From Nannobrachium achirus (lineage: Eukaryota > Chordata > Actinopteri > Myctophiformes > Myctophidae): DNA of 64,000 nt. Of the stretch, positions 1 to 64,000 are shown one piece after another (within the stretch, counting starts at the first letter, position 1; each line of letters starts with the position of its first letter). The position numbers and the translations under genes were made by a program. The notes below the pieces were generated by a model, which was not told the DNA's origin, made no database searches, and saw only the letters and a list, made by a program, of their open reading frames with translations. The stretch lies in NCBI GenBank assembly GCA_963921795.1, contig OY997653.1, positions 22,580,658 to 22,644,657 of the forward strand, written 5' to 3'.

Positions 1-2
1 AA

Positions 3-8
<6 letters not shown>

Positions 9-45
<37 letters not shown>

Positions 46-74
46 CCTCTCCCTCTCTCTCTCTCTCTCTCTCT
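9..74. repeat. (CT)n microsatellite
   Basis: A CT dinucleotide tract broken by a few CCC interruptions starts the window. Simple repeat, no coding value. Confidence 0.95.
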
Positions 75-180
75 GCCTCAAGGCGTCAGGTTTCTTGTAA
101 AAAACACCACGGCAAAAAGTGCTGGCTCCCATTTTAACAGGTGGACTGAATGAACGCACTGTTCACAGCCTTAATGAAAC

Positions 181-381
181 TGTGTGTGTGCGCGCGCGTG
201 CGTGTGTGTGTGTGTGTGTGTGCACAATTCTAGATTCAAGGCATTACTGAGGCTACTAAGGTGTATGCTTCCGTGCGCGTGCGTGTGTGTCACACACAGT
301 TCATCTCGTCATTGAGGGTACCCTTGTAATGAAGGAGTGTGTGAATGGAACTCAGGTTTCCAGGAACTTGTCCTTACATTG

Positions 382-448
<67 letters not shown>
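181..448. repeat. Two (TG)n tracts with unique spacer
   Basis: TG tracts lie at about 181-222 (with a CGCGCG core) and about 389-448. Unique sequence with a short GTGCGCGTGC stretch lies between them. The open frame through this region is only the repeat read as Cys-Val. Confidence 0.9.
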
Positions 449-450
<2 letters not shown>

Positions 451-602
451 CATGCGAGCGTGCGTGTGTATGCGGGCGCACGCAACAACTATTGATTATT
501 TCTTAGTCATTCATCAAATAACCAAGAAGCTATTTTTTATCCATCAGGGCGAACATTTCAACCATCCGAGGCCGACACATGTTCGCAGTTGCCTTACATT
601 AA

Positions 603-1049
603 CACTTATGTTGCAATGATTTTTTCTCTTCAATGTCTCGCGTTGCCATGGTTACCATAGACTTCCATGTAATTGTGCAATTGTGTAAAAAGTGCACGCC
701 CATGCCTAGATGATGCACCACGTGTGTAGATGCTGTTCACAGCTTTCAAACAAAAAAATCCGCTTGGAAATCCGTTCAGGCATTCATGATTTATGGGCCA
801 TTATGTTTTCTTCAGATGTAAACAAACATGGCTGCCATGTTTGAAAGAATGGGTTGGTATGGGGGTTAAACATACAATTTCGCGATCGCGATCATGCCTA
901 ATACATTTGTGGAGGTCCAAAACATTTTTTTGAAAAAAAAAGATTTTTTTTTTTTTTTTTCAAAAACAGCCCAAACTCGGGAAACTCGGGGTTGGCAAAG
1001 CGTTGGTATCAATACAAACTCGGGAAACTCGGGGTTGGCACCAGATGTG
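603..1049. mobile_element. TTAA-flanked DNA element, family H copy 1
   Basis: The element is bounded by TTAA at 599-602 and 1050-1053. The right end, read inward, starts CACATCTGGTGCCAACC; the left end is CACTTATGTTGC. The interior shares long stretches with 1949-2358 and 6779-7227, including ATGGCTGCCATGTTTGA, GGGGGTTAAACATGCAATTT, a CGCGATCGCGATCATG palindrome and a poly-T run. Near the right end a short GC-rich unit containing CTCGGGAAACTCGGGG occurs twice. TTAA flanks suggest a piggyBac-type non-autonomous element, but no transposase is visible, so the superfamily is inferred. Confidence 0.7.
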
Positions 1050-1058
1050 TTAATAAAG

Positions 1059-1113
1059 TATGTGTGTAAAAGTAGAGTGTCTGGAACCCAGAGACTCTAC
1101 TTTTACACACATA
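1059..1113. repeat. Perfect 20-bp-arm hairpin
   Basis: Arms 1059-1078 and 1094-1113 are exact reverse complements over 20 bp with a 15-nt loop. A second, smaller hairpin (AAACAGAC/GTCTGTTT, about 1115-1144) follows directly. It sits between repeat families H and G and may be the terminal structure of one of them. Confidence 0.85.
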
Positions 1114-1157
1114 AAACAGACTTTGGACTCTGGATGGTCTGTTTTACCTCAAAATCT

Positions 1158-1605
<448 letters not shown>

Positions 1606-1948
1606 AAAGAAAGAAGCTGCAATGCATCCGTTTTAAAGAGGGAGTCATTGTACCAGACAGTGCCCTTTATTATGTATCCTTTATCAATTTCACTTCAGTT
1701 AAATAACTTAGTAAAACGGACCTGAGTTACACTGTACTTGGTGCAATCTCCTTCAGCCTACAGTACACCAAGTCTCTTCAACAAAAATAAGCAGATCTAC
1801 AAGCTTAGATGGGTTATTTCCCCCAGAATAAGAATGCTGGTGTGGTTAAACGCCAAGTATGAAAGTTATTTTCGATCCGCCCTAACTTCTTCAGTGCCAT
1901 ATTTAAAGTGGGACCTCTTATATTGCCGGTTCGCCAACAAAGGGTTAA

Positions 1949-2358
1949 AAAAATAGTGTGCACGCTGGTGCACACATTCGTGCACAGATCCTGCACTATG
2001 CATGTGCATGCTTTTCACAGCTTTCAAACAAAAAAATCCGCTTGGAAATCTGTTCAGGCATTCAGGAGAAGGCAGCCTTTATGTTTTCTTCAAATGTAAA
2101 CAAACATGGCTGCCATGTTTGAAAGATGGGGTTGGTATGGGGGTTAAACATGCAATTTCGCGATCGTGATCATGGCTAGTACACTGTTGGAGGACCAATT
2201 TTTTTTTTTTTTTTTCAAAAAGAAATCTTTCAATTTTTTTTATTATTTTTTTTTATTATTTTTTTTTAAAAGACGTCCAGAAGACGTCTGGCAGGGAGGT
2301 CCATAGTTAAAAAGACGTTTTTATTATAGAAAACGTCTTTTTTGGCAGGGTATGAGCT
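1949..2358. mobile_element. TTAA-type element, family H copy 2
   Basis: Shares the family H interior (CACAGCTTTCAAAC, ATGGCTGCCATGTTTGA, GGGGGTTAAACATGCAATTT) and a long T-rich segment. Two internal AGACGTC-containing repeats replace the CTCGGG units of copy 1. A TTAA is present at 1945-1948. The right end near GGCAGGGTATGAG lacks a clean TTAA, so it is decayed. A half copy of the shared hairpin module lies upstream at about 1780-1820. Confidence 0.55.
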
Positions 2359-2639
2359 AATGGAAACAGATATTCTCTCAAAGTTGTCCTCATGACATAA
2401 ACTGTATCTTAGGAATAAACTAAGATTTACATATTTGACATAAACTTGAGGCACTGTAAAGTACAGATGTAATTTCAGGGTGCCGTGGATGAAAAAGGTT
2501 ATTTACATGGGTGCCCTGCGCCAAAGATGTTTGCGAAGAACTGCCTTAACGTACTGCTAAGTAGAAATATTAGGCTTTCAAATCATCAAAACCCCCTGAT
2601 TTGATAAGATAATGATAAGATATGATAGTTACCTACTCC

Positions 2640-2836
2640 TCCCGCGGGGGAAATTCGGGTATCGCAGCCCAACCCAGCTGCTTTTTTTTTCAGCTTAACC
2701 CAGCTGAACCCTATGAGGCAGCCCACAAGGAGCGCAAGGGGGGGAGCAGTGATAGCTGGAGCGGGGGATCGTACCTGCGACCTCTGGGGTCTCTGGAGTC
2801 CTAGGTATGGACACTAACCACTCAGCCATCACTGCT
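2640..2836 (-). mobile_element. tRNA-derived SINE, tRNA-Ser-like head, copy 1
   Basis: On the minus strand the sequence starts AGCAGTGATGGCTGAGTGG, has a B-box-like GGTACGATCC, and closes a tRNA-length head with TCACTGCT, which pairs with the start as an acceptor stem. The head is about 90 nt, which implies a long variable arm as in tRNA-Ser or Leu. A body with CAGCTGGGTTAAGCTGAAAA and a GAATTTCCC tail follows. A second copy at 5648-5837 shares head, body and tail. The degraded B box and repeated copies argue against a working tRNA gene. Confidence 0.8.
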
Positions 2837-3198
2837 CATTTGAGCAGACAATAGTGTAATGTTACACTTAAGACATAAATAATAATGTGCTGCATTATTC
2901 TACTGTCATATCCATCACTGCTCTCGCCTAATTTGCTCATCCTCCCTTTCTCTCTCCATCTCTCTCCCTTGTTGACTTTGTCTCATTCATTACAGTCGTG
3001 CCTGTTTATCCCGGATTCTCGGTACGGGAGTCTAATTGCAGAGAACAACAACCACCCACTAATAACGCTCGGTCAACTTCCAATGTGTCGAGTGCAGTGG
3101 TGGAAAAAAGCGTTATGTGCAGGATGTTGAGGAATATGTCAAGAGAATTCAAACGTTCCTGTAATTCGTGAAAGTGTGACGTTTAATGACTTTGTGTC

Positions 3199-3392
3199 AA
3201 TTGTGTTTGTATCACCAGTTAGGCCAATCAAAGACGACAATTTGTGCTGGGTTCTGCATTTGTCCCTAACCACACCACACCGTTTCATGAATCCAAATTG
3301 TGTTTGTATCACCAGTTAGGCTAATCAAAGACGACAATTTGTGCTGGGTTCTGCATTTGCCCCTAACCACACCACACCGCTCCGTTTCATGA
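3199..3392. repeat. 97-bp tandem duplication
   Basis: A unit starting AATTGTGTTTGTATCACC at 3199 is repeated at 3296 with a few differences (for example GGCCAATC versus GGCTAATC). Two copies, no coding frame. The second copy has a short CCGCT insertion near its end. Confidence 0.9.
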
Positions 3393-3539
3393 ATCCATCC
3401 ATACCTTTAGTTCTCTGTAATCAGCAAAGTGTGGGTGCTTATACCTGCCTCTCGCCATGTACACTACAGTGAGACTCCTGACATTGCTTATTGTGCGCTC
3501 GCACTCCCAATGTCTCAAGCTTGCATGTGAATATTAAAC

Positions 3540-4273
3540 AGATGTAAAAGTATAAATACTGCAATGTAGAAATATTCTGTTTTCGGCCTCAAAATGTACC
3601 AAAAGTAAAAGGTACTCATTGTGCAGGATGTCCCATTTCACAAGTTTCCAAATGTATAAAATCTTTTGAAAATAGTCAATCTACATAGTCGACGCATTGT
3701 GCTTGTAGATCAACTATGTTCAAATGGCTGAAATGTATATAGGGTTGAAGTGGCTAATGTACGTCAAAGTACTACAAGTACTACAAGTAATTGTAGTGGA
3801 GTAAAAGTACAATGTTTGCCTCTGAGGTGCAGTGGAGTAGAAGTAAAAGTACAAGTACAGAAAATTGGAAATACTCCAGTAAAGTAAAAGTAACTCAAAA
3901 TTGTACTTAAAGGAGTAATTCACCCCCAAAATGATTTTTTTTCTATTGATTACTCATGCCATGGAGAGTAGAGTTCAATAATATTTTTAGTTTTTTGTCG
4001 CATTCCTAAGACAAAAATGTGATAACAATAAATTTACCCCCATTCGTTCCGGATGGGGACCCGTTTTGAAACGGCTCCCCATCCGGAATCAATAAGGGGT
4101 AAATTTACGCGAATACAATTTTTGTCTTAGGAATGTGACAAAAACCGAAGAATATTATTGAACTCTACTCTCCATGGCATGAGTTATCAATAGAAAAAAA
4201 GTCATTTTGGGGGTGAACTACTCCTTTAAGTACAGTACTTGAGTACATATGCTTTAGTTACTTTCCGCCACTG
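3540..4273. mobile_element. Non-autonomous hAT-like element, family C copy 1 (interrupted)
   Basis: Rich in TACTTNAGTA and AAAGTA motifs and ending TTACTTTCCGCCACTG, the terminal sequence of family C (compare 31818-32253). It carries a decayed shared hairpin at about 3668-3725 and is split by the TTAA MITE at 3911-4225. The left end is unclear; a CAGTGGTGGAAAA motif lies at about 3098, possibly its displaced start. Confidence 0.7.
3911..4225. mobile_element. Palindromic TTAA MITE nested in family C copy 1
   Basis: Flanked by TTAA at 3907-3910 and 4226-4229. Both ends read inward AGGAGTA(A/G)TTCACCCCCA, and the two halves are near-perfect inverted repeats around a GGATGGGGACCCG centre. Removing it restores the family C sequence GTACTTAAGTACAG, so the TTAA duplication is verified by the host element. 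Non-autonomous, probably piggyBac-type. Confidence 0.9.
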
Positions 4274-4381
4274 GTGGAGTGTTACACAAGACAATCAGCG
4301 AGACATTTAGCTAAACAGCCATTTGTCTGGTGGCTTGTGGTAAAAAAATAAAACTCCCTACCCTGCGGTCCATCAAATTAA

Positions 4382-4840
4382 CCCTTCAAGGCCGGTGAAC
4401 GTGTCTTTGTCGCTTTAGATTTTAACCACTTTAACCGTCATTGTATACTTTAGCTATTGAAAAATAGCAGATCCGCGCTGCGAGCTCGTAGATCTGCTAT
4501 TTTTGAAAAACTTTGAATATTTTTGACCCCGATTCTTTAGATGTCTTCTAAGTCCTTCTTCTAAATCAGTGGTTATCAAACCTTTTGATGTCAAAGAACC
4601 CCACAATTACATGTATTTGGCCGCAGAGTACGCAGACCCCCCCATCTCAAAATATGTTGTTCCAGGGACGCCCCAGAAGCAGAGATTTGAGTTACGGAAG
4701 TTTGCTTTGAAAAATATGCATTCAAAGATTTGCAAAAATGTTCACGTTTGTTTTTCAAAAACAGCAGGGCCGCGCTGTGAGCTTGTATATCTGCTATTTT
4801 TCAATAGCTGAAGTATGAAAAAATTCCCGGGCTTAAGGGT
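4382..4840. mobile_element. TTAA-flanked element, family B copy 1, with two hairpin modules
   Basis: TTAA lies at 4378-4381 and 4841-4844, with ends CCCTTCAAGGCCGG and, on the right read inward, ACCCTTAAGCCCGGG. The interior holds ATGTATTTGGCC, CCCCCATCTCAAAATAT and CCAGGGACGCCCC, shared with copies at 27905, 33458 and 41196. Shared hairpin modules lie at about 4455-4510 and 4750-4810. Confidence 0.75.
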
Positions 4841-4844
4841 TTAA

Positions 4845-5086
4845 TTTCCAGCGGTGTATGGGTGAGAGAAAAAAAAAGATAGAGTTCCCGTCGGGGGATT
4901 CTCCCTGGCAGCGCCTACGTTGTTGACTGCGGAAAAATAATTAACAAGTCCATTATGTGCGGTGAAAATGTGACACCCTCGACCGGGGAGGAGAGGCAGA
5001 GAGGAACTATGAGTCCCACTGTGGTTTCGGTTTCTCTCACTGGCTCTGCCCACAGAGACTTACTTAACAGGGGGACGTGATGCACG
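4845..5086. other. No feature seen
   Basis: Apparently unique sequence between family B copy 1 and the CACG tract. Short open frames lack recognisable domains or splice context. I see no gene here. Confidence 0.5.
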
Positions 5087-5117
5087 CTCACACACGCACG
5101 CACGCACGCACGACACA

Positions 5118-5168
<51 letters not shown>

Positions 5169-5206
5169 GCACACGCACACGCACACGCACACGCACACGC
5201 ACACGC

Positions 5207-5240
<34 letters not shown>
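5087..5240. repeat. Compound (CACG)n-(ACGCAC)n-(AC)n microsatellite
   Basis: A CACG tract passes into ACACGC repeats and then pure AC. The gradation suggests an AC tract that gained and spread CpG variants. Confidence 0.95.
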
Positions 5241-5244
<4 letters not shown>

Positions 5245-5370
5245 CCTAAAGCTCTCGCAAGCTTACGCCTATCAAATATTACACACATGCACAAGTGTAC
5301 ACACACAGTACTTCAAAGGGTCGGATGTTGTGTTGACTGCTGGGAACCGATTATTGCATGCAGGCTACTG

Positions 5371-5411
5371 AGGAGAAGAGAGGAGAGGAGAGGAGAGGAG
5401 AGGAGAGGAGA
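5371..5411. repeat. (GAGAG)n pentamer tract
   Basis: Repeats of GAGGAGAG-type units. Simple repeat. Confidence 0.9.
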
Positions 5412-5626
5412 GTGTGACAGTAATGATACTCTCTGCAGCTCCTGTAAAAAACCTGCCTCGAGGGGACAGCTCTGTGCGTGTGCTTGTGTGTGTGCGTGTG
5501 CGTACGTGCGTCTTCACATATTTCCATCTGTGTCCAGGGAGTCGTCTAATTGACTCTGGTCAATCTATAAAAAGGAGTAAAACATGGCCGTGACGGGATC
5601 CCCACTGGCTCATTCACTTCTCCTTA

Positions 5627-5837
5627 TAGAAGAAGAAGAAGAAGAAGAATTTCCCTACGTCATCCCACAAGGGAAATTCAGTTTTCAGCTTAACCCAGCT
5701 GACCCCCAGTACTTCGCACAAGGCGCGCGGGGGGGGGGGGAGGGGAGCAGTGATAGCTGGAGTGGGGAATCGTACCTGCGACCTCTGGGACCTCCGGAGT
5801 CCTAGGTATGGACACTAACCACTCAGCTATCACTGCT
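5627..5837 (-). mobile_element. tRNA-derived SINE, tRNA-Ser-like head, copy 2, with (TTC)n tail
   Basis: On the minus strand: AGCAGTGATAGCTGAGTGG head, GGTACGATTCCCC B box, TCACTGCT acceptor partner, the same CAGCTGGGTTAAGCTGAAAA body, GAATTTCCCTTGTGGGATGA, and then a (TTC)n run at 5627-5649. The simple-repeat tail is typical of SINE 3' ends and is missing from copy 1. Confidence 0.82.
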
Positions 5838-6015
5838 GTAAGTGTGTGAGTATAGCTGCTGTAAGTATAGCTCACCATGATTGTACCAAAGGCTCATTTA
5901 CAATTTGCAATTTGCAATATAATTTAAGCATGTAGCAGAGCGACTTAACAACTAGAAATACTGTTCCTTCGAAACAGTGTGGGCTCGCTTCCAACCCAAC
6001 AAATAGGATACTCTA

Positions 6016-6727
6016 AGGTACTGTAAGGTACAGTACCTTACAGTATTGTACTGTACCTTACTATACTGTGCTGCACCTTACTGTACTGTATTGTACTGTA
6101 CTGTACTGTACTTTACTTTACTGTACTCTACTGTACCTTACTGTACTGTACTGTACCTTACTGTACTATACTATACTATACTGTACCGTACTGTACCTTA
6201 CTGTACTGTACTGTACTCTACTGTACCTTACTATACTGTACTTTACTGTACTCTACTGTACTTTACTGTACTCTACTGTACTTTACTGTACTCTACTGTA
6301 CTGTACCTTACTGTACTTTACTGTACTCTACTGTACCTTACTGTACTGTACCTTACTGTACTGTACTTTACTGTACTCTACTGTACCTTACTGTACTGTA
6401 CTGTACCTTACTGTACTATACTATACTGTACTATACTGTACCGTACTGTACCTTACTGTACTGTACTCTACTGTACCTTACAATACTGTACTTTACTGTA
6501 CTCTACTGTACTTTACTGTACTCTACTGTACTTTACTGTACTCTACTGTACCTTACTGTACTTTACTGTACTCTACTGTACCTTACTCTATTGTTTTGTA
6601 CTTTACTGTACTGTACTCTACTATACCTTACTGTACTGTACCTTTCTGTACCTTACTGTACTTTACTGTACTCTACTGAACCTTACTGTACTTTTACTGT
6701 ACTCTACTGAACCTTACTGTACTGTAC
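6016..6727. repeat. Pentanucleotide satellite (CTGTA/CTTTA/CTCTA) with higher-order repeats
   Basis: About 140 units of a CTNTA-type pentamer (CTGTA, CTTTA, CTCTA, CCTTA, CTATA). The order of variants is itself repeated: 6121-6300 recurs at 6371-6550, an offset of 250 bp, including the rare CTATACTATA and CCGTA units. A 5-bp unit gives a 15-bp coding period, and two frames stay open because units in phase are stop-free. The predicted Tyr/Thr/Leu-rich peptides are not evidence of a gene. Confidence 0.95.
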
Positions 6728-6778
6728 ATATTCTATGTGTTCTAGAGGTGTATATTGAGTGCATATACTGTAGGTTAA

Positions 6779-7227
6779 CACATTCCCCGCCATTTTAACA
6801 TACCTTCGTACTCTACGGTGCCTCTGGTCTCCATAGACTTCCATGTAATTCATAGTGCACGGATCATGCAGACCCATGCCTAGATAATGCACCACGTGTG
6901 TCCACATTGCTCACAGCTTTCAAACAAAAAAATCCGAATGGAAATCCGTTCAGGCATTCATGAGATAGAAGCCATTATGTTTTCCTAAAATGTAAACAAA
7001 GATGGCTGCCATGTTTGATAGATGGGGTTGCTATGGGGGTTAAACATGCAATTTCGCGATTTCTATCATGCCTACTACATTTTTTGGGGTCAGAAATGTT
7101 TTTTGAAAAAAATATATATATATATATTTTTTTTTTTTCAAAATGGCGGAAATTTTCGGGACTATCGGGCCTGGCAGGGAAAGACATTGAAATAATCTCG
7201 GGACTATCGGGCCTGGCATGCAATGAG
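6779..7227. mobile_element. TTAA-flanked DNA element, family H copy 3 (most intact)
   Basis: TTAA lies at 6775-6778 and 7228-7231. Inward ends are CACATTCCCCGCCA and CTCATTGCATGCCAGG. Near the right end the unit CGGGACTATCGGGCCTGGCA occurs twice, matching the doubled CTCGGG unit of copy 1. A (TA)n/poly-T core lies at about 7110-7140. No coding capacity. Confidence 0.75.
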
Positions 7228-7557
7228 TTAACAATGCCAGATCACATCTGTCCTCCACTATGTCTATAACCAAGGCGTTCTTTATGTGGCCACTCCAGAC
7301 TGAGGAGTGGAGCATGACTTTTATTGTGTTTGTGGATCTGATTTGAAAATGCATTGGTTGTGATATCTCCCTGACAACCAACAACAACCACTAATACGGC
7401 TGAGTGTCCCTGCGGGTTCTAGGATATATACTGTAAATCCCAATGCCCGGGATCCTAAAACCTTATTCTTTTTAACTAAAATTAAATTTCTAAAACACTA
7501 CAAAACATGTCTCAAAAACAAATACAAGCAAACGTCTCCACAGTAACACAGTAACAG

Positions 7558-7559
<2 letters not shown>

Positions 7560-7644
<85 letters not shown>
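7560..7644. repeat. (TG)42 microsatellite
   Basis: Pure TG tract followed by GCGC/GTGC variants to about 7675. Confidence 0.97.
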
Positions 7645-7648
<4 letters not shown>

Positions 7649-7684
7649 TGCGTGCGTGCATGCGTGTGTGTGCGTGCACATTGT

Positions 7685-7908
7685 AGATCAACTTCATAGC
7701 AGTATTAAGTGGTCCATCTATGTTTTTTTATTAATAATAAAATCTGCAAAGTAACAAGTAACTGAAGCTGTCAAATGCTGTATTTATAGTAGAGTATATG
7801 TAACAAAAATGGAAAGTAGAGTAAAAGTACCTCAAAATTGTACTGTAGTGTAGGTACAAGTACTTGTATATACTTGAGTAAATGTACTTGGTTACTTTGC
7901 AGCACCAC
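7685..7908. mobile_element. Family C fragment, copy 2
   Basis: Contains GTAAAAGTACCTCAAAATTGTACTG, TACTTGAGTAAATGTACTTGGTTACTTT and a decayed terminus GCACCACAG. The left side is truncated at the TG tract, where a degenerate TTGTAGATCAACTTC module remnant remains. Confidence 0.65.
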
Positions 7909-8496
7909 AGAACAGCCAATGACAGACAGGCCTTTAATCACAGCTGTTTCAATCAGTAGAGTGGAGAGGGACATTTAGAGATATTTGTAGTTTTAACTCA
8001 GAATATATACATCACACAGCTTAGATATTTGGATCAAATCAGAGAGCAGACCTGTGTGAACGCAATGATATAAATAGCATATCTGAAGTGTGAACACTGC
8101 AGCCACAGCGCCTTAACATGAACATGGGTCTATTATCCTTCTCTCCACTCTGTCCCCACTCACTAAACCCATTGGAAATGCATTGGGTGCTTAAAGTTAA
8201 ACATTTTTTTTTTTTTTTAATTATTCTACAAAACATTTCAAAACGAAAAATACAAGCACACGTGTCCTCACTCCTCAGTAAGCTGAACGCATAAAAATTT
8301 GAATGGTGTTGAAAGGTGTAAGCGTGTAGGAGATGAATCGCGCCAAAGTTTTGAGGAGATACACATATAGCTATAAATAAATAAACAAATAAATAATGAA
8401 GATAACATACGTGTAATAAATTAGTATATCAACATCAATACATCATATTGAAAGAAATAGTAGGCTAATCTAAAAGTCTGAGAACCATTGAGCTAG
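7909..8496. other. No gene seen
   Basis: AT-rich sequence with short poly-T and AAATAAAT runs. No domain, splice-framed exon or repeat family was recognised. Confidence 0.5.
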
Positions 8497-8631
8497 TGGT
8501 TTCCTGTGGAAATAAGCTTAGTCTTTTCATGGATCTCCTTTTAGTAGACCTTGTACCAGTGAACTGTACCGTCATGAAACCTGTACCTTTTCCTATGCAA
8601 ACTTCTAATAAAGTCTTCAATCAATCAATGG
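8497..8631 (+). mobile_element. LINE 3' end fragment with (ATCA)n tail, copy 1
   Basis: The sequence from GGTTTCCTGTGGAAATAAGC through CTTTTAGTAGACCTTG to ACTTCTAATAAAGTCTTCAA plus short ATCA repeats is shared with 57060-57268 and, more diverged, 55790-56044. Constant 3' ends, variable 5' ends and short simple-repeat tails are typical of 5'-truncated non-LTR retrotransposons. No coding part is retained. Confidence 0.65.
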
Positions 8632-8683
8632 AAACTGGTGCGCTAGCTATTGTTTCTGTTCTTTCGTAGTACATGCAGTAGAC

Positions 8684-10054
8684 CAGCGCTACTCAACCCG
8701 CGGCCCGCGGGCCGCATGCGGCCCTTTCCGCATGTCTGTGCGGCCCGTCATGATCATGCCAATAAAAATATGATTTTTCTAAGCCTGTCAAAGTTAACGC
8801 GCAACGCAAAATGCGGTGATGTTTGAGCCTCGGTGGACTCCGTAGTCAGGAAGCGAATGCAGTCGAGTCAATGCATTATGCACAGAGCACAGACAGCTGT
8901 GCGGAGATGCAGGTGGCTACACTAGATCTAATGTACAACGAGACGGTCAGACAGACAAATCTGCAGAGATTTTGCAGCAGGCTGCAGACAACCACAGTCG
9001 GGCTCACTGGAGTGGAGACGCATGACGGTCGTGCGATATGAACGCTCGCGACCCGGACCGTCATGTTTTAGGCTAGTGAAGACGTACTTGTCTCTGCCTC
9101 CGTGACTCCGCCAGTCAGCACCGACAGACAGTGCACACATTCCAACAGATCGTAGCAGCCAGGGAACTATGCTTGTACCCCAAATGGGGAAGTTTTCTCA
9201 TGCCAATAACGCTCCTTTTCATTAATAGGACGGATTTAAAATAAATGGACGTTTATACTTATTATTCAATCACTCAAACGCCAGCATCCCTATTCTTGGG
9301 GGACATTCACCAAAAATAGCCGATCTACAAGCTCACCACAGGATGCATTTTGAGCTTGTAGATCGGCTATTTTTGGTTAAGAGTTGTTGTTGTATGGAGA
9401 AATAACTCAAGTACAGTTCAACTCAGCCAGTAGTTTGTAAAACAGTTTAATGCTTTGAGCTTAAACACAACTAACTGCTCATTGAAGGAGAACTCAAAGC
9501 ATCAAACTGTTTTACAAGCACAGAAGCCCACAACTGGCTGAGTTGAACAGTACTTGAGTTATTTTTATTTTTAACAACTCTTAACCAAAAATAGCCGATC
9601 TACAAGCTCACAATGCATCTTGTGGTGAGCTTGTAGATCGGCTATTTTTGGTCAATGTCCCCCAAGAATAGGGATGCTGGGGTTTGAGTGATTGAATATA
9701 AACGTCTATTTATTTTAAATCCATCCTATTAATGAAAAGGAGCGTTATTGGCATGAGAAAACAAACCTTTACATTGCCAAAGTTTGTGAATAAAGCCTAA
9801 TTTGATAACATTTGATCATTTCTTCATTCCATCCATGACAATCTTTTGGTTCAATGAGGTTTGGCCTGGCTTATATAGATGGAAATGTGGCTGTTTGTTT
9901 TCTGGGTGTTTCCTTAATTATTAGACTTGCCATAAGTGTGTTACAAAATCATTGTAAATGTCCAAAATGGGACCGTCATTTTTAGCTTGCGGCCCTTTGG
10001 ACTTTTGGTATTTTGCTGAGTGGCCCCTGAGCCATCTTAAGTTGAGTAGCCCTG
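8684..10054. mobile_element. 1.37-kb hAT-like element with perfect 8-bp TSD
   Basis: Terminal inverted repeats CAGCGCTACTCAAC and GTTGAGTAGCCCTG are flanked by the direct repeat CAGTAGAC at 8676-8683 and 10055-10062. Subterminal sequence is GC-rich (CGGCCCGCGGGCC; TTGCGGCCCTTTGG), as in zinc-finger-type hAT families. No transposase domain was found; 8820-9180 may hold decayed coding sequence, but I cannot align it to a family. It contains the 571-bp foldback at 9192-9762. Confidence 0.9.
9192..9762. repeat. 571-bp foldback element with two nested hairpin modules
   Basis: The outer arms start GTTTTCTCATGCC at 9192 and end GGCATGAGAAAAC at 9762. Pairing continues through AATAACGCTCCTTTTCATTA, CAGCATCCCTATTCTTGGGG and CTCAAGTACAGTTCAACTCA to a centre near 9475. 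Each arm carries a complete shared hairpin, at about 9310-9375 and 9590-9652. One arm has a small insertion near the centre. It lies wholly inside the hAT-like element. Confidence 0.93.
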
Positions 10055-10253
10055 CAGTAGACAGTAAACCCTGAGGGATCTTGACTGACAGGGCAGGGAT
10101 TTGCATGCCAGCTTGTCTTGTCTGCTAACAGAATCTGGTGTGTCTCGGGAAGGAAGAAAAAAAGAAAAGAAATGTCAGCGTTATGCATGCTTACTCACGA
10201 ACGATGAGTAGGCATGATTCTTTAATGAATAGATTTCCCACCATCTCTCTCTC

Positions 10254-10292
10254 TCACACACACACACACACGCACGCACGCACGCACGCACA
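10254..10292. repeat. (CA)n-(CGCA)n microsatellite
   Basis: CA tract followed by CGCA units, preceded by a CT run. Confidence 0.9.
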
Positions 10293-10851
10293 CAGATTAT
10301 TCTACTTTTAAGCCACTCTGGATGAGAGCGTTCGTTTGATGTCTAAGATGTGATGGCAGCCAGACAGATGGCTAGACTAGGCACCAGTGACTTTGTGAAA
10401 TGTGCAACAAAAATTCTGGAGATGCTCCATGGCTCAGTTTAGACACCCATTCAGTTTAGACACCCATTCAGTGACATCCAGGTCTAAAATGATGCGTATT
10501 ATTATTATGGGGTCTGAAGGCTTTAAACATGGGGGGGAGTATGTATTCTGAAGAAAAATACATGAAAAGACAGACTTTTCGGGACATCAAATTTCCATAA
10601 TGATTGTTTTTTGAATGGTTTGTAGGTCTGTTATTTTTGCTTTTTTTTACCACTCAATAGACTGTTTGGTTGACTGGGGTCCCCGAGGGGTCCGTATTTG
10701 GTATCTTTTAGTTAAGATGGGCCTTCCTTAAAATGAAAAAAGGCTAAGCTAAGAGCTTCCGGTATTGTTTGCATAGCAAACGTAACGTTGGCATACAGTA
10801 ACAGCTCTGACAGTGTGATAAACCGGTTCTGGAAACTGCTCCAGGGGTTGA
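10293..10851. other. No gene seen
   Basis: Mostly unique sequence. A 22-bp direct duplication containing CAGTTTAGACACCCATT lies at about 10435-10470. No coding exon recognised. Confidence 0.5.
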
Positions 10852-10945
10852 CACTATGGTCTCAGAGGCACTTGCCTGTTGGGCAAGTACAAGTTATGTT
10901 CTACTTGCCCAAAGGTCATGCCCACTTGCCCTAACAAAAAAAAAA
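10852..10945. mobile_element. hAT-like element end, family L fragment
   Basis: Starts CAGGGGTTGACACTATGG and continues with CACTTGCC(T/C)GT, TTCTACTTGCCCAAAGG, as in the complete copy at 17914-18331. It is cut off at a poly-A run near 10937, so only one end remains. Confidence 0.7.
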
Positions 10946-11000
10946 AAAAAAAAAATCATAGGTAAAATCTGAATCACTGTTCAATTTACAACTTGTTTTT

Positions 11001-11090
11001 CAAAGAGACAGTTTAGATGGACAGAGGGTTCAAAGAAACAGTTTAGATGGACAGAGGGCTCAAAGAGACCGTTTAGATGGACAGAGGGCT
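11001..11090. repeat. 30-bp minisatellite, three units
   Basis: Units start CAAAGAGACAGTTTAGATGG at 11001, 11031 and 11061 with one or two differences each. Confidence 0.93.
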
Positions 11091-11196
11091 CTTCTCAATG
11101 TTCGATTTTAAGCCTCCTCACATCTCGGGACGTGACCCGGAAATCGATCGAGTTCCGCCATCGTGACGGATGCCTCAATTTGTAATTTACTCGTAA

Positions 11197-11445
11197 GGTT
11201 CAAGGCCATGGGCCCAGTGGAAGACACTAAACCGCCTGAGAACTGGAACAGGGCGATCAAAAACTGCTATGGCCAGATGGGGCTACAAAACCAGCCCAAC
11301 CATCTGCGAATGCGGGGAAGAGGACCATACAATGCAGCACTGCCTTGTCTGCCCTCTACTATCCAACCAGTGCAGCGTAAAATATCTTGCAGAGTTCAAT
11401 AAAAAAGCAAAGGACTGTGTCAAGAAATGGGAAACTGTCATATAA
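11197..11445 (+). pseudogene. LINE ORF C-terminal relic with CxC...H...C motif
   Basis: In the frame ending at the TAA 11443-11445 the translation includes WKTLNRLRTG, WGYKTSPTICECGEEDHT, MQHCLVCPLL and a lysine-rich end CVKKWETVI. A Cys-x-Cys-Gly-Glu...His...Cys..Cys-Pro cluster after an NRLRTG motif is typical of the C-terminus of some non-LTR retrotransposon polyproteins. About 80 codons are uninterrupted; upstream the frame has stops, so this is a 5'-truncated dead copy. The clade cannot be set from this much sequence. Confidence 0.75.
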
Positions 11446-12517
11446 TGCTTCAAAGACACGAAAAGAAGAAGATTTGTACACCCTCTTACAGTAGTTACAG
11501 ACCCTTAGGGGTCCATTTGGTTCAATCAGTACAAACTCAGTTAATTCTTTTCAATTTGACTGTGTTGCTAGGAGGCAGGAAATCGGTAAATACGTTTCGC
11601 TTTTTTTTTTTCGTTAATGCTCTAAAATCCTAGCATCGATGCACATGGGCTTTGGTCAGTAATCACATTTCCTCCCCTAACCTCGCCAATAAAAGCCTGA
11701 CATTTTCCGACCACAGTTACAATGATTTGATTCATTTATAGCAACTGTTTTTAAAGGAAAAGGCTTGTACGCCATCTCCCATGCCTTTGCAAAAAAAAAA
11801 AAGCCTGTCTCAGTAGAACTCCAATTTATATTTAAATCATGGATATTTGTTCTTCTTTGTTTCATATATGAAGAAAGCAGACTTTGTTTTCTGTTTTCCA
11901 CTGAATGCTGACTATTTCTTTAGATTGATCGGATTCAGAACAAAACATATCGGCAAGCTCTGTGTGACTGTAAGCGCTTGTTAATGTCATCTTTGTGTCC
12001 TGTGGTGATGGACAATGAGTTTACCGTTATCCAGTTTGTTATTTGATTTAATCCCTACTGGAGTGACGCCCACAGGCGGATTGCCACAAAGTCTATTTTC
12101 TATTTTAATTGTTCTCCCAGCGGCATGCCTTGAGGCTTAATGTTTTTCTTTTCTAATTTCACTGAGCACTACTTAAAAAAGCGCTTGAACTAAGATGATC
12201 ACCCAGGGGAAACACATTTAAACTCAAATCCTATACTTCAGGTGACAGGGCTACCCCAGGGCACTATACTAGGTCCGCTACTATTTCCCTCTACAGCAAA
12301 TCTCTTTGCAAAAAAAAAAAAAAAGAATGCTGATCTACAGTACACTTTGTCTGTATAATGGCTCAAACCTAGCCTGGTAAAACATCCCAGTCGCGTGAAT
12401 TCACAGTTTCACGAGTCTTCTGCAGAAGGAAAATGTGCGTTAACGCGAACAGCATGGCAGAAGACCCATGAAAATGATAATTCAGGCGGCAACAAGGCCA
12501 GCCGAACTGAAAATGTA
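11446..12517. other. No gene seen; possible unique intronic sequence
   Basis: Few recognisable repeats except poly-T and poly-A runs (11600-11612, 11790-11802, 12308-12324). The interval 11930-12150 is balanced in composition and looks single-copy, so it could be conserved non-coding DNA. No coding signature. Confidence 0.4.
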
Positions 12518-12525
12518 ATATTGGC

Positions 12526-12963
12526 AAGCGATGGGATGATAAGCGATATTGTCGTTTATCGTGATGAAAAACACTTTAATTTATCGTGATATCGTCCTCC
12601 GTCATGCACTGGGATCAATTCACCTTTTGTTTGCCGAACTGCATATCCGGTACCACTTAAACCCTCTATAATTGGTAAAAGGTACTTATAAGGTACTTAT
12701 AAGTACTTATAATGGTACTTATAATATACGTACTTGATGCAGTCTTTTTTTCACTCTCCATCAAATGTCTTAGCCAAAAAATAGCCGATCTACAACCTCA
12801 CAACGCGTCACGTGCGACGTGTTCTGAGCTTATAGATCAGTTATTTTTTGGCACATGTTCTGCTCCAGGATAATGGATTTTGATTATCGTGATAATATCG
12901 TAAATCGTGATTTCTTTTGTCACAACAATCGTGATATGACATTTTCATATCGTCCCATCCCTA
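12526..12963. mobile_element. hAT-like element (ATCG-rich) with perfect 8-bp TSD and hairpin module
   Basis: TSD ATATTGGC lies at 12518-12525 and 12964-12971. Ends are (A)AGCGATGGGATGATA and ATATCGTCCCATCCCTA, and ATCGTGATA motifs are abundant. A full shared hairpin is at about 12771-12860. Similar ATCG-rich elements are at 21992, 50027 and 52579. Confidence 0.88.
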
Positions 12964-13133
12964 ATATTGGCCCCTATATATAGTATATATCGCCTAGACT
13001 GGTCAGGGCTAAGACTGCAGAGAACCCTGCTCTGGCACCAAGATCTAAAGATCTGCGGAGAACATACTGTACAGGACTGATGGGTCCCTGGCAGCGCAGC
13101 CTGGAACACTACATCTGTCTACCTGTTTGATAG

Positions 13134-13134
<1 letters not shown>

Positions 13135-13193
<59 letters not shown>
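13135..13193. repeat. (CA)29 microsatellite
   Basis: Pure CA tract. Confidence 0.97.
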
Positions 13194-13197
<4 letters not shown>

Positions 13198-13199
13198 GG

Positions 13200-14370
13200 G
13201 TCAGCAACTGGTGACGCTATTATTGTGACCGAAGGTCGCAGTTTAGTATGTGAAACGGTACATCATGTCTCCGTCCGTCTGTAGGTCTAGACACTTTTTT
13301 ACGGTCTATGGGTTTGCCGCTCTGACATCACGCTCTGACATCACTGTGATGTCAGGGGACCCACTCTAACAGAATCCCTTTATGCCCATATATGGAGATC
13401 CCTGATGTCATCAATATTAAACCCATATCTAACAGGACTTCATATGGGAATGGCAATATGGAGGAAGACAGCCCATATCTGTTTGGCTGGTTCTACAGAC
13501 AGGCAGTCCCCCCAGGAATCCGCGGAGAACAATCCTGATTCTACGGAATTCTGCAAAGAACAATTCTTGATTCCGCGGACATGAAAAAACAACCTAAAAT
13601 GACCAGTTTGCCTGCAAAAGAATTATGTAGTCAAAATAATCAAGTGAAACCCTTCATGAAATAGCTACAATTAGGCCTAATTGTAATTAGTGCTTAGATC
13701 GAATATTCGAATAATTATTTTTCAGAATAAAAATCGAATCAATTTCTTTTAAATTGTTATTGTTTTTAATAATGATGACTTTCTGTTGCAAAGACTATAT
13801 TGTCATTTAAACCATGCCCATAGTAACTACATTTTAGAGGATACCTAGTATGGGTGTATAATATTTATTCAAGAGCATTAGTATTGTCATAGCTTGGACC
13901 ATAGAGGCATAGAGGAACTATAGGTCAGGGGGACCTAGTTTCTGCCAGGAATGTGGGACCACCGTCCCAGTCAAACTACTCCCCCAGGGTCCTGTGAGGA
14001 CTAGACAGGGATCTCTATATACAGTATGGGCATAAAAGGGATTGTATGTATGATGTCAGATGTCATAGACGTCATAGGATTTTCACGTAACGAATAACTG
14101 AGTAAGCATGTTTGGGGTCTCACAGCATATCTCCAAATACAGTACATGGATCTCCATACATGGAAAACTGGTCCGATATACATCACTGGCCAGACGGTCC
14201 TGATGATCAAGTAGGGTATTCATTTATGGGCAAGTAGGGTATTCATTTATTAATTTAAGGGCTGTTCTGTCCGTGACGTCAGTCATCTCCATACATGGAG
14301 TTCCGTGCTCATAAGGACACTCACACAGACACTCATACTGTACATACATAGACACAAAGCCAGACGTAGG
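13200..14370. repeat. Diffuse repeat region with CCATATATGGAGATCC units
   Basis: Contains a hairpin-like GTGACCGAAGGTCGC (about 13225-13240) and several copies of TTATGCCCATATATGGAGA and CCATACATGGA. Related blocks occur at 28850-29400 and inside the Helitron at 48200-49870. A TCCGATATACATCACTGGCC segment (about 14173) is inverted relative to 28866-28895. Likely degraded Helitron-related or composite repeats; the exact class is unresolved. Confidence 0.5.
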
Positions 14371-14401
14371 AGTGGTTAGCACCGCTCAAAAACCCCAAAT
14401 A

Positions 14402-14721
14402 CAGGGGTCTTCAACGTTTTCAGGCCAAGGACCCCTAGGTTGAGAGAGAGCTGAAGCAGGGACCCCCACAACCTTTTCATGGATTTCATATATTTTCATT
14501 GTTTGACAGCACAATCATCCATGTATGTTGGATTCAAGTCAATGGGTGTTTTCAGATATTTAACCACTTGAACCGTCAATACTTAATAAACTTGACTTTT
14601 CACTCTGTAATTAGTCGTCTCTTTTCCCCCTCTATATCAAAGCTCTTTGCCAAAAATAGCCGATCTACAAGCTCACAAAGTCTGAGGACCCCCTAGGGTG
14701 ACCCCCTGTTGAAGACCCCTG
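14402..14721. mobile_element. hAT MITE, family A copy 1, perfect 8-bp TSD
   Basis: CAGGGGTCTTCAAC and GTTGAAGACCCCTG termini are flanked by CCCAAATA at 14394-14401 and 14722-14729. The interior includes TTAACCACTTGAACCGTCAA and a half hairpin module at 14650-14683. No coding capacity. Five copies are present in the window. Confidence 0.93.
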
Positions 14722-14831
14722 CCCAAATATGTAGATAAGAGGTTTCTCCCCAGCGATATGTGTCCCATGGGTGAGACTCTGACTGACGTGTCCTATTTGT
14801 GGAGTCCATCATCAGCCACTGGGGACAAGTG

Positions 14832-16045
14832 GTGATGAGCATGGTTCCTGTCCTGCTGTGTAACATTTACTCAAGTACTGTAACTTAAGTAAAATGTTGA
14901 GGTATTTTTACTTTAATGGAGTGTTCACAATTTTCAGTACTTTTACTTATACTCCACTACAATTATTTGAAAACTTTGGTTACTAGTTACTTTGTAGATT
15001 AAGATTATTATTAGAAAACATACATAACTCAGTCCAAACCTATATACATTTCCAGCCATTTGAAAATAGCCGATGCGACGCATTGTGAGCTTGTACATCT
15101 GCTATTTTCAATAGATTTGTAAACGTTTAAAAACTTGAAATGGGACATTCTGCATTACGAGTACGTTCTACTTTTAGCGCTGTAAGTACATTTTGATGCC
15201 AATACTTTTGCACTTTTACACAAGTTAAAGGAAGAGTTCCGGACTTTTACTTGTAACACAGTATTTCTACACCGCAGTATTGATACTTTTACTTAAAGTA
15301 AAGAATGTGAGTACATTTCCCCCCGCTGGTAGTGATGAGCATGGTTCCTGTCCTGCTGTGCTCCTATAACCCCCAAGGACATCTCTGTCTGTCTGTGACA
15401 TAACACACTCTCCCTCTCTCTCTCTGTATGTACATCCTGTCAAAGATGAATTGATGAAGAGACCTTGACTATAGGCACTGTACACATGCTCACTATGGCT
15501 ATTGATTATGTTCTTATCGATTGATTGAATAATCACGATGCTTGAGAAGCTAATCGTTTGAAAGGAGGAAGTGCAAGTGTGTGTAAGGAGCTGGCTCACA
15601 ATGCATCGCAATGCAACGCATTGTGAGCTTGCAGATCTGCTATTTTCAATAGATTTTTATACATTTGAAAACTCGAAATCGGATATTCTGCATAACGAGT
15701 ACTTTTGTACAGTACATTTTGATACCAGTACTTTTGTACTTTTTTAATTTCTGACTTTTACTTGTAACAAAGTATTTCTATATTGCAGTATTTATACATT
15801 TGAGTACTTTTTCCACCGCTGCTCCAAACCCCAAAGGATGTCTCCGTCACTCTCTCTCTCTCTCATGTGCATCCGGTCAAAGATGAATTGATAAAGAGAC
15901 CTTGACACTAGGCACTGTACATGCTTACTATGGCTAACTATGTAATGACTGTTACATAGATGACTTGTCTCAATGATTTGAATAGTCACGATGCTTGAGA
16001 AGCTAATTGTCTGAAAGGAGGAAGTGTGTGTACTGTGTAAGGCGT
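14832..16045. repeat. Tandem duplication carrying family C element pieces
   Basis: A family C element (14860-15330) with a hairpin at about 15066-15115 is followed by a unique block (15363-15595). A second partial C element (15603-15822) with a hairpin at about 15604-15652 follows, and then a second copy of the unique block (15826-16045) sharing GTCAAAGATGAATTGAT, GACCTTGAC and CACGATGCTTGAGAAGCTAA. A 29-bp direct repeat, GTGATGAGCATGG...GCTGTG, lies at 14832-14860 and 15332-15360. The unit is about 0.48 kb, and divergence between the units suggests an old event. Confidence 0.85.
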
Positions 16046-16148
16046 CGGTAGCTGGAGGGAAGCCTCTGCCCCAGAGAAAAGGCCACAGCCTTCTTCTGCC
16101 TCACTGCAAACACAATCTGCAAATGTCAAGGCTTTTATAGAGCCTGGT

Positions 16149-16243
<95 letters not shown>
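16149..16243. repeat. (TG)47 microsatellite
   Basis: Pure TG tract. Confidence 0.97.
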
Positions 16244-16247
<4 letters not shown>

Positions 16248-16742
16248 GCGTTCCACTGGGGATTAAAACAAGACAATGAATGATGATTGTATTGCCATTA
16301 AGCAATGTGAAACACATACGTTACCTCTAAAATACAATTTATTTCGTCAAATTGTAGTCATCTGAAATTTCTTATTTTAGTCTAGACTAAATATCATAAT
16401 ATTTTAGTCTTGTCAACAAAATAAAATAATTGGCAGGCTTTAATGGCATCGTAATAGCTTAAAATAGCTACGAGCTCACATCAGCTATTTTCAGAACGCA
16501 ACACCCGAGCGCAACTAAATATAAAAAATTACTTGACTTTTAGTTCTACTGGATCTCTCCTCCACCAGTCCTTCCCTAACATTTTAGTCTAGTTTGTATG
16601 CGTTGACAAAATTGTCAATATATTTAGTCTTAGGTATAGTTGTCATAACTTAGTTTTTATTTCGTTTTTGTCAGTGGAAAAAAAAAGGTAGTCAACGAAC
16701 ATTTTTCGTTGTAGTTTTAGTCAACGAAATGACCACTAATGT
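16244..16742. other. No gene seen; ATTTTAGTC-rich segment
   Basis: Holds repeated TTTTAGTC and GTCAACGAA motifs (16370-16735), which look like the ends of another non-autonomous element. A short palindromic AAAATAGC...GCTATTTT hairpin lies at about 16457-16495. Confidence 0.5.
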
Positions 16743-16935
16743 TATGTCACAGGGACTTGCCTACCGATCCAACCCTAGATGCTGCGTGCCAAGCAGGGAG
16801 GCACTGGGTATCATTTTTTTTAATAGTCTTTGGTATGACTCTGCCGGGAATTGAACCCGACCTCCCCAGTCAAGGCTGGGAGGTCTCCCAGTCTCAGGGC
16901 AGACAAGTCAAACCACAAGGCCACTGAGCTGCTAT
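16743..16935 (-). mobile_element. tRNA-derived SINE, family I copy 1
   Basis: On the minus strand: A box TGGCCTTGTGG (16913-16923), CTGCCCTGAGACTGGGAG, B box GGTTCAATTCC (16847-16857), GTCATACCAAAGACTATT, then CCTCCCTGCTTGGCACGCAG and GGGTTGGAT. This matches a widespread teleost tRNA-derived SINE pattern. A second copy is at 63691-63950. Confidence 0.87.
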
Positions 16936-17004
16936 GTCAGCACCAAGGAAAACAATTCTCAAGGAATGGAGGGCTCAGGGCTTGATTCGTCAGATGATTT
17001 AAGG

Positions 17005-17399
17005 CAGGGGTCTTCATCAACAAGGGGTCCGGGGGACCAAATCTTTGTGTGATGGGGAACATTAGCAGATAGCAGGTCTACAAGCTCAAACCGTCTCAGG
17101 GCTAAACGTCTCGGGGCTATTTTCAGAGTTGGTGTGGAGGGAAAAAGGGAAAACATAGCTAACGGTCAAGTTGACCGTACTGAAGTATTGGGGGTTTAAA
17201 AGGGCAACTGAAAATACACATTAACATGAATACAACATATTAATAGAAAAGACAATGTGTGTCAAACAAGTCTATGAAGCTATCTATGAAACAGTTTAAT
17301 CTGCAACACAGATTTGTATCCAATATGTGGGGGGTCCCTGCTTCAAATCTCTCTCTCAGCTAAGGGGTCCTTGGTCTGAAAAAATGTTGAAGATCCCTG
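17005..17399. mobile_element. hAT MITE, family A copy 2
   Basis: CAGGGGTCTTCATCAAC and GTTGAAGATCCCTG termini, with flanks ATTTAAGG (16997-17004) and ATTTAGGG (17400-17407) matching at 7 of 8. A degenerate hairpin module is at about 17063-17120. Confidence 0.87.
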
Positions 17400-17827
17400 A
17401 TTTAGGGAACTAGTCTTATGCTGCGTTCAAACTAATGGTGACAACGCAACAGGCTACAAGACTTCTTCAATGGATGCCAGCGACGTGATAGTGATTGTTA
17501 ATGCCGTTCCCAGTAACCTTTCACATCTCACAAGGAGAAAAGTCAGGTAAAGAACTAAGACAGAAAGTGTCTAGTCTGGTACTTTCAGTTCAGTATGTAT
17601 TTCCCCAGAAGCTGTCTCTTTTTCGTCCAATCACGACATGGTTTGCATGCCCGGGGAATGTAGAAAGATAACCATGTTTGCTGCCTTTTCTCTTCTCGGG
17701 AGAAAAGCCTGGCAATGAACTAAAACAGAAATTGTGAGGGCTGTACCTCCGTTGAATGTGCTTCCTGTGGAAGCTGGATGTAAAAAATGGGGGATGTGTT
17801 TGTGGGTTTGTTTGTAATAATAGGAAT

Positions 17828-17913
17828 AACAATGAACTTTATTTGTATAGCACCTTTCATGACAAGAAATGCAGCTAAAACTGCTTTACAGAGCCAAAAG
17901 ATAAGCACAATGG
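17828..17913. repeat. Short retroposon-like fragment split by hAT family L
   Basis: ACTTTATTTGTATAGCACCTTTCATGACAAG...CTGCTTTACAGAG is a sequence often found near the 3' end of teleost retroposons. The downstream half, GGCTTTACAGAAAAAGG, resumes at 18335 after the insertion. Confidence 0.5.
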
Positions 17914-18331
17914 CAGGGGTTGACACTAAGGTCTAAGAGGCACTTGCCCGTCGGGCAAGTACAGGTCATGTTCTACTTGCCCAAAGGTCATGTACACTTG
18001 CCCAAAAAGTAAATCGTCCATTATAATGATAGGTAAGATTTTAATTACCACTCAATTTAACTCAATAACAATTTGTAATCATACCTCAATACCTCCAAAT
18101 CCAAATACCTAGGTAGTTATGATTGCTATGGTTTCACACTTTGTCATTTTATATATTTTTTTATGGCCACGTTCAGGTGTTTAGACAGATATCTTGTGTT
18201 GTTTATAGACGGTCGTGTCCCCTCTCAAATGAGCAATTCCCCAGTCGGGCAACCTGAAAGCAAACTTCACCTGCCCCAAAGTTTTATTTACCTGCCGGGG
18301 GCAGGTGGGCAAGCCTTAGTGTCAATGCCTG
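17914..18331. mobile_element. hAT-like element, family L, complete
   Basis: Terminal repeats are CAGGGGTTGACACTAAGG and GCCTTAGTGTCAATGCCTG. AATGG flanks both ends directly, so the TSD appears to be 5 bp rather than 8. Subterminal sequence is symmetric: GCACTTGCCCG/GGGCAAGT left and CCTGCCGGGGGCAGGTGGGC right. No transposase. Confidence 0.8.
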
Positions 18332-18721
18332 AATGGCTTTACAGAAAAAGGACAAATGATTACCAATGAAGCAGAAAAGAAAAGTAAAAACATTCTGTGT
18401 TTGTGAATGTCAATATTAGATAGCTGAAGCAAAGGTAAACGTGATTATTGTGTGCCCATCATCGTGTTCAATCGATTGCCCGATTCCCGTTTAAAGTCAC
18501 AGTCATTTCCATTCCCTGTCATGTCTTTAATGACATACAGGCAGGGACCATCGTTTGTTTGTCTCTCCCAAATGGAAGATACGAAAGTAGAGTCAGCCTG
18601 TCATCTACGATATTTGTTTTTCATCACAAGCCGTCTGCAAATCAAGCTGCCACTGTGACAGGAAGACGAAGGGAGGAAAGCGAGGGGAAATGGAAAAGGT
18701 AATGGATTAACGGCAGCTCAC

Positions 18722-18816
18722 CGACTCCAGCTGGTCCATGAGTTTGACCAGGAACTTCCTGCATTCTGGTGATTTGCTGTCCAGCTTCATGCCCGTCTGC
18801 ATGCCATACAGACGAC
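18722..18816 (-). CDS. vta1: vta1 exon 2 (ESCRT-III/VPS4 cofactor LIP5)
   Basis: On the minus strand this 95-bp exon is preceded by a strong pyrimidine tract and CTCTGCAG and followed by GTGAGC. It completes the split TGT codon of exon 1 and reads RLYGMQTGMKLDSKSPEC, then RKFLVKLMDQLES. This matches the VTA1/LIP5 segment that follows HDKRDPVVAYYC in vertebrates, with Ala to Gly and small conservative changes. VTA1 is a cytosolic dimer whose N-terminal tandem MIT modules bind ESCRT-III tails (CHMP1B, CHMP5) and whose C-terminus stimulates the VPS4 ATPase in multivesicular body sorting. This exon encodes the middle of the first MIT module. It ends in phase 0, and the next expected segment (KKQLGDNEAI) is not in the window. 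A hAT fragment starts 77 bp upstream of its acceptor. Confidence 0.95.
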
Positions 18817-18892
18817 CTGCAGAGGAGAGGAAGAGCACTTTTTAACCCGTTATTAAAACCGCATCCATGTTTTAGATCTGAGCTCTGTAGAG

Positions 18893-19039
18893 CACTGGTT
18901 CCCAAGCACTGGGTAGGGAGGAAGGAACCCATTTGTGGGCCGCAGACACATTTTTATGGGACCCTTAATTTTCTGTTTCCTACATTTTTGTCAAAACGTT
19001 TTCAGAAAACATTCCCCAAAAGGTACGATTTTCATGTAT

Positions 19040-19040
<1 letters not shown>
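18893..19040. mobile_element. hAT-like element, family F fragment 1
   Basis: CACTGGTTCCCAAGCACTGGG, GACACATTTTTATGGGACCC and TTTCTGTTTCCTACATTTT match family F (46697-47098, 42258-42487). The right end is lost in the adjacent tandem repeat. Confidence 0.7.
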
Positions 19041-19772
<732 letters not shown>

Positions 19773-20145
19773 CAGGGGTCTTCAACAGGGGGTCTGGGAC
19801 CCCTAAGGGGTCCTCAGAGTTACTACAGGGGGTCCTCCAAATCTTTGAGTGATAGAAACTTTTTTTTCTCCTTTTTTATATTAACCACTTGAACCCTAGT
19901 GTCCATATCCGCCAAAAATAGCAGATCTACAAGTAGATCGACTATTTTCAGCAAAGGTGGTGTTTGGTGTAGAGGAGAAAAAGTGCAGACTAAGTACAGA
20001 GTGAAAGGTCACGTTTATTAAGTATTGACGGTTCAAGTGGTTAAATATCTGAAAACACAAATTGACATGAATCCAAAATACACAATGATGATTGTGCTGT
20101 CAAACTAAATGGTATCTATTAACAGATTGTGGGGGTCCTGCTTCA
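19773..20145. mobile_element. hAT MITE, family A copy 3, right end lost
   Basis: Starts CAGGGGTCTTCAACAGGGGG and includes TTAACCACTTGAACCCTA, a hairpin at about 19913-19955, ATTAAGTATTGACGGTTCAA and GTGCTGTCAAAC. It stops at GGGGGTCCTGCTTC where other sequence begins. No right terminal repeat or TSD. Confidence 0.8.
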
Positions 20146-21083
20146 TTTCTATGGTTCTGCTCTGTGCAAGCCAGACACCCATAAGGTTGGTGCCTGCCTG
20201 AAGTGTATGCTGCCTGCCTGGGTGAGCCAAGTTTCATTGCAATGACCGAGCTGCCACATCCAGTTCTTCCATTGGTGTGGCCAAACAACGCAGTTAACTT
20301 CCGGGTTAGTGATTCCCTGCGACACGTTGTGAGCTTGTAGATCAGGTATTTTCAGCATGAAACCAAGTGTAAAATCTGCCATTATGAGATTTACGACATC
20401 TCATCATTTTTTGTCAACAAAATCAACTGTAGATTAAGTCAACAAAAAGAATATATTTAGAGCCCGACCGAAACATCAGACTAACTGATGTATCTGTATT
20501 TATAGAAAGTAACATAAAATACTTTAATGGATTAATTTAAAATCATTCAAAATTAAAGGTTTAAAAGGACCATAAAGCCATCTTGAGTGTGCATTTTTTT
20601 ACTTTTACAACCGTCCACCGAATATATTTTTGTCTTTTATTTTATTTTACGGACTGTCAAGGATACGTTTAATGGCAAAACGAATGCCTTCATTTGCAAC
20701 CGGTAAACGACTGTACTATTAGATAGCGTGAAGGCAGCCCCAGACATGATTAAATTATGGGGCGAGAGCGCGCTGCATACACCCATAGCCTAATAAGATG
20801 AAAACGGCTCAGTCGGTCAGTCAGTCAGTCAGTCAGTCAGAACTTTATTATCCATTTAGGGAAATGTGTTGTGCAGACCGAATCACACTGAAATCGCATA
20901 GACATAATGGATGAAGGATGCATTGCAGACAGCACTACACTACACAGTTTAATACTGTACAAAACAAGTGCACGGTGGCTAGACTACAGTGCAGTGGGAG
21001 GGCGTCAGAGAGCTCTGGGGAGGGAGGGAAAAAAAACCTCAATAATTAACATGAACTTGTGGTGCTTTGAAGTCATCCGCCAA
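20146..21083. other. No gene seen; half hairpin and (GTCA)n
   Basis: A half hairpin module (TTGTGAGCTTGTAGATCAGG) lies at about 20328-20352 and a (GTCA)n tract at 20811-20840. The rest is AT-rich and unremarkable. Confidence 0.5.
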
Positions 21084-21980
21084 TTATTGCGACCGTAGGG
21101 AGCTACTTACTGTAGAAACCTCCACCGGCTGTCCGTGGGTGAGTGAGTGAGTCAGTCAGTCAGTCAGTCCGTCCGTCACACTTTTGCCCTGCTCATATCT
21201 CCACAACCGTTGCCCCCATCCATGCCAAATTTTGCACACACACTCCTTGACTGCCAAACTACAACCTCCAAGGACCCCCGGAGCCCCAGGGACCCCCAGG
21301 TCCCTGGGGGACCCCCAGATGTAAAAAATGACCAAATGTGCTCACACGTCACACGTCACACTTTTTCCCTGCTTATATCTCCGCACCCGTTGACCCGATC
21401 CATGCCAGATTTTACACACACACTCCTTGCCTGCCAAACTACAACCTCCAAGGACCCCCGGAGCCCCAGGGACCCCCAGGTCCCTGGGGGACCCCCAGAT
21501 GTAAAAAATGACCAAATGTGCAAAAATGACCAAATGACCACCCCAACGGGGCTGCTCACGGGGAATTCCCGGGGACCACCGACTCCTGGTGCTCCAGAAC
21601 GGATGCAAAAGTGGTGGCGCCCCCAGTGGAGGACCCCCTGCCACTGCAGCGCACATAAAATGCCGTAACTCGGGCTAGGAGCGTCCGGGAGAGCCGGGGC
21701 CGGTACCTATTCGTCCGCCAAGGCAACGCGGAGACCCCACCCCTCATTTCTCACATGGCCCTATTGTAGCGCCACCTTCAGGCCGATTTTTAAAACACAT
21801 TTTTGTTCACTGCTCCTACAGTTTTTGCCCTAAAATCACGAATATCACTACACAGCATGTCTACACTCATGTCATCAACATGGATCAGGAAGATTTTGGA
21901 AAAACACATTTTTGCCCTATTCGTGGAGATAAGCCACCTACGGTCGCTTATCTCCCGATTAGGGAGTCTTACTGGTACTA
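21084..21980 (+). repeat. Repeat family G copy 2 with 180-bp tandem duplication
   Basis: Begins near TTGCGACCGTAGGGAGCTAC and CCACCGGCTGTCCGT and ends CGATTAGGGAGTCTTACTGG, like copy 1 at 1158-1605 on the other strand. Inside, a unit starting CGTCACACTTTT at 21174 repeats at 21354. Each unit carries ACCCCCGGAGCCCCAGGGAC. A period of 180 bp keeps one frame open over 173 codons, which is a repeat artefact. Confidence 0.8.
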
Positions 21981-21991
21981 CTATTACGAAG

Positions 21992-22617
21992 TAGGGGTGT
22001 AACGATATAGTAACTGTATCGAAATATCGTTTTTAACTTAAAGAATCGAAGTATATCGAAATAAAAACAGCTAAAATCGAATCGTATCGCTTTATTTTGT
22101 ATCGTATCGAATCGGCAGTGCAAAGAATCGATTGTATCGATACTACCTACTTGTGCATTGTATTTAGCATTTTTAAGAAGAAAGTTTTAAAAGGGGGAGG
22201 TTTAACTACTTTTCCTTTCCATATAGCTACACTGGTCTATCGATAAATGTGTGTAATCTCTGGGTTTATGTCAAGGTGCGGGTTTGTCAATATACAATGT
22301 CCATGTATTTGCCAGATAATCACTGTGTTTACTTATTTATATCCATAATAATACGTTTCCCTTAAAAAACAAGCACAAACTTTTGTGATCGGTGCTCGGT
22401 GATCGGTTCCAAAAAACCTGATCGGACCATCCCTACTATCCACACCTTTCACACAGATTTAATTTCTTTGCTAAATAGTTACTATATCGATTTTAAATCA
22501 TTGAATCGAATCGTATCGTATCGCCATGAATGAACCAATATCGTCCATGTATCGTATCGTCAACCATGTATCGTGATATGTATCGAATCGGTGTTAAAAT
22601 GTATCGTTACACCCCTA
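21992..22617. mobile_element. hAT-like ATCG-rich element with perfect 8-bp TSD
   Basis: Ends TAGGGGTGTAACGATA and ATCGTTACACCCCTA are flanked by TTACGAAG at 21984-21991 and 22618-22625. Subterminal regions are dense in ATCGTATCG. 626 bp, no transposase recognised. The middle (22140-22430) lacks the ATCG repeats and includes GATCGGTGCTCGGTGATCGG. Confidence 0.92.
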
Positions 22618-22664
22618 TTACGAAGCATTAATGTTATTCCCACAGTTTAACTGTTCTGCTGCCG

Positions 22665-22729
22665 TTGACAATCCTCACCGTCATTGAAAGGGTTAAAACC
22701 ATGGTGCCGTTGACGGTGAGGACTGTCAA
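22665..22729. repeat. 19-bp inverted repeat
   Basis: TTGACAATCCTCACCGTCA (22665-22683) pairs with TGACGGTGAGGACTGTCAA (22711-22729) at 18 of 19 positions around a 27-nt loop. Family unknown. Confidence 0.8.
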
Positions 22730-23372
22730 TCTTACTGTATATACAGTAAAGGTATTATTACTTACTGTAAGTCGCTCCGCACCCGCCCGCATCGGTAATG
22801 TCCGCGATTTGTTTACAACGCACATCGGGCGTGCACGCGAAGTGAACGTCCTCCATAGTAAATCCATTGAGAGGCCCATAAAGAGACTTCATTTACTCAA
22901 AAGAGACATTCTTATACAAAGGATGGTCTCCATACTGTACACAAATAGACTCGGGCTGGGCGCAGACATGTTTCTCTTCTGGGCTCACACTGTCATGTGA
23001 CTAGATGACGTAATCGCTGCCGTCAAGTGATAATCCAAAAAAACAAAAACAACCCCCTTCCGGCACTTCAAAATAATAGCGGCGGCCTACGGAGGAAACG
23101 GCGCGGCACCAAGCAAACTTCAGATTAAAAGGCAGTAATTGTGTTAAAAGGTTTTGCTTTTGAGAGCAAATATTTCAGAGCTCCCACTGGGATTGCCGAG
23201 GCCTGAGAAATGACATTCCGGCCATGCAGGCCCTGATACATTTCTGACAGTCGGTTTTAACCTGCTTGGCTCGGGCTTGACAACCAACTACACAAGCAAG
23301 CACGCGTATGCCTGCACGCACACACACACCTTTCTGCCATTAGCATGAATCGGAATAGTAGTTCCTTTAGAG
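22730..23372. other. No gene seen
   Basis: Moderately GC-rich with CpGs at 22780-22860 and 23050-23110, otherwise unique. A motif search by eye found no coding exon with splice sites. Confidence 0.45.
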
Positions 23373-23461
23373 CAGTGGTTCCCCAACCTTTTTAGCTCAA
23401 GACCCAAAACGGAGATTAGATGTTTGCCCGGGACCCAAACTGGTGAAAACAGCAGATCTAC
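23373..23461. mobile_element. hAT-like element, family F fragment 2
   Basis: CAGTGGTTCCCCAACCTTTTTAGC, TTTGCCCGGGACCCAAACTGG and half a hairpin module (AACAGCAGATCTACC). It breaks off against the LINE fragment. Confidence 0.75.
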
Positions 23462-24106
23462 CGTAATCAATGAGGGGCCCGATAAGAGCACCTCCTAGTG
23501 TCTTTCGAGATTTAATACAGATCAGCGGGGCAACCCTTTGCAAGAAACGAATTCGTTGGTTGACTTTTTTGATTACCTTGGTAGTCATTTTTTCACTGGA
23601 TAGGTTAGCCTCCAGGATGCAACCCAGGTAGCAGATGTGTTTTTTTCTTTCAATCACCGTGTCACCTACTTTAATTGTGAAGTTCTCAACTAGGCTAAGT
23701 TTCTGACTAGATCCAAAGAGGATACATTCAGTTTTACCTAGGTGAATTGAGAGTCCGTTGTCATTGAGCCAGGTGCAGATCATGTTTAGTCTAGCCTTTT
23801 CAACCTGCAATATGTCTCTGCCTGAGACTAGGAGAGCAGAGTCATCCGCGAACAGAAACAGATTGCAGTCACAAGCAGATGACATGTCAGAACAACAGTG
23901 GTCCTAGTATACTCCCTTGAGGTACTCCACAGTTTACAGGGAGGGGGGGGGGGGGACAGGGTTCCGTTGACTTCCACCATCTGTTCCCTCCCCACCAAGT
24001 AAGAGTTTATCCATCTCACTGCTGTGCTGGCAAGACCAATAGCTTTGAGTTTTTCATTCCACCATGTCTTGATACAGTAAATGTCTCCCATGTAGAATAG
24101 TGGCAC
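23462..24106 (-). pseudogene. Non-LTR retrotransposon reverse transcriptase fragment (broken)
   Basis: Two overlapping minus-strand frames cover one RT domain. The upstream frame (24106 to about 23930) gives KLKAIGLASTAVRWINSYL and VEVNGTLSPP. The downstream frame (23885-23462) gives the catalytic LFADDSALLVSG (FADD at 23841-23852), WLNDNGLSIHLGKTEC, YLGCILEANLS and KVNQRIRFLQR. The order and motifs are those of Jockey/CR1-L2-type LINEs. The frame shifts near a poly-G run (poly-C on the coding strand, about 23940-23955) where the GVPQG motif should be. Both ends are truncated, so it is a dead copy, antisense to nothing visible and in the same orientation as vta1. Confidence 0.88.
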
Positions 24107-24251
24107 TAGCTAGAGAAAAGGGATCTGTGGGCTTTGAGATTTATACAGGTGTTTCTCAAGATTATATATAATATATATATATTTCTTTTTACATAGCCGA
24201 TGTACTTAAGATTAAAGTGGTTAAAAAGATTTTGATCATAATTTTGCTGGG

Positions 24252-24587
24252 GAGTTACTACAGGGGGTCCTCCAAATCTTTGTGTGATATAAACCTTTTT
24301 TTCTCCTTTTTTGTATTAACGACTTGAACCCTATAGCATCCATATTCGGAGAACTTTAGCCAAAAATAGAAGATCTACAAGCTCACAACGCCTCGCAGCG
24401 GCTATTTTCGTCAAAGAGCTCTGGTGTAAAGGGAAAAAGAGCAGACCAAGTACAGAGTGAATCCAAAATACACTGATGATTGTGCTGTCATAAGAAGAAA
24501 TTATATGGAATCTATTATAAGGTTGTGGGGGTTCCTGCTTCTCTCTCAACTAAGGGGTCCTTGGCCTGAAAACATTAAAGACCCCTG
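24252..24587. mobile_element. hAT MITE, family A copy 4, left end lost
   Basis: Begins inside the family at GAGTTACTACAGGGGGTCC and continues with TTGAACCCTATAGCATCC, a hairpin at about 24360-24412 and GTCCTTGGCCTGAAAACATT, ending AAAGACCCCTG. The left terminal repeat is missing. Confidence 0.82.
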
Positions 24588-25330
24588 GCTTAAAGGACTC
24601 CTGGAGGGGGAGCGTTTTGCTGTTACTACGTGTCATCTGTTCAACACCCAAATCTAACCCTTACCCTAAACCGTTGCTAACCCTCCCGACGCTCCTTTGT
24701 CGAAATGACGGTCGTTCGAAAGAGCGAGATTTCCCCTCCTGGAGGTCCCCGGACCCCACTTTGAGAGCTAATGATGTAGTCTACATTAATGTGGTGGTGT
24801 TTAAGCCCTGATAAGCTGCTATTGGGAGCTACGATAACAGTGGCTCTGTGAAGTTCATTTCTCAAAGCTGGACAAGAAAACATGTGCAAAAGCCAGGAAG
24901 ACTTTTCATTTCCTCACCGACATCCAGGAAAAATAGTACTGGGAAACATAATGCCATGTTAGACATGTTTATCTAATGTGCTACGCTAACATTAAGGAGG
25001 CTAATTGGCAGGGACCTCCCAATAAGCTAATATATTGATTCTTAAGTGCAGATTATTTAGTATGTATTAATATTTTTGAAATATTCCAGTCCAGACAGTA
25101 TTAAACAAAACGTTGTGGTTTACGTTTACTTATTTAAATACTAACCAATGAAAAACAATTGAGTAATACGTACAATTATATTCCACATCAATAGAATACC
25201 ATTTAATAAACGTAGGTGCTGCACAAATCTGGTATAGCTGTCATTGTCAGCCGAAGCCAACAAAACGTTGCTGTCTCCAATACAAAGACATAGGCTACTT
25301 TTGTTCTGAATTACGCTTACAATATTCTTC
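24588..25330. other. No gene seen
   Basis: Contains AACCCTTACCC-like telomere-motif remnants (24655-24690) and otherwise AT-rich unique sequence. A 63-codon minus-strand frame (25141-25332) matches nothing I know. Confidence 0.45.
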
Positions 25331-25625
25331 ACAATAATTGCCTAAATCACAATTATCTGGGATAATCGCAATTATTTTGTATAATCATTTTGCATGTTGA
25401 AATTTGTTCATATGTTTTCAAACATTTTCCCAAAACCCAGTCATGTGTTGTAAGCTTGTAGATCAGCTATATCCACCATTTAATTTTTGTTTTGAAATTA
25501 TAAAATGATTAAATATGTCAGTCAGCAATTTCTGTGCATGTTTAAGTTATTTGTCATATCTACCCTGTGCAACTTTTGCTTACGAAGCCCAAAAGCCAAA
25601 CATAAACAAATGTATTTTGTCAAGT
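25331..25625. mobile_element. Fragment of CACAATTATC-type hAT-like family
   Basis: ATAATCGCAATTATTTTG, a half module (TTGTAAGCTTGTAGATCAGC, about 25448), ATATGTCAGTCAGCAATTTCT and CTACCCTGTGCAACTT match parts of 42978-43750. Ends are not resolved. Confidence 0.6.
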
Positions 25626-27101
25626 AAACTTTCATAAATCATGACCGGTCCCAACACAGGGAAGAAATATAGCTTCTGAGTGTTTGAAGCAGGCAGGAGT
25701 AATAATGAATGGGCCTTTTCCATTCACCGTGAAATGATTTGGCTTCAAAAGACTTGAATTATTTTACACAAGCTGTATACTCCATACAGCTTGTCTAACA
25801 ATTCATGTCAACCAGCCCCAAATTAATATATGTATTTGCCCGCGTAACCCAATCTGAAGATTTGAGGCAGGGACCCCCAAGCAAGATTCGATTATGTATT
25901 AGTTGAATTGAATTCACTTTTTAGAGTGTACAAATGGAACCAAATGCATTTGATTCCAAAGATAATGTTTTGCTTTTGGTATACAAAATTACATTACTGT
26001 TTTGCCACTGTTATTGTACGAATGGCTCACCTGCCAGTAAGGAACCCCCACCGGGAGGACGTAGCGCCTAAAGTACCATGCATAGTAGTACATAAACAAC
26101 GCGGGGATACATAACGAACGGAGACGGAGAGTACTTTGATCCGGTCTCTCCGTAGCTCCGGACGTAATTGTCTCTGTCCGTAACGTTACGGACAACACTC
26201 AACCTAACGGATTAAAACCGATAAAAACGTAAGTACACATGAAGTACCCGTGGCGAACTTTTGTCAACCGTGGGGGCAGTAGAGGGAGAAATGTTTCGTC
26301 TTTTTTTCTGGTATCCATTTCGTAGTAGGAGGAAGTAAACAATAAATAAATCACAAACGCTGAACAGTGAACAAGCCGTTCAGGACGCAGACCTGTTGCC
26401 ACTTGTACAACTGCAGTGCACACAGCAGCAGCGGAGGCAGAACGCAGAAGCAGCAAAGTGCCAGTGTCAGATCATGATACCATTTTAAATGATTATGATT
26501 GGTTTTAAAAGTTGTTCTACTTTATCCAAATAATAATATTAATAATAGGCTTAATAACAGCATTTTCCGACGGCGACGGTGTGCAGGGACATCAACTATG
26601 GAGTGAAAATAGAGTACGATGCCATTGAAAGAACGCACAGCACGGCTGTAGGCTATTTACTTAATGCATGTAATCGCCGATGCCTATCAACATGTTTGCT
26701 CATTGGGAAGATGCATTTGGGTGCCATCTATTGGATACAGTATGTAATTGAACCGTATATAACACAGAGAACGGACGGAACTATGCATGTCGACGCAATT
26801 ACCGTAAGTTCCTCCTCAACCCCAAACGTACACAAAATCATCCATCCGTAAGTATAAATGGCCCTTAAGGCGGCCACACTCTTCCCATTCAGCATCCCCC
26901 ACTGGCAGGCGCCGCCCCAGCCCATAGGAGTACGTGCCGTGACAAAGATTACCCTCCCTGTCCAGCTTTCCTCCCCCCAAAACACAGCCAAATGAGTTTG
27001 TACACAGATGGTCAGCCAAACCAGATGCACCGCGGTAGATTCGAGCCCACAGACTCCACGTGGCGGGAACTAGGAAGGTACTTTTCAGAATAAATTGTGT
27101 T
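25626..27101. other. No gene recognised; CpG-richer interval 26030-26450
   Basis: 26030-26230 is rich in CpG and contains the palindrome TCCGTAACGTTACGGA (about 26178). 26860-27060 is also GC-rich. Neither shows an exon I can name. If transcribed, either could be an unrecognised promoter, but repeats in fish can have the same composition. Confidence 0.35.
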
Positions 27102-27109
27102 ATTTAAGC

Positions 27110-27499
27110 CACACGGTTATCAACCTTTTTGGAATCAGGGCCCACTTGAAAATATTGATAGTGTTCCCAGCCCACCCATTTGATCACTTAAAGGATAACT
27201 CCAGACTAAATAACATCAATATAAGTAGGAACATGAGCCTAGATGCTGAGACTGCAGAGTTGTCCTTTATCAATCAATCGATTGTGTTGAGGCTTGTCCT
27301 ATTTATCAGTATCACCATGAATTCGCTAATTGTTCAAGGTTTTAAAGAAGAAGAAAAAATTGTACCATGACATTTTCTTTTCATTCATCTTTTTAAAAAT
27401 ATATTCATGTTATATATTATCATTCAAATATGCGTGTTTATCCAATTATTCGGGCACACACTTGCAATATCCTCACTGCCAACAGGTTTAGAATCTCTG
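27110..27499. mobile_element. hAT-like element with perfect 8-bp TSD
   Basis: TSD ATTTAAGC lies at 27102-27109 and 27500-27507. Ends CACACGGTTATCAACC and GTTTAGAATCTCTG are diverged inverted repeats. Non-coding. Confidence 0.82.
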
Positions 27500-27811
27500 A
27501 TTTAAGCGGCTGGGAGTGACCACACCACAGAAAGGGTTATTTTTCTACCGTGCCAAGTGATGACTAGTTTCACAATCAAGGAGTTGTTTATCAGTAAACG
27601 CTCCATGCGCTTAAGTTAAAATACTCCTGGAGGAATAAGAAGAAAGAGAAAAGAAAACGTTGTGCGCACGCAAACAGGCCCTAAGGCAAGCTCCAGAGGA
27701 AGTTTTTTGATAAATAGTTAAAATTTCCCCATGAATCACTCCTAGGCTCCCTCCTCCTCTCCCCTCTCACCCACGTAGCACATAGCTGGAGAGTTCTGTC
27801 TGCGCTGCATG

Positions 27812-28294
27812 CAGGGGTGTCGCATCAAATTCTGGGGCCCTGGGTACAAGGATTCACTGCGGGCCCCCCCCCATGAATGTTCTTCATAGGGGGAGGGGGT
27901 TTAACCCATTTAGACTATTTTGAAAAAATCGTGAAAATGTGTTCATGTCTTTGAATATTTCAAATCCTTCTAAGGTTTTTTGAAAAAATTATGTTTCTAT
28001 GTCAGTGGTGCTCAAACCTTTTCATGTGAAGGACCCCCAAAATTATATGTATTTGACCACGGACCCCAATCTCAAAATATTTAGTTCCAGGGACCCCCCA
28101 GAAGCAAAATTTGGGTTACAAACGTTTGCTAAGATTTGCACACATTTTCACGACTTTTCAAAAATAGCAGATCTACAAGCTTGCAGCGCAGCACTCGGTG
28201 CCAGGCTGTGAGCTTGTAGATCTGCTATTTTGCAATAGCTAGCTTGGGCCCTAGTAACTCTGTCCCACTTCCCCCCCACCTTGTGATGCCCATG
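27812..28294. mobile_element. hAT-like element with perfect 8-bp TSD, hosting a family B element
   Basis: TSD GCTGCATG lies at 27804-27811 and 28295-28302. Ends are CAGGGGTGTCGCATC and TTGTGATGCCCATG. The middle from TTAA 27901-27904 to about 28245 is a family B element with the terminal TTAACCCATTTAG and a full hairpin at 28160-28235. The right TTAA of B is not preserved. Confidence 0.85.
27905..28245. mobile_element. TTAA-type element, family B copy 2 (nested)
   Basis: CCCATTTAGACTATTTTG after TTAA, CTCAAACCTTTTCATGTGAAGG, CCCCAATCTCAAAATATTTA, CAGGGACCCCCCAGAAGC and the hairpin with GCAGCACTCGGTGCCAGGC loop. The right end is decayed. Confidence 0.72.
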
Positions 28295-28819
28295 GCTGCA
28301 TGCATATTTTATCAGCTAGTAAGTCTGGTCTGAACTGCGTGCATATTATATTAGATACAGCGTCTTGGGTAAAATACAAATAGTTTTTTTTTTATCGTGA
28401 TCAGCATTAAACAATCTGTGATCAAAAGCAGCGATAAAACTATTGATCAGTGCACCCTTACTCTGCACCCTCCTAGTTTCACTCACACACACTCTCACAA
28501 ACACCGGAAAGGAAAGCAAGTGCTGAATGTGTCGTCTCAGCATTATTTCACCCACTTTGCACACAATAAAAAACACTTTTAAGCCTCAAATACTGATTAC
28601 TGAGTAAATATTGATTTTGTGATACATTTCCCTTGTACACTCCCAGCTACCATAATGCCTGTTTTGTAACCAATGTTTTGTTTGCTGTTATGTTTTGTTT
28701 GTCCAAGACCAAGGAACACAATGGAAGTGGAAGTTTGCTAGTTCCCACACATTTTTTACCACTTCATTCAAAACTTTTGCATAACTTCTGCAAAGTATTT
28801 TACCCCGTTCCCCAGGCCC

Positions 28820-29430
28820 ATAGCAACTAGTAAGACGCCTCAGGGCGAGGTCACGCCATGTCTTGACCATCTGGCCAGTGATGTATATCGGACTAGTTAA
28901 CACCCCTGGTACCCATATATGGAGATCCATGGATATATGCTGTGAGACCCCAAACATGCTTTAGTTATGTGAAAATCCTATGACGTCTATCACATCTGAT
29001 ATCATACACAAACAATCCCTTTTATGCCCATACATGGAGATCCCTGTCTGAACCAGCCACACAGATATGGGCTGTCTTCCTCCGTATATGGGCATTCCCA
29101 TATGAAGTCCTGTTAGATATGGGCTTAATATTGATTACATCAGGGATCTCCATACAGTATATGGGCATAAAAGGGATTCTGTTAGAGTGGTTCCCACGAC
29201 ATCACAACATACAATCCCTTTTATGCCCATACATGGAGATCCCTATCTGAACCAGCCACACAGATTTGGGCCATGTTTTGGCCATCTGGCCAGTGATGTA
29301 TATCGATGACATCAGGGATCTCCATATATGGGCATAAAAGGTTTTATGGGGAAGACCCATATATGGACTTTTACATATGGTGATGGTAGTCAGCTCCACC
29401 AAGGCAACACAGAGAGCAGAAGCGCATGAA
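28820..29430. repeat. CCATATATGGAGATCC-type repeat block
   Basis: Several copies of TTTTATGCCCATACATGGAG and GGGCATAAAAGG, plus an inverted pair of TCTGGCCAGTGATGTATATCG segments at 28870-28892 and 29283-29306. Shares units with 13200-14370 and the Helitron interior. Confidence 0.6.
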
Positions 29431-29449
29431 GGAGGAATGGCTGTGATGT

Positions 29450-29472
29450 GCACCCCCCCCCCCCCCCCCCCC
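29450..29472. repeat. Poly-C run
   Basis: About 22 consecutive C residues; assembly length may be unreliable. Confidence 0.9.
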
Positions 29473-30367
<895 letters not shown>

Positions 30368-30454
30368 TTTACAAATCACCCAGTTCCACAACTGACATCA
30401 GCTAATGAATCAACAAGTTAACTGTTAGTCAATAATAAAGTAATTTAGCTAGTC

Positions 30455-30877
30455 CAGTGCTTTCCATAGTTTTCCATTCCACAGACCCCCAAATAGCCAT
30501 AGCCCCTAACCGTGGCGTCTCCTTCAAGTGGTTTTAAAGAAAGATAAATTGTGAAAACGGATGATCTACAAGCTTAGAAACTCTTAGAAAGTGTTTTAAA
30601 TGTTTCTGACAATAATCACATAATGGCCCATAATATGGATGCCCACAATCTTAAGGCCGCAGACCCACAGTTAAAGCATGTGCCCTGTGCTTGCCCTTGG
30701 GGGACGAGGGGGGAAGAGCAGCGTCCTATTCGTTCCCTATGGAAGTCACATGTTTGTTTGTTTTTTGCATCTCGGCAGCTTGCACCTTCAAAACCATGAG
30801 ACTTCCATAGGTAATGAATTTCAAATTTTTGCCTCCATACCACCCCCTGGTGGTGGCCCCCACTTTGATTCCCACTG
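30455..30877. mobile_element. hAT-like element, near-perfect TSD
   Basis: Ends CAGTGCTTTCCATAG and ACTTTGATTCCCACTG, flanked by AGCTAGTC (30447-30454) and AGCCAGTC (30878-30885). A half hairpin module (GATGATCTACAAGCTTAG) is at about 30559. Confidence 0.82.
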
Positions 30878-30964
30878 AGCCAGTCTATCAGACAAGCATG
30901 ATAAACTGCAGTATCTAGACTCCCCAGAAACTAAACCAGCCCCTCCCTACCACCAGGTCAGTCA

Positions 30965-31775
30965 ATAGCCATGTTTCCATAAACTTATTCAAATTAGGGA
31001 AGCGAATTATCAGAAATACGCATTAAGACAAAGCAAATTTAGCCCGTTTCCATTAAACTGGTGAAATGCGATTCTTGGGAGATCCTGCCTGGGTCCGTCT
31101 AACCGATGTGCTGTAAACACTTCCCGTGGGCTTGCACACAGTGCACAGAGCTGGGATGGGGCTGATTTTTTCAGACCGAGAGACGTGAGGGCACTGCTGT
31201 GACTCGCTGCTAACCCTAACCCTAACCCCACCCAGAGCCGGTCGCGATGCACCGCCGCAGAGAAAGTGCGGCCGGCGGGATCACAGAGCAAGCGACCCCG
31301 ACCGGGGCGCCCCGAGGGGCGTCCCCGAGCCGAGGCGGCCGGCCGCCCGGTTGAGTCCTCCGGGCAGACTGCATCCTGCAGCATCGCAGATGCGAGCTGC
31401 TGTGAGCTTGTACGGCCAGTCGGCCACTTTTGGCACGCGCAACACGGTGTGATCACGAAGGGTCACTCTCACTCCGTGTGTAACAACCGGTTTGTTTTGT
31501 GGGCTAACGCTATACACTGGACGTTAATTAAGCGGCAGGGGAAAGTGTTATAGGAGGACGATGTGGACCAGAACGTCATATTTTAGTCGCATTTATTGTC
31601 TGACCCGTTTCCATTCACTTATGCACATTTAGTTTATTCGATAAAGCCTCAAAATCCTCCTCCTCCAAGCGGATAATGTTTTGGCAGATAATGAAAGTTT
31701 ATTCGCAAGTGTTTCCATAAAAACATTTTGCGTTAATGCGCAAAAAGTGGCTTTATGGAAATGCCACTATTGAAG
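30965..31775. mobile_element. Non-autonomous DNA element with CATGTTTCCATAAA ends and GC-rich core
   Basis: Left end CAATAGCCATGTTTCCATAA; right end GGCTTTATGGAAATGCCACT, roughly inverted. Subterminal GCGAATTATC and GTTTATTCGC motifs are present. The centre contains CTAACCCTAACCCTAACCCC (31211-31230) and a very GC-rich, CpG-dense block (31230-31380), then a half hairpin module (about 31396). No TSD was resolved. Confidence 0.62.
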
Positions 31776-31817
31776 ACACAGAGTCAGGTAACGCTGTCAG
31801 CCAACTGAACCGGCATG

Positions 31818-32253
31818 CAGTGGTGGAAGAAGTACTCTATTTCTTTTACTTGAGTAAAAGTATCAATTCTGCAACATAGAAATACTCTGTTTCAAGTAAA
31901 AGTCCAGAATTCAAAATGTACGAAAGTATCGGCATCAAAATGTACTTAAAGTACCAAAAGTAAAAGTACAACATATTTGAAAATTATTACAATTATGTTC
32001 AAATAGCCAAGGTATAAAATAGGGCTAAAGTGGTTAATGTAAGTTTTATAATATTATAATTTAGTAACTAAAGTTTTCAAATAAACGTAGTGGAGTAAAA
32101 GTACAATATTTGGAACCGAGATGTAGTGGAGTAAAAGTAAAAGTATTGGAAATTGGAAATACTCAAGTAAAGTACAAATACCTCAAAATTGTACTTAAGT
32201 ACAGTCTTAAGTACAGTACTTAAGTAAACATACTTAGTTACTTTACACCACTG
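31818..32253. mobile_element. hAT-like element, family C copy, complete
   Basis: CAGTGGTGGAAGAAGTACTC and TAGTTACTTTACACCACTG termini, flanked by CCGGCATG (31810-31817) and CCTGCATG (32254-32261). This copy has only ATTATTACAATTATGTTC and GGTATAAAATAGGGC where other copies carry the hairpin, so it is the hairpin-less reference for this family. Confidence 0.9.
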
Positions 32254-32261
32254 CCTGCATG

Positions 32262-32902
32262 CTAGCGAGTCAGCCGGCTCTCCAGATAAAGCCACTCGGC
32301 CATCCAGCCGCCGTCCACTGACAAAGCAGTCTTTGTGGCATTACTCCTCTGCAGTATAACATCAGTTTGCCTGTTTGCAGACAATGGAGCTGTGAAACAT
32401 AGAGGACTTTTTGACGGAGGCAAGAGGATGTAAGGCCATGAAAATAAGAAAGAAAAAAAGAGGAGAGAAAAAAAAAGAAACACGCAGTTAGTCGAGTCAG
32501 TCTTCCAGAAGCATCTGCTTCTTGTGGCGCTGTGACGATGATGAATGCGAGACCAAAAGAATGTGCTGTCAATCACTGTGCACTAGAAAATGTCATGAAA
32601 TGATTGTCAACGGCACCCATGGGACTCATGAGTCACGTTTACACCGGGCGGTAATGGGATCCATTCCCTCCTGAGTCTGCTAACCTGTCTCATACTTGAT
32701 CTTCAGATTCATTTAGAGTCATACTCCATCACACGATGATGTCACTCGCCGAAAAGAAGCGATATGATATCACATCATATTGTCTTTTTAGCAAGCAACA
32801 CACCATCCTTATGTGTAAATTAGTAGAGCACTGCCCGACCAATCGAGTTCATCCTCATTTTGCTCTACAGGATTTTGCACAAAGTAAGAAATCTGTGAAA
32901 AC
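32262..32902. other. No gene seen
   Basis: Mixed sequence with a poly-purine run (32440-32480). Minus-strand frames at 32262-32576 show no domain or conserved start. Confidence 0.45.
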
Positions 32903-33113
32903 TGGAGTTGTACCGATATCGATACCAGTATCAAGCTTCCAATACTGCCCGTCTATGCCAAAATGATACCACGTGATTTATCAAATGATATTTCATTTAA
33001 TACTTCAGCTGATGTTAGACTTACTTTTTATACTGTCTTAGTGTACTATTTACATTGTTATTTTGACTAACTTGTGGCTTCACCTTTATTTATTCCTATG
33101 GATCCGTGGTTCT

Positions 33114-33262
33114 CAAACTATTTAATTTCAAAGAGGACCAATGCACATAACTCTCTGGTTCCATTTGTGTACACTCTCAGAGTTACAGAAAGGTTAAGGG
33201 TTCATTTAGAACCTCCTCATGAATCCCAGAGAGTCCCCTGGACCCCACTTTGAGGGCCACTG
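33114..33262. mobile_element. hAT-like element, family D copy (nested)
   Basis: CCGTGGTTCTCAAAC to TTTGAGGGCCACTG with GGTTCCATTTGTGTACACTC and CTCAGAGTTACAG inside, as in 37372-37537 and 56242-56408. TSD not clear in this copy. Confidence 0.75.
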
Positions 33263-33457
33263 TTCTAGATTCTGTTTTTGAGCGCTGCTTCTGGAAAGAG
33301 CTAAGCTCTAACATCTGTCTTTGTCCGGGCTCATGAAGCGTGGCCTACATCTGGCCTACATCTTGGCACAAAGCGTTCAAAGTTTGTTGTACACCCAGGG
33401 TCACATTGGCCAAGCTTCGCGGGACGCTTAATGAAATTAACTCAATTTACACTTTAA

Positions 33458-33902
33458 CTCTCAAATACCTGGAATGCGCCTGAGTCGCGCTAGATTTTGA
33501 CCACTTATTTTATGCTTTAACTTTAGAAAAATAGCAGATCTACAAGCTCGCAGCGCCGCACACTTTGAAAAATTGTTCAAGTCTTTGAATATCTTTGACC
33601 TGACTTCTAAATCCTTCTTCTAAATCATGCTGTTCTCAAACCTTTTCATGTCAAGGACCCCCAAAATTACAGGTATTTGGCCACGGACCCCCATCTCAAA
33701 ATATGTTGTTCCAGGGACCACCCAGATGCAAATATTTGAGTTACAAATGTTCGCTTTTAAATAGATATATTTAAGAAATCATGATTTTTCAAAAATAGCA
33801 GATCTACAAGCTCGCAGCGCGGCACTCGGTGCCGCGCTGTGAGCTTGTATATCTGTTATTTTTCAATAGTTAAAGCAGTCAATAATCCTAGGCCTAAATG
33901 GG
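33458..33902. mobile_element. TTAA-flanked element, family B copy 3 (nested), two modules
   Basis: TTAA at 33454-33457 and 33903-33906. Half a hairpin lies at 33528-33565 and a full one at 33786-33870, with the perfect loop GCGCGGCACTCGGTGCCGCGC. Shares GGCCACGGACCCCCATCTCA and CCAGGGACCACCC with other copies. Confidence 0.82.
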
Positions 33903-33999
33903 TTAATTACACACTGGTATCGGATATGTAATTTATGGCTATCGTAATCTGTAACGGAAAGGAAAACCTGGTATCAGACGGTACATCTCTAGTCAAAAC

Positions 34000-34886
<887 letters not shown>

Positions 34887-35199
34887 GATTACTATCTAGT
34901 TAGCTACTAGCTCGGAGGTCACTGGATCTCTCTATGGTAGCAGAAGACACTCTGTCTAGATAAGATGCCATCCAGTTACATTCTATTCCGTTAAGGTTAC
35001 TTTCTATCAATAGGGGGTATGCACATGCATAAAGTCAATGGCAAATCGAGTGGCAAAGTGAGTGGCAAAGTGAGTTTAACATCATTTAAAATATTTTAAA
35101 GCAATCAGATAGGATGTTTCTGTTTGGATGTATGAGCTGATGAGCTATGAGTGACTTTGTTATGGTCCGACCGAAAGAACATTATGTCAGGAGATAGTG

Positions 35200-35267
35200 T
35201 CGGCCCTTGAGTGTTTTAATATTTTCTAATGTGGCCCCCTTTGAAAAAAGGTTTGGACACCCCGGGT
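35200..35267. mobile_element. hAT-like terminal fragment
   Basis: AATGTGGCCCCCTTTGAAAA and GGTTTGGACACCCCGG look like the right end of a CAGGGGTGTCCAAACC-type hAT. Only one end is seen. Confidence 0.5.
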
Positions 35268-35378
35268 ATATACAGACTGACTGAGAATCAGAGATGACAG
35301 GAGACACTGCCGAAGGCTCGTCGGTGGAGGTGAACACATTAAAGCGTCATTCATTTATGAAGGTGGATTCTGCTTTTC

Positions 35379-35883
35379 TTTTTTTTTTTTTTTTTTTTTT
35401 TTTTTTCTTAATATTTTTTATCCCACAATTTTGTAACCCATTTTTTTCACCCAGTGCTAATTGCCTATGTAATCCTGGGCTCTGCTCTCCCTCTGCCGCG
35501 CCTGGGGAGACAACGGACTAACCTCATGCTTCCTTCTATGCATGAGGAGTCCAAGTTGCTTCTTTTCACCTGACAGTGGAGATTTTCCCTGGTTTGGACG
35601 TAGCGTGTGGAAGGAACACGTTATTCCAACCAGTTCCTTTCCCCTCCATCAGGCGCCCCGGCTGGCCAGGGGGAGGCATTATTGAGACCAGGATTACTGC
35701 ATGTTTTTGTGAGGGTATCAACCCTAGGAGATACGGGGAGAACATGCAAACTCCACACAGAAAGGCCCTATCGCCAACCCCACCTAGGGTGTGGGCGCTG
35801 ATGACGTGGAGGAGGAACACGCCGCCAGCGCCCACAGCGTCCCCCGGCGGGAATCGAACCCAGGACCTTCTAGCTGTGAGGAG
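35379..35883 (-). mobile_element. tRNA-derived SINE (MERMAID/DANA-like core), 14-bp perfect TSD
   Basis: Flanked by GGATTCTGCTTTTC at 35365-35378 and 35884-35897. On the minus strand: CTCACAGCTAGAAGGTCCTGG, B box GGTTCGATTCC, then CTGTGTGGAGTTTGCATGTT and CTCCCCGT, ending in an AT-rich and poly-A tail. The tRNA A box is missing, so the copy is 5'-truncated. Related to 57350-57668. Confidence 0.92.
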
Positions 35884-36061
35884 GGATTCTGCTTTTCAAT
35901 GGGAATGGAGTGGTTTCTTGGCATTTGCGAGTTTTTGCAAAAATACACTCCATTATTCTCCATAAAAATTTGAAAGGCAAAAGAGGGAAAGAAACCAGAG
36001 AAAAAAATGCATTTGCATGACATAAAGAGTTGAAACGGCATATCTGTAGTCTCTAGAAAAG

Positions 36062-36097
36062 TGGTTCTCTCAAACCTTTTTGGTTTGAGAGAACCAC
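36062..36097. repeat. Short perfect hairpin from back-to-back hAT ends
   Basis: TGGTTCTCTCAAACC and GGTTTGAGAGAACCA pair perfectly around a T-rich loop. The sequence is the family D-type terminus (CAGTGGTTCTCAAAC) abutting its own inverse, so it may be a collapsed element. A decayed end ACTTTGAGAAACACA follows at about 36140. Confidence 0.85.
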
Positions 36098-36149
36098 TGT
36101 CCGGTGGTTACAAGCACCTGACAGTCACAGCGCCCACTTTGAGAAACAC

Positions 36150-36919
36150 AGACAGTGTTCACTGCCATTACTCTTACCACCGGAAACAGCAGATCTACAA
36201 GCTCACACAGCAGATCTACAAGCTCACACCGCATTGGCGACACACTGTGAGCTGGTAGATCGGCGTGCTTCGGCGCCGTACGGTGCCCGTAAAAAGGTCA
36301 GGCTTGAATGCTCCCCTTCCGAAATAAAAGGTTGTGCGCTGCGCGCGTGTATGGCGGTCTCGCCGTGGGCTCCCTCTGACCGCTGACGTGAAGTTGTCAG
36401 TCTCAGACAGAGTGCCACTGTAAAGAAAAAACACACAGGGAGGAGCTAGCGCTGGGCTCAGGGCAGTTCCACAGCAGCTTGTCCTGGCATGGCCCGCCGG
36501 TCTCTACGCAAACTCCACGTCCATCAGCGGTGAGCCGTGCCAATGCAGTTAATCTGTTTGGCTGTGTGTGTGTGTGTCTCTCTTTCTGTCCCCGTCCCAC
36601 CGCTCTCAGTCACTCCCCCGTTTCACTCTCAAAAGTCTCTCTCCCCCCCGCCCCCGCCTTCACTAATTCAAACCACCCCCACTCTCTCCTTGGATCGTTC
36701 TCTCCTTGGGTGCCTCCCCCCTCTCGCTCTCTCCCCGACATCTGTTGGAGGAGCGGAGGAGAGAACAGTAGTGTTATGGAAAGTTAAGCGAGGCTGGCAC
36801 GTCTTTCCTCACTCCGATACATGACAAGGAACGCCATTATGTACGCTTGCTGCGTTAACTGTGCGCGTGCCCGCCGAAAATAGAGAAAAGTAGACATAGG
36901 AGGACACTCTCAAAGTCAC
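36150..36919. other. Hairpin module doublet and CpG-rich segment; no gene recognised
   Basis: AACAGCAGATCTACAAGCTC occurs twice in tandem (36184-36224), followed by a diverged right arm at 36246-36268. 36270-36560 is CpG-rich, then a C-rich stretch (36640-36730) follows. Short frames lack known domains. Confidence 0.5.
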
Positions 36920-36927
36920 ATACCAAA

Positions 36928-37550
36928 CAGTGATGGAAGAAGTACTCGCAGGTTTTACTTAAGTTAAACATAAAATACTCTGTTGCAAGGGGCAGACTGC
37001 CCCGTTAACAAGATTCAAAATGTATAAAAGATATTTTGAAAATAGCTGATCTACAAGCTCACATCGCAACCACATAGGGATGTGTTGTGAGCTTGTAGAT
37101 TGGCTATTTTCAAATATCCCTGGTACAGTATATATAGGGTTGAAGTGGTTACTGGTTAATGCATGTTTTGTAATATTAATCAAAATCTCCAAAGTAACCA
37201 GTAACAAAGGTTTTCAAATAATTATAGTGGAGTAAGAAGTACAATATTTGCCTCTGAGGAGTAGAAGTATGTACTGAAAATTGGAGGATTGGACATGCTC
37301 AATAAACTATAAATGCCTCAAAGTTGCACTTGAGTACAGTACTTGAGCAGAGGTGCATAGTTACTTTACAGCAGTGTTTCTCAAACTTTCAAATTTCAAG
37401 GTCTCCCCTTAACTCTGACAGTGTACAAATGGAACGGTTCCATTTGTACACTGTCAGAGTTACAGACCTGTAGGGGTCAATTTAAACCCTCCTTAAGGAA
37501 CCCACAGAGTCCCTGGAATCCACTTTGAGAACCACTGCTTTACAGCACTG
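36928..37550. mobile_element. hAT-like element, family C copy with hairpin, interrupted by family D
   Basis: Starts CAGTGATGGAAGAAGTACTC; after removing the insertion at 37372-37537 and one TSD copy it ends TTACTTTACAGCACTG. A full hairpin with 26-bp-class arms lies at 37034-37116, followed by TATATAGGGTTGAAGTGGTT. Flanks CATACCAA and CATACCTA match at 7 of 8 if one terminal base is included. Confidence 0.85.
37372..37537. mobile_element. hAT-like element, family D, perfect TSD, nested
   Basis: CAGTGTTTCTCAAACTTTC to TTTGAGAACCACTG, flanked by CTTTACAG at 37364-37371 and 37538-37545. The centre is itself palindromic (ACAAATGGAAC/GTTCCATTTGT). 166 bp. Confidence 0.93.
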
Positions 37551-37932
37551 CATACCTACAGTACAACCTTTCCCTGTATAATAGGGAATGGTAAAGTGTG
37601 TTCAACAATGCCCTCTTTCTCCAGTCAGCATCTGCTCCATTGTCTCACTGTACTGTACCTTGTGCAGTATCTACTGCAGAACATACTGCAAAACTACCAG
37701 CTGAAAGACCTCCTTCAGAGACACATTGCAGGTATTCCTGCCAGAATTGTACCGTATTTATTTCCCCTAGGATTGTGCTCGTTTTCTTAAAAAAAAAATA
37801 AAGAATAAATCAACATACATCTCAAGGGCATGTTTTGTTTTGCCTCCCCGTTCTCCTCTCCCCCCCAGAGGACTGTCCAGAATCGTGCAGTACATTCAAA
37901 ATAATGAATAGTTAATACTAACACATACAGTA

Positions 37933-38175
37933 TGAGGCGGCAGTGGCTCAGGGGTAGAAAAAACGTCATTAGAACACGGAGGGTCCCCGAAGGGTTCGAT
38001 CCCAGAGTTAGTGTCTGTTGAGTCCTTGAGCAAGACTGAACCCCTAGTTGCTCCCGGTGAGCTGGCTGGTGCCTCGCATGGTTTCCTCCGCCATCAGTGT
38101 ATGAATGTGTGTGTGAATGGGTGAATGTAATGCACAATCTCTGTAAAGCGCCTTGGATAAAGGCGCTATATAAAT
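37933..38175 (+). mobile_element. tRNA-derived SINE with GCGCTATATAA 3' region
   Basis: GGCGGCAGTGGCTCAGGGG (A box), GGTTCGATCCC (B box), CCTTGAGCAAGACTGAACCC, TTGCTCCCGGTG, GTGAATGTGTGTGTGAATGG, and TGTAAAGCGCCTTGG...GGCGCTATATAAATGCACC. This is a widely distributed fish SINE layout, probably V-SINE-like. Full length, 5' head slightly diverged (GTAGAAAAAACG). Confidence 0.88.
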
Positions 38176-39886
38176 GCACCATTTATCAGAAACACTGAAT
38201 GACAAAAGAAAAATAAATAAAGGTAGAGGGAAAAATTATAATAACACACATCTAAATACAAATATAATATATAATATGCATGTGCATACACTACATTGTA
38301 CAGTTACAGTACATAAGCAGGCCAGAAAAGGGCCTCTATATAAACCTGCAGAGATAGACACCTACACTCATAAAGTCTTTGACTTTTACTTTTGCTGTAC
38401 ATTTCCTATATTTAGACATTGATCTCAATAAAAGGTCTCAGCCTAGATATTTGAGTGGCCCCATGACCCGTCCTCTGGCACCACCCTCAGACCAAAATAT
38501 TAACTTTCTACACTATTACAGAAGACTGTTCCCTTTGGCCGATGTCCAGTTGCATCATGTAATGAGCAGCAAGGACGAACTCTATAGGGCTGCTAGCAGG
38601 GCTTGTTTTGCTTGACCAGCCATCGTTCAGGGGTTCACATTCATTCCCATGATATGATTAGGAACTGCCACTGCACACTGCCAACTTCATTTTAAGTTGG
38701 CAGTGGTTGCCTTCTGCCCGGACGCTCAGCCAGTTAGTAGTGTAATAGATTAGACCATATTATGCTCCTTGAGGCCACAAGAACCCAAGTTTGAATCAGA
38801 CTATCTTGTCTCGCATGTCTCTTTTCTATCTGCCCTTGGTTTCCTGTCTCTAGTCTAGTCTATACTCTTCTAAAAATCAAACTGAAATTCAACGATTAAA
38901 ATGGCAGATTCCATCTTCAACCGCTTATCCGGAGAATCGCAGATTAAATATCTAAAGTAATTGCATAAGTGTGTGCTGTACCACTCACTGCAAACTATAA
39001 ATATAGGCTAAATAAGTAATAAGGCCTTGAAATGGGCAGTACAAATAAATAAGCACACTTTTTATAGTCGAAACTTGGAGCTCTTACGCCCCCCACCAGC
39101 TCATGGGAAAACATGTATTGGTCATCAGCAAGCGGTCTTCGGAGCCAGAGAAATCGTGGTTGTGTAAAGTAACCCATTTTATAAATTTTTCATGTTATTG
39201 CATATGAAAACAAGAGTTAGTGTGTGGGAAAAAAACCTGACAGCAGCAGAAGCAACCAGCACGGGGGAGAAGGAAATTAATAAAATTAAATATTTTCTCT
39301 TCTTTTTTTGTTGGGGGAGCGCGATGTAATCGCCAGTTGCCAACTTGCCATAAGCATTAACATCATGATATACATTCTATATCTCACCAAGCTTGTTTGT
39401 TTACTTTGTTTTATGCTGAAGAGCTAGTTGGGGAGGAAAAGCAACACATTTCTCCACCAAACCGCTTACGGTAGTGGTTTGAAATCACACCTCACGCCCC
39501 AAAGACACCCAGGCGGAAATTCTCATGCTTGATTCTCACGACTGCAATACAAGTGAAAACTAAAGAGAGCACATTGACATCTCAGTCAAACATTAGTTTT
39601 GTAAGATCACTTTCCTCTGCCTATAAAATCAAATATATCCCAAAACAGTAGACAAACATTCTGGTCACAGCATGTGATCATCTGTCATTGTCAAAGACGG
39701 TCTACGGTGCCTTGAATCAATGTATAGCATTAGCAATGCATGTACTGGAAAACAAACAAACTTGAATCTAAAACAGCATTTTTAGATGGTCATTAGTGGA
39801 TACATTTATTTTTTAATTCATTACATTTGAACAGGTTTGCCTAATTTACCTCAGTTACTTTAGTTAACCGCTTAAGCCCTATATCA
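38176..39886. other. No gene seen (1.7 kb)
   Basis: AT-rich and mostly unique. A small hairpin CACTGCCAACTT/AAGTTGGCAGTG lies at about 38676-38708. No exon with flanking splice sites and a recognisable peptide was found. Confidence 0.45.
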
Positions 39887-40246
39887 GGGGTCGGAAACTT
39901 AGTTTGACATTTAGTGCCATGTATGTTATTTTCTTGATAGTCAGTGTGCCTTTTCAAATCCCATAAATAAAAACAACTTTTTTCCTTTTGAAATATTCAT
40001 ATCAGGACATTGTAACGATCATTAGACTTATTATAATAACCTCATCTATCTCCCACTATCCCTAACCAGAGTTCAGAGTTTGAATTCATCTATAGAAATA
40101 CGTGCAGGATCCAATTTGCATACTGATGTGAAAGACTTAATTCACTTTGTTTATGAGACCGAAAACACTTATGCCAGCCAGTGTGCCAGTGATTACCCTC
40201 CCCTGTGCCAATGTTGGCATACGTGCCTAAGGTTGCCTACCCCTTC
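39887..40246. mobile_element. hAT-like element (GGGGTCGGAAAC)
   Basis: Begins CAGGGGTCGGAAACTTAG and ends TAAGGTTGCCTACCCCTT. Flanks CCCTATAT and CCCTATGC agree at 6 of 8. AAAACACTTATGCCAGCCAGTGTGCC inside resembles Charlie-type interiors, but no intact transposase is present. Confidence 0.68.
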
Positions 40247-40543
40247 CCTATGCACTTCATTGTATAACGAATAGCAAAAATCACCAGTCTACAAGCTCAC
40301 AACTCACCTCATCACGACATCTCATATTGTCACTATTTTTTTCTAAATGTTGCCTGTAAAGTAACATGTCTAAAATAGGGACACAAGGTCCTAAGTAAAC
40401 TATAATAGTGTTGCAGCTGCGCAGAAATCTTGTATCCGTTCCCCATAACTGAAATGTTTGTTTTTGTTTTTTTGGAAATGAATGCCCTACTGCGTCTGTA
40501 CAAGAGTGTAGGACAAAAGTGGCAAATGTACGGGTACTGCCCC

Positions 40544-40745
40544 ATAGGTCGAACTCCCGTTGGGTCGAACAGCGTCGGCAGGTCAGATAATCACCCACGA
40601 GTGTCGGCAGGTTAGATAATCACCCGCGTCACAGTTACTGAGGTAGGTTTAGGGTTAGGGTTAGAGTTAGGCATAGTTTTACTGAGGTCAGGATTAGGGT
40701 TTGGGTTAGAGTTTGGTGGTCGATCGAAAGGGTGTTCGACCTAAT
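40544..40745. mobile_element. Foldback with TAGGTCGAAC ends and telomere-like core
   Basis: TAGGTCGAAC at about 40546 pairs with GTTCGACCTA at about 40732. GTCGGCAGGT(C/T)AGATAATCACCC occurs twice (40575, 40605), and TTTAGGGTTAGGGTTAGAG lies at 40648-40667. A TSD was not resolved. A half hairpin module lies upstream at about 40283-40312. Confidence 0.7.
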
Positions 40746-41195
40746 GACATGTTACCAAATGTACAAGCTTAGAAGATCTGGTCATGTTTCATTATTTCTG
40801 GAACTGTTTTGAAGGACGAAAGCTGTCAATTGTGTCTGTGTGTGGGTTCTAAAATGTCTTATTTAACCATTTTTATTTATTTAGTCATTAACAAGAGCTT
40901 ATGACTAAATACCAACTACACTGACTAAAAAGTGACCGAAAAGTAACTGTTTTGGACATACCTACAATGTTTCGGTCAGACGGCGACAATATAAAATGTA
41001 TTTAATTTGTCCTGACAATAACAACGTCACTGGCTGGTCAGAGAAGCGGAGGGCAGGCCACACAGGGGTCTGCAGGGCCAGACCACTCCCTGACCCGCCT
41101 GAAGGAGTAAATCCTCCGCTCCGCCCTACGTCTGTCTGTCCCCACCTCCTCCTCCCTCACGTCACATCCATAATATGAATGACCCAATCCATTAA

Positions 41196-41685
41196 GCCAT
41201 CAAGACCGGGAACGCTTATTACTTAAACCATTATTTTATGCTTTAACTGTTCAAAAATAGCAGACATGCAAGCTCACAGCAGCCTTGTAGATCTGCTATT
41301 TTGGAAAATCTAGCAAATTTGTGCAAGTCTTTGAATATTTTGACCCGATTCGATAAGGGTCTTCTAAATCCTTCTAAGGTTTTTTTTTTTTTTAAAAACA
41401 CATTTTTCTGTGTCAGCGGTACTCAAACTTTTTCATGTCAAGGACCCCAAAAAAATTATATGTATTTGGCCACGGACCCCCATCTCAAAATATTTAGTTC
41501 CAGGGACCCCCAGAAGCAAATGTTTGCTTTAAAAATACATATATTCAAAAGATTTGCACACATACATTTTCACGACTTTTCAAAAATAGCAGATCTACAA
41601 GCTCGCAGCGCGGCACCGAGCTTGTATATCTGCTATTTTTCAGTAGCTAAAGCTATGCAATAATAATTCCATCCGTCTTAATGGG
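41196..41685. mobile_element. TTAA-flanked element, family B copy 4, two modules
   Basis: TTAA at 41192-41195 and 41686-41689, with ends GCCATCAAGACCGGGAACGC and CGTCTTAATGGG. Hairpins lie at about 41252-41308 and 41580-41643. Shares CATGTCAAGGACCCC and TTGGCCACGGACCCCCATCT. Confidence 0.8.
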
Positions 41686-41699
41686 TTAAAATGGAGCGT

Positions 41700-41945
41700 G
41701 TACCGGAGCCAAGCCCTGTCAGGCCTCCGGACCCGCCGCTGAATTACCACCGCTTCATTACGAGTAAACAAATCACTGACTCTGACTCAACCCACAATCC
41801 GACTGGCGACTGCCCTGTTCCGGGGTGGAGGTGAGGTGAAATATTATCGGCCCGGGAAGGGCTAATTTACATGTGGGGGCTTTCACCGTGATGTAAAGCA
41901 CCCGGGGTTGCCTCCCTAAATTATGAGTCGGCGCGGTCCGATTAA
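41700..41945. other. Candidate conserved non-coding segment
   Basis: Balanced, apparently single-copy sequence with AT-rich transcription-factor-like motifs (GCTAATTTACATG, GTGATGTAAAG, CTAAATTATGAG) between repeats. No open exon. Conservation cannot be judged from one sequence. Confidence 0.3.
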
Positions 41946-42257
41946 CCCAGTAAGGCCTGAGACCGATAAAAAAAAAAGCCTGACCTAGGTTTTCTGAAAA
42001 ATAAATAGTTAGTTAATTACAAGAAATTAATGAAAAAGATACGTTGTTTTCTCACATTTGTTTGTTTATTTGCTACATTTTCAGTATATAATAATAAAAC
42101 AAACCCTGATGAAGACTAGCAACAGTCGAAACGTTGTTTAAATAAATTATTTGCATTGTGGCTGAAGAGTGTGCGGCCTCTTCCTTCTCATTCAGTATTG
42201 ATAATAAAAAATAAGTTACAAAAAATGTATATATATTTCTATAGGCCTACTGTACAT

Positions 42258-42487
42258 CACTGGTTCCCAAGCACTGGGTCGGGACCCATTTGTTGGTCGC
42301 GGACACATTTTTAATTATGGGTCCCTTAATATTTTGTTTCCTTTTTTTTAAACATGTTCCTAAAAAGCTAAGATTCTCATTAGTAGTTACATTAATAAAT
42401 ATATGATATGCAAGCTCACAACGCGGTGTGTGAGCTTGTAGATCTGCTGTTTTCAGCTCTTAACTCTTTTGGGTTTTGGAACCACTG
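42258..42487. mobile_element. hAT-like element, family F, perfect TSD
   Basis: CACTGGTTCCCAAGCACTGG to TTTTGGAACCACTG, flanked by CTGTACAT at 42250-42257 and 42488-42495. A full hairpin lies at about 42408-42458. Confidence 0.9.
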
Positions 42488-42977
42488 CTGTACATAGCAG
42501 TCTTGAAAGGTAAAAAACCTCCAAAAAGATTCCCGTGCTAAATAGGTTAACAGGTGTGGTTTGTGTTAGTGGGCGGGCAACACAACCGCTTTGAGGCATG
42601 GCACAATCTTACTTAGCATAGTGGAGAGGGCTATAGATTATTCTGCCGTCTATAAAGGGATGTAAGCAACGTTGTGACTGCCTGTGGTGTTTGTTGAGGA
42701 AACTGATGATTAGCCAATGTTGTCAATGGAACAGGAGGCTATTGTAATAAACCAAAAGTGTCTCCGTGTGAAACGTTCTCTCGCCACTAAAGCATGAGTG
42801 TGCAGTATAGAATAGGCTGCTGCTGGGTACTTACGATAACCTCAGAGCGCACACGCGCACACACACGACGCCCACACACTGACACACACACACACACACA
42901 TCAAAACTAGCCAACTGTTGTTGGCAGGTGTGCGGCAGTAACCGATCTTGGTTGAACTTGGTTGTAATGTTGGTTGT

Positions 42978-43750
42978 AGGCCTGTCTGTCACAATTATTA
43001 CATAATTGTCTAATCGCAATTATTTGAAATAATCGCAATTAGTTTGTCATAATCGTAGGAAATAGCAGACCTACAAGCTGAGATTTAGATCTGCTATTTC
43101 CACTGTCAATGTTCTTTTTAAAGTATAAAGTTGTCAAATATAAAATGTTAATATATTTTCCAACATTTGCAAAAATAGTGGAAATAGCAGGTCTATGTGA
43201 GCTTGTAGATTGGCTATTTGATATTATGATATATGATATAGTATTTTATTGTCAGTTCAAACTGAAATTTGTCTTGCGACACAGCAGCCATGTATGCAAA
43301 ACATATATTATACAAACATTTGACACAAGGGAACAAAAAACAGGATTACATACATAAGGATAATACAGACAAGAGCAATTTCCACCACCTAGCCTAGCCC
43401 TGGCCAAACTCCTGATTAAGCCTTAAAGTCGACTGATGGACAAAGGACCTTTTTAGTCCAACCTTATTGTATGCTGGAACACTGTATCTCCTCATGAAAG
43501 CAGCAACCTATATTCTCTATGCAACACTATCCACTATCAATGTTCTTTTTAAAGTATAAAGTTGCCAAATATGTCAGTAATTTCTTTGTATATTTAGGTT
43601 ATGTGTCATATTATCTACCTTGTGCAACTTCAAAGCCTACAAGCCAAAGAGAAATGTAATGGTCAACAACAAAAGCACAATTAAATTCGCAATTATCTGA
43701 GTGACAATTATTAATGGTCATGTGAAATGTCATAATCGTGACAGCCCTGT
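42978..43750. mobile_element. hAT-like element of CACAATTATT type, with internal duplication
   Basis: Left GGCCTGTCTGTCACAATTAT and right AATCGTGACAGCCCTG are inverted. Hairpin modules lie at 43049-43098 and 43178-43222. The sequence CAATGTTCTTTTTAAAGTAT occurs at about 43107 and again at 43538, so the interior is partly duplicated. TSD not resolved. Confidence 0.68.
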
Positions 43751-43777
43751 GTGTATGTGAGTGCAGTTGCGCGCAGC

Positions 43778-43942
<165 letters not shown>

Positions 43943-44008
43943 CGCGCTGCCAGGTCTGTCCCAGCAGAGCCCACAGACATGGAGCTGCTGACCTCCAGTG
44001 GTTTGGCT

Positions 44009-44404
44009 GGATCACTGGTGGGTCCGTTCCATTTCCAACATGTGCACACTGCACTGCACACACCAACACAACATGGATCACTGGTGGGTCCGTTCCATTT
44101 CCAACATGTGCACACTGCACTGCACACACCAACACAACATGGATCACTGGTGGGTCCGTTCCATTTCCAACATGTGCACACTGCACTGCACACACAAAGA
44201 CAACATGGATCACTGGTGGGTCCGTTCCATTTCCAACATGTGCACACTGCACTGCACACACAAAGACAACATGGATCACTGGTGGGTCCGTTCCATTTCC
44301 AACATGTGCACACTGCACTGCACACACAAAGACAACATGGATCACTGGTGGGTCCGTTCCATTTCCAACATGTGCACACTGTACTGCACACACCAAGACA
44401 ACAT
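44009..44404. repeat. 66-bp minisatellite, six units
   Basis: Units start GGATCACTGGTGGGTCCG at 44009, 44075, 44141, 44207, 44273 and 44339. Units 1-2 carry CACACCAACAC, units 3-5 CACACAAAGAC and unit 6 CACACCAAGAC plus a TACTGCAC change, so variants are ordered. As 66 is divisible by 3, several frames on both strands remain open for over 200 codons with the AC tract. These are repeat artefacts. Confidence 0.97.
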
Positions 44405-45957
44405 GGACACATTCCAGGAGGCTGCTAAACTCTGCAGTGCTATGAACCAGGGTTTTTCCAAAAAAAGTAAAACTGAAGTAAAAAAAAAAAAAAAAGAAGT
44501 GAACTGAAACACATTTTAGAAACGAGGTGTTTCACACAACCAACTAAAACTTTATCGCGTGTTTTCAAAACGAAATAAATCCTTACCGAAATCGTCTTTT
44601 GTCCAATTCAGTGATCAAATATTTTGCTGTGAAAATAGCGAAAATCGACAAGCTCACAACGTGAGTGGTTAATCAGACAAGCAATTTAGATTATAAAGAT
44701 CTATTTGTCGTGTCGATTCGTTGATATATAATGTATAAAAAAATGTCATTTTTTGTAATTAAAAAAACAAACAATTTAAACTACATAAGCAAGATTACGT
44801 CGAATATTGGTCCTAAATATTGGTTTTGATCTCTTTTCGGTTAATTGCTTGTTTGTTTGTTTATTCTTCATATAAATATAATAGCTAAAATGGTGAAAGT
44901 GGCTAGAGAATTATGAACCGTCAAAACAACACCAAAGTATGCTTCCATATTTAAGACTGAATGATACCCCCAGTCAACAACAACAAAAAAACACCACTTT
45001 ACTTGCCTCTAATTAGCTTTTAAGTTTAACCTTAACGGAACAATTTAACAACAGAGATTGAGGACTTTGCTTGCTTACTACTTCCACACCAAATATGGAT
45101 AACATCTAGGCTCAGAACACTTTATTAAAAGTACAGAGTCATTGCCTCTCTGACTCCATACCTCTCCAGTCTGTAATGCAGTCACCTTCATTAATAGTGA
45201 GGGGAAGAAATCAATACAAATTGAAATAGTACTGCCTGACGTTTTTGTACCTAGTGCCTCTACAGTGCATACATGCATGCCCATTCCTTACACATGGGCA
45301 CACTCACTTTATCCAGCTAAATTAATGCAGAATTAAACAAATGCATTTTGGGTTGCAATACCTGCCCACGCCAACATTTCGTTGTTGTCGGGCGAAAACC
45401 TTGTATGTCCAAAACCGTTCGTTTTGTATTTATCATTTAAAAAAAAATGATAAATAAATAGACGATCTACAAGCAGATCGACCGTCAACCGATCTACCAT
45501 TGTAGATCTGCTACTGCTATTTTCACAAGTTTTGTGCGTCTTGTTATGTTATAGAGCAAAACTAGAGAAAACAGCATTACAACCACAAATACGATTATTT
45601 ATTTATTTTAAAGTAAAGTAAAGTGAGTGAGTATCTCTCACAAGTGATGTCGTGGGCAGAAACATTTAAGCAACAGTCATTTAGTAACCCTGACTGTAGT
45701 AAGAGCTACGTAGGCTGTTTAATCCTTTATCATGTCTGTTCATAAAGGTTAGGATATATTATAGCACCGCTCAAGCACTTTAATCATTATGCTGAAACCC
45801 TGCATCTTCCATGACTGCATAGGGCTGAATATCTATAAAGCTTTCCATGCTTTAGTTTGCCCTGTCTGTCTGTCTGTCTGGCTGACTGACTGTTGTTTAA
45901 ATGCTGCGGGGAGACGGAGTTGCTCTTTGCTGGCTCTCTCTTCCTTGTGCTGTCAAA
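44405..45957. other. No gene seen; scattered hairpin modules
   Basis: A half module GAAAATCGACAAGCTCACAA lies at about 44638. A compound hairpin with GACGATCTACAAGCAGATCG and TGTAGATCTGCTACTGC lies at 45456-45526. (TGTC)n lies at 45864-45880. Otherwise AT-rich unique sequence. Confidence 0.5.
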
Positions 45958-46383
45958 CAGTGTTGCCAACCTAGGGGATTTGTCGCTAGATTTAGCTACT
46001 TTCCAGACCCCCCTAGAGACTTCATTAGTGAAAAGCTTCTAGAGACAAATCTAGCTACTTTTTCTGCTGATTTGGGGGCACATATTGTTTACAGGAGCCA
46101 GAGATAAACCCCCAAATTGTCTTCCTTTTCCATCTCTCTGCCTCCATTTGCTGCTTTCCTGCTCCTCAGTGACACACAAACGAGCCTCAGCAGAGCTCAC
46201 TGCCTCACTCACTAGTGTTAAAGTGAGTTAACTTACTGTCGCCGTGCAAAAAAGAAAACAGAAAAAAAAAAAGAATATATTACCCCAAAAACGTGCACGC
46301 GCACCTGTTCACGTGCACCCCACCCCTAGCGACTTCTAGCTACTTCTGGGAGAGCCACTACTTCCGGGGAGTTGGCAACACTG
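45958..46383. mobile_element. hAT-like element (CAGTGTTGCCAAC), near-perfect TSD
   Basis: CAGTGTTGCCAACCTAGGGG to GGGGAGTTGGCAACACTG, flanked by CTGTCAAA (45950-45957) and CTGTCAAC (46384-46391). Subterminal repeats of CTAGCTACTT are typical of this teleost hAT group. Confidence 0.9.
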
Positions 46384-46696
46384 CTGTCAACGGATGAACT
46401 GGGGTGACGTCTTCATAATTTGTATCATCATTTTGGAACTTAGGAAGTATTGCTAGCATAAGCTATAAATGTTACAAAGTGTTTTGCACAACAGTAACAG
46501 ATTGTCAAAAGGTATCACGAAATCTGCGATGCTGCCATAAAGCAGACCGAAACAATGCTTATAGCGGATCATCTAATTGCACTTTGTCTTGTCCACTCGC
46601 CATCGACAAGGCTGGCAAGCTTCACAACTCGACACTTCATCCGTGCAGAGCGAGACGATTCTGGCGAGCCAAACGGTTCCGATTTATTACTTAAAC

Positions 46697-47098
46697 CAGT
46701 GGTTCCCAAACCTTTTAGCTTGTGACCCAAAAGCGAAATTAGACGTTTGCCCGGGACCCAAACCAGTGAATACAGCAAATCTACAAGCTCACGAGTCGCT
46801 TTGTGCCGTGTTGTGAGCTTGTAGATCGGCTATTTTTGCTGCTTCTTAAACATGTGTTGTCTAATTCATGGGATTTATTAGATTTTTCTTTTATTTATTA
46901 ATGATATTTATTAAAAAATACTTGTAAAATATATATATATATATTTTTTTTTCATAAAAATATTTTTGGAGAACGTATTTTGAAAATGTTTTGAAATAAT
47001 TCAAAACAAAATGTAGGAAACAAAAAAAATTAAGGGACCCATAGAAATGTGTCCACGAGCAACACATGGGTCCCCGGCCCAGTGTTTGGGAACCAGTG
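46697..47098. mobile_element. hAT-like element, family F, complete
   Basis: CAGTGGTTCCCAAACCTTTT to GTGTTTGGGAACCAGTG, flanked by ACTTAAAC (46689-46696) and ACTTAAGC (47099-47106). A full hairpin lies at about 46765-46843 and a (TA)n/poly-T core at 46930-46955. Confidence 0.9.
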
Positions 47099-47106
47099 AC
47101 TTAAGC

Positions 47107-47894
47107 CGCCGTTCCACCCCTAGTGCCACTGCCTGCCCACACCAGTTCCAAGGACTCCCTCCATCACAACCGCACGACAAGTTCACTGTGACCTAAACCT
47201 CCGCAAACAAACACACACCAATCTCATCACGCCTGCACTAATCCAGCAGGCAGACAGAAACACTCAGCCTCTGATCCACCTTCCTCAGTTGTCTGTTAGC
47301 GAATAAGCATTGGTAATAATGAGTCACGCACGCTGCTGCTGGGAGTCTCACTGACTGTAATTGCACTGCCAAATCCAAGAAGGGGTTTTGGGGGTGGAAA
47401 TAAATGGGTCCCCTCTGTCACTTCAAAGAGCAGCATTAGCTCCTGCAAAATGACTGATTTGAACAAATCATGGTATCTATTAGAAGGACAACAATAAGCA
47501 AATCAAATCTGAAGTTAAGTCTTCGCAATTTCTCTGCCCATCTGGCATCGAGGAGATACAAAGCAGTGCACATAGTTATAGTTACATAAATACATAATCA
47601 TAAACCCTACAGTACTCAGTTCACCGTGGTCCCCCAGTGCTCTATATGAAGCCCCATTTTCACTCTACACCAAATCTAAAAAATAAAATAAAAAACTTAA
47701 TCAACAGGCTCACAATGTTGAAATTCCACCGAATGTTTGCCACAGAATAGAATAGGGAAGCTTCATCTGTTCTGTGGATCGTATTCAAAACGACTGCCCC
47801 ACTACTGTACGTGTATTATTTTGTAGTTACAAAAAAATACATCTAATCTGGTCAAGTGACATAACCAATGCTGCTGGTCTGCTTTCATTTTCAA
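47107..47894. other. No gene seen; candidate single-copy segment
   Basis: 47280-47470 is balanced, repeat-free sequence (for example TAATGAGTCACGCACGCTG, which contains an AP-1-like TGAGTCA). It could be conserved non-coding DNA. No exon recognised. Confidence 0.4.
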
Positions 47895-49950
47895 TCTATC
47901 TATAAATGCGAGAAGTCTCTGCGTGTGTGTGTGTGTGTGTGTGTTTGTAATCCGCGTATCTCGAGAACCGTTCGTCCCACCGGCTTCAGATTCGGCACGC
48001 GCGTTCCCCGCCGCGGCACGGAGTGCAGTGCCGGGTCTCGACCCGACCCGACGCGCGGTTTTCCCGAACCGGCGCGAAACGTTCGGAATCTCCTTATGCG
48101 GGGTTGATTGTTGACATCAGGCTGTTTCTGAGGAAATCGGCGAAAGCTCTGACTCATTGTGACATCACTTCATAAAAGGCTCTGACATCACGTACGCCAC
48201 ATGAGTCAACAAAAAATCTCTGTGAGTGTGTATGTATGTAGGTAATCCACGTATCTCGAGAACCGTTCGTCCCACGGGCACGCGCGTTCTCCATATGGGC
48301 ATAAAATGAATGCCCCCATATGAGAACCGTTCGTCCCACGGGCACGCGCGTTCCGTCCCACGGGCACGCGCGTTCTCCATATATGGGCATAAAATGAATG
48401 CCCCCATATATGGGCATAAAATGGATAAAGGGACACAGACAGACAGATTCAGAGATCTCCGAGAACCGTTCGTCCCACGGGCACGCGCGTTCCGTCCCAC
48501 GGGCACGCGCGTTCTCCATATATGGGCATAAAATGAATGCCCCCATATATGGCCACGGCACGGAGTGCAGTGCCGGGTCTCGACCCGACCCGACGCGCGG
48601 TTTTCCCAAACCGGCGCGAAACGTTCGGAATCTCCTTATGCGGGGTTGATTGTTGACATCAGGCTGTTTCTGAGGAAATCGGCGAAAGCTCTGACTCATT
48701 GTGACATCACTTCATAAAAGGCTCTGACATCACGTACGCCACATGAGTCAACAAAAAATCTCTGTGAGTGTGTATGTATGTAGGTAATCCACGTATCTCG
48801 AGAACCGTTCGTCCCACGGGCACGCGCGTTCTCCATATGGGCATAAAATGAATGCCCCCATATGAGAACCGTTCGTCCCACGGGCACGCGCGTTCCGTCC
48901 CACGGGCACGCGCGTTCTCCATATATGGGCATAAAATGAATGCCCCCATATATGGGCATAAAATGGATAAAGGGACACAGACAGACAGATTCAGAGATCT
49001 CCGAGAACCGTTCGTCCCACGGGCACGCGCGTTCCGTCCCACGGGCACGCGCGTTCTCCATATATGGGCATAAAATGAATGCCCCCATATATGGGCATAA
49101 AATGGATAAAGGGACACAGACAGACAGATTCAGAGATCTCCATATATGGGCGTGAAATGGACGCAAATAGACAGATATCTCCATATATGGGCATATATGG
49201 GCAGACGTACGCCACATGAGTCAACAAAAAATCTCTGTGAGTGTGTATGTATGTAGGTAATCCGCGTATCTCGAGAACCGTTCGTCCCACGGGCACGCGC
49301 GTTCTCCATATATGGGCATAAAATGAATGCCCCCATATGAGAACCGTTCGTCCCACGGGCACGCGCGTTCTCCATATATGGGCATAAAATGAATGCCCCC
49401 ATATATGGGCATAAAATGGATAAAGGGACACAGACAGACAGATTCAGAGATCTCATACGGCATAAAGGGACACAGACAGACACACAGACAGACGGATACA
49501 GAGATCTCCATAAATGGGCATAAAATGGACGCAAATGGCATATATGGGCATAAAATTTACGCAGAATCACAAAGATCTCCATATACGGGCATAAAGGGAC
49601 ACAGACAGACAGATTCAGAGATCTCCATATATGGGCGTGAAATGGACGCAAATAGACAGATATCTCCATATATGGGCATATATGGGCATAAAATGGACCC
49701 AGAACTATATCTGCAGTGATCTCCATATATGGACATAAAATGGACGCTGACAGACAGACAGATAACAGATATCTCCATATATGGGCATAAATGGACACAG
49801 GCAAACAGATGGTCAAAACGGGTCCTATGACAACAGGTATAATGGGGTTTGCATTAAAGGGCGGGGCATTCATTCCCTATTTACGTTGTTCCGAGTTGGC
49901 CAGGTCGCCGACTAGACGCTGGGCCGCCCGAAGGGCGGCCCAGCTTCTAG
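47895..49950 (+). mobile_element. Non-autonomous Helitron, complete ends
   Basis: Begins TCTATCTATAAATGCGAG directly after A (47894). Ends with a perfect 11-bp-stem hairpin (49919-49943; stem CTGGGCCGCCC, loop GAA) followed by CTTCTAG and then T (49951). The A|TC...CTAG|T layout with a subterminal 3' hairpin and no terminal inverted repeats or TSD is the Helitron signature. No Rep/helicase is encoded. The interior is a tandem array: a 542-bp unit at 48155-48696 repeats at 48697-49217, with a shorter third copy from about 49204. Each unit contains ATCTCGAGAACCGTTCGTCC and CCATATATGGGCATAAAATG. Confidence 0.92.
48155..49450. repeat. 542-bp tandem array inside the Helitron
   Basis: TACGCCACATGAGTCAAC occurs at about 48193, 48735 and 49208. 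The first two units are nearly identical over 542 bp. Within each, CGTTCGTCCCACGGGCACGC recurs several times with CATATATGGGCATAAAATGA spacers, giving sub-repeats. Long minus-strand frames (for example 49130-49873) come from these repeats. Confidence 0.93.
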
Positions 49951-50026
49951 TACCTTAAATCAGCCAAATTTACCAGGCTTGTTTTGCAACACTACATTCT
50001 TGTAAGTGAAACATTTATATTTCAAT

Positions 50027-50414
50027 TAAGGCTGGGAAATATATCGAAAATGTATCGATATCGAGTTATCAACATGCGAGGTATACATATCGGCGAAACA
50101 GACACACTATGTAAAGTATGCATGCACGTAGCATATGCAAAAAAGCGGTCATCTATAAACAGGTGTGGTTATTTCAATAAAACTATTGTTGGAAAATGGA
50201 AATAAGGCATTTAATTTCTTTATTCTATGTGTACTGTGCAGTGTGCATGCATGGATATGCTATTCATTATCTGGGTTAGGCAGGCAGTGGACCTAAAGAA
50301 GAAAAACATTAACTATATAATGCAATTGTTTTGACTAATATCGTGAGTAATATTGATATCAAGGTGTTCAACGTTATCGAATATCGAAGGTTTTCCTAAT
50401 ATCGCCCATCCTTA
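50027..50414. mobile_element. hAT-like ATCG-rich element, perfect TSD
   Basis: TAAGGCTGGGAAATATATCG to AATATCGCCCATCCTTA, flanked by ATTTCAAT at 50019-50026 and 50415-50422. Related in style to 12526-12963. Confidence 0.9.
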
Positions 50415-50695
50415 ATTTCAATATCATATTATTTCTAGACAAGAGTCTTGTGTTAGTTTTGGAGCAGCCTTTGCAGCTACTTTGTCAAGGCAATGGTAAC
50501 TTCCTTGTTTTGCATGCTGAGTACAAGATTGTTGGCTCTCTGTACTGGAACATTAGATTAGATAAGCATCTGCTTACCTGATAGGCCAACCCAAACCACC
50601 AAAGTGCACTGATGGTTTAGATACGTCTGCCTTTATAACTGCCTTATTTAGTGGCAGATTCAATAAGTTAAATATATCCTGACATGTTCCTACTT

Positions 50696-51113
50696 CAGAG
50701 GTCTTCAACAGGGGGTCCAGGACCCCAGAGTTACTGCAGGGGGTCCTCCAAATCTTTGTGTAATAGAAAGTTTTTTTCTCCTTTTTTATAATAACCAATT
50801 GAAACTTTGGCCAAAAAAAGCAGATCTACAAGCTGCGAGGCATTGTGAGCTTGTAGATCGACTATTTTCGAGAGGTTTGGTGTAGATTAAGTACAGATTG
50901 AAAGGTCAAGTTTATTAAGTATTGCCGGTTCAAATGGTTAAATATCTGAAAACACAAATTGACATGAATCCAAAATACACTGATGATCGTGCTGTCAAAC
51001 AATATGGAATAAACAAACTATATGGAATCTACGAAAAGGTTGTGGGGGTCCCTGGACTCCCTGCTTCATCTCTCTCTCAACTAAAGGGGTTCTAAAAACG
51101 TTGAAGACCCTTG
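50696..51113. mobile_element. hAT MITE, family A copy 5, near-perfect TSD
   Basis: CAGAGGTCTTCAACAGGGGG to GTTGAAGACCCTTG, flanked by TCCTACTT (50688-50695) and CCCTACTT (51114-51121). A full hairpin is at 50815-50872, then ATTAAGTATTGCCGGTTCAA. Confidence 0.92.
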
Positions 51114-51122
51114 CCCTACTTA

Positions 51123-51602
51123 CAGTTGTGCTCGAAATTATTCAACTCCCTCTGACAAATTTAACCACTGTTCCTTTGACTTTCAACTATTTCAACTTTC
51201 AACTATGCTCAAAACTTTTTGGAACATTCAGTGTCTTTACAATTGTTTTATATACTTTTCCTTTTTTTTTACAAAGCAATAATCTCTTCTCTGAACTTGT
51301 CTGACCATTCCTTAAACTTAGCCATGTTTCTAACTTTCTAACTGCTCTAATCACAGTCAACAAGTCAACAAACTTCTAGTCAGGCCAGATTGCACATCTG
51401 ATGCAACTATTAAAGCCCTTGATTAGTCGATTGCAGTTGATTACAGATTTTTTCAAGTGTAATCAAGAGTTGAATAATTGAAAGTGAAAGTGGTGTTGAA
51501 AGTGGCATTTAGCATTGAATTGAACACACAACAAATGTTACTTTTGAGCTATTTACATTGTTGATTGTTCTTGTATGATTTATTTATTTTTGAGCACAAC
51601 CG
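51123..51602. mobile_element. Tc1/mariner-type MITE
   Basis: TA|CAGTTGTGCTCGAAATTATT on the left and TTTTTGAGCACAACCG|TA on the right give a TA target duplication with short inverted ends. The interior has a subterminal inverted pair ATTATTCAACTCCC/GAGTTGAATAATTG. No transposase. It abuts the family A element. Confidence 0.82.
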
Positions 51603-51604
51603 TA

Positions 51605-52570
51605 TATCCCCAGTGTGCAATTGCTTAAAGGTGATACACCATGAAAATTCACTTTTCCTATTTTAAAACCTTTTTTTGGGGTCCCACTAGCACCTTCTAT
51701 CCTCACAAAGTCCCATTTCAGACCGTTGTCTTTCTCTGGTTTTGGGAAGGTGGAGGAAAAGCATCCCACGGGTTCTCAAAACAGGCTGTCCAGATTTGCT
51801 GCCGTTTGTGACGTCATAAACGGCCGTTTTTGAAGATTTTTTTATTTTTTTTTATTTTTTTACTTTTTTTGGGGGGGGGGCAGCATAATATATATATTCC
51901 AATCTGAAATCAATGTTTGTGAACACTACTGTATGTCAGGATTGGTCAAACACATTCTGGTGACAGCTTTCTCTTTACAAATGTGAATAGGCATAAGCAG
52001 CATGGTCACATACTGTCTCTGGAGCGTTTGAAGATTGTGGATGAGATTGGCCTACTTGAGAGACCAGACACCTATTAGTGAACAACTGGCAGCTAATACC
52101 CTGCTCTTCAAAGCCTCCTCTTTGACATTAAAGCCCTGACAGACTCTTAAGAGATCTTTAGCGCCACAGCGCAACATTATGCTTTATGAATTTAATGGAA
52201 AACGGGTCCCTGTTGACAGGTTGACATTAGAGGCTCGGACGAATGCCTTGGTGAACACTATCGTTAATCTCAGAGATTTGGAGAAGAGAGCCATTATACG
52301 TCTATGCTGTTGTATAACCGTCTCGATGATTTCAAGTTTAGGTAGCGGCAGGCAGTCTAAATGAAATGATATGTCATTTGAGTTGTGAAGTGGGCAATCT
52401 CCACAAATATGCTTAGTTCAATTAGACACACAAATGCCTCCAGTGGGCTCAACAGTTCTAGTTCCCCAGAACAAATCCCCTCCAGCAGCACCGACTAGAC
52501 CCACACTCTGTCACTGTCTGTCTGTCTGCAGCTGTACTTTACTGCCTCAGTTTTAGAGATAGACACAAGA
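51605..52570. other. No gene seen
   Basis: Includes a poly-T/G run (51835-51880). A TTTGTGACGTCATAAACGG segment (about 51806) contains a CRE-like TGACGTCA but lies in no promoter context. 52150-52370 looks unique. Confidence 0.45.
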
Positions 52571-52578
52571 CATGTAGC

Positions 52579-52945
52579 TAGGCATGTCACGATACTGGAT
52601 TTCTAACTTCGATAGGATATTTTGAAAAATGTCGATACTCGATACCATTTTCAATACCACGCAACCACCACGATTTTAGTGCAAAAGAAATATTTTTATT
52701 TAAAGAAAAATACAGAACTTCTTGAGGTAGATGGTAGTGCACTTTTTAAAGGCCTGCCTTTGATGTATTCACATTTTAAGTACAAATAGGCCTTTAAAAT
52801 AACTAGGAATAAGCCAAAGTAGGAAGGATACACATAAAAGTAACGTTGGTGTAAACCAATGAGAGAGGTAAAAACTGGTATCGATATTATCGATACTATG
52901 GAAAAGTCATATTGAAAATCGATACTTTTCGATAAATCTACACAA
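52579..52945. mobile_element. hAT-like ATCGATA-rich element
   Basis: CATGTAGC flanks both sides (52571-52578 and 52946-52953). The left end TAGGCATGTCACGATACTGG is typical; the right end (TCGATAAATCTACACAA) is diverged. Interior has TATCGATATTATCGATAC. Confidence 0.72.
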
Positions 52946-53097
52946 CATGTAGCCATTGCCAAAGAAAAACAAAACTACTACAGTACTACTTACAGTACTA
53001 ATGACCTAGAGAAAACTTGGTTTTAAGGTTTTGGCGGAAATCTATAAATTGGGAGGGTGTTCCCTGGGTAAATGCAATTCCATGAAAGATGATGCCA

Positions 53098-53253
53098 CTG
53101 ACCCAGACTGCTGGCGTAGCAGCACCTAGGCTCAATGTAGCCTGACAGCGCATCGCAGGTTCGAGTCCCGCTCCCGCCGACATTTGCTGTGTCTCTCCCC
53201 CCCGTTTATTTTCAGTGAAAATATATCAATAAGGCAGAAAAGCCAAAAAGTAA
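53098..53253 (+). mobile_element. 5'-truncated tRNA-derived SINE, 13-bp perfect TSD
   Basis: Flanked by AAAGATGATGCCA at 53085-53097 and 53254-53266. Contains GCAGGTTCGAGTCCCG (B box), CGCCGACATTTGCTGTGTCT, CTCTCCCCCC and a tail ATCAATAAGGCAGAAAAGCC. The A-box half is missing, so it was truncated on insertion. Confidence 0.92.
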
Positions 53254-53449
53254 AAAGATGATGCCAATATTCAACGAGCAAGTATGTATACATACTGTAC
53301 ATGCACACATATATAAAATGTAGTAGTATACCCCCCAGACCAAGAGCAAGAGGCCATAAGACGTCTAGTCTAAACACAAGAAAGTTATATAAGCTGTAAC
53401 AGTAGTACATTTTACATACATATCTTAATATTCTTTGTTACCATTCCTT

Positions 53450-53775
53450 TTTTTGTCTCTGTCAGGCCTCCGGTTATGTGGGCCCGATCGACGTGAAACT
53501 GCACAAACTGTGCCTGGAGGCCAGAGCAGAACCTCTGCCGCAAATGTTTCACCTATGCCTGTTATAGCGCCACCAGGAGGCCGATGCAAAACGTTAATAT
53601 TTATATCACTCTGTGGATTTCGTCCAAACAACATCACGCAGTTTGGTACACTAATCTCTATAATATATAGACCTGTCCGAGTTTTCATATTCCATCCTGA
53701 TTGGCTAAGATTGGCTTCTAAAGTTTGTACGAATGGCCCGTTTTGAACAAAACACCTGAGAACTGTGGTTGACTT
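53450..53775. repeat. Interspersed repeat with TAGCGCCACCAGGAGGCC
   Basis: TTATAGCGCCACCAGGAGGC, TTTCGTCCAAACAACATCAC and CATCCTGATTGGCTAA match a pattern often repeated in fish and partly shared with the end of repeat G copy 2 (TAGCGCCACCTTCAGGCC at 21769). Frames on both strands are open over about 100 codons without a domain. Confidence 0.5.
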
Positions 53776-53807
53776 ATCATATCCATTGCGTTGGAGGTGG
53801 TGTAAGG

Positions 53808-54148
53808 CAGTGGTTCTCAAGCTGTGGGTCTGGACCCCCAGGGGTAAAGTGACAATGTAATGACTTTTAAGACCTTTTTGATGAAGGGGAAAAAATTACT
53901 TTACCATTACTGCATCAAAACCATCAACAAAGTATAATATAAAAAGTGGTCAAACATTGGCCGAAATGACAAATAATAAAAGCAAAAATTGCAACGCATG
54001 TATTGTGAGCTTGTAGATCTGCTTTTTTCACAATTTCTGAAACAGAGTAAAACTCAACTTCAACAAGTGCTTATCAGGGTGGGGGGGTCCCCAGTTAAAA
54101 TGTGATTATTTTGGAGGGGTCGCGGCATGAAAAGGTTGAGAATATCTG
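53808..54148. mobile_element. hAT-like element (CAGTGGTTCTCAAGC), perfect TSD
   Basis: CAGTGGTTCTCAAGCTGTGG to AAAAGGTTGAGAATATCTG, flanked by GTGTAAGG at 53800-53807 and 54149-54156. A half hairpin module lies at 53987-54035. Confidence 0.92.
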
Positions 54149-54156
54149 GTGTAAGG

Positions 54157-55600
54157 CGCTATTTTCTTACAAAGCTTACATTCAACGTATGTGTCACACT
54201 GTCACCATTTTGTGAGACAGAGTGAAATACAGGAAATATGACTCCTCTGTTATTACCTGGTTGCCACTGCACCACACCACCAGCACAACAGACATTCTTG
54301 ATCTGCTTTCACCCAGTAGTCTGTGCACTCATGCAGTCAAAGCACTCGATGCATTACTAATGTCTTACATCCTGAAAACACAATATAGTTGTCCTGATGT
54401 TTCCGGCTGTTTGACTGCTATATCTTGTGTACAGGTACATAAGAGTAAAACTTTGGCTTTTTTTCAGACAATGCAGCATCACTCCCCTAGTTAGCCTTTG
54501 CCTATAAATTACAAACTGACTGTAGATGCTGATATTGCTGATTTGCCATGGCCAATTGCGTTTAGTTGTCCCTTTTGTCATTACTACTATCTTACATTTG
54601 TATGTTCAGATCTGAGCCAAGTCTGCTGAGGAGTCAGAGTCAGACTCTGAAGCCTGTCTCCGGACGTAAAAAACAGATGATGATGACATTATTATTGTAT
54701 CACTGCTGAAAAGCTTCAAGTACAAGGATTTCACTTCCTATAGTGCTGCTACAGTACAGTATAAGCATGTGACAATAAACCCCTTGAAACCTAAATACAG
54801 ACTCGTCACAGTTAAAATGCTCACCAAAAACAAATGGATCACACCACACAAACTACTAATGAATATTACAGTACTACGTTGTCATGACATTGTCACAGGG
54901 AGCTGGTGTTGAGGTGAAGTTGGGTGTAGCTCATTCCTTACAGCTCTCACATTCTAAGGCTTGTCAGCTGACTCAGCTCTATTCACAAACTGACAGTACC
55001 TAATACACCTACAGTAGGAAGGGTGCAACTTTAATTCGAGCCACCAGCCAGTCGCTGGGAACTTGTTGTTGTGACTAGTAGTAAGATGATCTACTCTACC
55101 AGTCATTTTACCATACAAGTGAAACAACCAAGTTCCAACCATCATTAGTGTGGTTACCTTCACAGGGCTACCAGACTATAGTACTTGTCCAACTTTATTC
55201 CTTCCATCTCTCCAGATAAACTTTATTTTGCCACGCTACTCCAACAGTTTTGGTGGCACGCACTCAGGCCATAATTATGTCAAATCGACCGGCTTCATCG
55301 GTACATGTCGAGGGATGCATTTTGCACCCAGACACCCAGAATTCATTCACTCACGTCACGGCGACCACACTTTCAATTTCCAATTATGTGTATGAGGCTT
55401 CTGCATTCTGGGACTAGCAGCCGCTCTGTAAACTATACAACGAAACAGAATAGTCGTTTTGTACCACCTTGGGTACGAGCCAACTACAGATAAAGTTGGT
55501 ATGTGAACTGAATATGAGTCAACAACACAAATAACTCATTAGACATAGCCTACTGCTCTGCTGCTCTCTCGGACAGGAACACATTACTGCTTTGTCACTC
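54157..55600. other. No gene seen (1.4 kb)
   Basis: Unique-looking, modest GC. Short frames (for example 54222-54494) show no domain and no paired splice sites that I can support. Confidence 0.45.
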
Positions 55601-55605
55601 AGTAG

Positions 55606-55738
55606 TGGTAGTAGTCTCTAGTTTTTCTTGGATCAAGACTATCATAGGTGCATTTGACCCAGTCTAACTATGCTAGTCTTGAATGTAAGTCAAGAGATAT
55701 ACAGTATGATGGTCTTGATCTAAGGCTACTACTATTTC
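55606..55738. repeat. Foldback element with GTAGTAG ends
   Basis: TGGATCAAGACTATCAT (55630-55646) pairs with ATGATGGTCTTGATCTA (about 55708-55724), and GTAGTAG/CTACTAC lie at the outer ends. Small MITE-like foldback. Confidence 0.7.
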
Positions 55739-55789
55739 ACTGCAAACAGTTTGAGAATGTGAGGAATACACGGCCACTTGAATCTTAAA

Positions 55790-55991
55790 TGTATAGTAAA
55801 TTAGGTAGCACTGTGTTCTATAGTACTGTTATATCTGTCATTCAATGTTATATGCGTTAAAAAAGGATCTCAATGTAAATAAGCCATGTGCTTTGAACTT
55901 ATCCTTTTAGTTGACCTTACACCAGTGAACTGTACTGCCATGCAACTGTATCCTTTGCTATGCAAACTTCTAATAAATACTTCAATCAATC

Positions 55992-56044
<53 letters not shown>
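55790..56044 (+). mobile_element. LINE 3' end fragment, copy 2, with (GACA)n tail
   Basis: TATAGTACTGTTATATCTGTCATTCAATG, CTTTTAGTTGACCTTAC, CAGTGAACTGTACTGCCATG and AACTTCTAATAAATACTTCAA, then ATCAATCA and a (GACA)13 tract (55991-56044). Same family as 8497 and 57060. Confidence 0.68.
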
Positions 56045-56045
<1 letters not shown>

Positions 56046-56241
56046 CTACCTTTACAACGAATAATATGATGGATAATAATAGCTAAGACGCCTATTGTGG
56101 CTCTTTAACACCAACAAACCACAATGTATAGCCCGCATATATCGTGTTAAATAGAATACTGGATCGGCACTGTCATGCATAGCGTGGCAGCTATGACAAA
56201 GCTAAAGCTAAACAAGTGACAGCAACATGAAGCATGTAAAC

Positions 56242-56408
56242 CAGTGGTTCTCAAAAAAGTGGATTCCAGTGGGTTCCTTTAGGGGGGTTTAAATCGACCC
56301 ATACAAGACTGTAACTCTGACAGCGTACAAATGGAACCAATTTGGTTCCATTTGCACGCTGTCAGAGTTAAGGGGAGACCTTGACATGTGAAAGTTTGAG
56401 AACCACTG
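56242..56408. mobile_element. hAT-like element, family D, perfect TSD
   Basis: CAGTGGTTCTCAAAAAAGTG to AAAGTTTGAGAACCACTG, flanked by ATGTAAAC at 56234-56241 and 56409-56416. It sits 87 bp from the vta1 exon 1 donor. Centre palindrome ACAAATGGAAC/GTTCCATTTG. Confidence 0.93.
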
Positions 56409-56495
56409 ATGTAAACAAAGCCAGAATGCTAACGCTAGCAATTAAGCTAACGTCACACCAACAGAAGGGTAGAAAGAGAAGACTTTTAAACTCAC

Positions 56496-56586
56496 AGTAG
56501 TAAGCCACGACAGGGTCTCTCTTGTCGTGCTCCTGAGCCGTGCGGAGGTGGTGTTGAATGGCTTTGAACTGAGGCGGTAGAGCCAT
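56496..56586 (-). CDS. vta1: vta1 exon 1 (ESCRT-III/VPS4 cofactor LIP5), N-terminus
   Basis: On the minus strand the ATG at 56586-56584 opens a 91-bp coding exon: MALPPQFKAIQHHLR, then TAQEHDKRDPVVAYY and the first base of a Cys codon. This is the conserved N-terminus of VTA1/LIP5 and the start of its first MIT module, which contacts ESCRT-III subunits. The start is chosen because the vertebrate protein begins only a few residues further upstream (a short Pro/Ala-rich leader) and no closer in-frame ATG fits. The donor is T|GTGAGT; the phase-1 split continues exactly into exon 2 at 18816. Continuing the frame past the donor (CEFKSLLF) is intron. The protein's C-terminal VPS4-binding part lies outside the window. 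Confidence 0.96.
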
Positions 56587-56686
56587 GTTGGTTTCAAGTC
56601 ACAAAACAACACGAATGATGATAATAGACATCAATGAAAGTACACACACACTGACACAAGTTGTTCCGTTGTTGTTTAGCAAAAGC

Positions 56687-56765
56687 GCCCCGCCCTCTTT
56701 CGCTCCACACTTCCGCCTTGGTGTCCAATAGGAGCCAGCTTCGGCTGCGCGGCGTGCTGACGTCA
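56687..56765 (-). promoter_or_regulatory. vta1: Compact vta1 promoter: GC box, ETS, CCAAT, CRE
   Basis: Within 100-180 bp upstream of the vta1 ATG lie a GC box GCCCCGCCC (56687-56695, Sp-type), CACTTCCGC (56708-56716; GCGGAAGTG on the coding strand, an ETS/GABP site), CCAAT (56725-56729) and a full CRE TGACGTCA (56758-56765). The local CpG density is high and there is no TATA box. This is the usual set for a broadly expressed housekeeping gene. The transcription start probably lies between 56600 and 56690; this is inferred. Confidence 0.75.
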
Positions 56766-56802
56766 ACGGACGTACTGGCGCACCTGCTTCTTTCCCCAAC
56801 AC

Positions 56803-57231
56803 TGGAAGGTCTGGACACATTTGTGGGTTGCAGACATATTTATATGTGTCCCTTTGTTATTTGTTTCATACATTTTGTTTTTAATTATTATTATTCCAAA
56901 TATATATTTTTAAAAAAAGAAGGAAAAAAACATTCACAAATAAGCAATTTCTTTCATGAATTAAAAACAAAATTCAATTATCTTTTTCAGTAATTTCATG
57001 AAGAAATCAAAGAAAAAATCTACGAAATGTTATAAATTAGAATACAAATGTTTATCTACTGCATAGTACTGTGTTCTATTCGTCTGTCATTCAATGTTAT
57101 ATGAGATATTAAATGGTTTCCTGTGGAAATAAGCTTAGTCTTTTCTAGGATCTCCTTTTAGTAGACCTTGTACCAGTGAACTGTACCGTCATGAAACTGT
57201 ACCTTTTCCTATGCAAACTTCTAATAAAGTC

Positions 57232-57268
<37 letters not shown>

Positions 57269-57349
57269 GAAGTAGTGAAAATAGCTTTCACTAGTTTGGG
57301 TCCCGGGCAAATGTCTTTCTTTTGGGTCTTGAGCTAAAAACGTTGGTTT
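56803..57349. mobile_element. hAT-like element, family F, split by a LINE tail
   Basis: ACACTGGAAGGTCTGGACACATTTGTGGG...TTTGTTTCATACATTTTG is one half; TAGTTTGGGTCCCGGGCAAATG and TTGGGTCTTGAGCTAAAAACG is the other. A LINE 3' end (57060-57268) separates them. It begins 38 bp past the vta1 CRE. Confidence 0.72.
57060..57268 (+). mobile_element. LINE 3' end fragment, copy 3, with (ATCA)n tail
   Basis: GTACTGTGTTCTATTCGTCTG, GGTTTCCTGTGGAAATAAGC, CAGTGAACTGTACCGTCATG, CTTCTAATAAAGTCTTC and (AATC)8. Nearly identical to 8497-8631 over the shared part and longer at the 5' side. Confidence 0.72.
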
Positions 57350-57668
57350 TCGATTCCCGCCGGGGGAAGCTGTGGGCGCTGGGGGGTGTGTTCCTCCACC
57401 CGCGTCATCAGCACCCACACCCTAGGTGGGGTTGGCGATAGGGCCTTTCTGTGGTGAGTTTGCATGTTCTCCCCGTGCCTCCTTGGGCATAGGCCCTCAC
57501 ACAAAAACATGCAGTAGTCCTGGTTTCTATACTACCTCCCCCTAGCCAGCCGGGTGCTCCCCAATGTCCCCTGGCGCGGCAGGGGGAGAACGGAAACCAG
57601 GACTACAGGTTAGGTAGTCACCGGGTGAGAAAAATGGGTTGCAAAAATCGTGGGATAAAAAATATTAA
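57350..57668 (+). mobile_element. tRNA-derived SINE (MERMAID/DANA-like core), copy 2, 5'-truncated
   Basis: Starts in the B box (TTCGATTCCCGCCGGGGG) and continues with GTGGGCGCTGG, ACACCCTAGGTGGGGTTGGC, TTTGCATGTTCTCCCCGTGC, CATGCAGTAGTCCTGG, and a tail GGGATAAAAAATATTAAATA. Matches 35379-35883 on the opposite strand. Confidence 0.85.
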
Positions 57669-57739
57669 ATATTGGTTTAGAGTGCTTCTGCTTCATACTT
57701 TTCTTTTCTTTTTTAATCAATGGTTTTCTCTTATTAAAA

Positions 57740-57965
57740 GTTGACAATTGTAGTAGGCTAGTCTGAAGTAAAAGTAGGTGTGCATCAAAAACGTAACTTG
57801 AGTAATAGTACAAAAGCATTGTCTTAAAACACAGAGTACTAAAGTAAAAGTATTCAAAAAATAGATGCCTAATGGCTCACAACGTGTGGCTAAGCCAGGC
57901 GTTGTGAACTTGTAGATCAGCTATTTTTGATTAGCCAAGGTATATAAAATAGTGATTGAGAGGTT
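57740..57965. mobile_element. Family C-like fragment with hairpin
   Basis: GAAGTAAAAGTAGGTGTGC, GTAACTTGAGTAATAGTAC and ACTAAAGTAAAAGTATTC, then a hairpin GGCTCACAACG...CGTTGTGAACTTGTAGATC at 57872-57930. Termini not found. Confidence 0.55.
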
Positions 57966-58014
57966 ACATGATCTTTATATTTGGTCTGCCCTTTATCCCT
58001 CTAGCCTAAATTCC

Positions 58015-58086
58015 AAGACTCGATCTACAAGCTCACAAGGCGTTGCGGTGCAACACATTATGAGCTTGTAGACCGCTATTTATTGT
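58015..58086. repeat. Shared hairpin module, stand-alone copy
   Basis: CTCGATCTACAAGCTCACAA and TTATGAGCTTGTAGACCGCT flank a CpG-bearing loop (GGCGTTGCGGTGCAA). Followed 20 bp later by the 36-bp-arm hairpin. Confidence 0.8.
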
Positions 58087-58106
58087 GAATGTTCCCCCCT
58101 GAATAG

Positions 58107-58181
58107 ATTATTACTTTTACATGGACCACTTGAACCCTATATAGCATATAGGGTTCAAGTGGTCCATGTAAAAGTAATAAT
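58107..58181. repeat. Perfect 36-bp-arm hairpin containing the TTGAACCCTATA motif
   Basis: Arms 58107-58142 and 58146-58181 are exact reverse complements over 36 bp with a 3-nt loop AGC. The arms contain ACCACTTGAACCCTATAT, the motif that flanks hairpin modules in families A, B and C. Perfect identity suggests a very recent inverted duplication or strong gene conversion. Confidence 0.95.
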
Positions 58182-58204
58182 AATACAAAATAAAAAAATC
58201 AAAA

Positions 58205-58530
58205 TAGTTCCATGACTGGGTGGCTGTAGTAACTCTGAGGACTTTCAACATGGCCCCAGAAGGGTCAGCGATAAAATAGCAGCCAGGAGAATGAGATACT
58301 TGCAGGACACTGCCAAAAGACATCAAGAGCTGCCAACCAGTAAACTGGTGCTGTGGGAACCAACACATGGGCACCGGTCACGAGGACGTCCCACACTAAC
58401 ATGCAGTATGTGGATGAACTCAAGAAAGACGCAGGAGCGCAAAGCACCAACGAGCTGGCCGGATGTATATGGAGAACCGGGATGACTGGAAGCGATGATG
58501 GAAGGCTCGTCTGAGGACAACCTAGACTAG
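58205..58530 (+). pseudogene. LINE ORF C-terminal relic (RSRGRP motif)
   Basis: One frame reads RMRYLQDTAKRHQELP and KLVLWEPTHGHRSRGRP; after frame changes the rest reads like MWMNSRKTQERKAPT or, in the other frame, ENRDDWKR. A basic RSRGRP stretch followed by a Trp-rich end is typical of the C-terminus of some LINE polyproteins. At least two small indels break the frame. Confidence 0.68.
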
Positions 58531-60539
58531 AGAGAGACCTCAAATGCCTGGATATGTATTTAGCTAGGGATCCTTATCTGAAAATACTTTGTGCCAAGGA
58601 GGGAGAGACCCCCAAGGACCTTAGTTGAAGAGTCTGCAGCAAAGCAAATTGGGTCTTCATCACAGTCAAAACCTGTTTTGTGTCTTGATTAAACAATCTT
58701 CTAAAAGATTAACTACAGTATCTGCTCCAGTGTCTTCGTCCGGATTTGTTATTTTACAGTTAAGTTACCCAGTGTGTTTTTTGTTTATAGAGATATAGAT
58801 TCATTATACAGTAAGAGGCTCCGCCAGTCAATCAAGCTGACACAGTTAAACCATCCGATGCCTCAGGCATGTTTCCTGTGACTGTTTGCGGCTGCATCTG
58901 AATATAACCACAAAGCCTATTTACAGACATGTCAACTTAGGACACAGCATCATGTATACGTGCAAGGAAGTGTGAAAGTGGCAAGTGCTGCTGTTGGTGG
59001 AACATTCAAAGGGGAAAAACATTAGAGCTAGCTCTGTACAAACATGTACCTTTTATGTCCCACAAAATATATGTTATGATGTGTACAAAACAAATTGTAT
59101 CAATTGAATTGTAACACTGAGCTGGAAGAAACAGAAAGATCGCCACTGCATGGGTGAGGGTACCTAAAAATCCAGGCAACAACACCGACCTCTCCCTTTG
59201 GCCCGAAGGTGTGCTCTGTGATTGACGGACCACAGGCCAGAGGAACGGCCGCTTTGGAGCAGCGGGGTGACTCAAGGTCAAGGATTGAGGCCAGGGAACA
59301 ACTGTCTGTGAGGACGAGCAGAGAGAAGGAGAGCTTGGGGACTTGTTATAGGGCTGACCTGCATGTGCTGAATGCAGTGCCTTTATCCTGTCTTCTCATG
59401 TCATGTCTAGGAGGAGTTGGCGTTTAAGGCATTCATGCGAGAGCATGTTTTCTGTAGGTTTCAACAAATGGTTGTATGAAATTTAAAATAATAAAAAAAA
59501 AAACTTCAAAGGATTGGAAGGAAAATCTTTATATATTCACATTATAGGGGACAATGGGTCGAGAGTCATGGTTAGCTAGCCATGCCACTGAGGCTGCATA
59601 ATGTGAACATTCAACTGAATTTATCTACAGAAGCATGTGTGCATGTGCATGCGTGTGTGCATGCAAGTGTGCGTCTGTGAGTGAGAGTAAAAGCAGAATA
59701 AATATACATGTTAATGATAACGGCTTCCTTTCAAAATAAGTGAAACCACATCCTCATGAACTGCTAATGACTTGGAACTGTAGAAATATGCAAAATATAT
59801 ATTTTCTTGTCAGAAGACTATTATTAATTTACATGCTTTGACTCATGATATTTTCCTGTAATTTAGCAAAAGTAAGTTTTCATTAAATGAGAAATTACCA
59901 AAAGGTGCACCACAGATTTGGAATGCGCTGGTTTTCTGTCTGAAAAGATGAAGAAAAGTGGAGAATAGTTTAACCAATGACGTGTACTGCTTTTTATCAG
60001 CTGTCCCATCACGACTTTACAAAGGCTTGTTCAAGGACTGTCTCTCTATGCTCCACTGTCAGCCTCAGTCACAGAGGTCAGGCACCGACACTCAACTACC
60101 ACCAGTGTCTCTCCCTCCTTCTCTTCTGCCTAACAAAAACAGTATATTAAACCCATTAATACCTAATATAATTACGTATCACATCGTAATCGTATTCAAT
60201 TAAATCATCGTGGAGTTGTATTTTCGTAAAGGCATGCCTGTCAATATATTGCAATGTTATTGAGTTATCCTATATGGTCCATGCAGTCCAAGTAGTGTAG
60301 TAGTGTCTCGTTCTGAATTTACTAATATCACATGACATGTTTTTATATTTCTGAACACTGCTTCCCGCCACGAAAAAGAAAAGAAAAAAGAAAAACAATG
60401 TGTCAATATGTCCTCATCAGAACTGTCAGTATGGAGTAGGAATAGGAAATAGGAAAACATCTAAAATAATAAATCCTTATCACATCAGCCGGGTCATGAT
60501 GGTCAGCAGCATCAGAAGAGAACCACAGTGCTAACCAGC
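58531..60539. other. No gene recognised (2 kb)
   Basis: Upstream intergenic sequence with scattered AT-rich tracts. A KLPKGAPQIWNALVF peptide at about 59892-59938 recalls the far C-terminus of LINE ORFs, but the evidence is too thin to call. Confidence 0.4.
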
Positions 60540-60547
60540 ACTGGCCC

Positions 60548-61020
60548 CAGGGGCGGGCTGGCCTTCTGGCATACAGGGCATTTGCCCGGTGGGCTGGTAG
60601 GCTAGGGGGCTGGGGGGCTGGTGGCCCAAAAAAAAAAAGAAAGAAAAAAAAAGACAGTAACATACAGTAGCCTACTGCATATTGAGCAATCAAATACAAC
60701 TTGTTTGTCAAATTCTCAGATCAATATGCTTCTTTTCCATTCATTAGATAACTAGCCAAAGTTCTGACACATTTTTGCACTAATCATGTTCATACTCTCC
60801 TTGTTGGTGGTGAGAACTGTACGTTAACTTATACAATTTATGGATTGTGTAGTTGTGTAGTTATCATTTATGTCTGTAAAAGTTGTGGTATTAAAAGCTT
60901 GTGTATTTATATGTGCCGCCCTCGACCCGACGAGTCGGTAGAGTATCTACGCGCACGCTGGTTGTGGGGGCTGGTCTGGCCAAGATGCCAGGGCTGAATT
61001 TTAGTCCCAGTCCGTCCCTG
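60548..61020. mobile_element. hAT-like element (CAGGGGCGGGCTGG), perfect TSD
   Basis: CAGGGGCGGGCTGGCC to TCCCAGTCCGTCCCTG, flanked by ACTGGCCC at 60540-60547 and 61021-61028. The left subterminal GGCATTTGCCCGGTGGGC and a poly-A run follow the usual layout. 473 bp. Confidence 0.93.
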
Positions 61021-61380
61021 ACTGGCCCAACATCAACCAGTACCAGAACAGAATCGCTAAATCTCTGTTTTGTTCATGTGTTTTGTGTGTGAGTAGCCTA
61101 CATTTTGGCTACAACAGTGCAACACAGTAATGTGTGTATTGGCTATTGGGGTATAATGTGAGTAGTGTTGGAATTTCCATCTCAGATTCAGCTTCCTGCC
61201 ACCATGCCAGTAATTAAAACCATGAGGTTAAAGAGATACCACACCTCGATGAAGAGATAAAAATGTAATATTTTGACACGTAAGAGTTGATGTGTCAAAA
61301 ATAGAGAGATAGAAGAGGGGACACCTTGTTCAGAGAAGGTCCAGTTCAGACAAGAGTGACTGAATCGTCTAGAAACAGCT

Positions 61381-61423
61381 ATGAATCCATTTGTGATGCT
61401 GTTGATTCTGCTGTGGAGCTCAG
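61381..61423 (+). CDS. Candidate signal-peptide exon of an unidentified gene
   Basis: ATG at 61381 opens MNPFVMLLILLWSS followed by the first base of a codon and a GTAGGA donor. The hydrophobic core is that of a signal peptide, and a phase-1 junction after the signal exon is common in immunoglobulin-superfamily and other secreted or receptor genes. Kozak context ACAGCTATGA is acceptable. A T/A-rich element (AGATAAAAATG, about 61256) is a weak TATA candidate. It could be a chance open segment; no protein family is recognised. Confidence 0.45.
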
Positions 61424-61559
61424 GTAGGACTCTGTTTTAACCATACTTGAAGTCGACTCATTTGTTTTAATGACATTTGAAGTCACTTGATTTAAAAAAT
61501 ATTGCTGAACAAATTCAACCACTTAAACAGCTGATCTCACAATCTCTCACCATCTCACA

Positions 61560-61606
61560 ACAAGTCGCGTTGTGAACTTGTCAATCGTCTACTTTCAGCA
61601 CTTTCC
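61560..61606. repeat. Shared hairpin module, half copy
   Basis: CGCGTTGTGAACTTGTCAATCG and a CTACTTTC end resemble the right arm; the left arm is only ACAACAAG. Decayed. Confidence 0.5.
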
Positions 61607-61631
61607 CCACAATGACAGAAAAATACACTAG

Positions 61632-61739
61632 TATAGACCTTTTTTCCGAAGCGCTGCCATGTAGCTGCGGTGTCGGCACTCACATAGCTGCCGCTTGACA
61701 CCGCAGTTATGGTTGCTGCTCTGAGAAATCAGTCTATAG
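61632..61739. repeat. Small palindromic MITE-like element
   Basis: TATAGACC and its distant inverse CAGTCTATA bound an internal inverted pair GCTGCGGTGTC/GACACCGCAG. 108 bp, probably a MITE. Confidence 0.6.
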
Positions 61740-61773
61740 AGCCTTGAGGGGCTCCGGTCAACCAATGAATCAT

Positions 61774-61901
61774 GACATGCTGCCATTCAGACATCCCCCC
61801 ATTCCGACACTATACCTATACCTAACCCTAACCCTAACCTCTATGGAAGTGTCACCACTCAATTCAGACAATTAGAAGTCAATGTCTGAATGGCAGCATG
61901 T
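61774..61901. repeat. Foldback with telomere-like core
   Basis: ACATGCTGCCATTCAGACAT (61774-61793) pairs with TGTCTGAATGGCAGCATGT (61883-61901). Between them is CCTAACCCTAACCCTAACC (about 61815-61840). Confidence 0.85.
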
Positions 61902-61909
61902 TGGAATGG

Positions 61910-63202
61910 AGAGCGCCCCCCCGCTTGTCATTATAACCCCAAGAGGACTGTCAGGTCACCCAGGATTGGTCAGCTACATAAAACAAAACATTTTCAGGCA
62001 GATTTTAGTTATTATGTTCCACATATAGTTTGGAACAAGCTTCCAGAGGATGGGAAGAAAATGTATGTGCATATAATTGCAAAGTATGATGGAGAATTTA
62101 GTAGCATACTTAATTTGAAGTAAGTTTGAGGATCATCCTGAAGATAAATAAATGTACACCTTCATATGGTTATGTATGTATCAATATAATAAATATGTAC
62201 GTACATCATAACAGTATATTAAAATACATTATAACAGTAATTATAAAGCATTATACGTTTTCAACTATTGATCTTGTGCCAGAAGAAAAGGTCAGTGAGT
62301 GTTCATGAAGTATATTAGGATACTTCCCTTGCTTAGCCTGCAACAGTGTTGCTGGGTATTCCCAGATGATGCCCTGTTAGGGGGACTACACTAACAGAAT
62401 CCATATATGGCCAAGACACTTTAAAAGACACTTGGCAAGAACAAATTCAAAGTTTCCTATGGACAGCAGGTGCAAAAAACTGAAAAAAAGAAAGAAAAAA
62501 AAACTGCAGTACAAGTTATTTTTTTTAAATAAAAACAACATATTGAAAGGATATCGTAATTTGCTCTGAAAATGAACACCAGAAGTTTGTTCTTTTATTT
62601 TTTTTATTTTTTTTATTTTGATAGAGACTTGACCTAAGTTAATTTTGAAATGGTACAACAATTAGCCTATTGTATTGGAATTATGATTAATATTGCATTA
62701 TTTCGTTTTTAATGCATTGAATATTATGTAAGGGATAATGTCTGGCTGCGCGGTTGTTAACGAGAAATAAAGGTCCCAACAGGCTGATAACTCCCGAGGC
62801 TTATCAGACTGACCAAGCTCAACTTACTGAATCGTCTATTTATCGCTTCAAATATATTTTTAAACATTGTTGAGAGCAACGTTTAGTTGTAAATGAAACT
62901 GTGTTTGTTTACATGGCTGTCATGTTGGATAGCCTGAGTGCAGCAGGTGCTCTGAGCCTTTGATTAGCCAGCGGTCCTTTATAGAGCGGAGCGGTCATTA
63001 TACAGATAATTCACAGCTGATTTCAGCGGTTGACCAATCAGAATCAAGCATTCAACCCAGCCATGTAATAATATTTATTACGTTATTTTAAAGTTTGAAT
63101 ACAATTGCCCACAGTCAGCAGGATACGCAGGTGGAACTCTGCCATGCCTGCAGTAGGCCTATGTACCAGAACCCAAACGACAAAGGGCCCTATTTTCGTT
63201 GA
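61910..63202. other. No gene recognised; presumed intron of the right-edge candidate
   Basis: AT-rich. A plus frame at 61890-62123 includes FSYYVPHIVWNKLPED, which resembles a LINE polyprotein end (WNKLP motif) but is short and isolated. Other short poly-A/T runs only. Confidence 0.4.
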
Positions 63203-63473
63203 TTGGTTCTCAAAGCCAAGGACCCCAAAATTTGATATGCCATGCAGGGACGCCCATTTATGAGAGGACTTTTATGGCTCTAGCAGTGATCCCAACAATT
63301 TTAATTTTAAGGAACTCCTAGTTTAATGCATTAGGCTACGGACCCCCATTTAATGGCATTCATATCTCTGAGACAATTTGTACATTCTCTGAGTCATATA
63401 GCCATAAGGGTCCATTTGGTTCCTAACTATTATTTAGCTGGGGGTCCCCGGATGCCACTTTGAGAACCAATGC
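63203..63473. mobile_element. hAT-like element (ATTGGTTCTCAAAG ends)
   Basis: GATTGGTTCTCAAAGCCAAG on the left and CACTTTGAGAACCAATGC on the right are inverted. CTACGGACCCCCATTTAATG and GGGTCCATTTGGTTCC resemble family D/B interiors. TSD not resolved. Confidence 0.65.
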
Positions 63474-63549
63474 CTTATACTGTACCTTATCCCTAAACTT
63501 CTCTGCCTTTTTTAAATTATTTTTACAATTTCATAAAACATTTTAAAAT

Positions 63550-63612
63550 ACTTAAAATAGTTGATCTACAATGAGACGTTGTGAGTTTGTAGTTCGGCTA
63601 TTTGAACTATTT
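63550..63612. repeat. Shared hairpin module, decayed
   Basis: AAAATAGTTGATCTACAATG and GACGTTGTGAGTTTGTAGTT then CGGCTATTTGAAC. Both arms present with several changes. Confidence 0.65.
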
Positions 63613-63690
63613 AAAATGTTTTTCCAAATAGTGAAAAAAAATTCACACCGTCAGAAATAGGGCCCATAATTTCATGTAAACTTCGTATCA

Positions 63691-63950
63691 GGTCAGTGGC
63701 CTTGTGGTTAGAGTGTCCGCCCTGAGACTGCATGGGAGGTCGGGGTTCAATCCCCGGGGTCATACCAAATACTCGGCACTCAGCAACAAGGGTTGGATTG
63801 GGGGCAAGTCCTTGTGTCATGTCCAGGGGTGTACTTGTACATCAAGCTGCCTCACGCAACAGAAACAGGATATAGGCTCCTGCCCTATATGGCCTTGCCC
63901 TCTTGAAATGACCCATGATCAGTGAAACCCATTTATTTATTTATTTATAT
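63691..63950 (+). mobile_element. tRNA-derived SINE, family I copy 2, (ATTT)n tail
   Basis: A box TGGCCTTGTGG (63697-63707), GTGTCCGCCCTGAGACTG, B box GGTTCAATCCC (63744-63754), GTCATACCAAATACT, GGTTGGATTGGGGGC, then a 3' region with TCTTGAAATGACCC and an ATTT tail (63930-63950). Its tail runs into the acceptor region of the next predicted exon. Confidence 0.88.
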
Positions 63951-63958
63951 TTCCTCAG

Positions 63959-63991
63959 ACCTCCTGGCTGATGAAACGCACATCACAAGAG
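63959..63991 (+). CDS. Candidate 33-bp exon 2 of the unidentified gene
   Basis: TTTATATTTCCTCAG acceptor, 33 bp, then GGTAAACA donor. Joined to 61423 it reads D-LLADETHITR and again ends in phase 1, so frame and phase are kept. A signal exon followed by a symmetric 1-1 mini-exon would suit a receptor-type gene. The polypyrimidine side of the acceptor is supplied by the SINE tail. With only 11 residues it remains a prediction. Confidence 0.4.
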
Positions 63992-64000
63992 GTAAACACA

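Follow-up and report, generated by a model that had tools for sequence, protein, structure and literature searches.

A 71-bp palindrome common to several transposon families of Nannobrachium achirus, a possible exchangeable core

Results

We analysed a stretch of 64,000 nucleotides of the Nannobrachium achirus genome (the window; contig OY997653.1, 22,580,658 to 22,644,657), in which a short module recurs, often inside transposon-like elements. When complete, the module is a 71-bp palindrome, and the hairpin has the identical length of 75 nt, two outer bases included, in 20 of 42 well-scoring hairpins. The sites in the window are given below by window position, with strand where assigned and with the flank families, labelled F0 to F10.

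1790..1806 (+), half module, no clustered flank
3694..3721 (−), half module, F5 flank
4473..4801, two half modules (4473-4504, 4767-4801) paired, F0/F4-type
9192..9762, F8 inverted pair, arms 9192-9388 and 9573-9762, two-armed modules 9312-9374 and 9587-9649
12526..12963 (+), F7 element, TAGGGATGGGACGATA-type ends, target duplication ATATTGGC (8/8), module 12777-12848
14402..14721 (+), F1 element, CAGGGGTCTTCAAC-type ends, target duplication CCCAAATA (8/8), half module 14652-14682
14941..15329 (−), F5-aligning stretch, half module 15075-15110
15613..15648 (−), half module, F5 flank
17005..17399 (+), F1-ended element, target duplication 7/8, half module 17069-17098, unclustered flanks
19763..20150 (+), F1-aligning stretch, half module 19914-19933
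20319..20354 (−), half module, F9 flank
23444..23461 (+), half module, F6 flank
24252..24587 (+), F1-aligning stretch, half module 24362-24396
25441..25470 (−), half module, F10 flanks
27812..28294 (−), F0 element, CAGGGGCGTCACAAG-type ends, target duplication CATGCAGC (8/8), module 28160-28231
30553..30576 (+), weak half module, no clustered flank
31392..31412 (−), weak half module, no clustered flank
31818..32253 (+), F5 copy lacking a module match, target duplication 7/8, short imperfect palindrome where the module would lie
33527..33863, F0-type pair made up of a half module (33527-33561) and a two-armed one (33791-33863)
36183..36264, module with left core doubled in tandem, no clustered flank
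37037..37112, two-armed module, F5 flank
40288..40305 (+), weak half module, no clustered flank
41253..41640, F0-type module pair, 41253-41302 and 41582-41640
42258..42487 (+), hAT-like carrier, unclustered flanks, target duplication CTGTACAT (8/8), module 42403-42455
43060..43219, decayed modules, F10 flanks, 43060-43100 and 43196-43219
44631..44663 (+), weak half module, no clustered flank
45456..45513, decayed module, F2 flank
46697..47098 (+), F6 element, CAGTGGTTCCCAAAC-type ends, target duplication 7/8, module 46768-46837
50696..51113 (+), F1 carrier, target duplication 7/8, module 50813-50869
53808..54148 (+), F3 element, CAGTGGTTCTCAACC-type ends, target duplication GTGTAAGG (8/8), half module 54000-54030
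57894..57928 (−), half module, F5 flank
58022..58075, two-armed module, no clustered flank, adjoining a palindrome (58107-58181) that contains arm motif CCACTTGAACCC
61565..61596 (−), half module, no clustered flank
63572..63603 (−), half module, no clustered flank

The 20-mer core AGCAGATCTACAAGCTCACA, allowing three mismatches, matched 38 times in the window against 0.03 expected, a number reached in none of 100 shuffles. A half-module HMM (at least 10 bits) likewise found 38 modules, comprising 54 halves and including 14 that are two-armed; reversed sequence gave a single match of 8–12 bits and nothing above. These counts bear out an earlier note on this DNA, which had put the core at about 40 copies. 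All but one (16457) of its 39 positions have a module within 60 bases, and every module lies near one of them; the full hairpin it placed at 4455 is a module in which only a single half scores. Genome-wide, the core with up to two mismatches gave 293,019 + 292,676 = 585,695 matches, where one full hairpin may score twice, and the reversed pattern 1 + 0. The window shuffles and this reversed-pattern control exclude a chance origin of the repeats. By sampling 25 regions picked by round coordinates we found 108 modules in 248,053 bases, with four regions lacking any, which extrapolates to about 0.72 million modules per genome (bootstrap 0.45–1.04 million; 0.55 million at 20 bits). Module 14-mers are the commonest non-simple 14-mers across 314 kb.

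No Rfam family matched the window at gathering score, and we dropped a microRNA or other known RNA family as an identity for the module; 13 sub-threshold matches between 33500 and 37400 were mostly to microRNA hairpins. A text search of the papers covered, with six module strings of 15 or 16 bases, gave no match. Nor was the core met in the parts of the literature on palindromic, nested or shared-core MITEs that were covered, its absence from print being limited to those subjects.

The module sits inside no fewer than nine element families for which both flanks are known, at a place particular to each family. Left and right flank clusters were obtained for eight (F0, F1, F2, F3, F5, F7, F8 and F10), both flanks of F6 were found by alignment, and F9 has one flank. 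Six families (F0, F1, F3, F5, F6 and F7) are hAT-like, with distinct ends, short terminal inverted repeats and 8-bp target duplications, and qualify by duplication and inverted repeats as hAT-type MITEs. Among the matches listed, which are end pairs scoring 6/8 or better, perfect 8/8 duplications flank four copies of F0, three each of F7 and F3, two of F1 and one of F5. In F6 the 8/8 duplication was seen only in a module-free copy (L014, 7354-7746), and two module-bearing copies have 7/8. F2, a candidate hAT- or TA-type family, has inverted ends (ATAT), and a 2-nt repeat outside the end pattern is perfect (2/2) in three of the 21 copies listed. The earlier description of carriers with different ends and duplications thus holds. 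Many module contexts were found, some of them once only; clustering left out 137 of 317 flanks, and no host could be assigned for 90 of 200 modules. One stretch (21992-22617) was considered as a module-free F7 copy and rejected, its interior giving no alignment. The family C copy at 31818-32253, earlier given as lacking the module, indeed has no module match, but it keeps the short imperfect palindrome listed above.

The module is common to families whose flanks do not align. The module-arm consensuses of nine families, each built from few copies, differ on average at 1.44 of 25 bases, whereas flank likeness exceeds the 95% shuffle level in only seven of 36 family pairs (about two expected). 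Since the arm consensuses are near-identical and few flank pairs are alike, descent of whole elements is insufficient on its own, and the far greater likeness of modules than of flanks between families implies a history partly separate from that of the hosts. Within F1–F3 the modules, which were chosen by match, diverge by a median of 7% and the flanks by 9–16%, which are comparable rates. In F0 the flanks are 22–33% diverged against 7% for the modules, favouring some extra conservation of the module. Besides the module, F2 and F6 have 9 and 8 bases of flank in common, the next value among 55 pairs being 6 (in 2000 shuffles, 99% level 12, maximum 17); identity ends past these bases (6/19 and 4/19). 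The sequence AAAACAGC, common to these two families, is present in unassigned modules too.

In four families (F1, F5, F7 and F8) the arms are those of one TTAA-ended element, with alignment z scores of 6.3 for F7–F1 and 6.2 for F1–F8. The TTAA-arm motif lies within 100 nt outward of a module in 28 of 41 matches, while 6.8% of random places fall within 150 nt. About 20 of these 28 motifs belong to F1-type copies. With a piggyBac-like element as candidate for these arms, F1 carries TTAA on both sides, and genome-wide there was no exact empty TTAA site; 47 places came within two mismatches of one (control 1), two differing at the first base alone. A clean empty site of F1 appears absent or very rare, which together with the common arms counts in part against separate movement. 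The arms of F2, F6 and F9 gave no alignment to TTAA-type arms above the 95% level, and those of F1 with F3 and of F0 with F3 come slightly over it.

All 20 F2 copies found through the left arm retain part of the module. Genome-wide, exact F2 flanks are separated by 62–92 nt in 5,722 copies, by 31–61 nt in 1,416 and by 0–30 nt in 140 that we call collapsed. Among 18 F2 deletions at least 5 nt long, 15 cross the module centre; this set comes from 29 rows, six without a right end being left unmeasured and one of these six (L027 6525) probably not F2, and the count excludes gaps below 5 nt as well as a single 5-nt gap (L023) lying at the reference's outer edge. The 100 collapsed copies listed of the 140 show 82 different junctions. 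The most frequent (five copies) is an exact join at ACTA, a 4-base direct repeat bracketing the F2 module, and a pre-insertion site would produce the same form; the other 95 listed have other junctions. In F6, the junctions of all 23 module-poor copies differ and none is the ACTA join. Comparing copies with and without the module in these families, as the earlier note proposed, thus yielded many deletions and no single clean empty site. Module-poor F2 and F6 copies look like worn-down palindromes rather than sites never reached, and the module was already present in the founder of F2 and probably in that of F6. At the module edges, a small and weak test on 13 flank clusters found no direct repeat whose length or place was constant. 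The longest repeat averaged 4.1 against 3.5 in control pairs, and repeats of 5 or more occurred in 4/13 clusters against 13% of control pairs, with clustering that was too greedy (53 of 82 hairpins merged).

The two arms of the hairpin covary. An alignment took in 23 of the 42 well-scoring hairpins. In a shuffle test, 62 both-sided cells compare with 26 in shuffles, and none of 500 shuffles reached this. Weaker measures gave 12 pairs with both-sided change against 9.4 (38/500) and 33 pair types against 30.2 (60/500). Counted over 76 of 88 hairpins, changes in copies were both-sided in 46 cases (16 expected) and one-sided in 243. At position 19 of F1, A/A occurs 4,180 times, A/T 33, T/A 25 and T/T six times, with 0.28 T/T expected; T/T is common there in F3 (9 of 15 arms listed), and G/G occurs in three F1 copies, all on C18. 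Four T/A copies of F1 are evenly spaced on C2, so the copies are not independent, and the six T/T copies may stem from one event. Arm-to-arm copying within a single hairpin fits nearly as well as exchange.

Discussion

We suggest, with a probability a little below one half, that the module is a central core which non-autonomous DNA transposons (MITEs) can exchange, spread by nesting and short-tract copying and amplified by its carriers. For long it would have formed the centre of a palindromic MITE with TTAA ends and the arms TTAACCACTTNAACCC.. and ..GGGTTNAAGTGGTTAA. Nesting of this MITE in other elements would account for the arms in F1, F5, F7 and F8, and the module may have been copied as a short tract into F2, F3, F6 and F9, where TTAA arms were not seen. 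The likeliest route for such copying would be break repair involving template switching or ectopic gene conversion. The carriers would then multiply it by their own transposases, and central deletions, to which it may be prone because it is a palindrome, would reduce full modules to halves and remnants. It is from the copies of one genome that we infer such transfer.

A somewhat unlikely alternative dispenses with exchange: all the carriers either received by insertion, or descend from, a single ancestral palindromic MITE with TTAA ends that bore the hairpin, and arm loss and divergence mask this origin in F2, F3, F6 and F9. The earlier note saw in such common descent a refutation of a shared mobile part, and the flank pairs alike and the common TTAA-type arms go some way towards it. 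The clustering of the arm motif outward of modules and the marginal arm likenesses of F3 to F1 and F0 fit as well, and the diverged F0 flanks indicate that arms can go while the module stays. Yet the arms of F2, F6 and F9 match no TTAA-type arm above the 95% level, and modules are near-identical between families even though module and flank diverge comparably within F1–F3. That the module is itself a tiny transposon, which a transposase places in unique DNA as well as in other transposons, we consider very unlikely. Its defined length across families, high copy number, varied contexts, the ACTA bracket with its exact join and the excess of longer edge repeats would suit such an element; the edge repeats, however, vary in length and place, nearly all of the collapsed F2 copies listed have other junctions, and every F2 copy found through the left arm keeps part of the module. 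Insertion footprints, for which the earlier note would look, were not found, and we reject a simple transposon as far as tested. We give equally little credence to a hairpin conserved and regained by selection because it serves the host, for example in transposase handling, small RNA, termination or replication pausing. Both-sided changes preserve the palindrome and modules are near-identical across families, but one-sided changes prevail in copies, implying little constraint after insertion, families share primary sequence beyond what pairing alone demands, and the window has no Rfam match at gathering score.

MITEs of the hAT superfamily are short and abundant, have inverted terminal repeats and 8-bp target duplications, and can be nested. 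The carriers resemble nested or composite hAT MITEs in size, inverted ends, duplications, copy number and nesting, but differ from the usual kind in that one 71-bp palindromic core occurs in several families with non-aligning flanks. Angel, a palindromic MITE of teleosts thought to be preserved by its structure, is comparable as a palindromic MITE by its general description. SINEs are retroposons whose families, with different ends, share and trade a central domain. Common central domains in different SINE families, as part of PMC3272025 describes, parallel one central domain in families with different ends, whereas our module is a palindrome in DNA transposons. Yeast mitochondrial GC clusters are described in part of PMC4478555 as mobile, short dispersed palindromes subject to merger and shuffling, with flanking bases seemingly co-converted, and the module is like them in being a short dispersed palindrome, in merger and shuffling, and in flanking bases that look co-converted; unlike them, it rides in DNA transposons on chromosome-sized contigs, the window itself lying on a contig of 64.4 Mb (C16) and not in a mitochondrial genome, and no constant target duplication was found. 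Pack-TIR elements gain foreign internal sequence by gap filling or FoSTeST template switching, in some cases multiplied by transposition (from part of PMC8277862). The uptake and amplification proposed here would be similar, except that many families would have captured one and the same recurrent palindrome.

Part of PMC7999016 gives background on palindrome instability. We regard a bolder version of our reading as quite improbable: a fragile palindrome without a transposase of its own would break or stall forks and be copied by repair from hundreds of thousands of sister copies into broken transposons, which multiply it. If true, the palindrome would be a selfish, repair-driven core that enlists unrelated transposons as vehicles. 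If the module is an exchangeable core, MITE families would not be merely deletion products of their masters, since they would share and trade a central domain, and an instability-prone palindrome could reach several hundred thousand copies through changes of vehicle. Repeat annotation would then call for caution, as a single abundant core would join otherwise separate families.

Abundance and structure of the module

At up to three mismatches the core 20-mer of the module, the short palindrome found inside many MITE-like elements, has 38 matches in the window, where 0.03 would be expected. A model of the half module (one arm only) detects 54 halves that make up 38 modules, 14 of them two-armed; it recovers 38 of the 39 positions listed in the earlier note, the one at 16457 being left without confirmation. 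Genome-wide (1.66 Gb, 564 contigs), core matches with at most two mismatches number 585,695, compared with 1 for the reversed control. From 108 modules in 248,053 bases, spread over 25 regions at round coordinates of which 4 held no module, we estimate a total of 0.72 million modules (bootstrap 0.45–1.04 million). The commonest non-simple 14-mers of a 314 kb sample are the module's own. All material came from one genome; apart from the genome-wide counts, it comprised the window and about 297 kb of additional sequence.

The complete module is a 71-bp palindrome that reads AAAATAGC[A/C]GATCTACAAGCTCACA, followed by an inner stem, a loop only a few bases long and the mirrored half; 20 of 42 well-scoring hairpins, spread across families, have exactly this length. 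An alignment of 23 hairpins has pairing in 90.9% of its cells, compared with 85.0% in shuffles and 29–47% when slid. Changes on both sides, A-T to T-A swaps among them, affect 62 cells; shuffles give 26.3, with none of 500 reaching 62. In the same hairpins, the number of pairs with a both-sided change (12 versus 9.4) and of pair types (33 versus 30.2) lies near that in shuffles. Across 76 hairpins, changes were one-sided in 243 cases, both-sided and identical in 46 and both-sided and unlike in 6. Re-pairing arms between copies gives an expectation of 16 identical changes for the 46 observed, 39 of which fall at five recurrent positions, several of these being family markers. Together, the pairing and the balance of one-sided and both-sided changes point to founder modules that were near-perfect palindromes and to later copies that decayed arm by arm.

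Carrier families

Masking 159 modules left 317 outward flanks, which fell into 20 clusters of at least three, 4 pairs and 137 singletons. A clustered flank is present for 112 of the 159 modules, and for 27 of the 38 in the window. Eight carrier families (F0, F1, F2, F3, F5, F7, F8 and F10) have flank clusters on both sides; both flanks of F6 were found by alignment, and F9 has one flank.

Ends and target duplications of carrier families
F0: ends CAGGGGCGTCACAAG; duplication 8/8 in at least one copy
F1: ends CAGGGGTCTTCAAC; duplication 8/8 in at least one copy
F2: ends ATATCGTCGTTGTCGG
F3: ends CAGTGGTTCTCAACC; duplication 8/8 in at least one copy
F5: ends CAGTGGTGGAA; duplication 8/8 in at least one copy
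F6: ends CAGTGGTTCCCAAAC; duplication 7/8 in two copies, the 8/8 form only in a copy that lacks the module
F7: ends TAGGGATGGGACGATA; duplication 8/8 in at least one copy

F0, F1, F3, F5, F6 and F7 each include at least one copy flanked by an 8/8 target duplication and are therefore classed, on sequence features, as hAT-like. Outer flanks are common to several F2 copies, as if these were nested in two longer repeats (judged by eye), and 3 of the 6 F0 copies among those listed carry two two-armed modules.

Kinship between families

The arm consensuses of nine families differ on average by 1.44 per 25 bases. Of 36 family pairs, 7 have flanks more alike than the 95% shuffle level, where about 2 would be expected. 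Within F1, F2 and F3, modules diverge by a median of 7% and flanks by 9–16%, which are comparable rates, and in F0 flank divergence (22–33%) is far above that of the modules; in these comparisons the modules were selected by match. A single ancestral element does not appear to be a simple explanation for the distribution of the module.

F1, F5, F7 and F8 have arms in common, ending TTAACCACTTNAACCC; the F5–F7 pair alone is not above the 95% shuffle level. These arms seem to trace an older element that had TTAA ends and carried the palindrome in the middle. In F1, a TTAA-type arm lies on both sides of the module. No exact empty TTAA site of F1 was found genome-wide, from which we infer that F1 probably already contained the TTAA-ended element when it began to multiply; 47 places lie within 2 mismatches of such a site (control 1), and in two of these the first base is the sole difference. 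The flanks of F3 are slightly above the 95% shuffle level against F0 and against F1. In the flank comparison of families no TTAA-type arms were found for F2, F6 or F9. The stretch common to F2 and F6 is the module plus exactly 9 and 8 bases of flank, and divergence sets in immediately outside it; both families carry AAAACAGC arms, which are present too in unassigned modules. This suggests a short tract in common between two otherwise unlike elements.

Reduced modules and changes in both arms

F2 left arms number 40,948 genome-wide. Of 20 F2 copies located through this arm, every one retains some of the module, though in two no more than its outermost bases. Among F2 genome copies with exact flanks, the gap is 62–92 nt in 5,722 (exactly 80 in 68 of the 100 listed), 31–61 nt in 1,416 and 0–30 nt in 140. 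Of 18 measured F2 deletions of at least 5 nt, 15 span the palindrome centre (random placement: 0 of 100,000). Of the 140 collapsed copies 100 were listed, and these show 82 distinct junctions; both arms remain in part in 30, one arm in 51 and neither in 19. The most frequent junction, seen in 5 of the 100, joins exactly at the module-bracketing repeat ACTA, a form that a pre-insertion site would yield as well. Counting collapsed copies only, F6 has 23 copies with 23 junctions, none of them an ACTA join. The varied junctions and, in F2, the centre-spanning deletions argue that half and missing modules in F2 and F6 are mostly products of palindrome instability. The F5 copy at 31818–32253, in which no module match was found and a short imperfect palindrome occupies the module's place, may be either a decayed or a pre-insertion form.

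At F1 position 19, copies are A/A in 4,180 cases, A/T in 33, T/A in 25 and T/T in 6 (0.28 expected). Four T/A copies are evenly spaced along one contig (C2), so F1 copies are not independent. G/G occurs in 3 copies, 3/3 on another contig, C18 (G/G class alone counted). T/T is the common form of F3 at this position; the six T/T copies of F1 could reflect either exchange with F3 or arm-to-arm copying, and may have originated in a single event.

Other repeats and palindromes

Observed in the window and in fetched regions of the same genome (L020, L027, L063, L073):
L073 164–715 (G000:C1:3708063-3708614): 45-bp tandem array, half-module core in the unit, 13 model matches; here the module appears to have become a small satellite too
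L027 2349–3745: local array, every repeated unit a half module plus GGGGACCCCCTGG-like sequence
L063 336–534: foldback-like module pair, face to face, separated by TAGCTACG-like repeats, CA-rich stretches outside
Window 3880–4256: foldback-like inverted repeat of 161 bp (84%), arms 55 nt apart, no module match inside
Window 29018–29341: inverted pair CCTTTTATGCCCATACATGGAGATCCCTG; the related CCCATATATGGAGA is the sample's commonest 14-mer without contact to the module
Window 37372–37537 and 56242–56408: pair of short hAT-like MITEs whose 8-bp target duplications match 8/8 and whose palindromic core is not the module but TAACTCTGACAG.GTACAAATGGAACC plus mirror
L020 7184–7706: short hAT-like MITE, target duplication 7/8, palindromic core seemingly related to that of the window pair
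Window 43611–44445: minisatellite adjoining a long CA repeat; several frames are open, and its appearance is that of repetitive DNA, not of a gene
Window 58107–58181: perfect palindrome, 36-bp arms, without the module, bearing CCACTTGAACCC/GGGTTCAAGTGG, the arm motif of the TTAA element

Short hAT-like elements of this kind may generally have palindromic centres.

Proposed origin and spread

The reading we favour would start from an old TTAA-type MITE with a fragile palindromic core. This core may have entered other transposons by nesting and, along a second route whose capture step we infer, by repair-linked template switching or conversion. Acquisition of foreign DNA by TIR elements along such routes is described in PMC8277862, and a similar outline is given for yeast mitochondrial mobile palindromes in PMC4478555. 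Later multiplication of the core would have been the work of the carriers' putative transposases.
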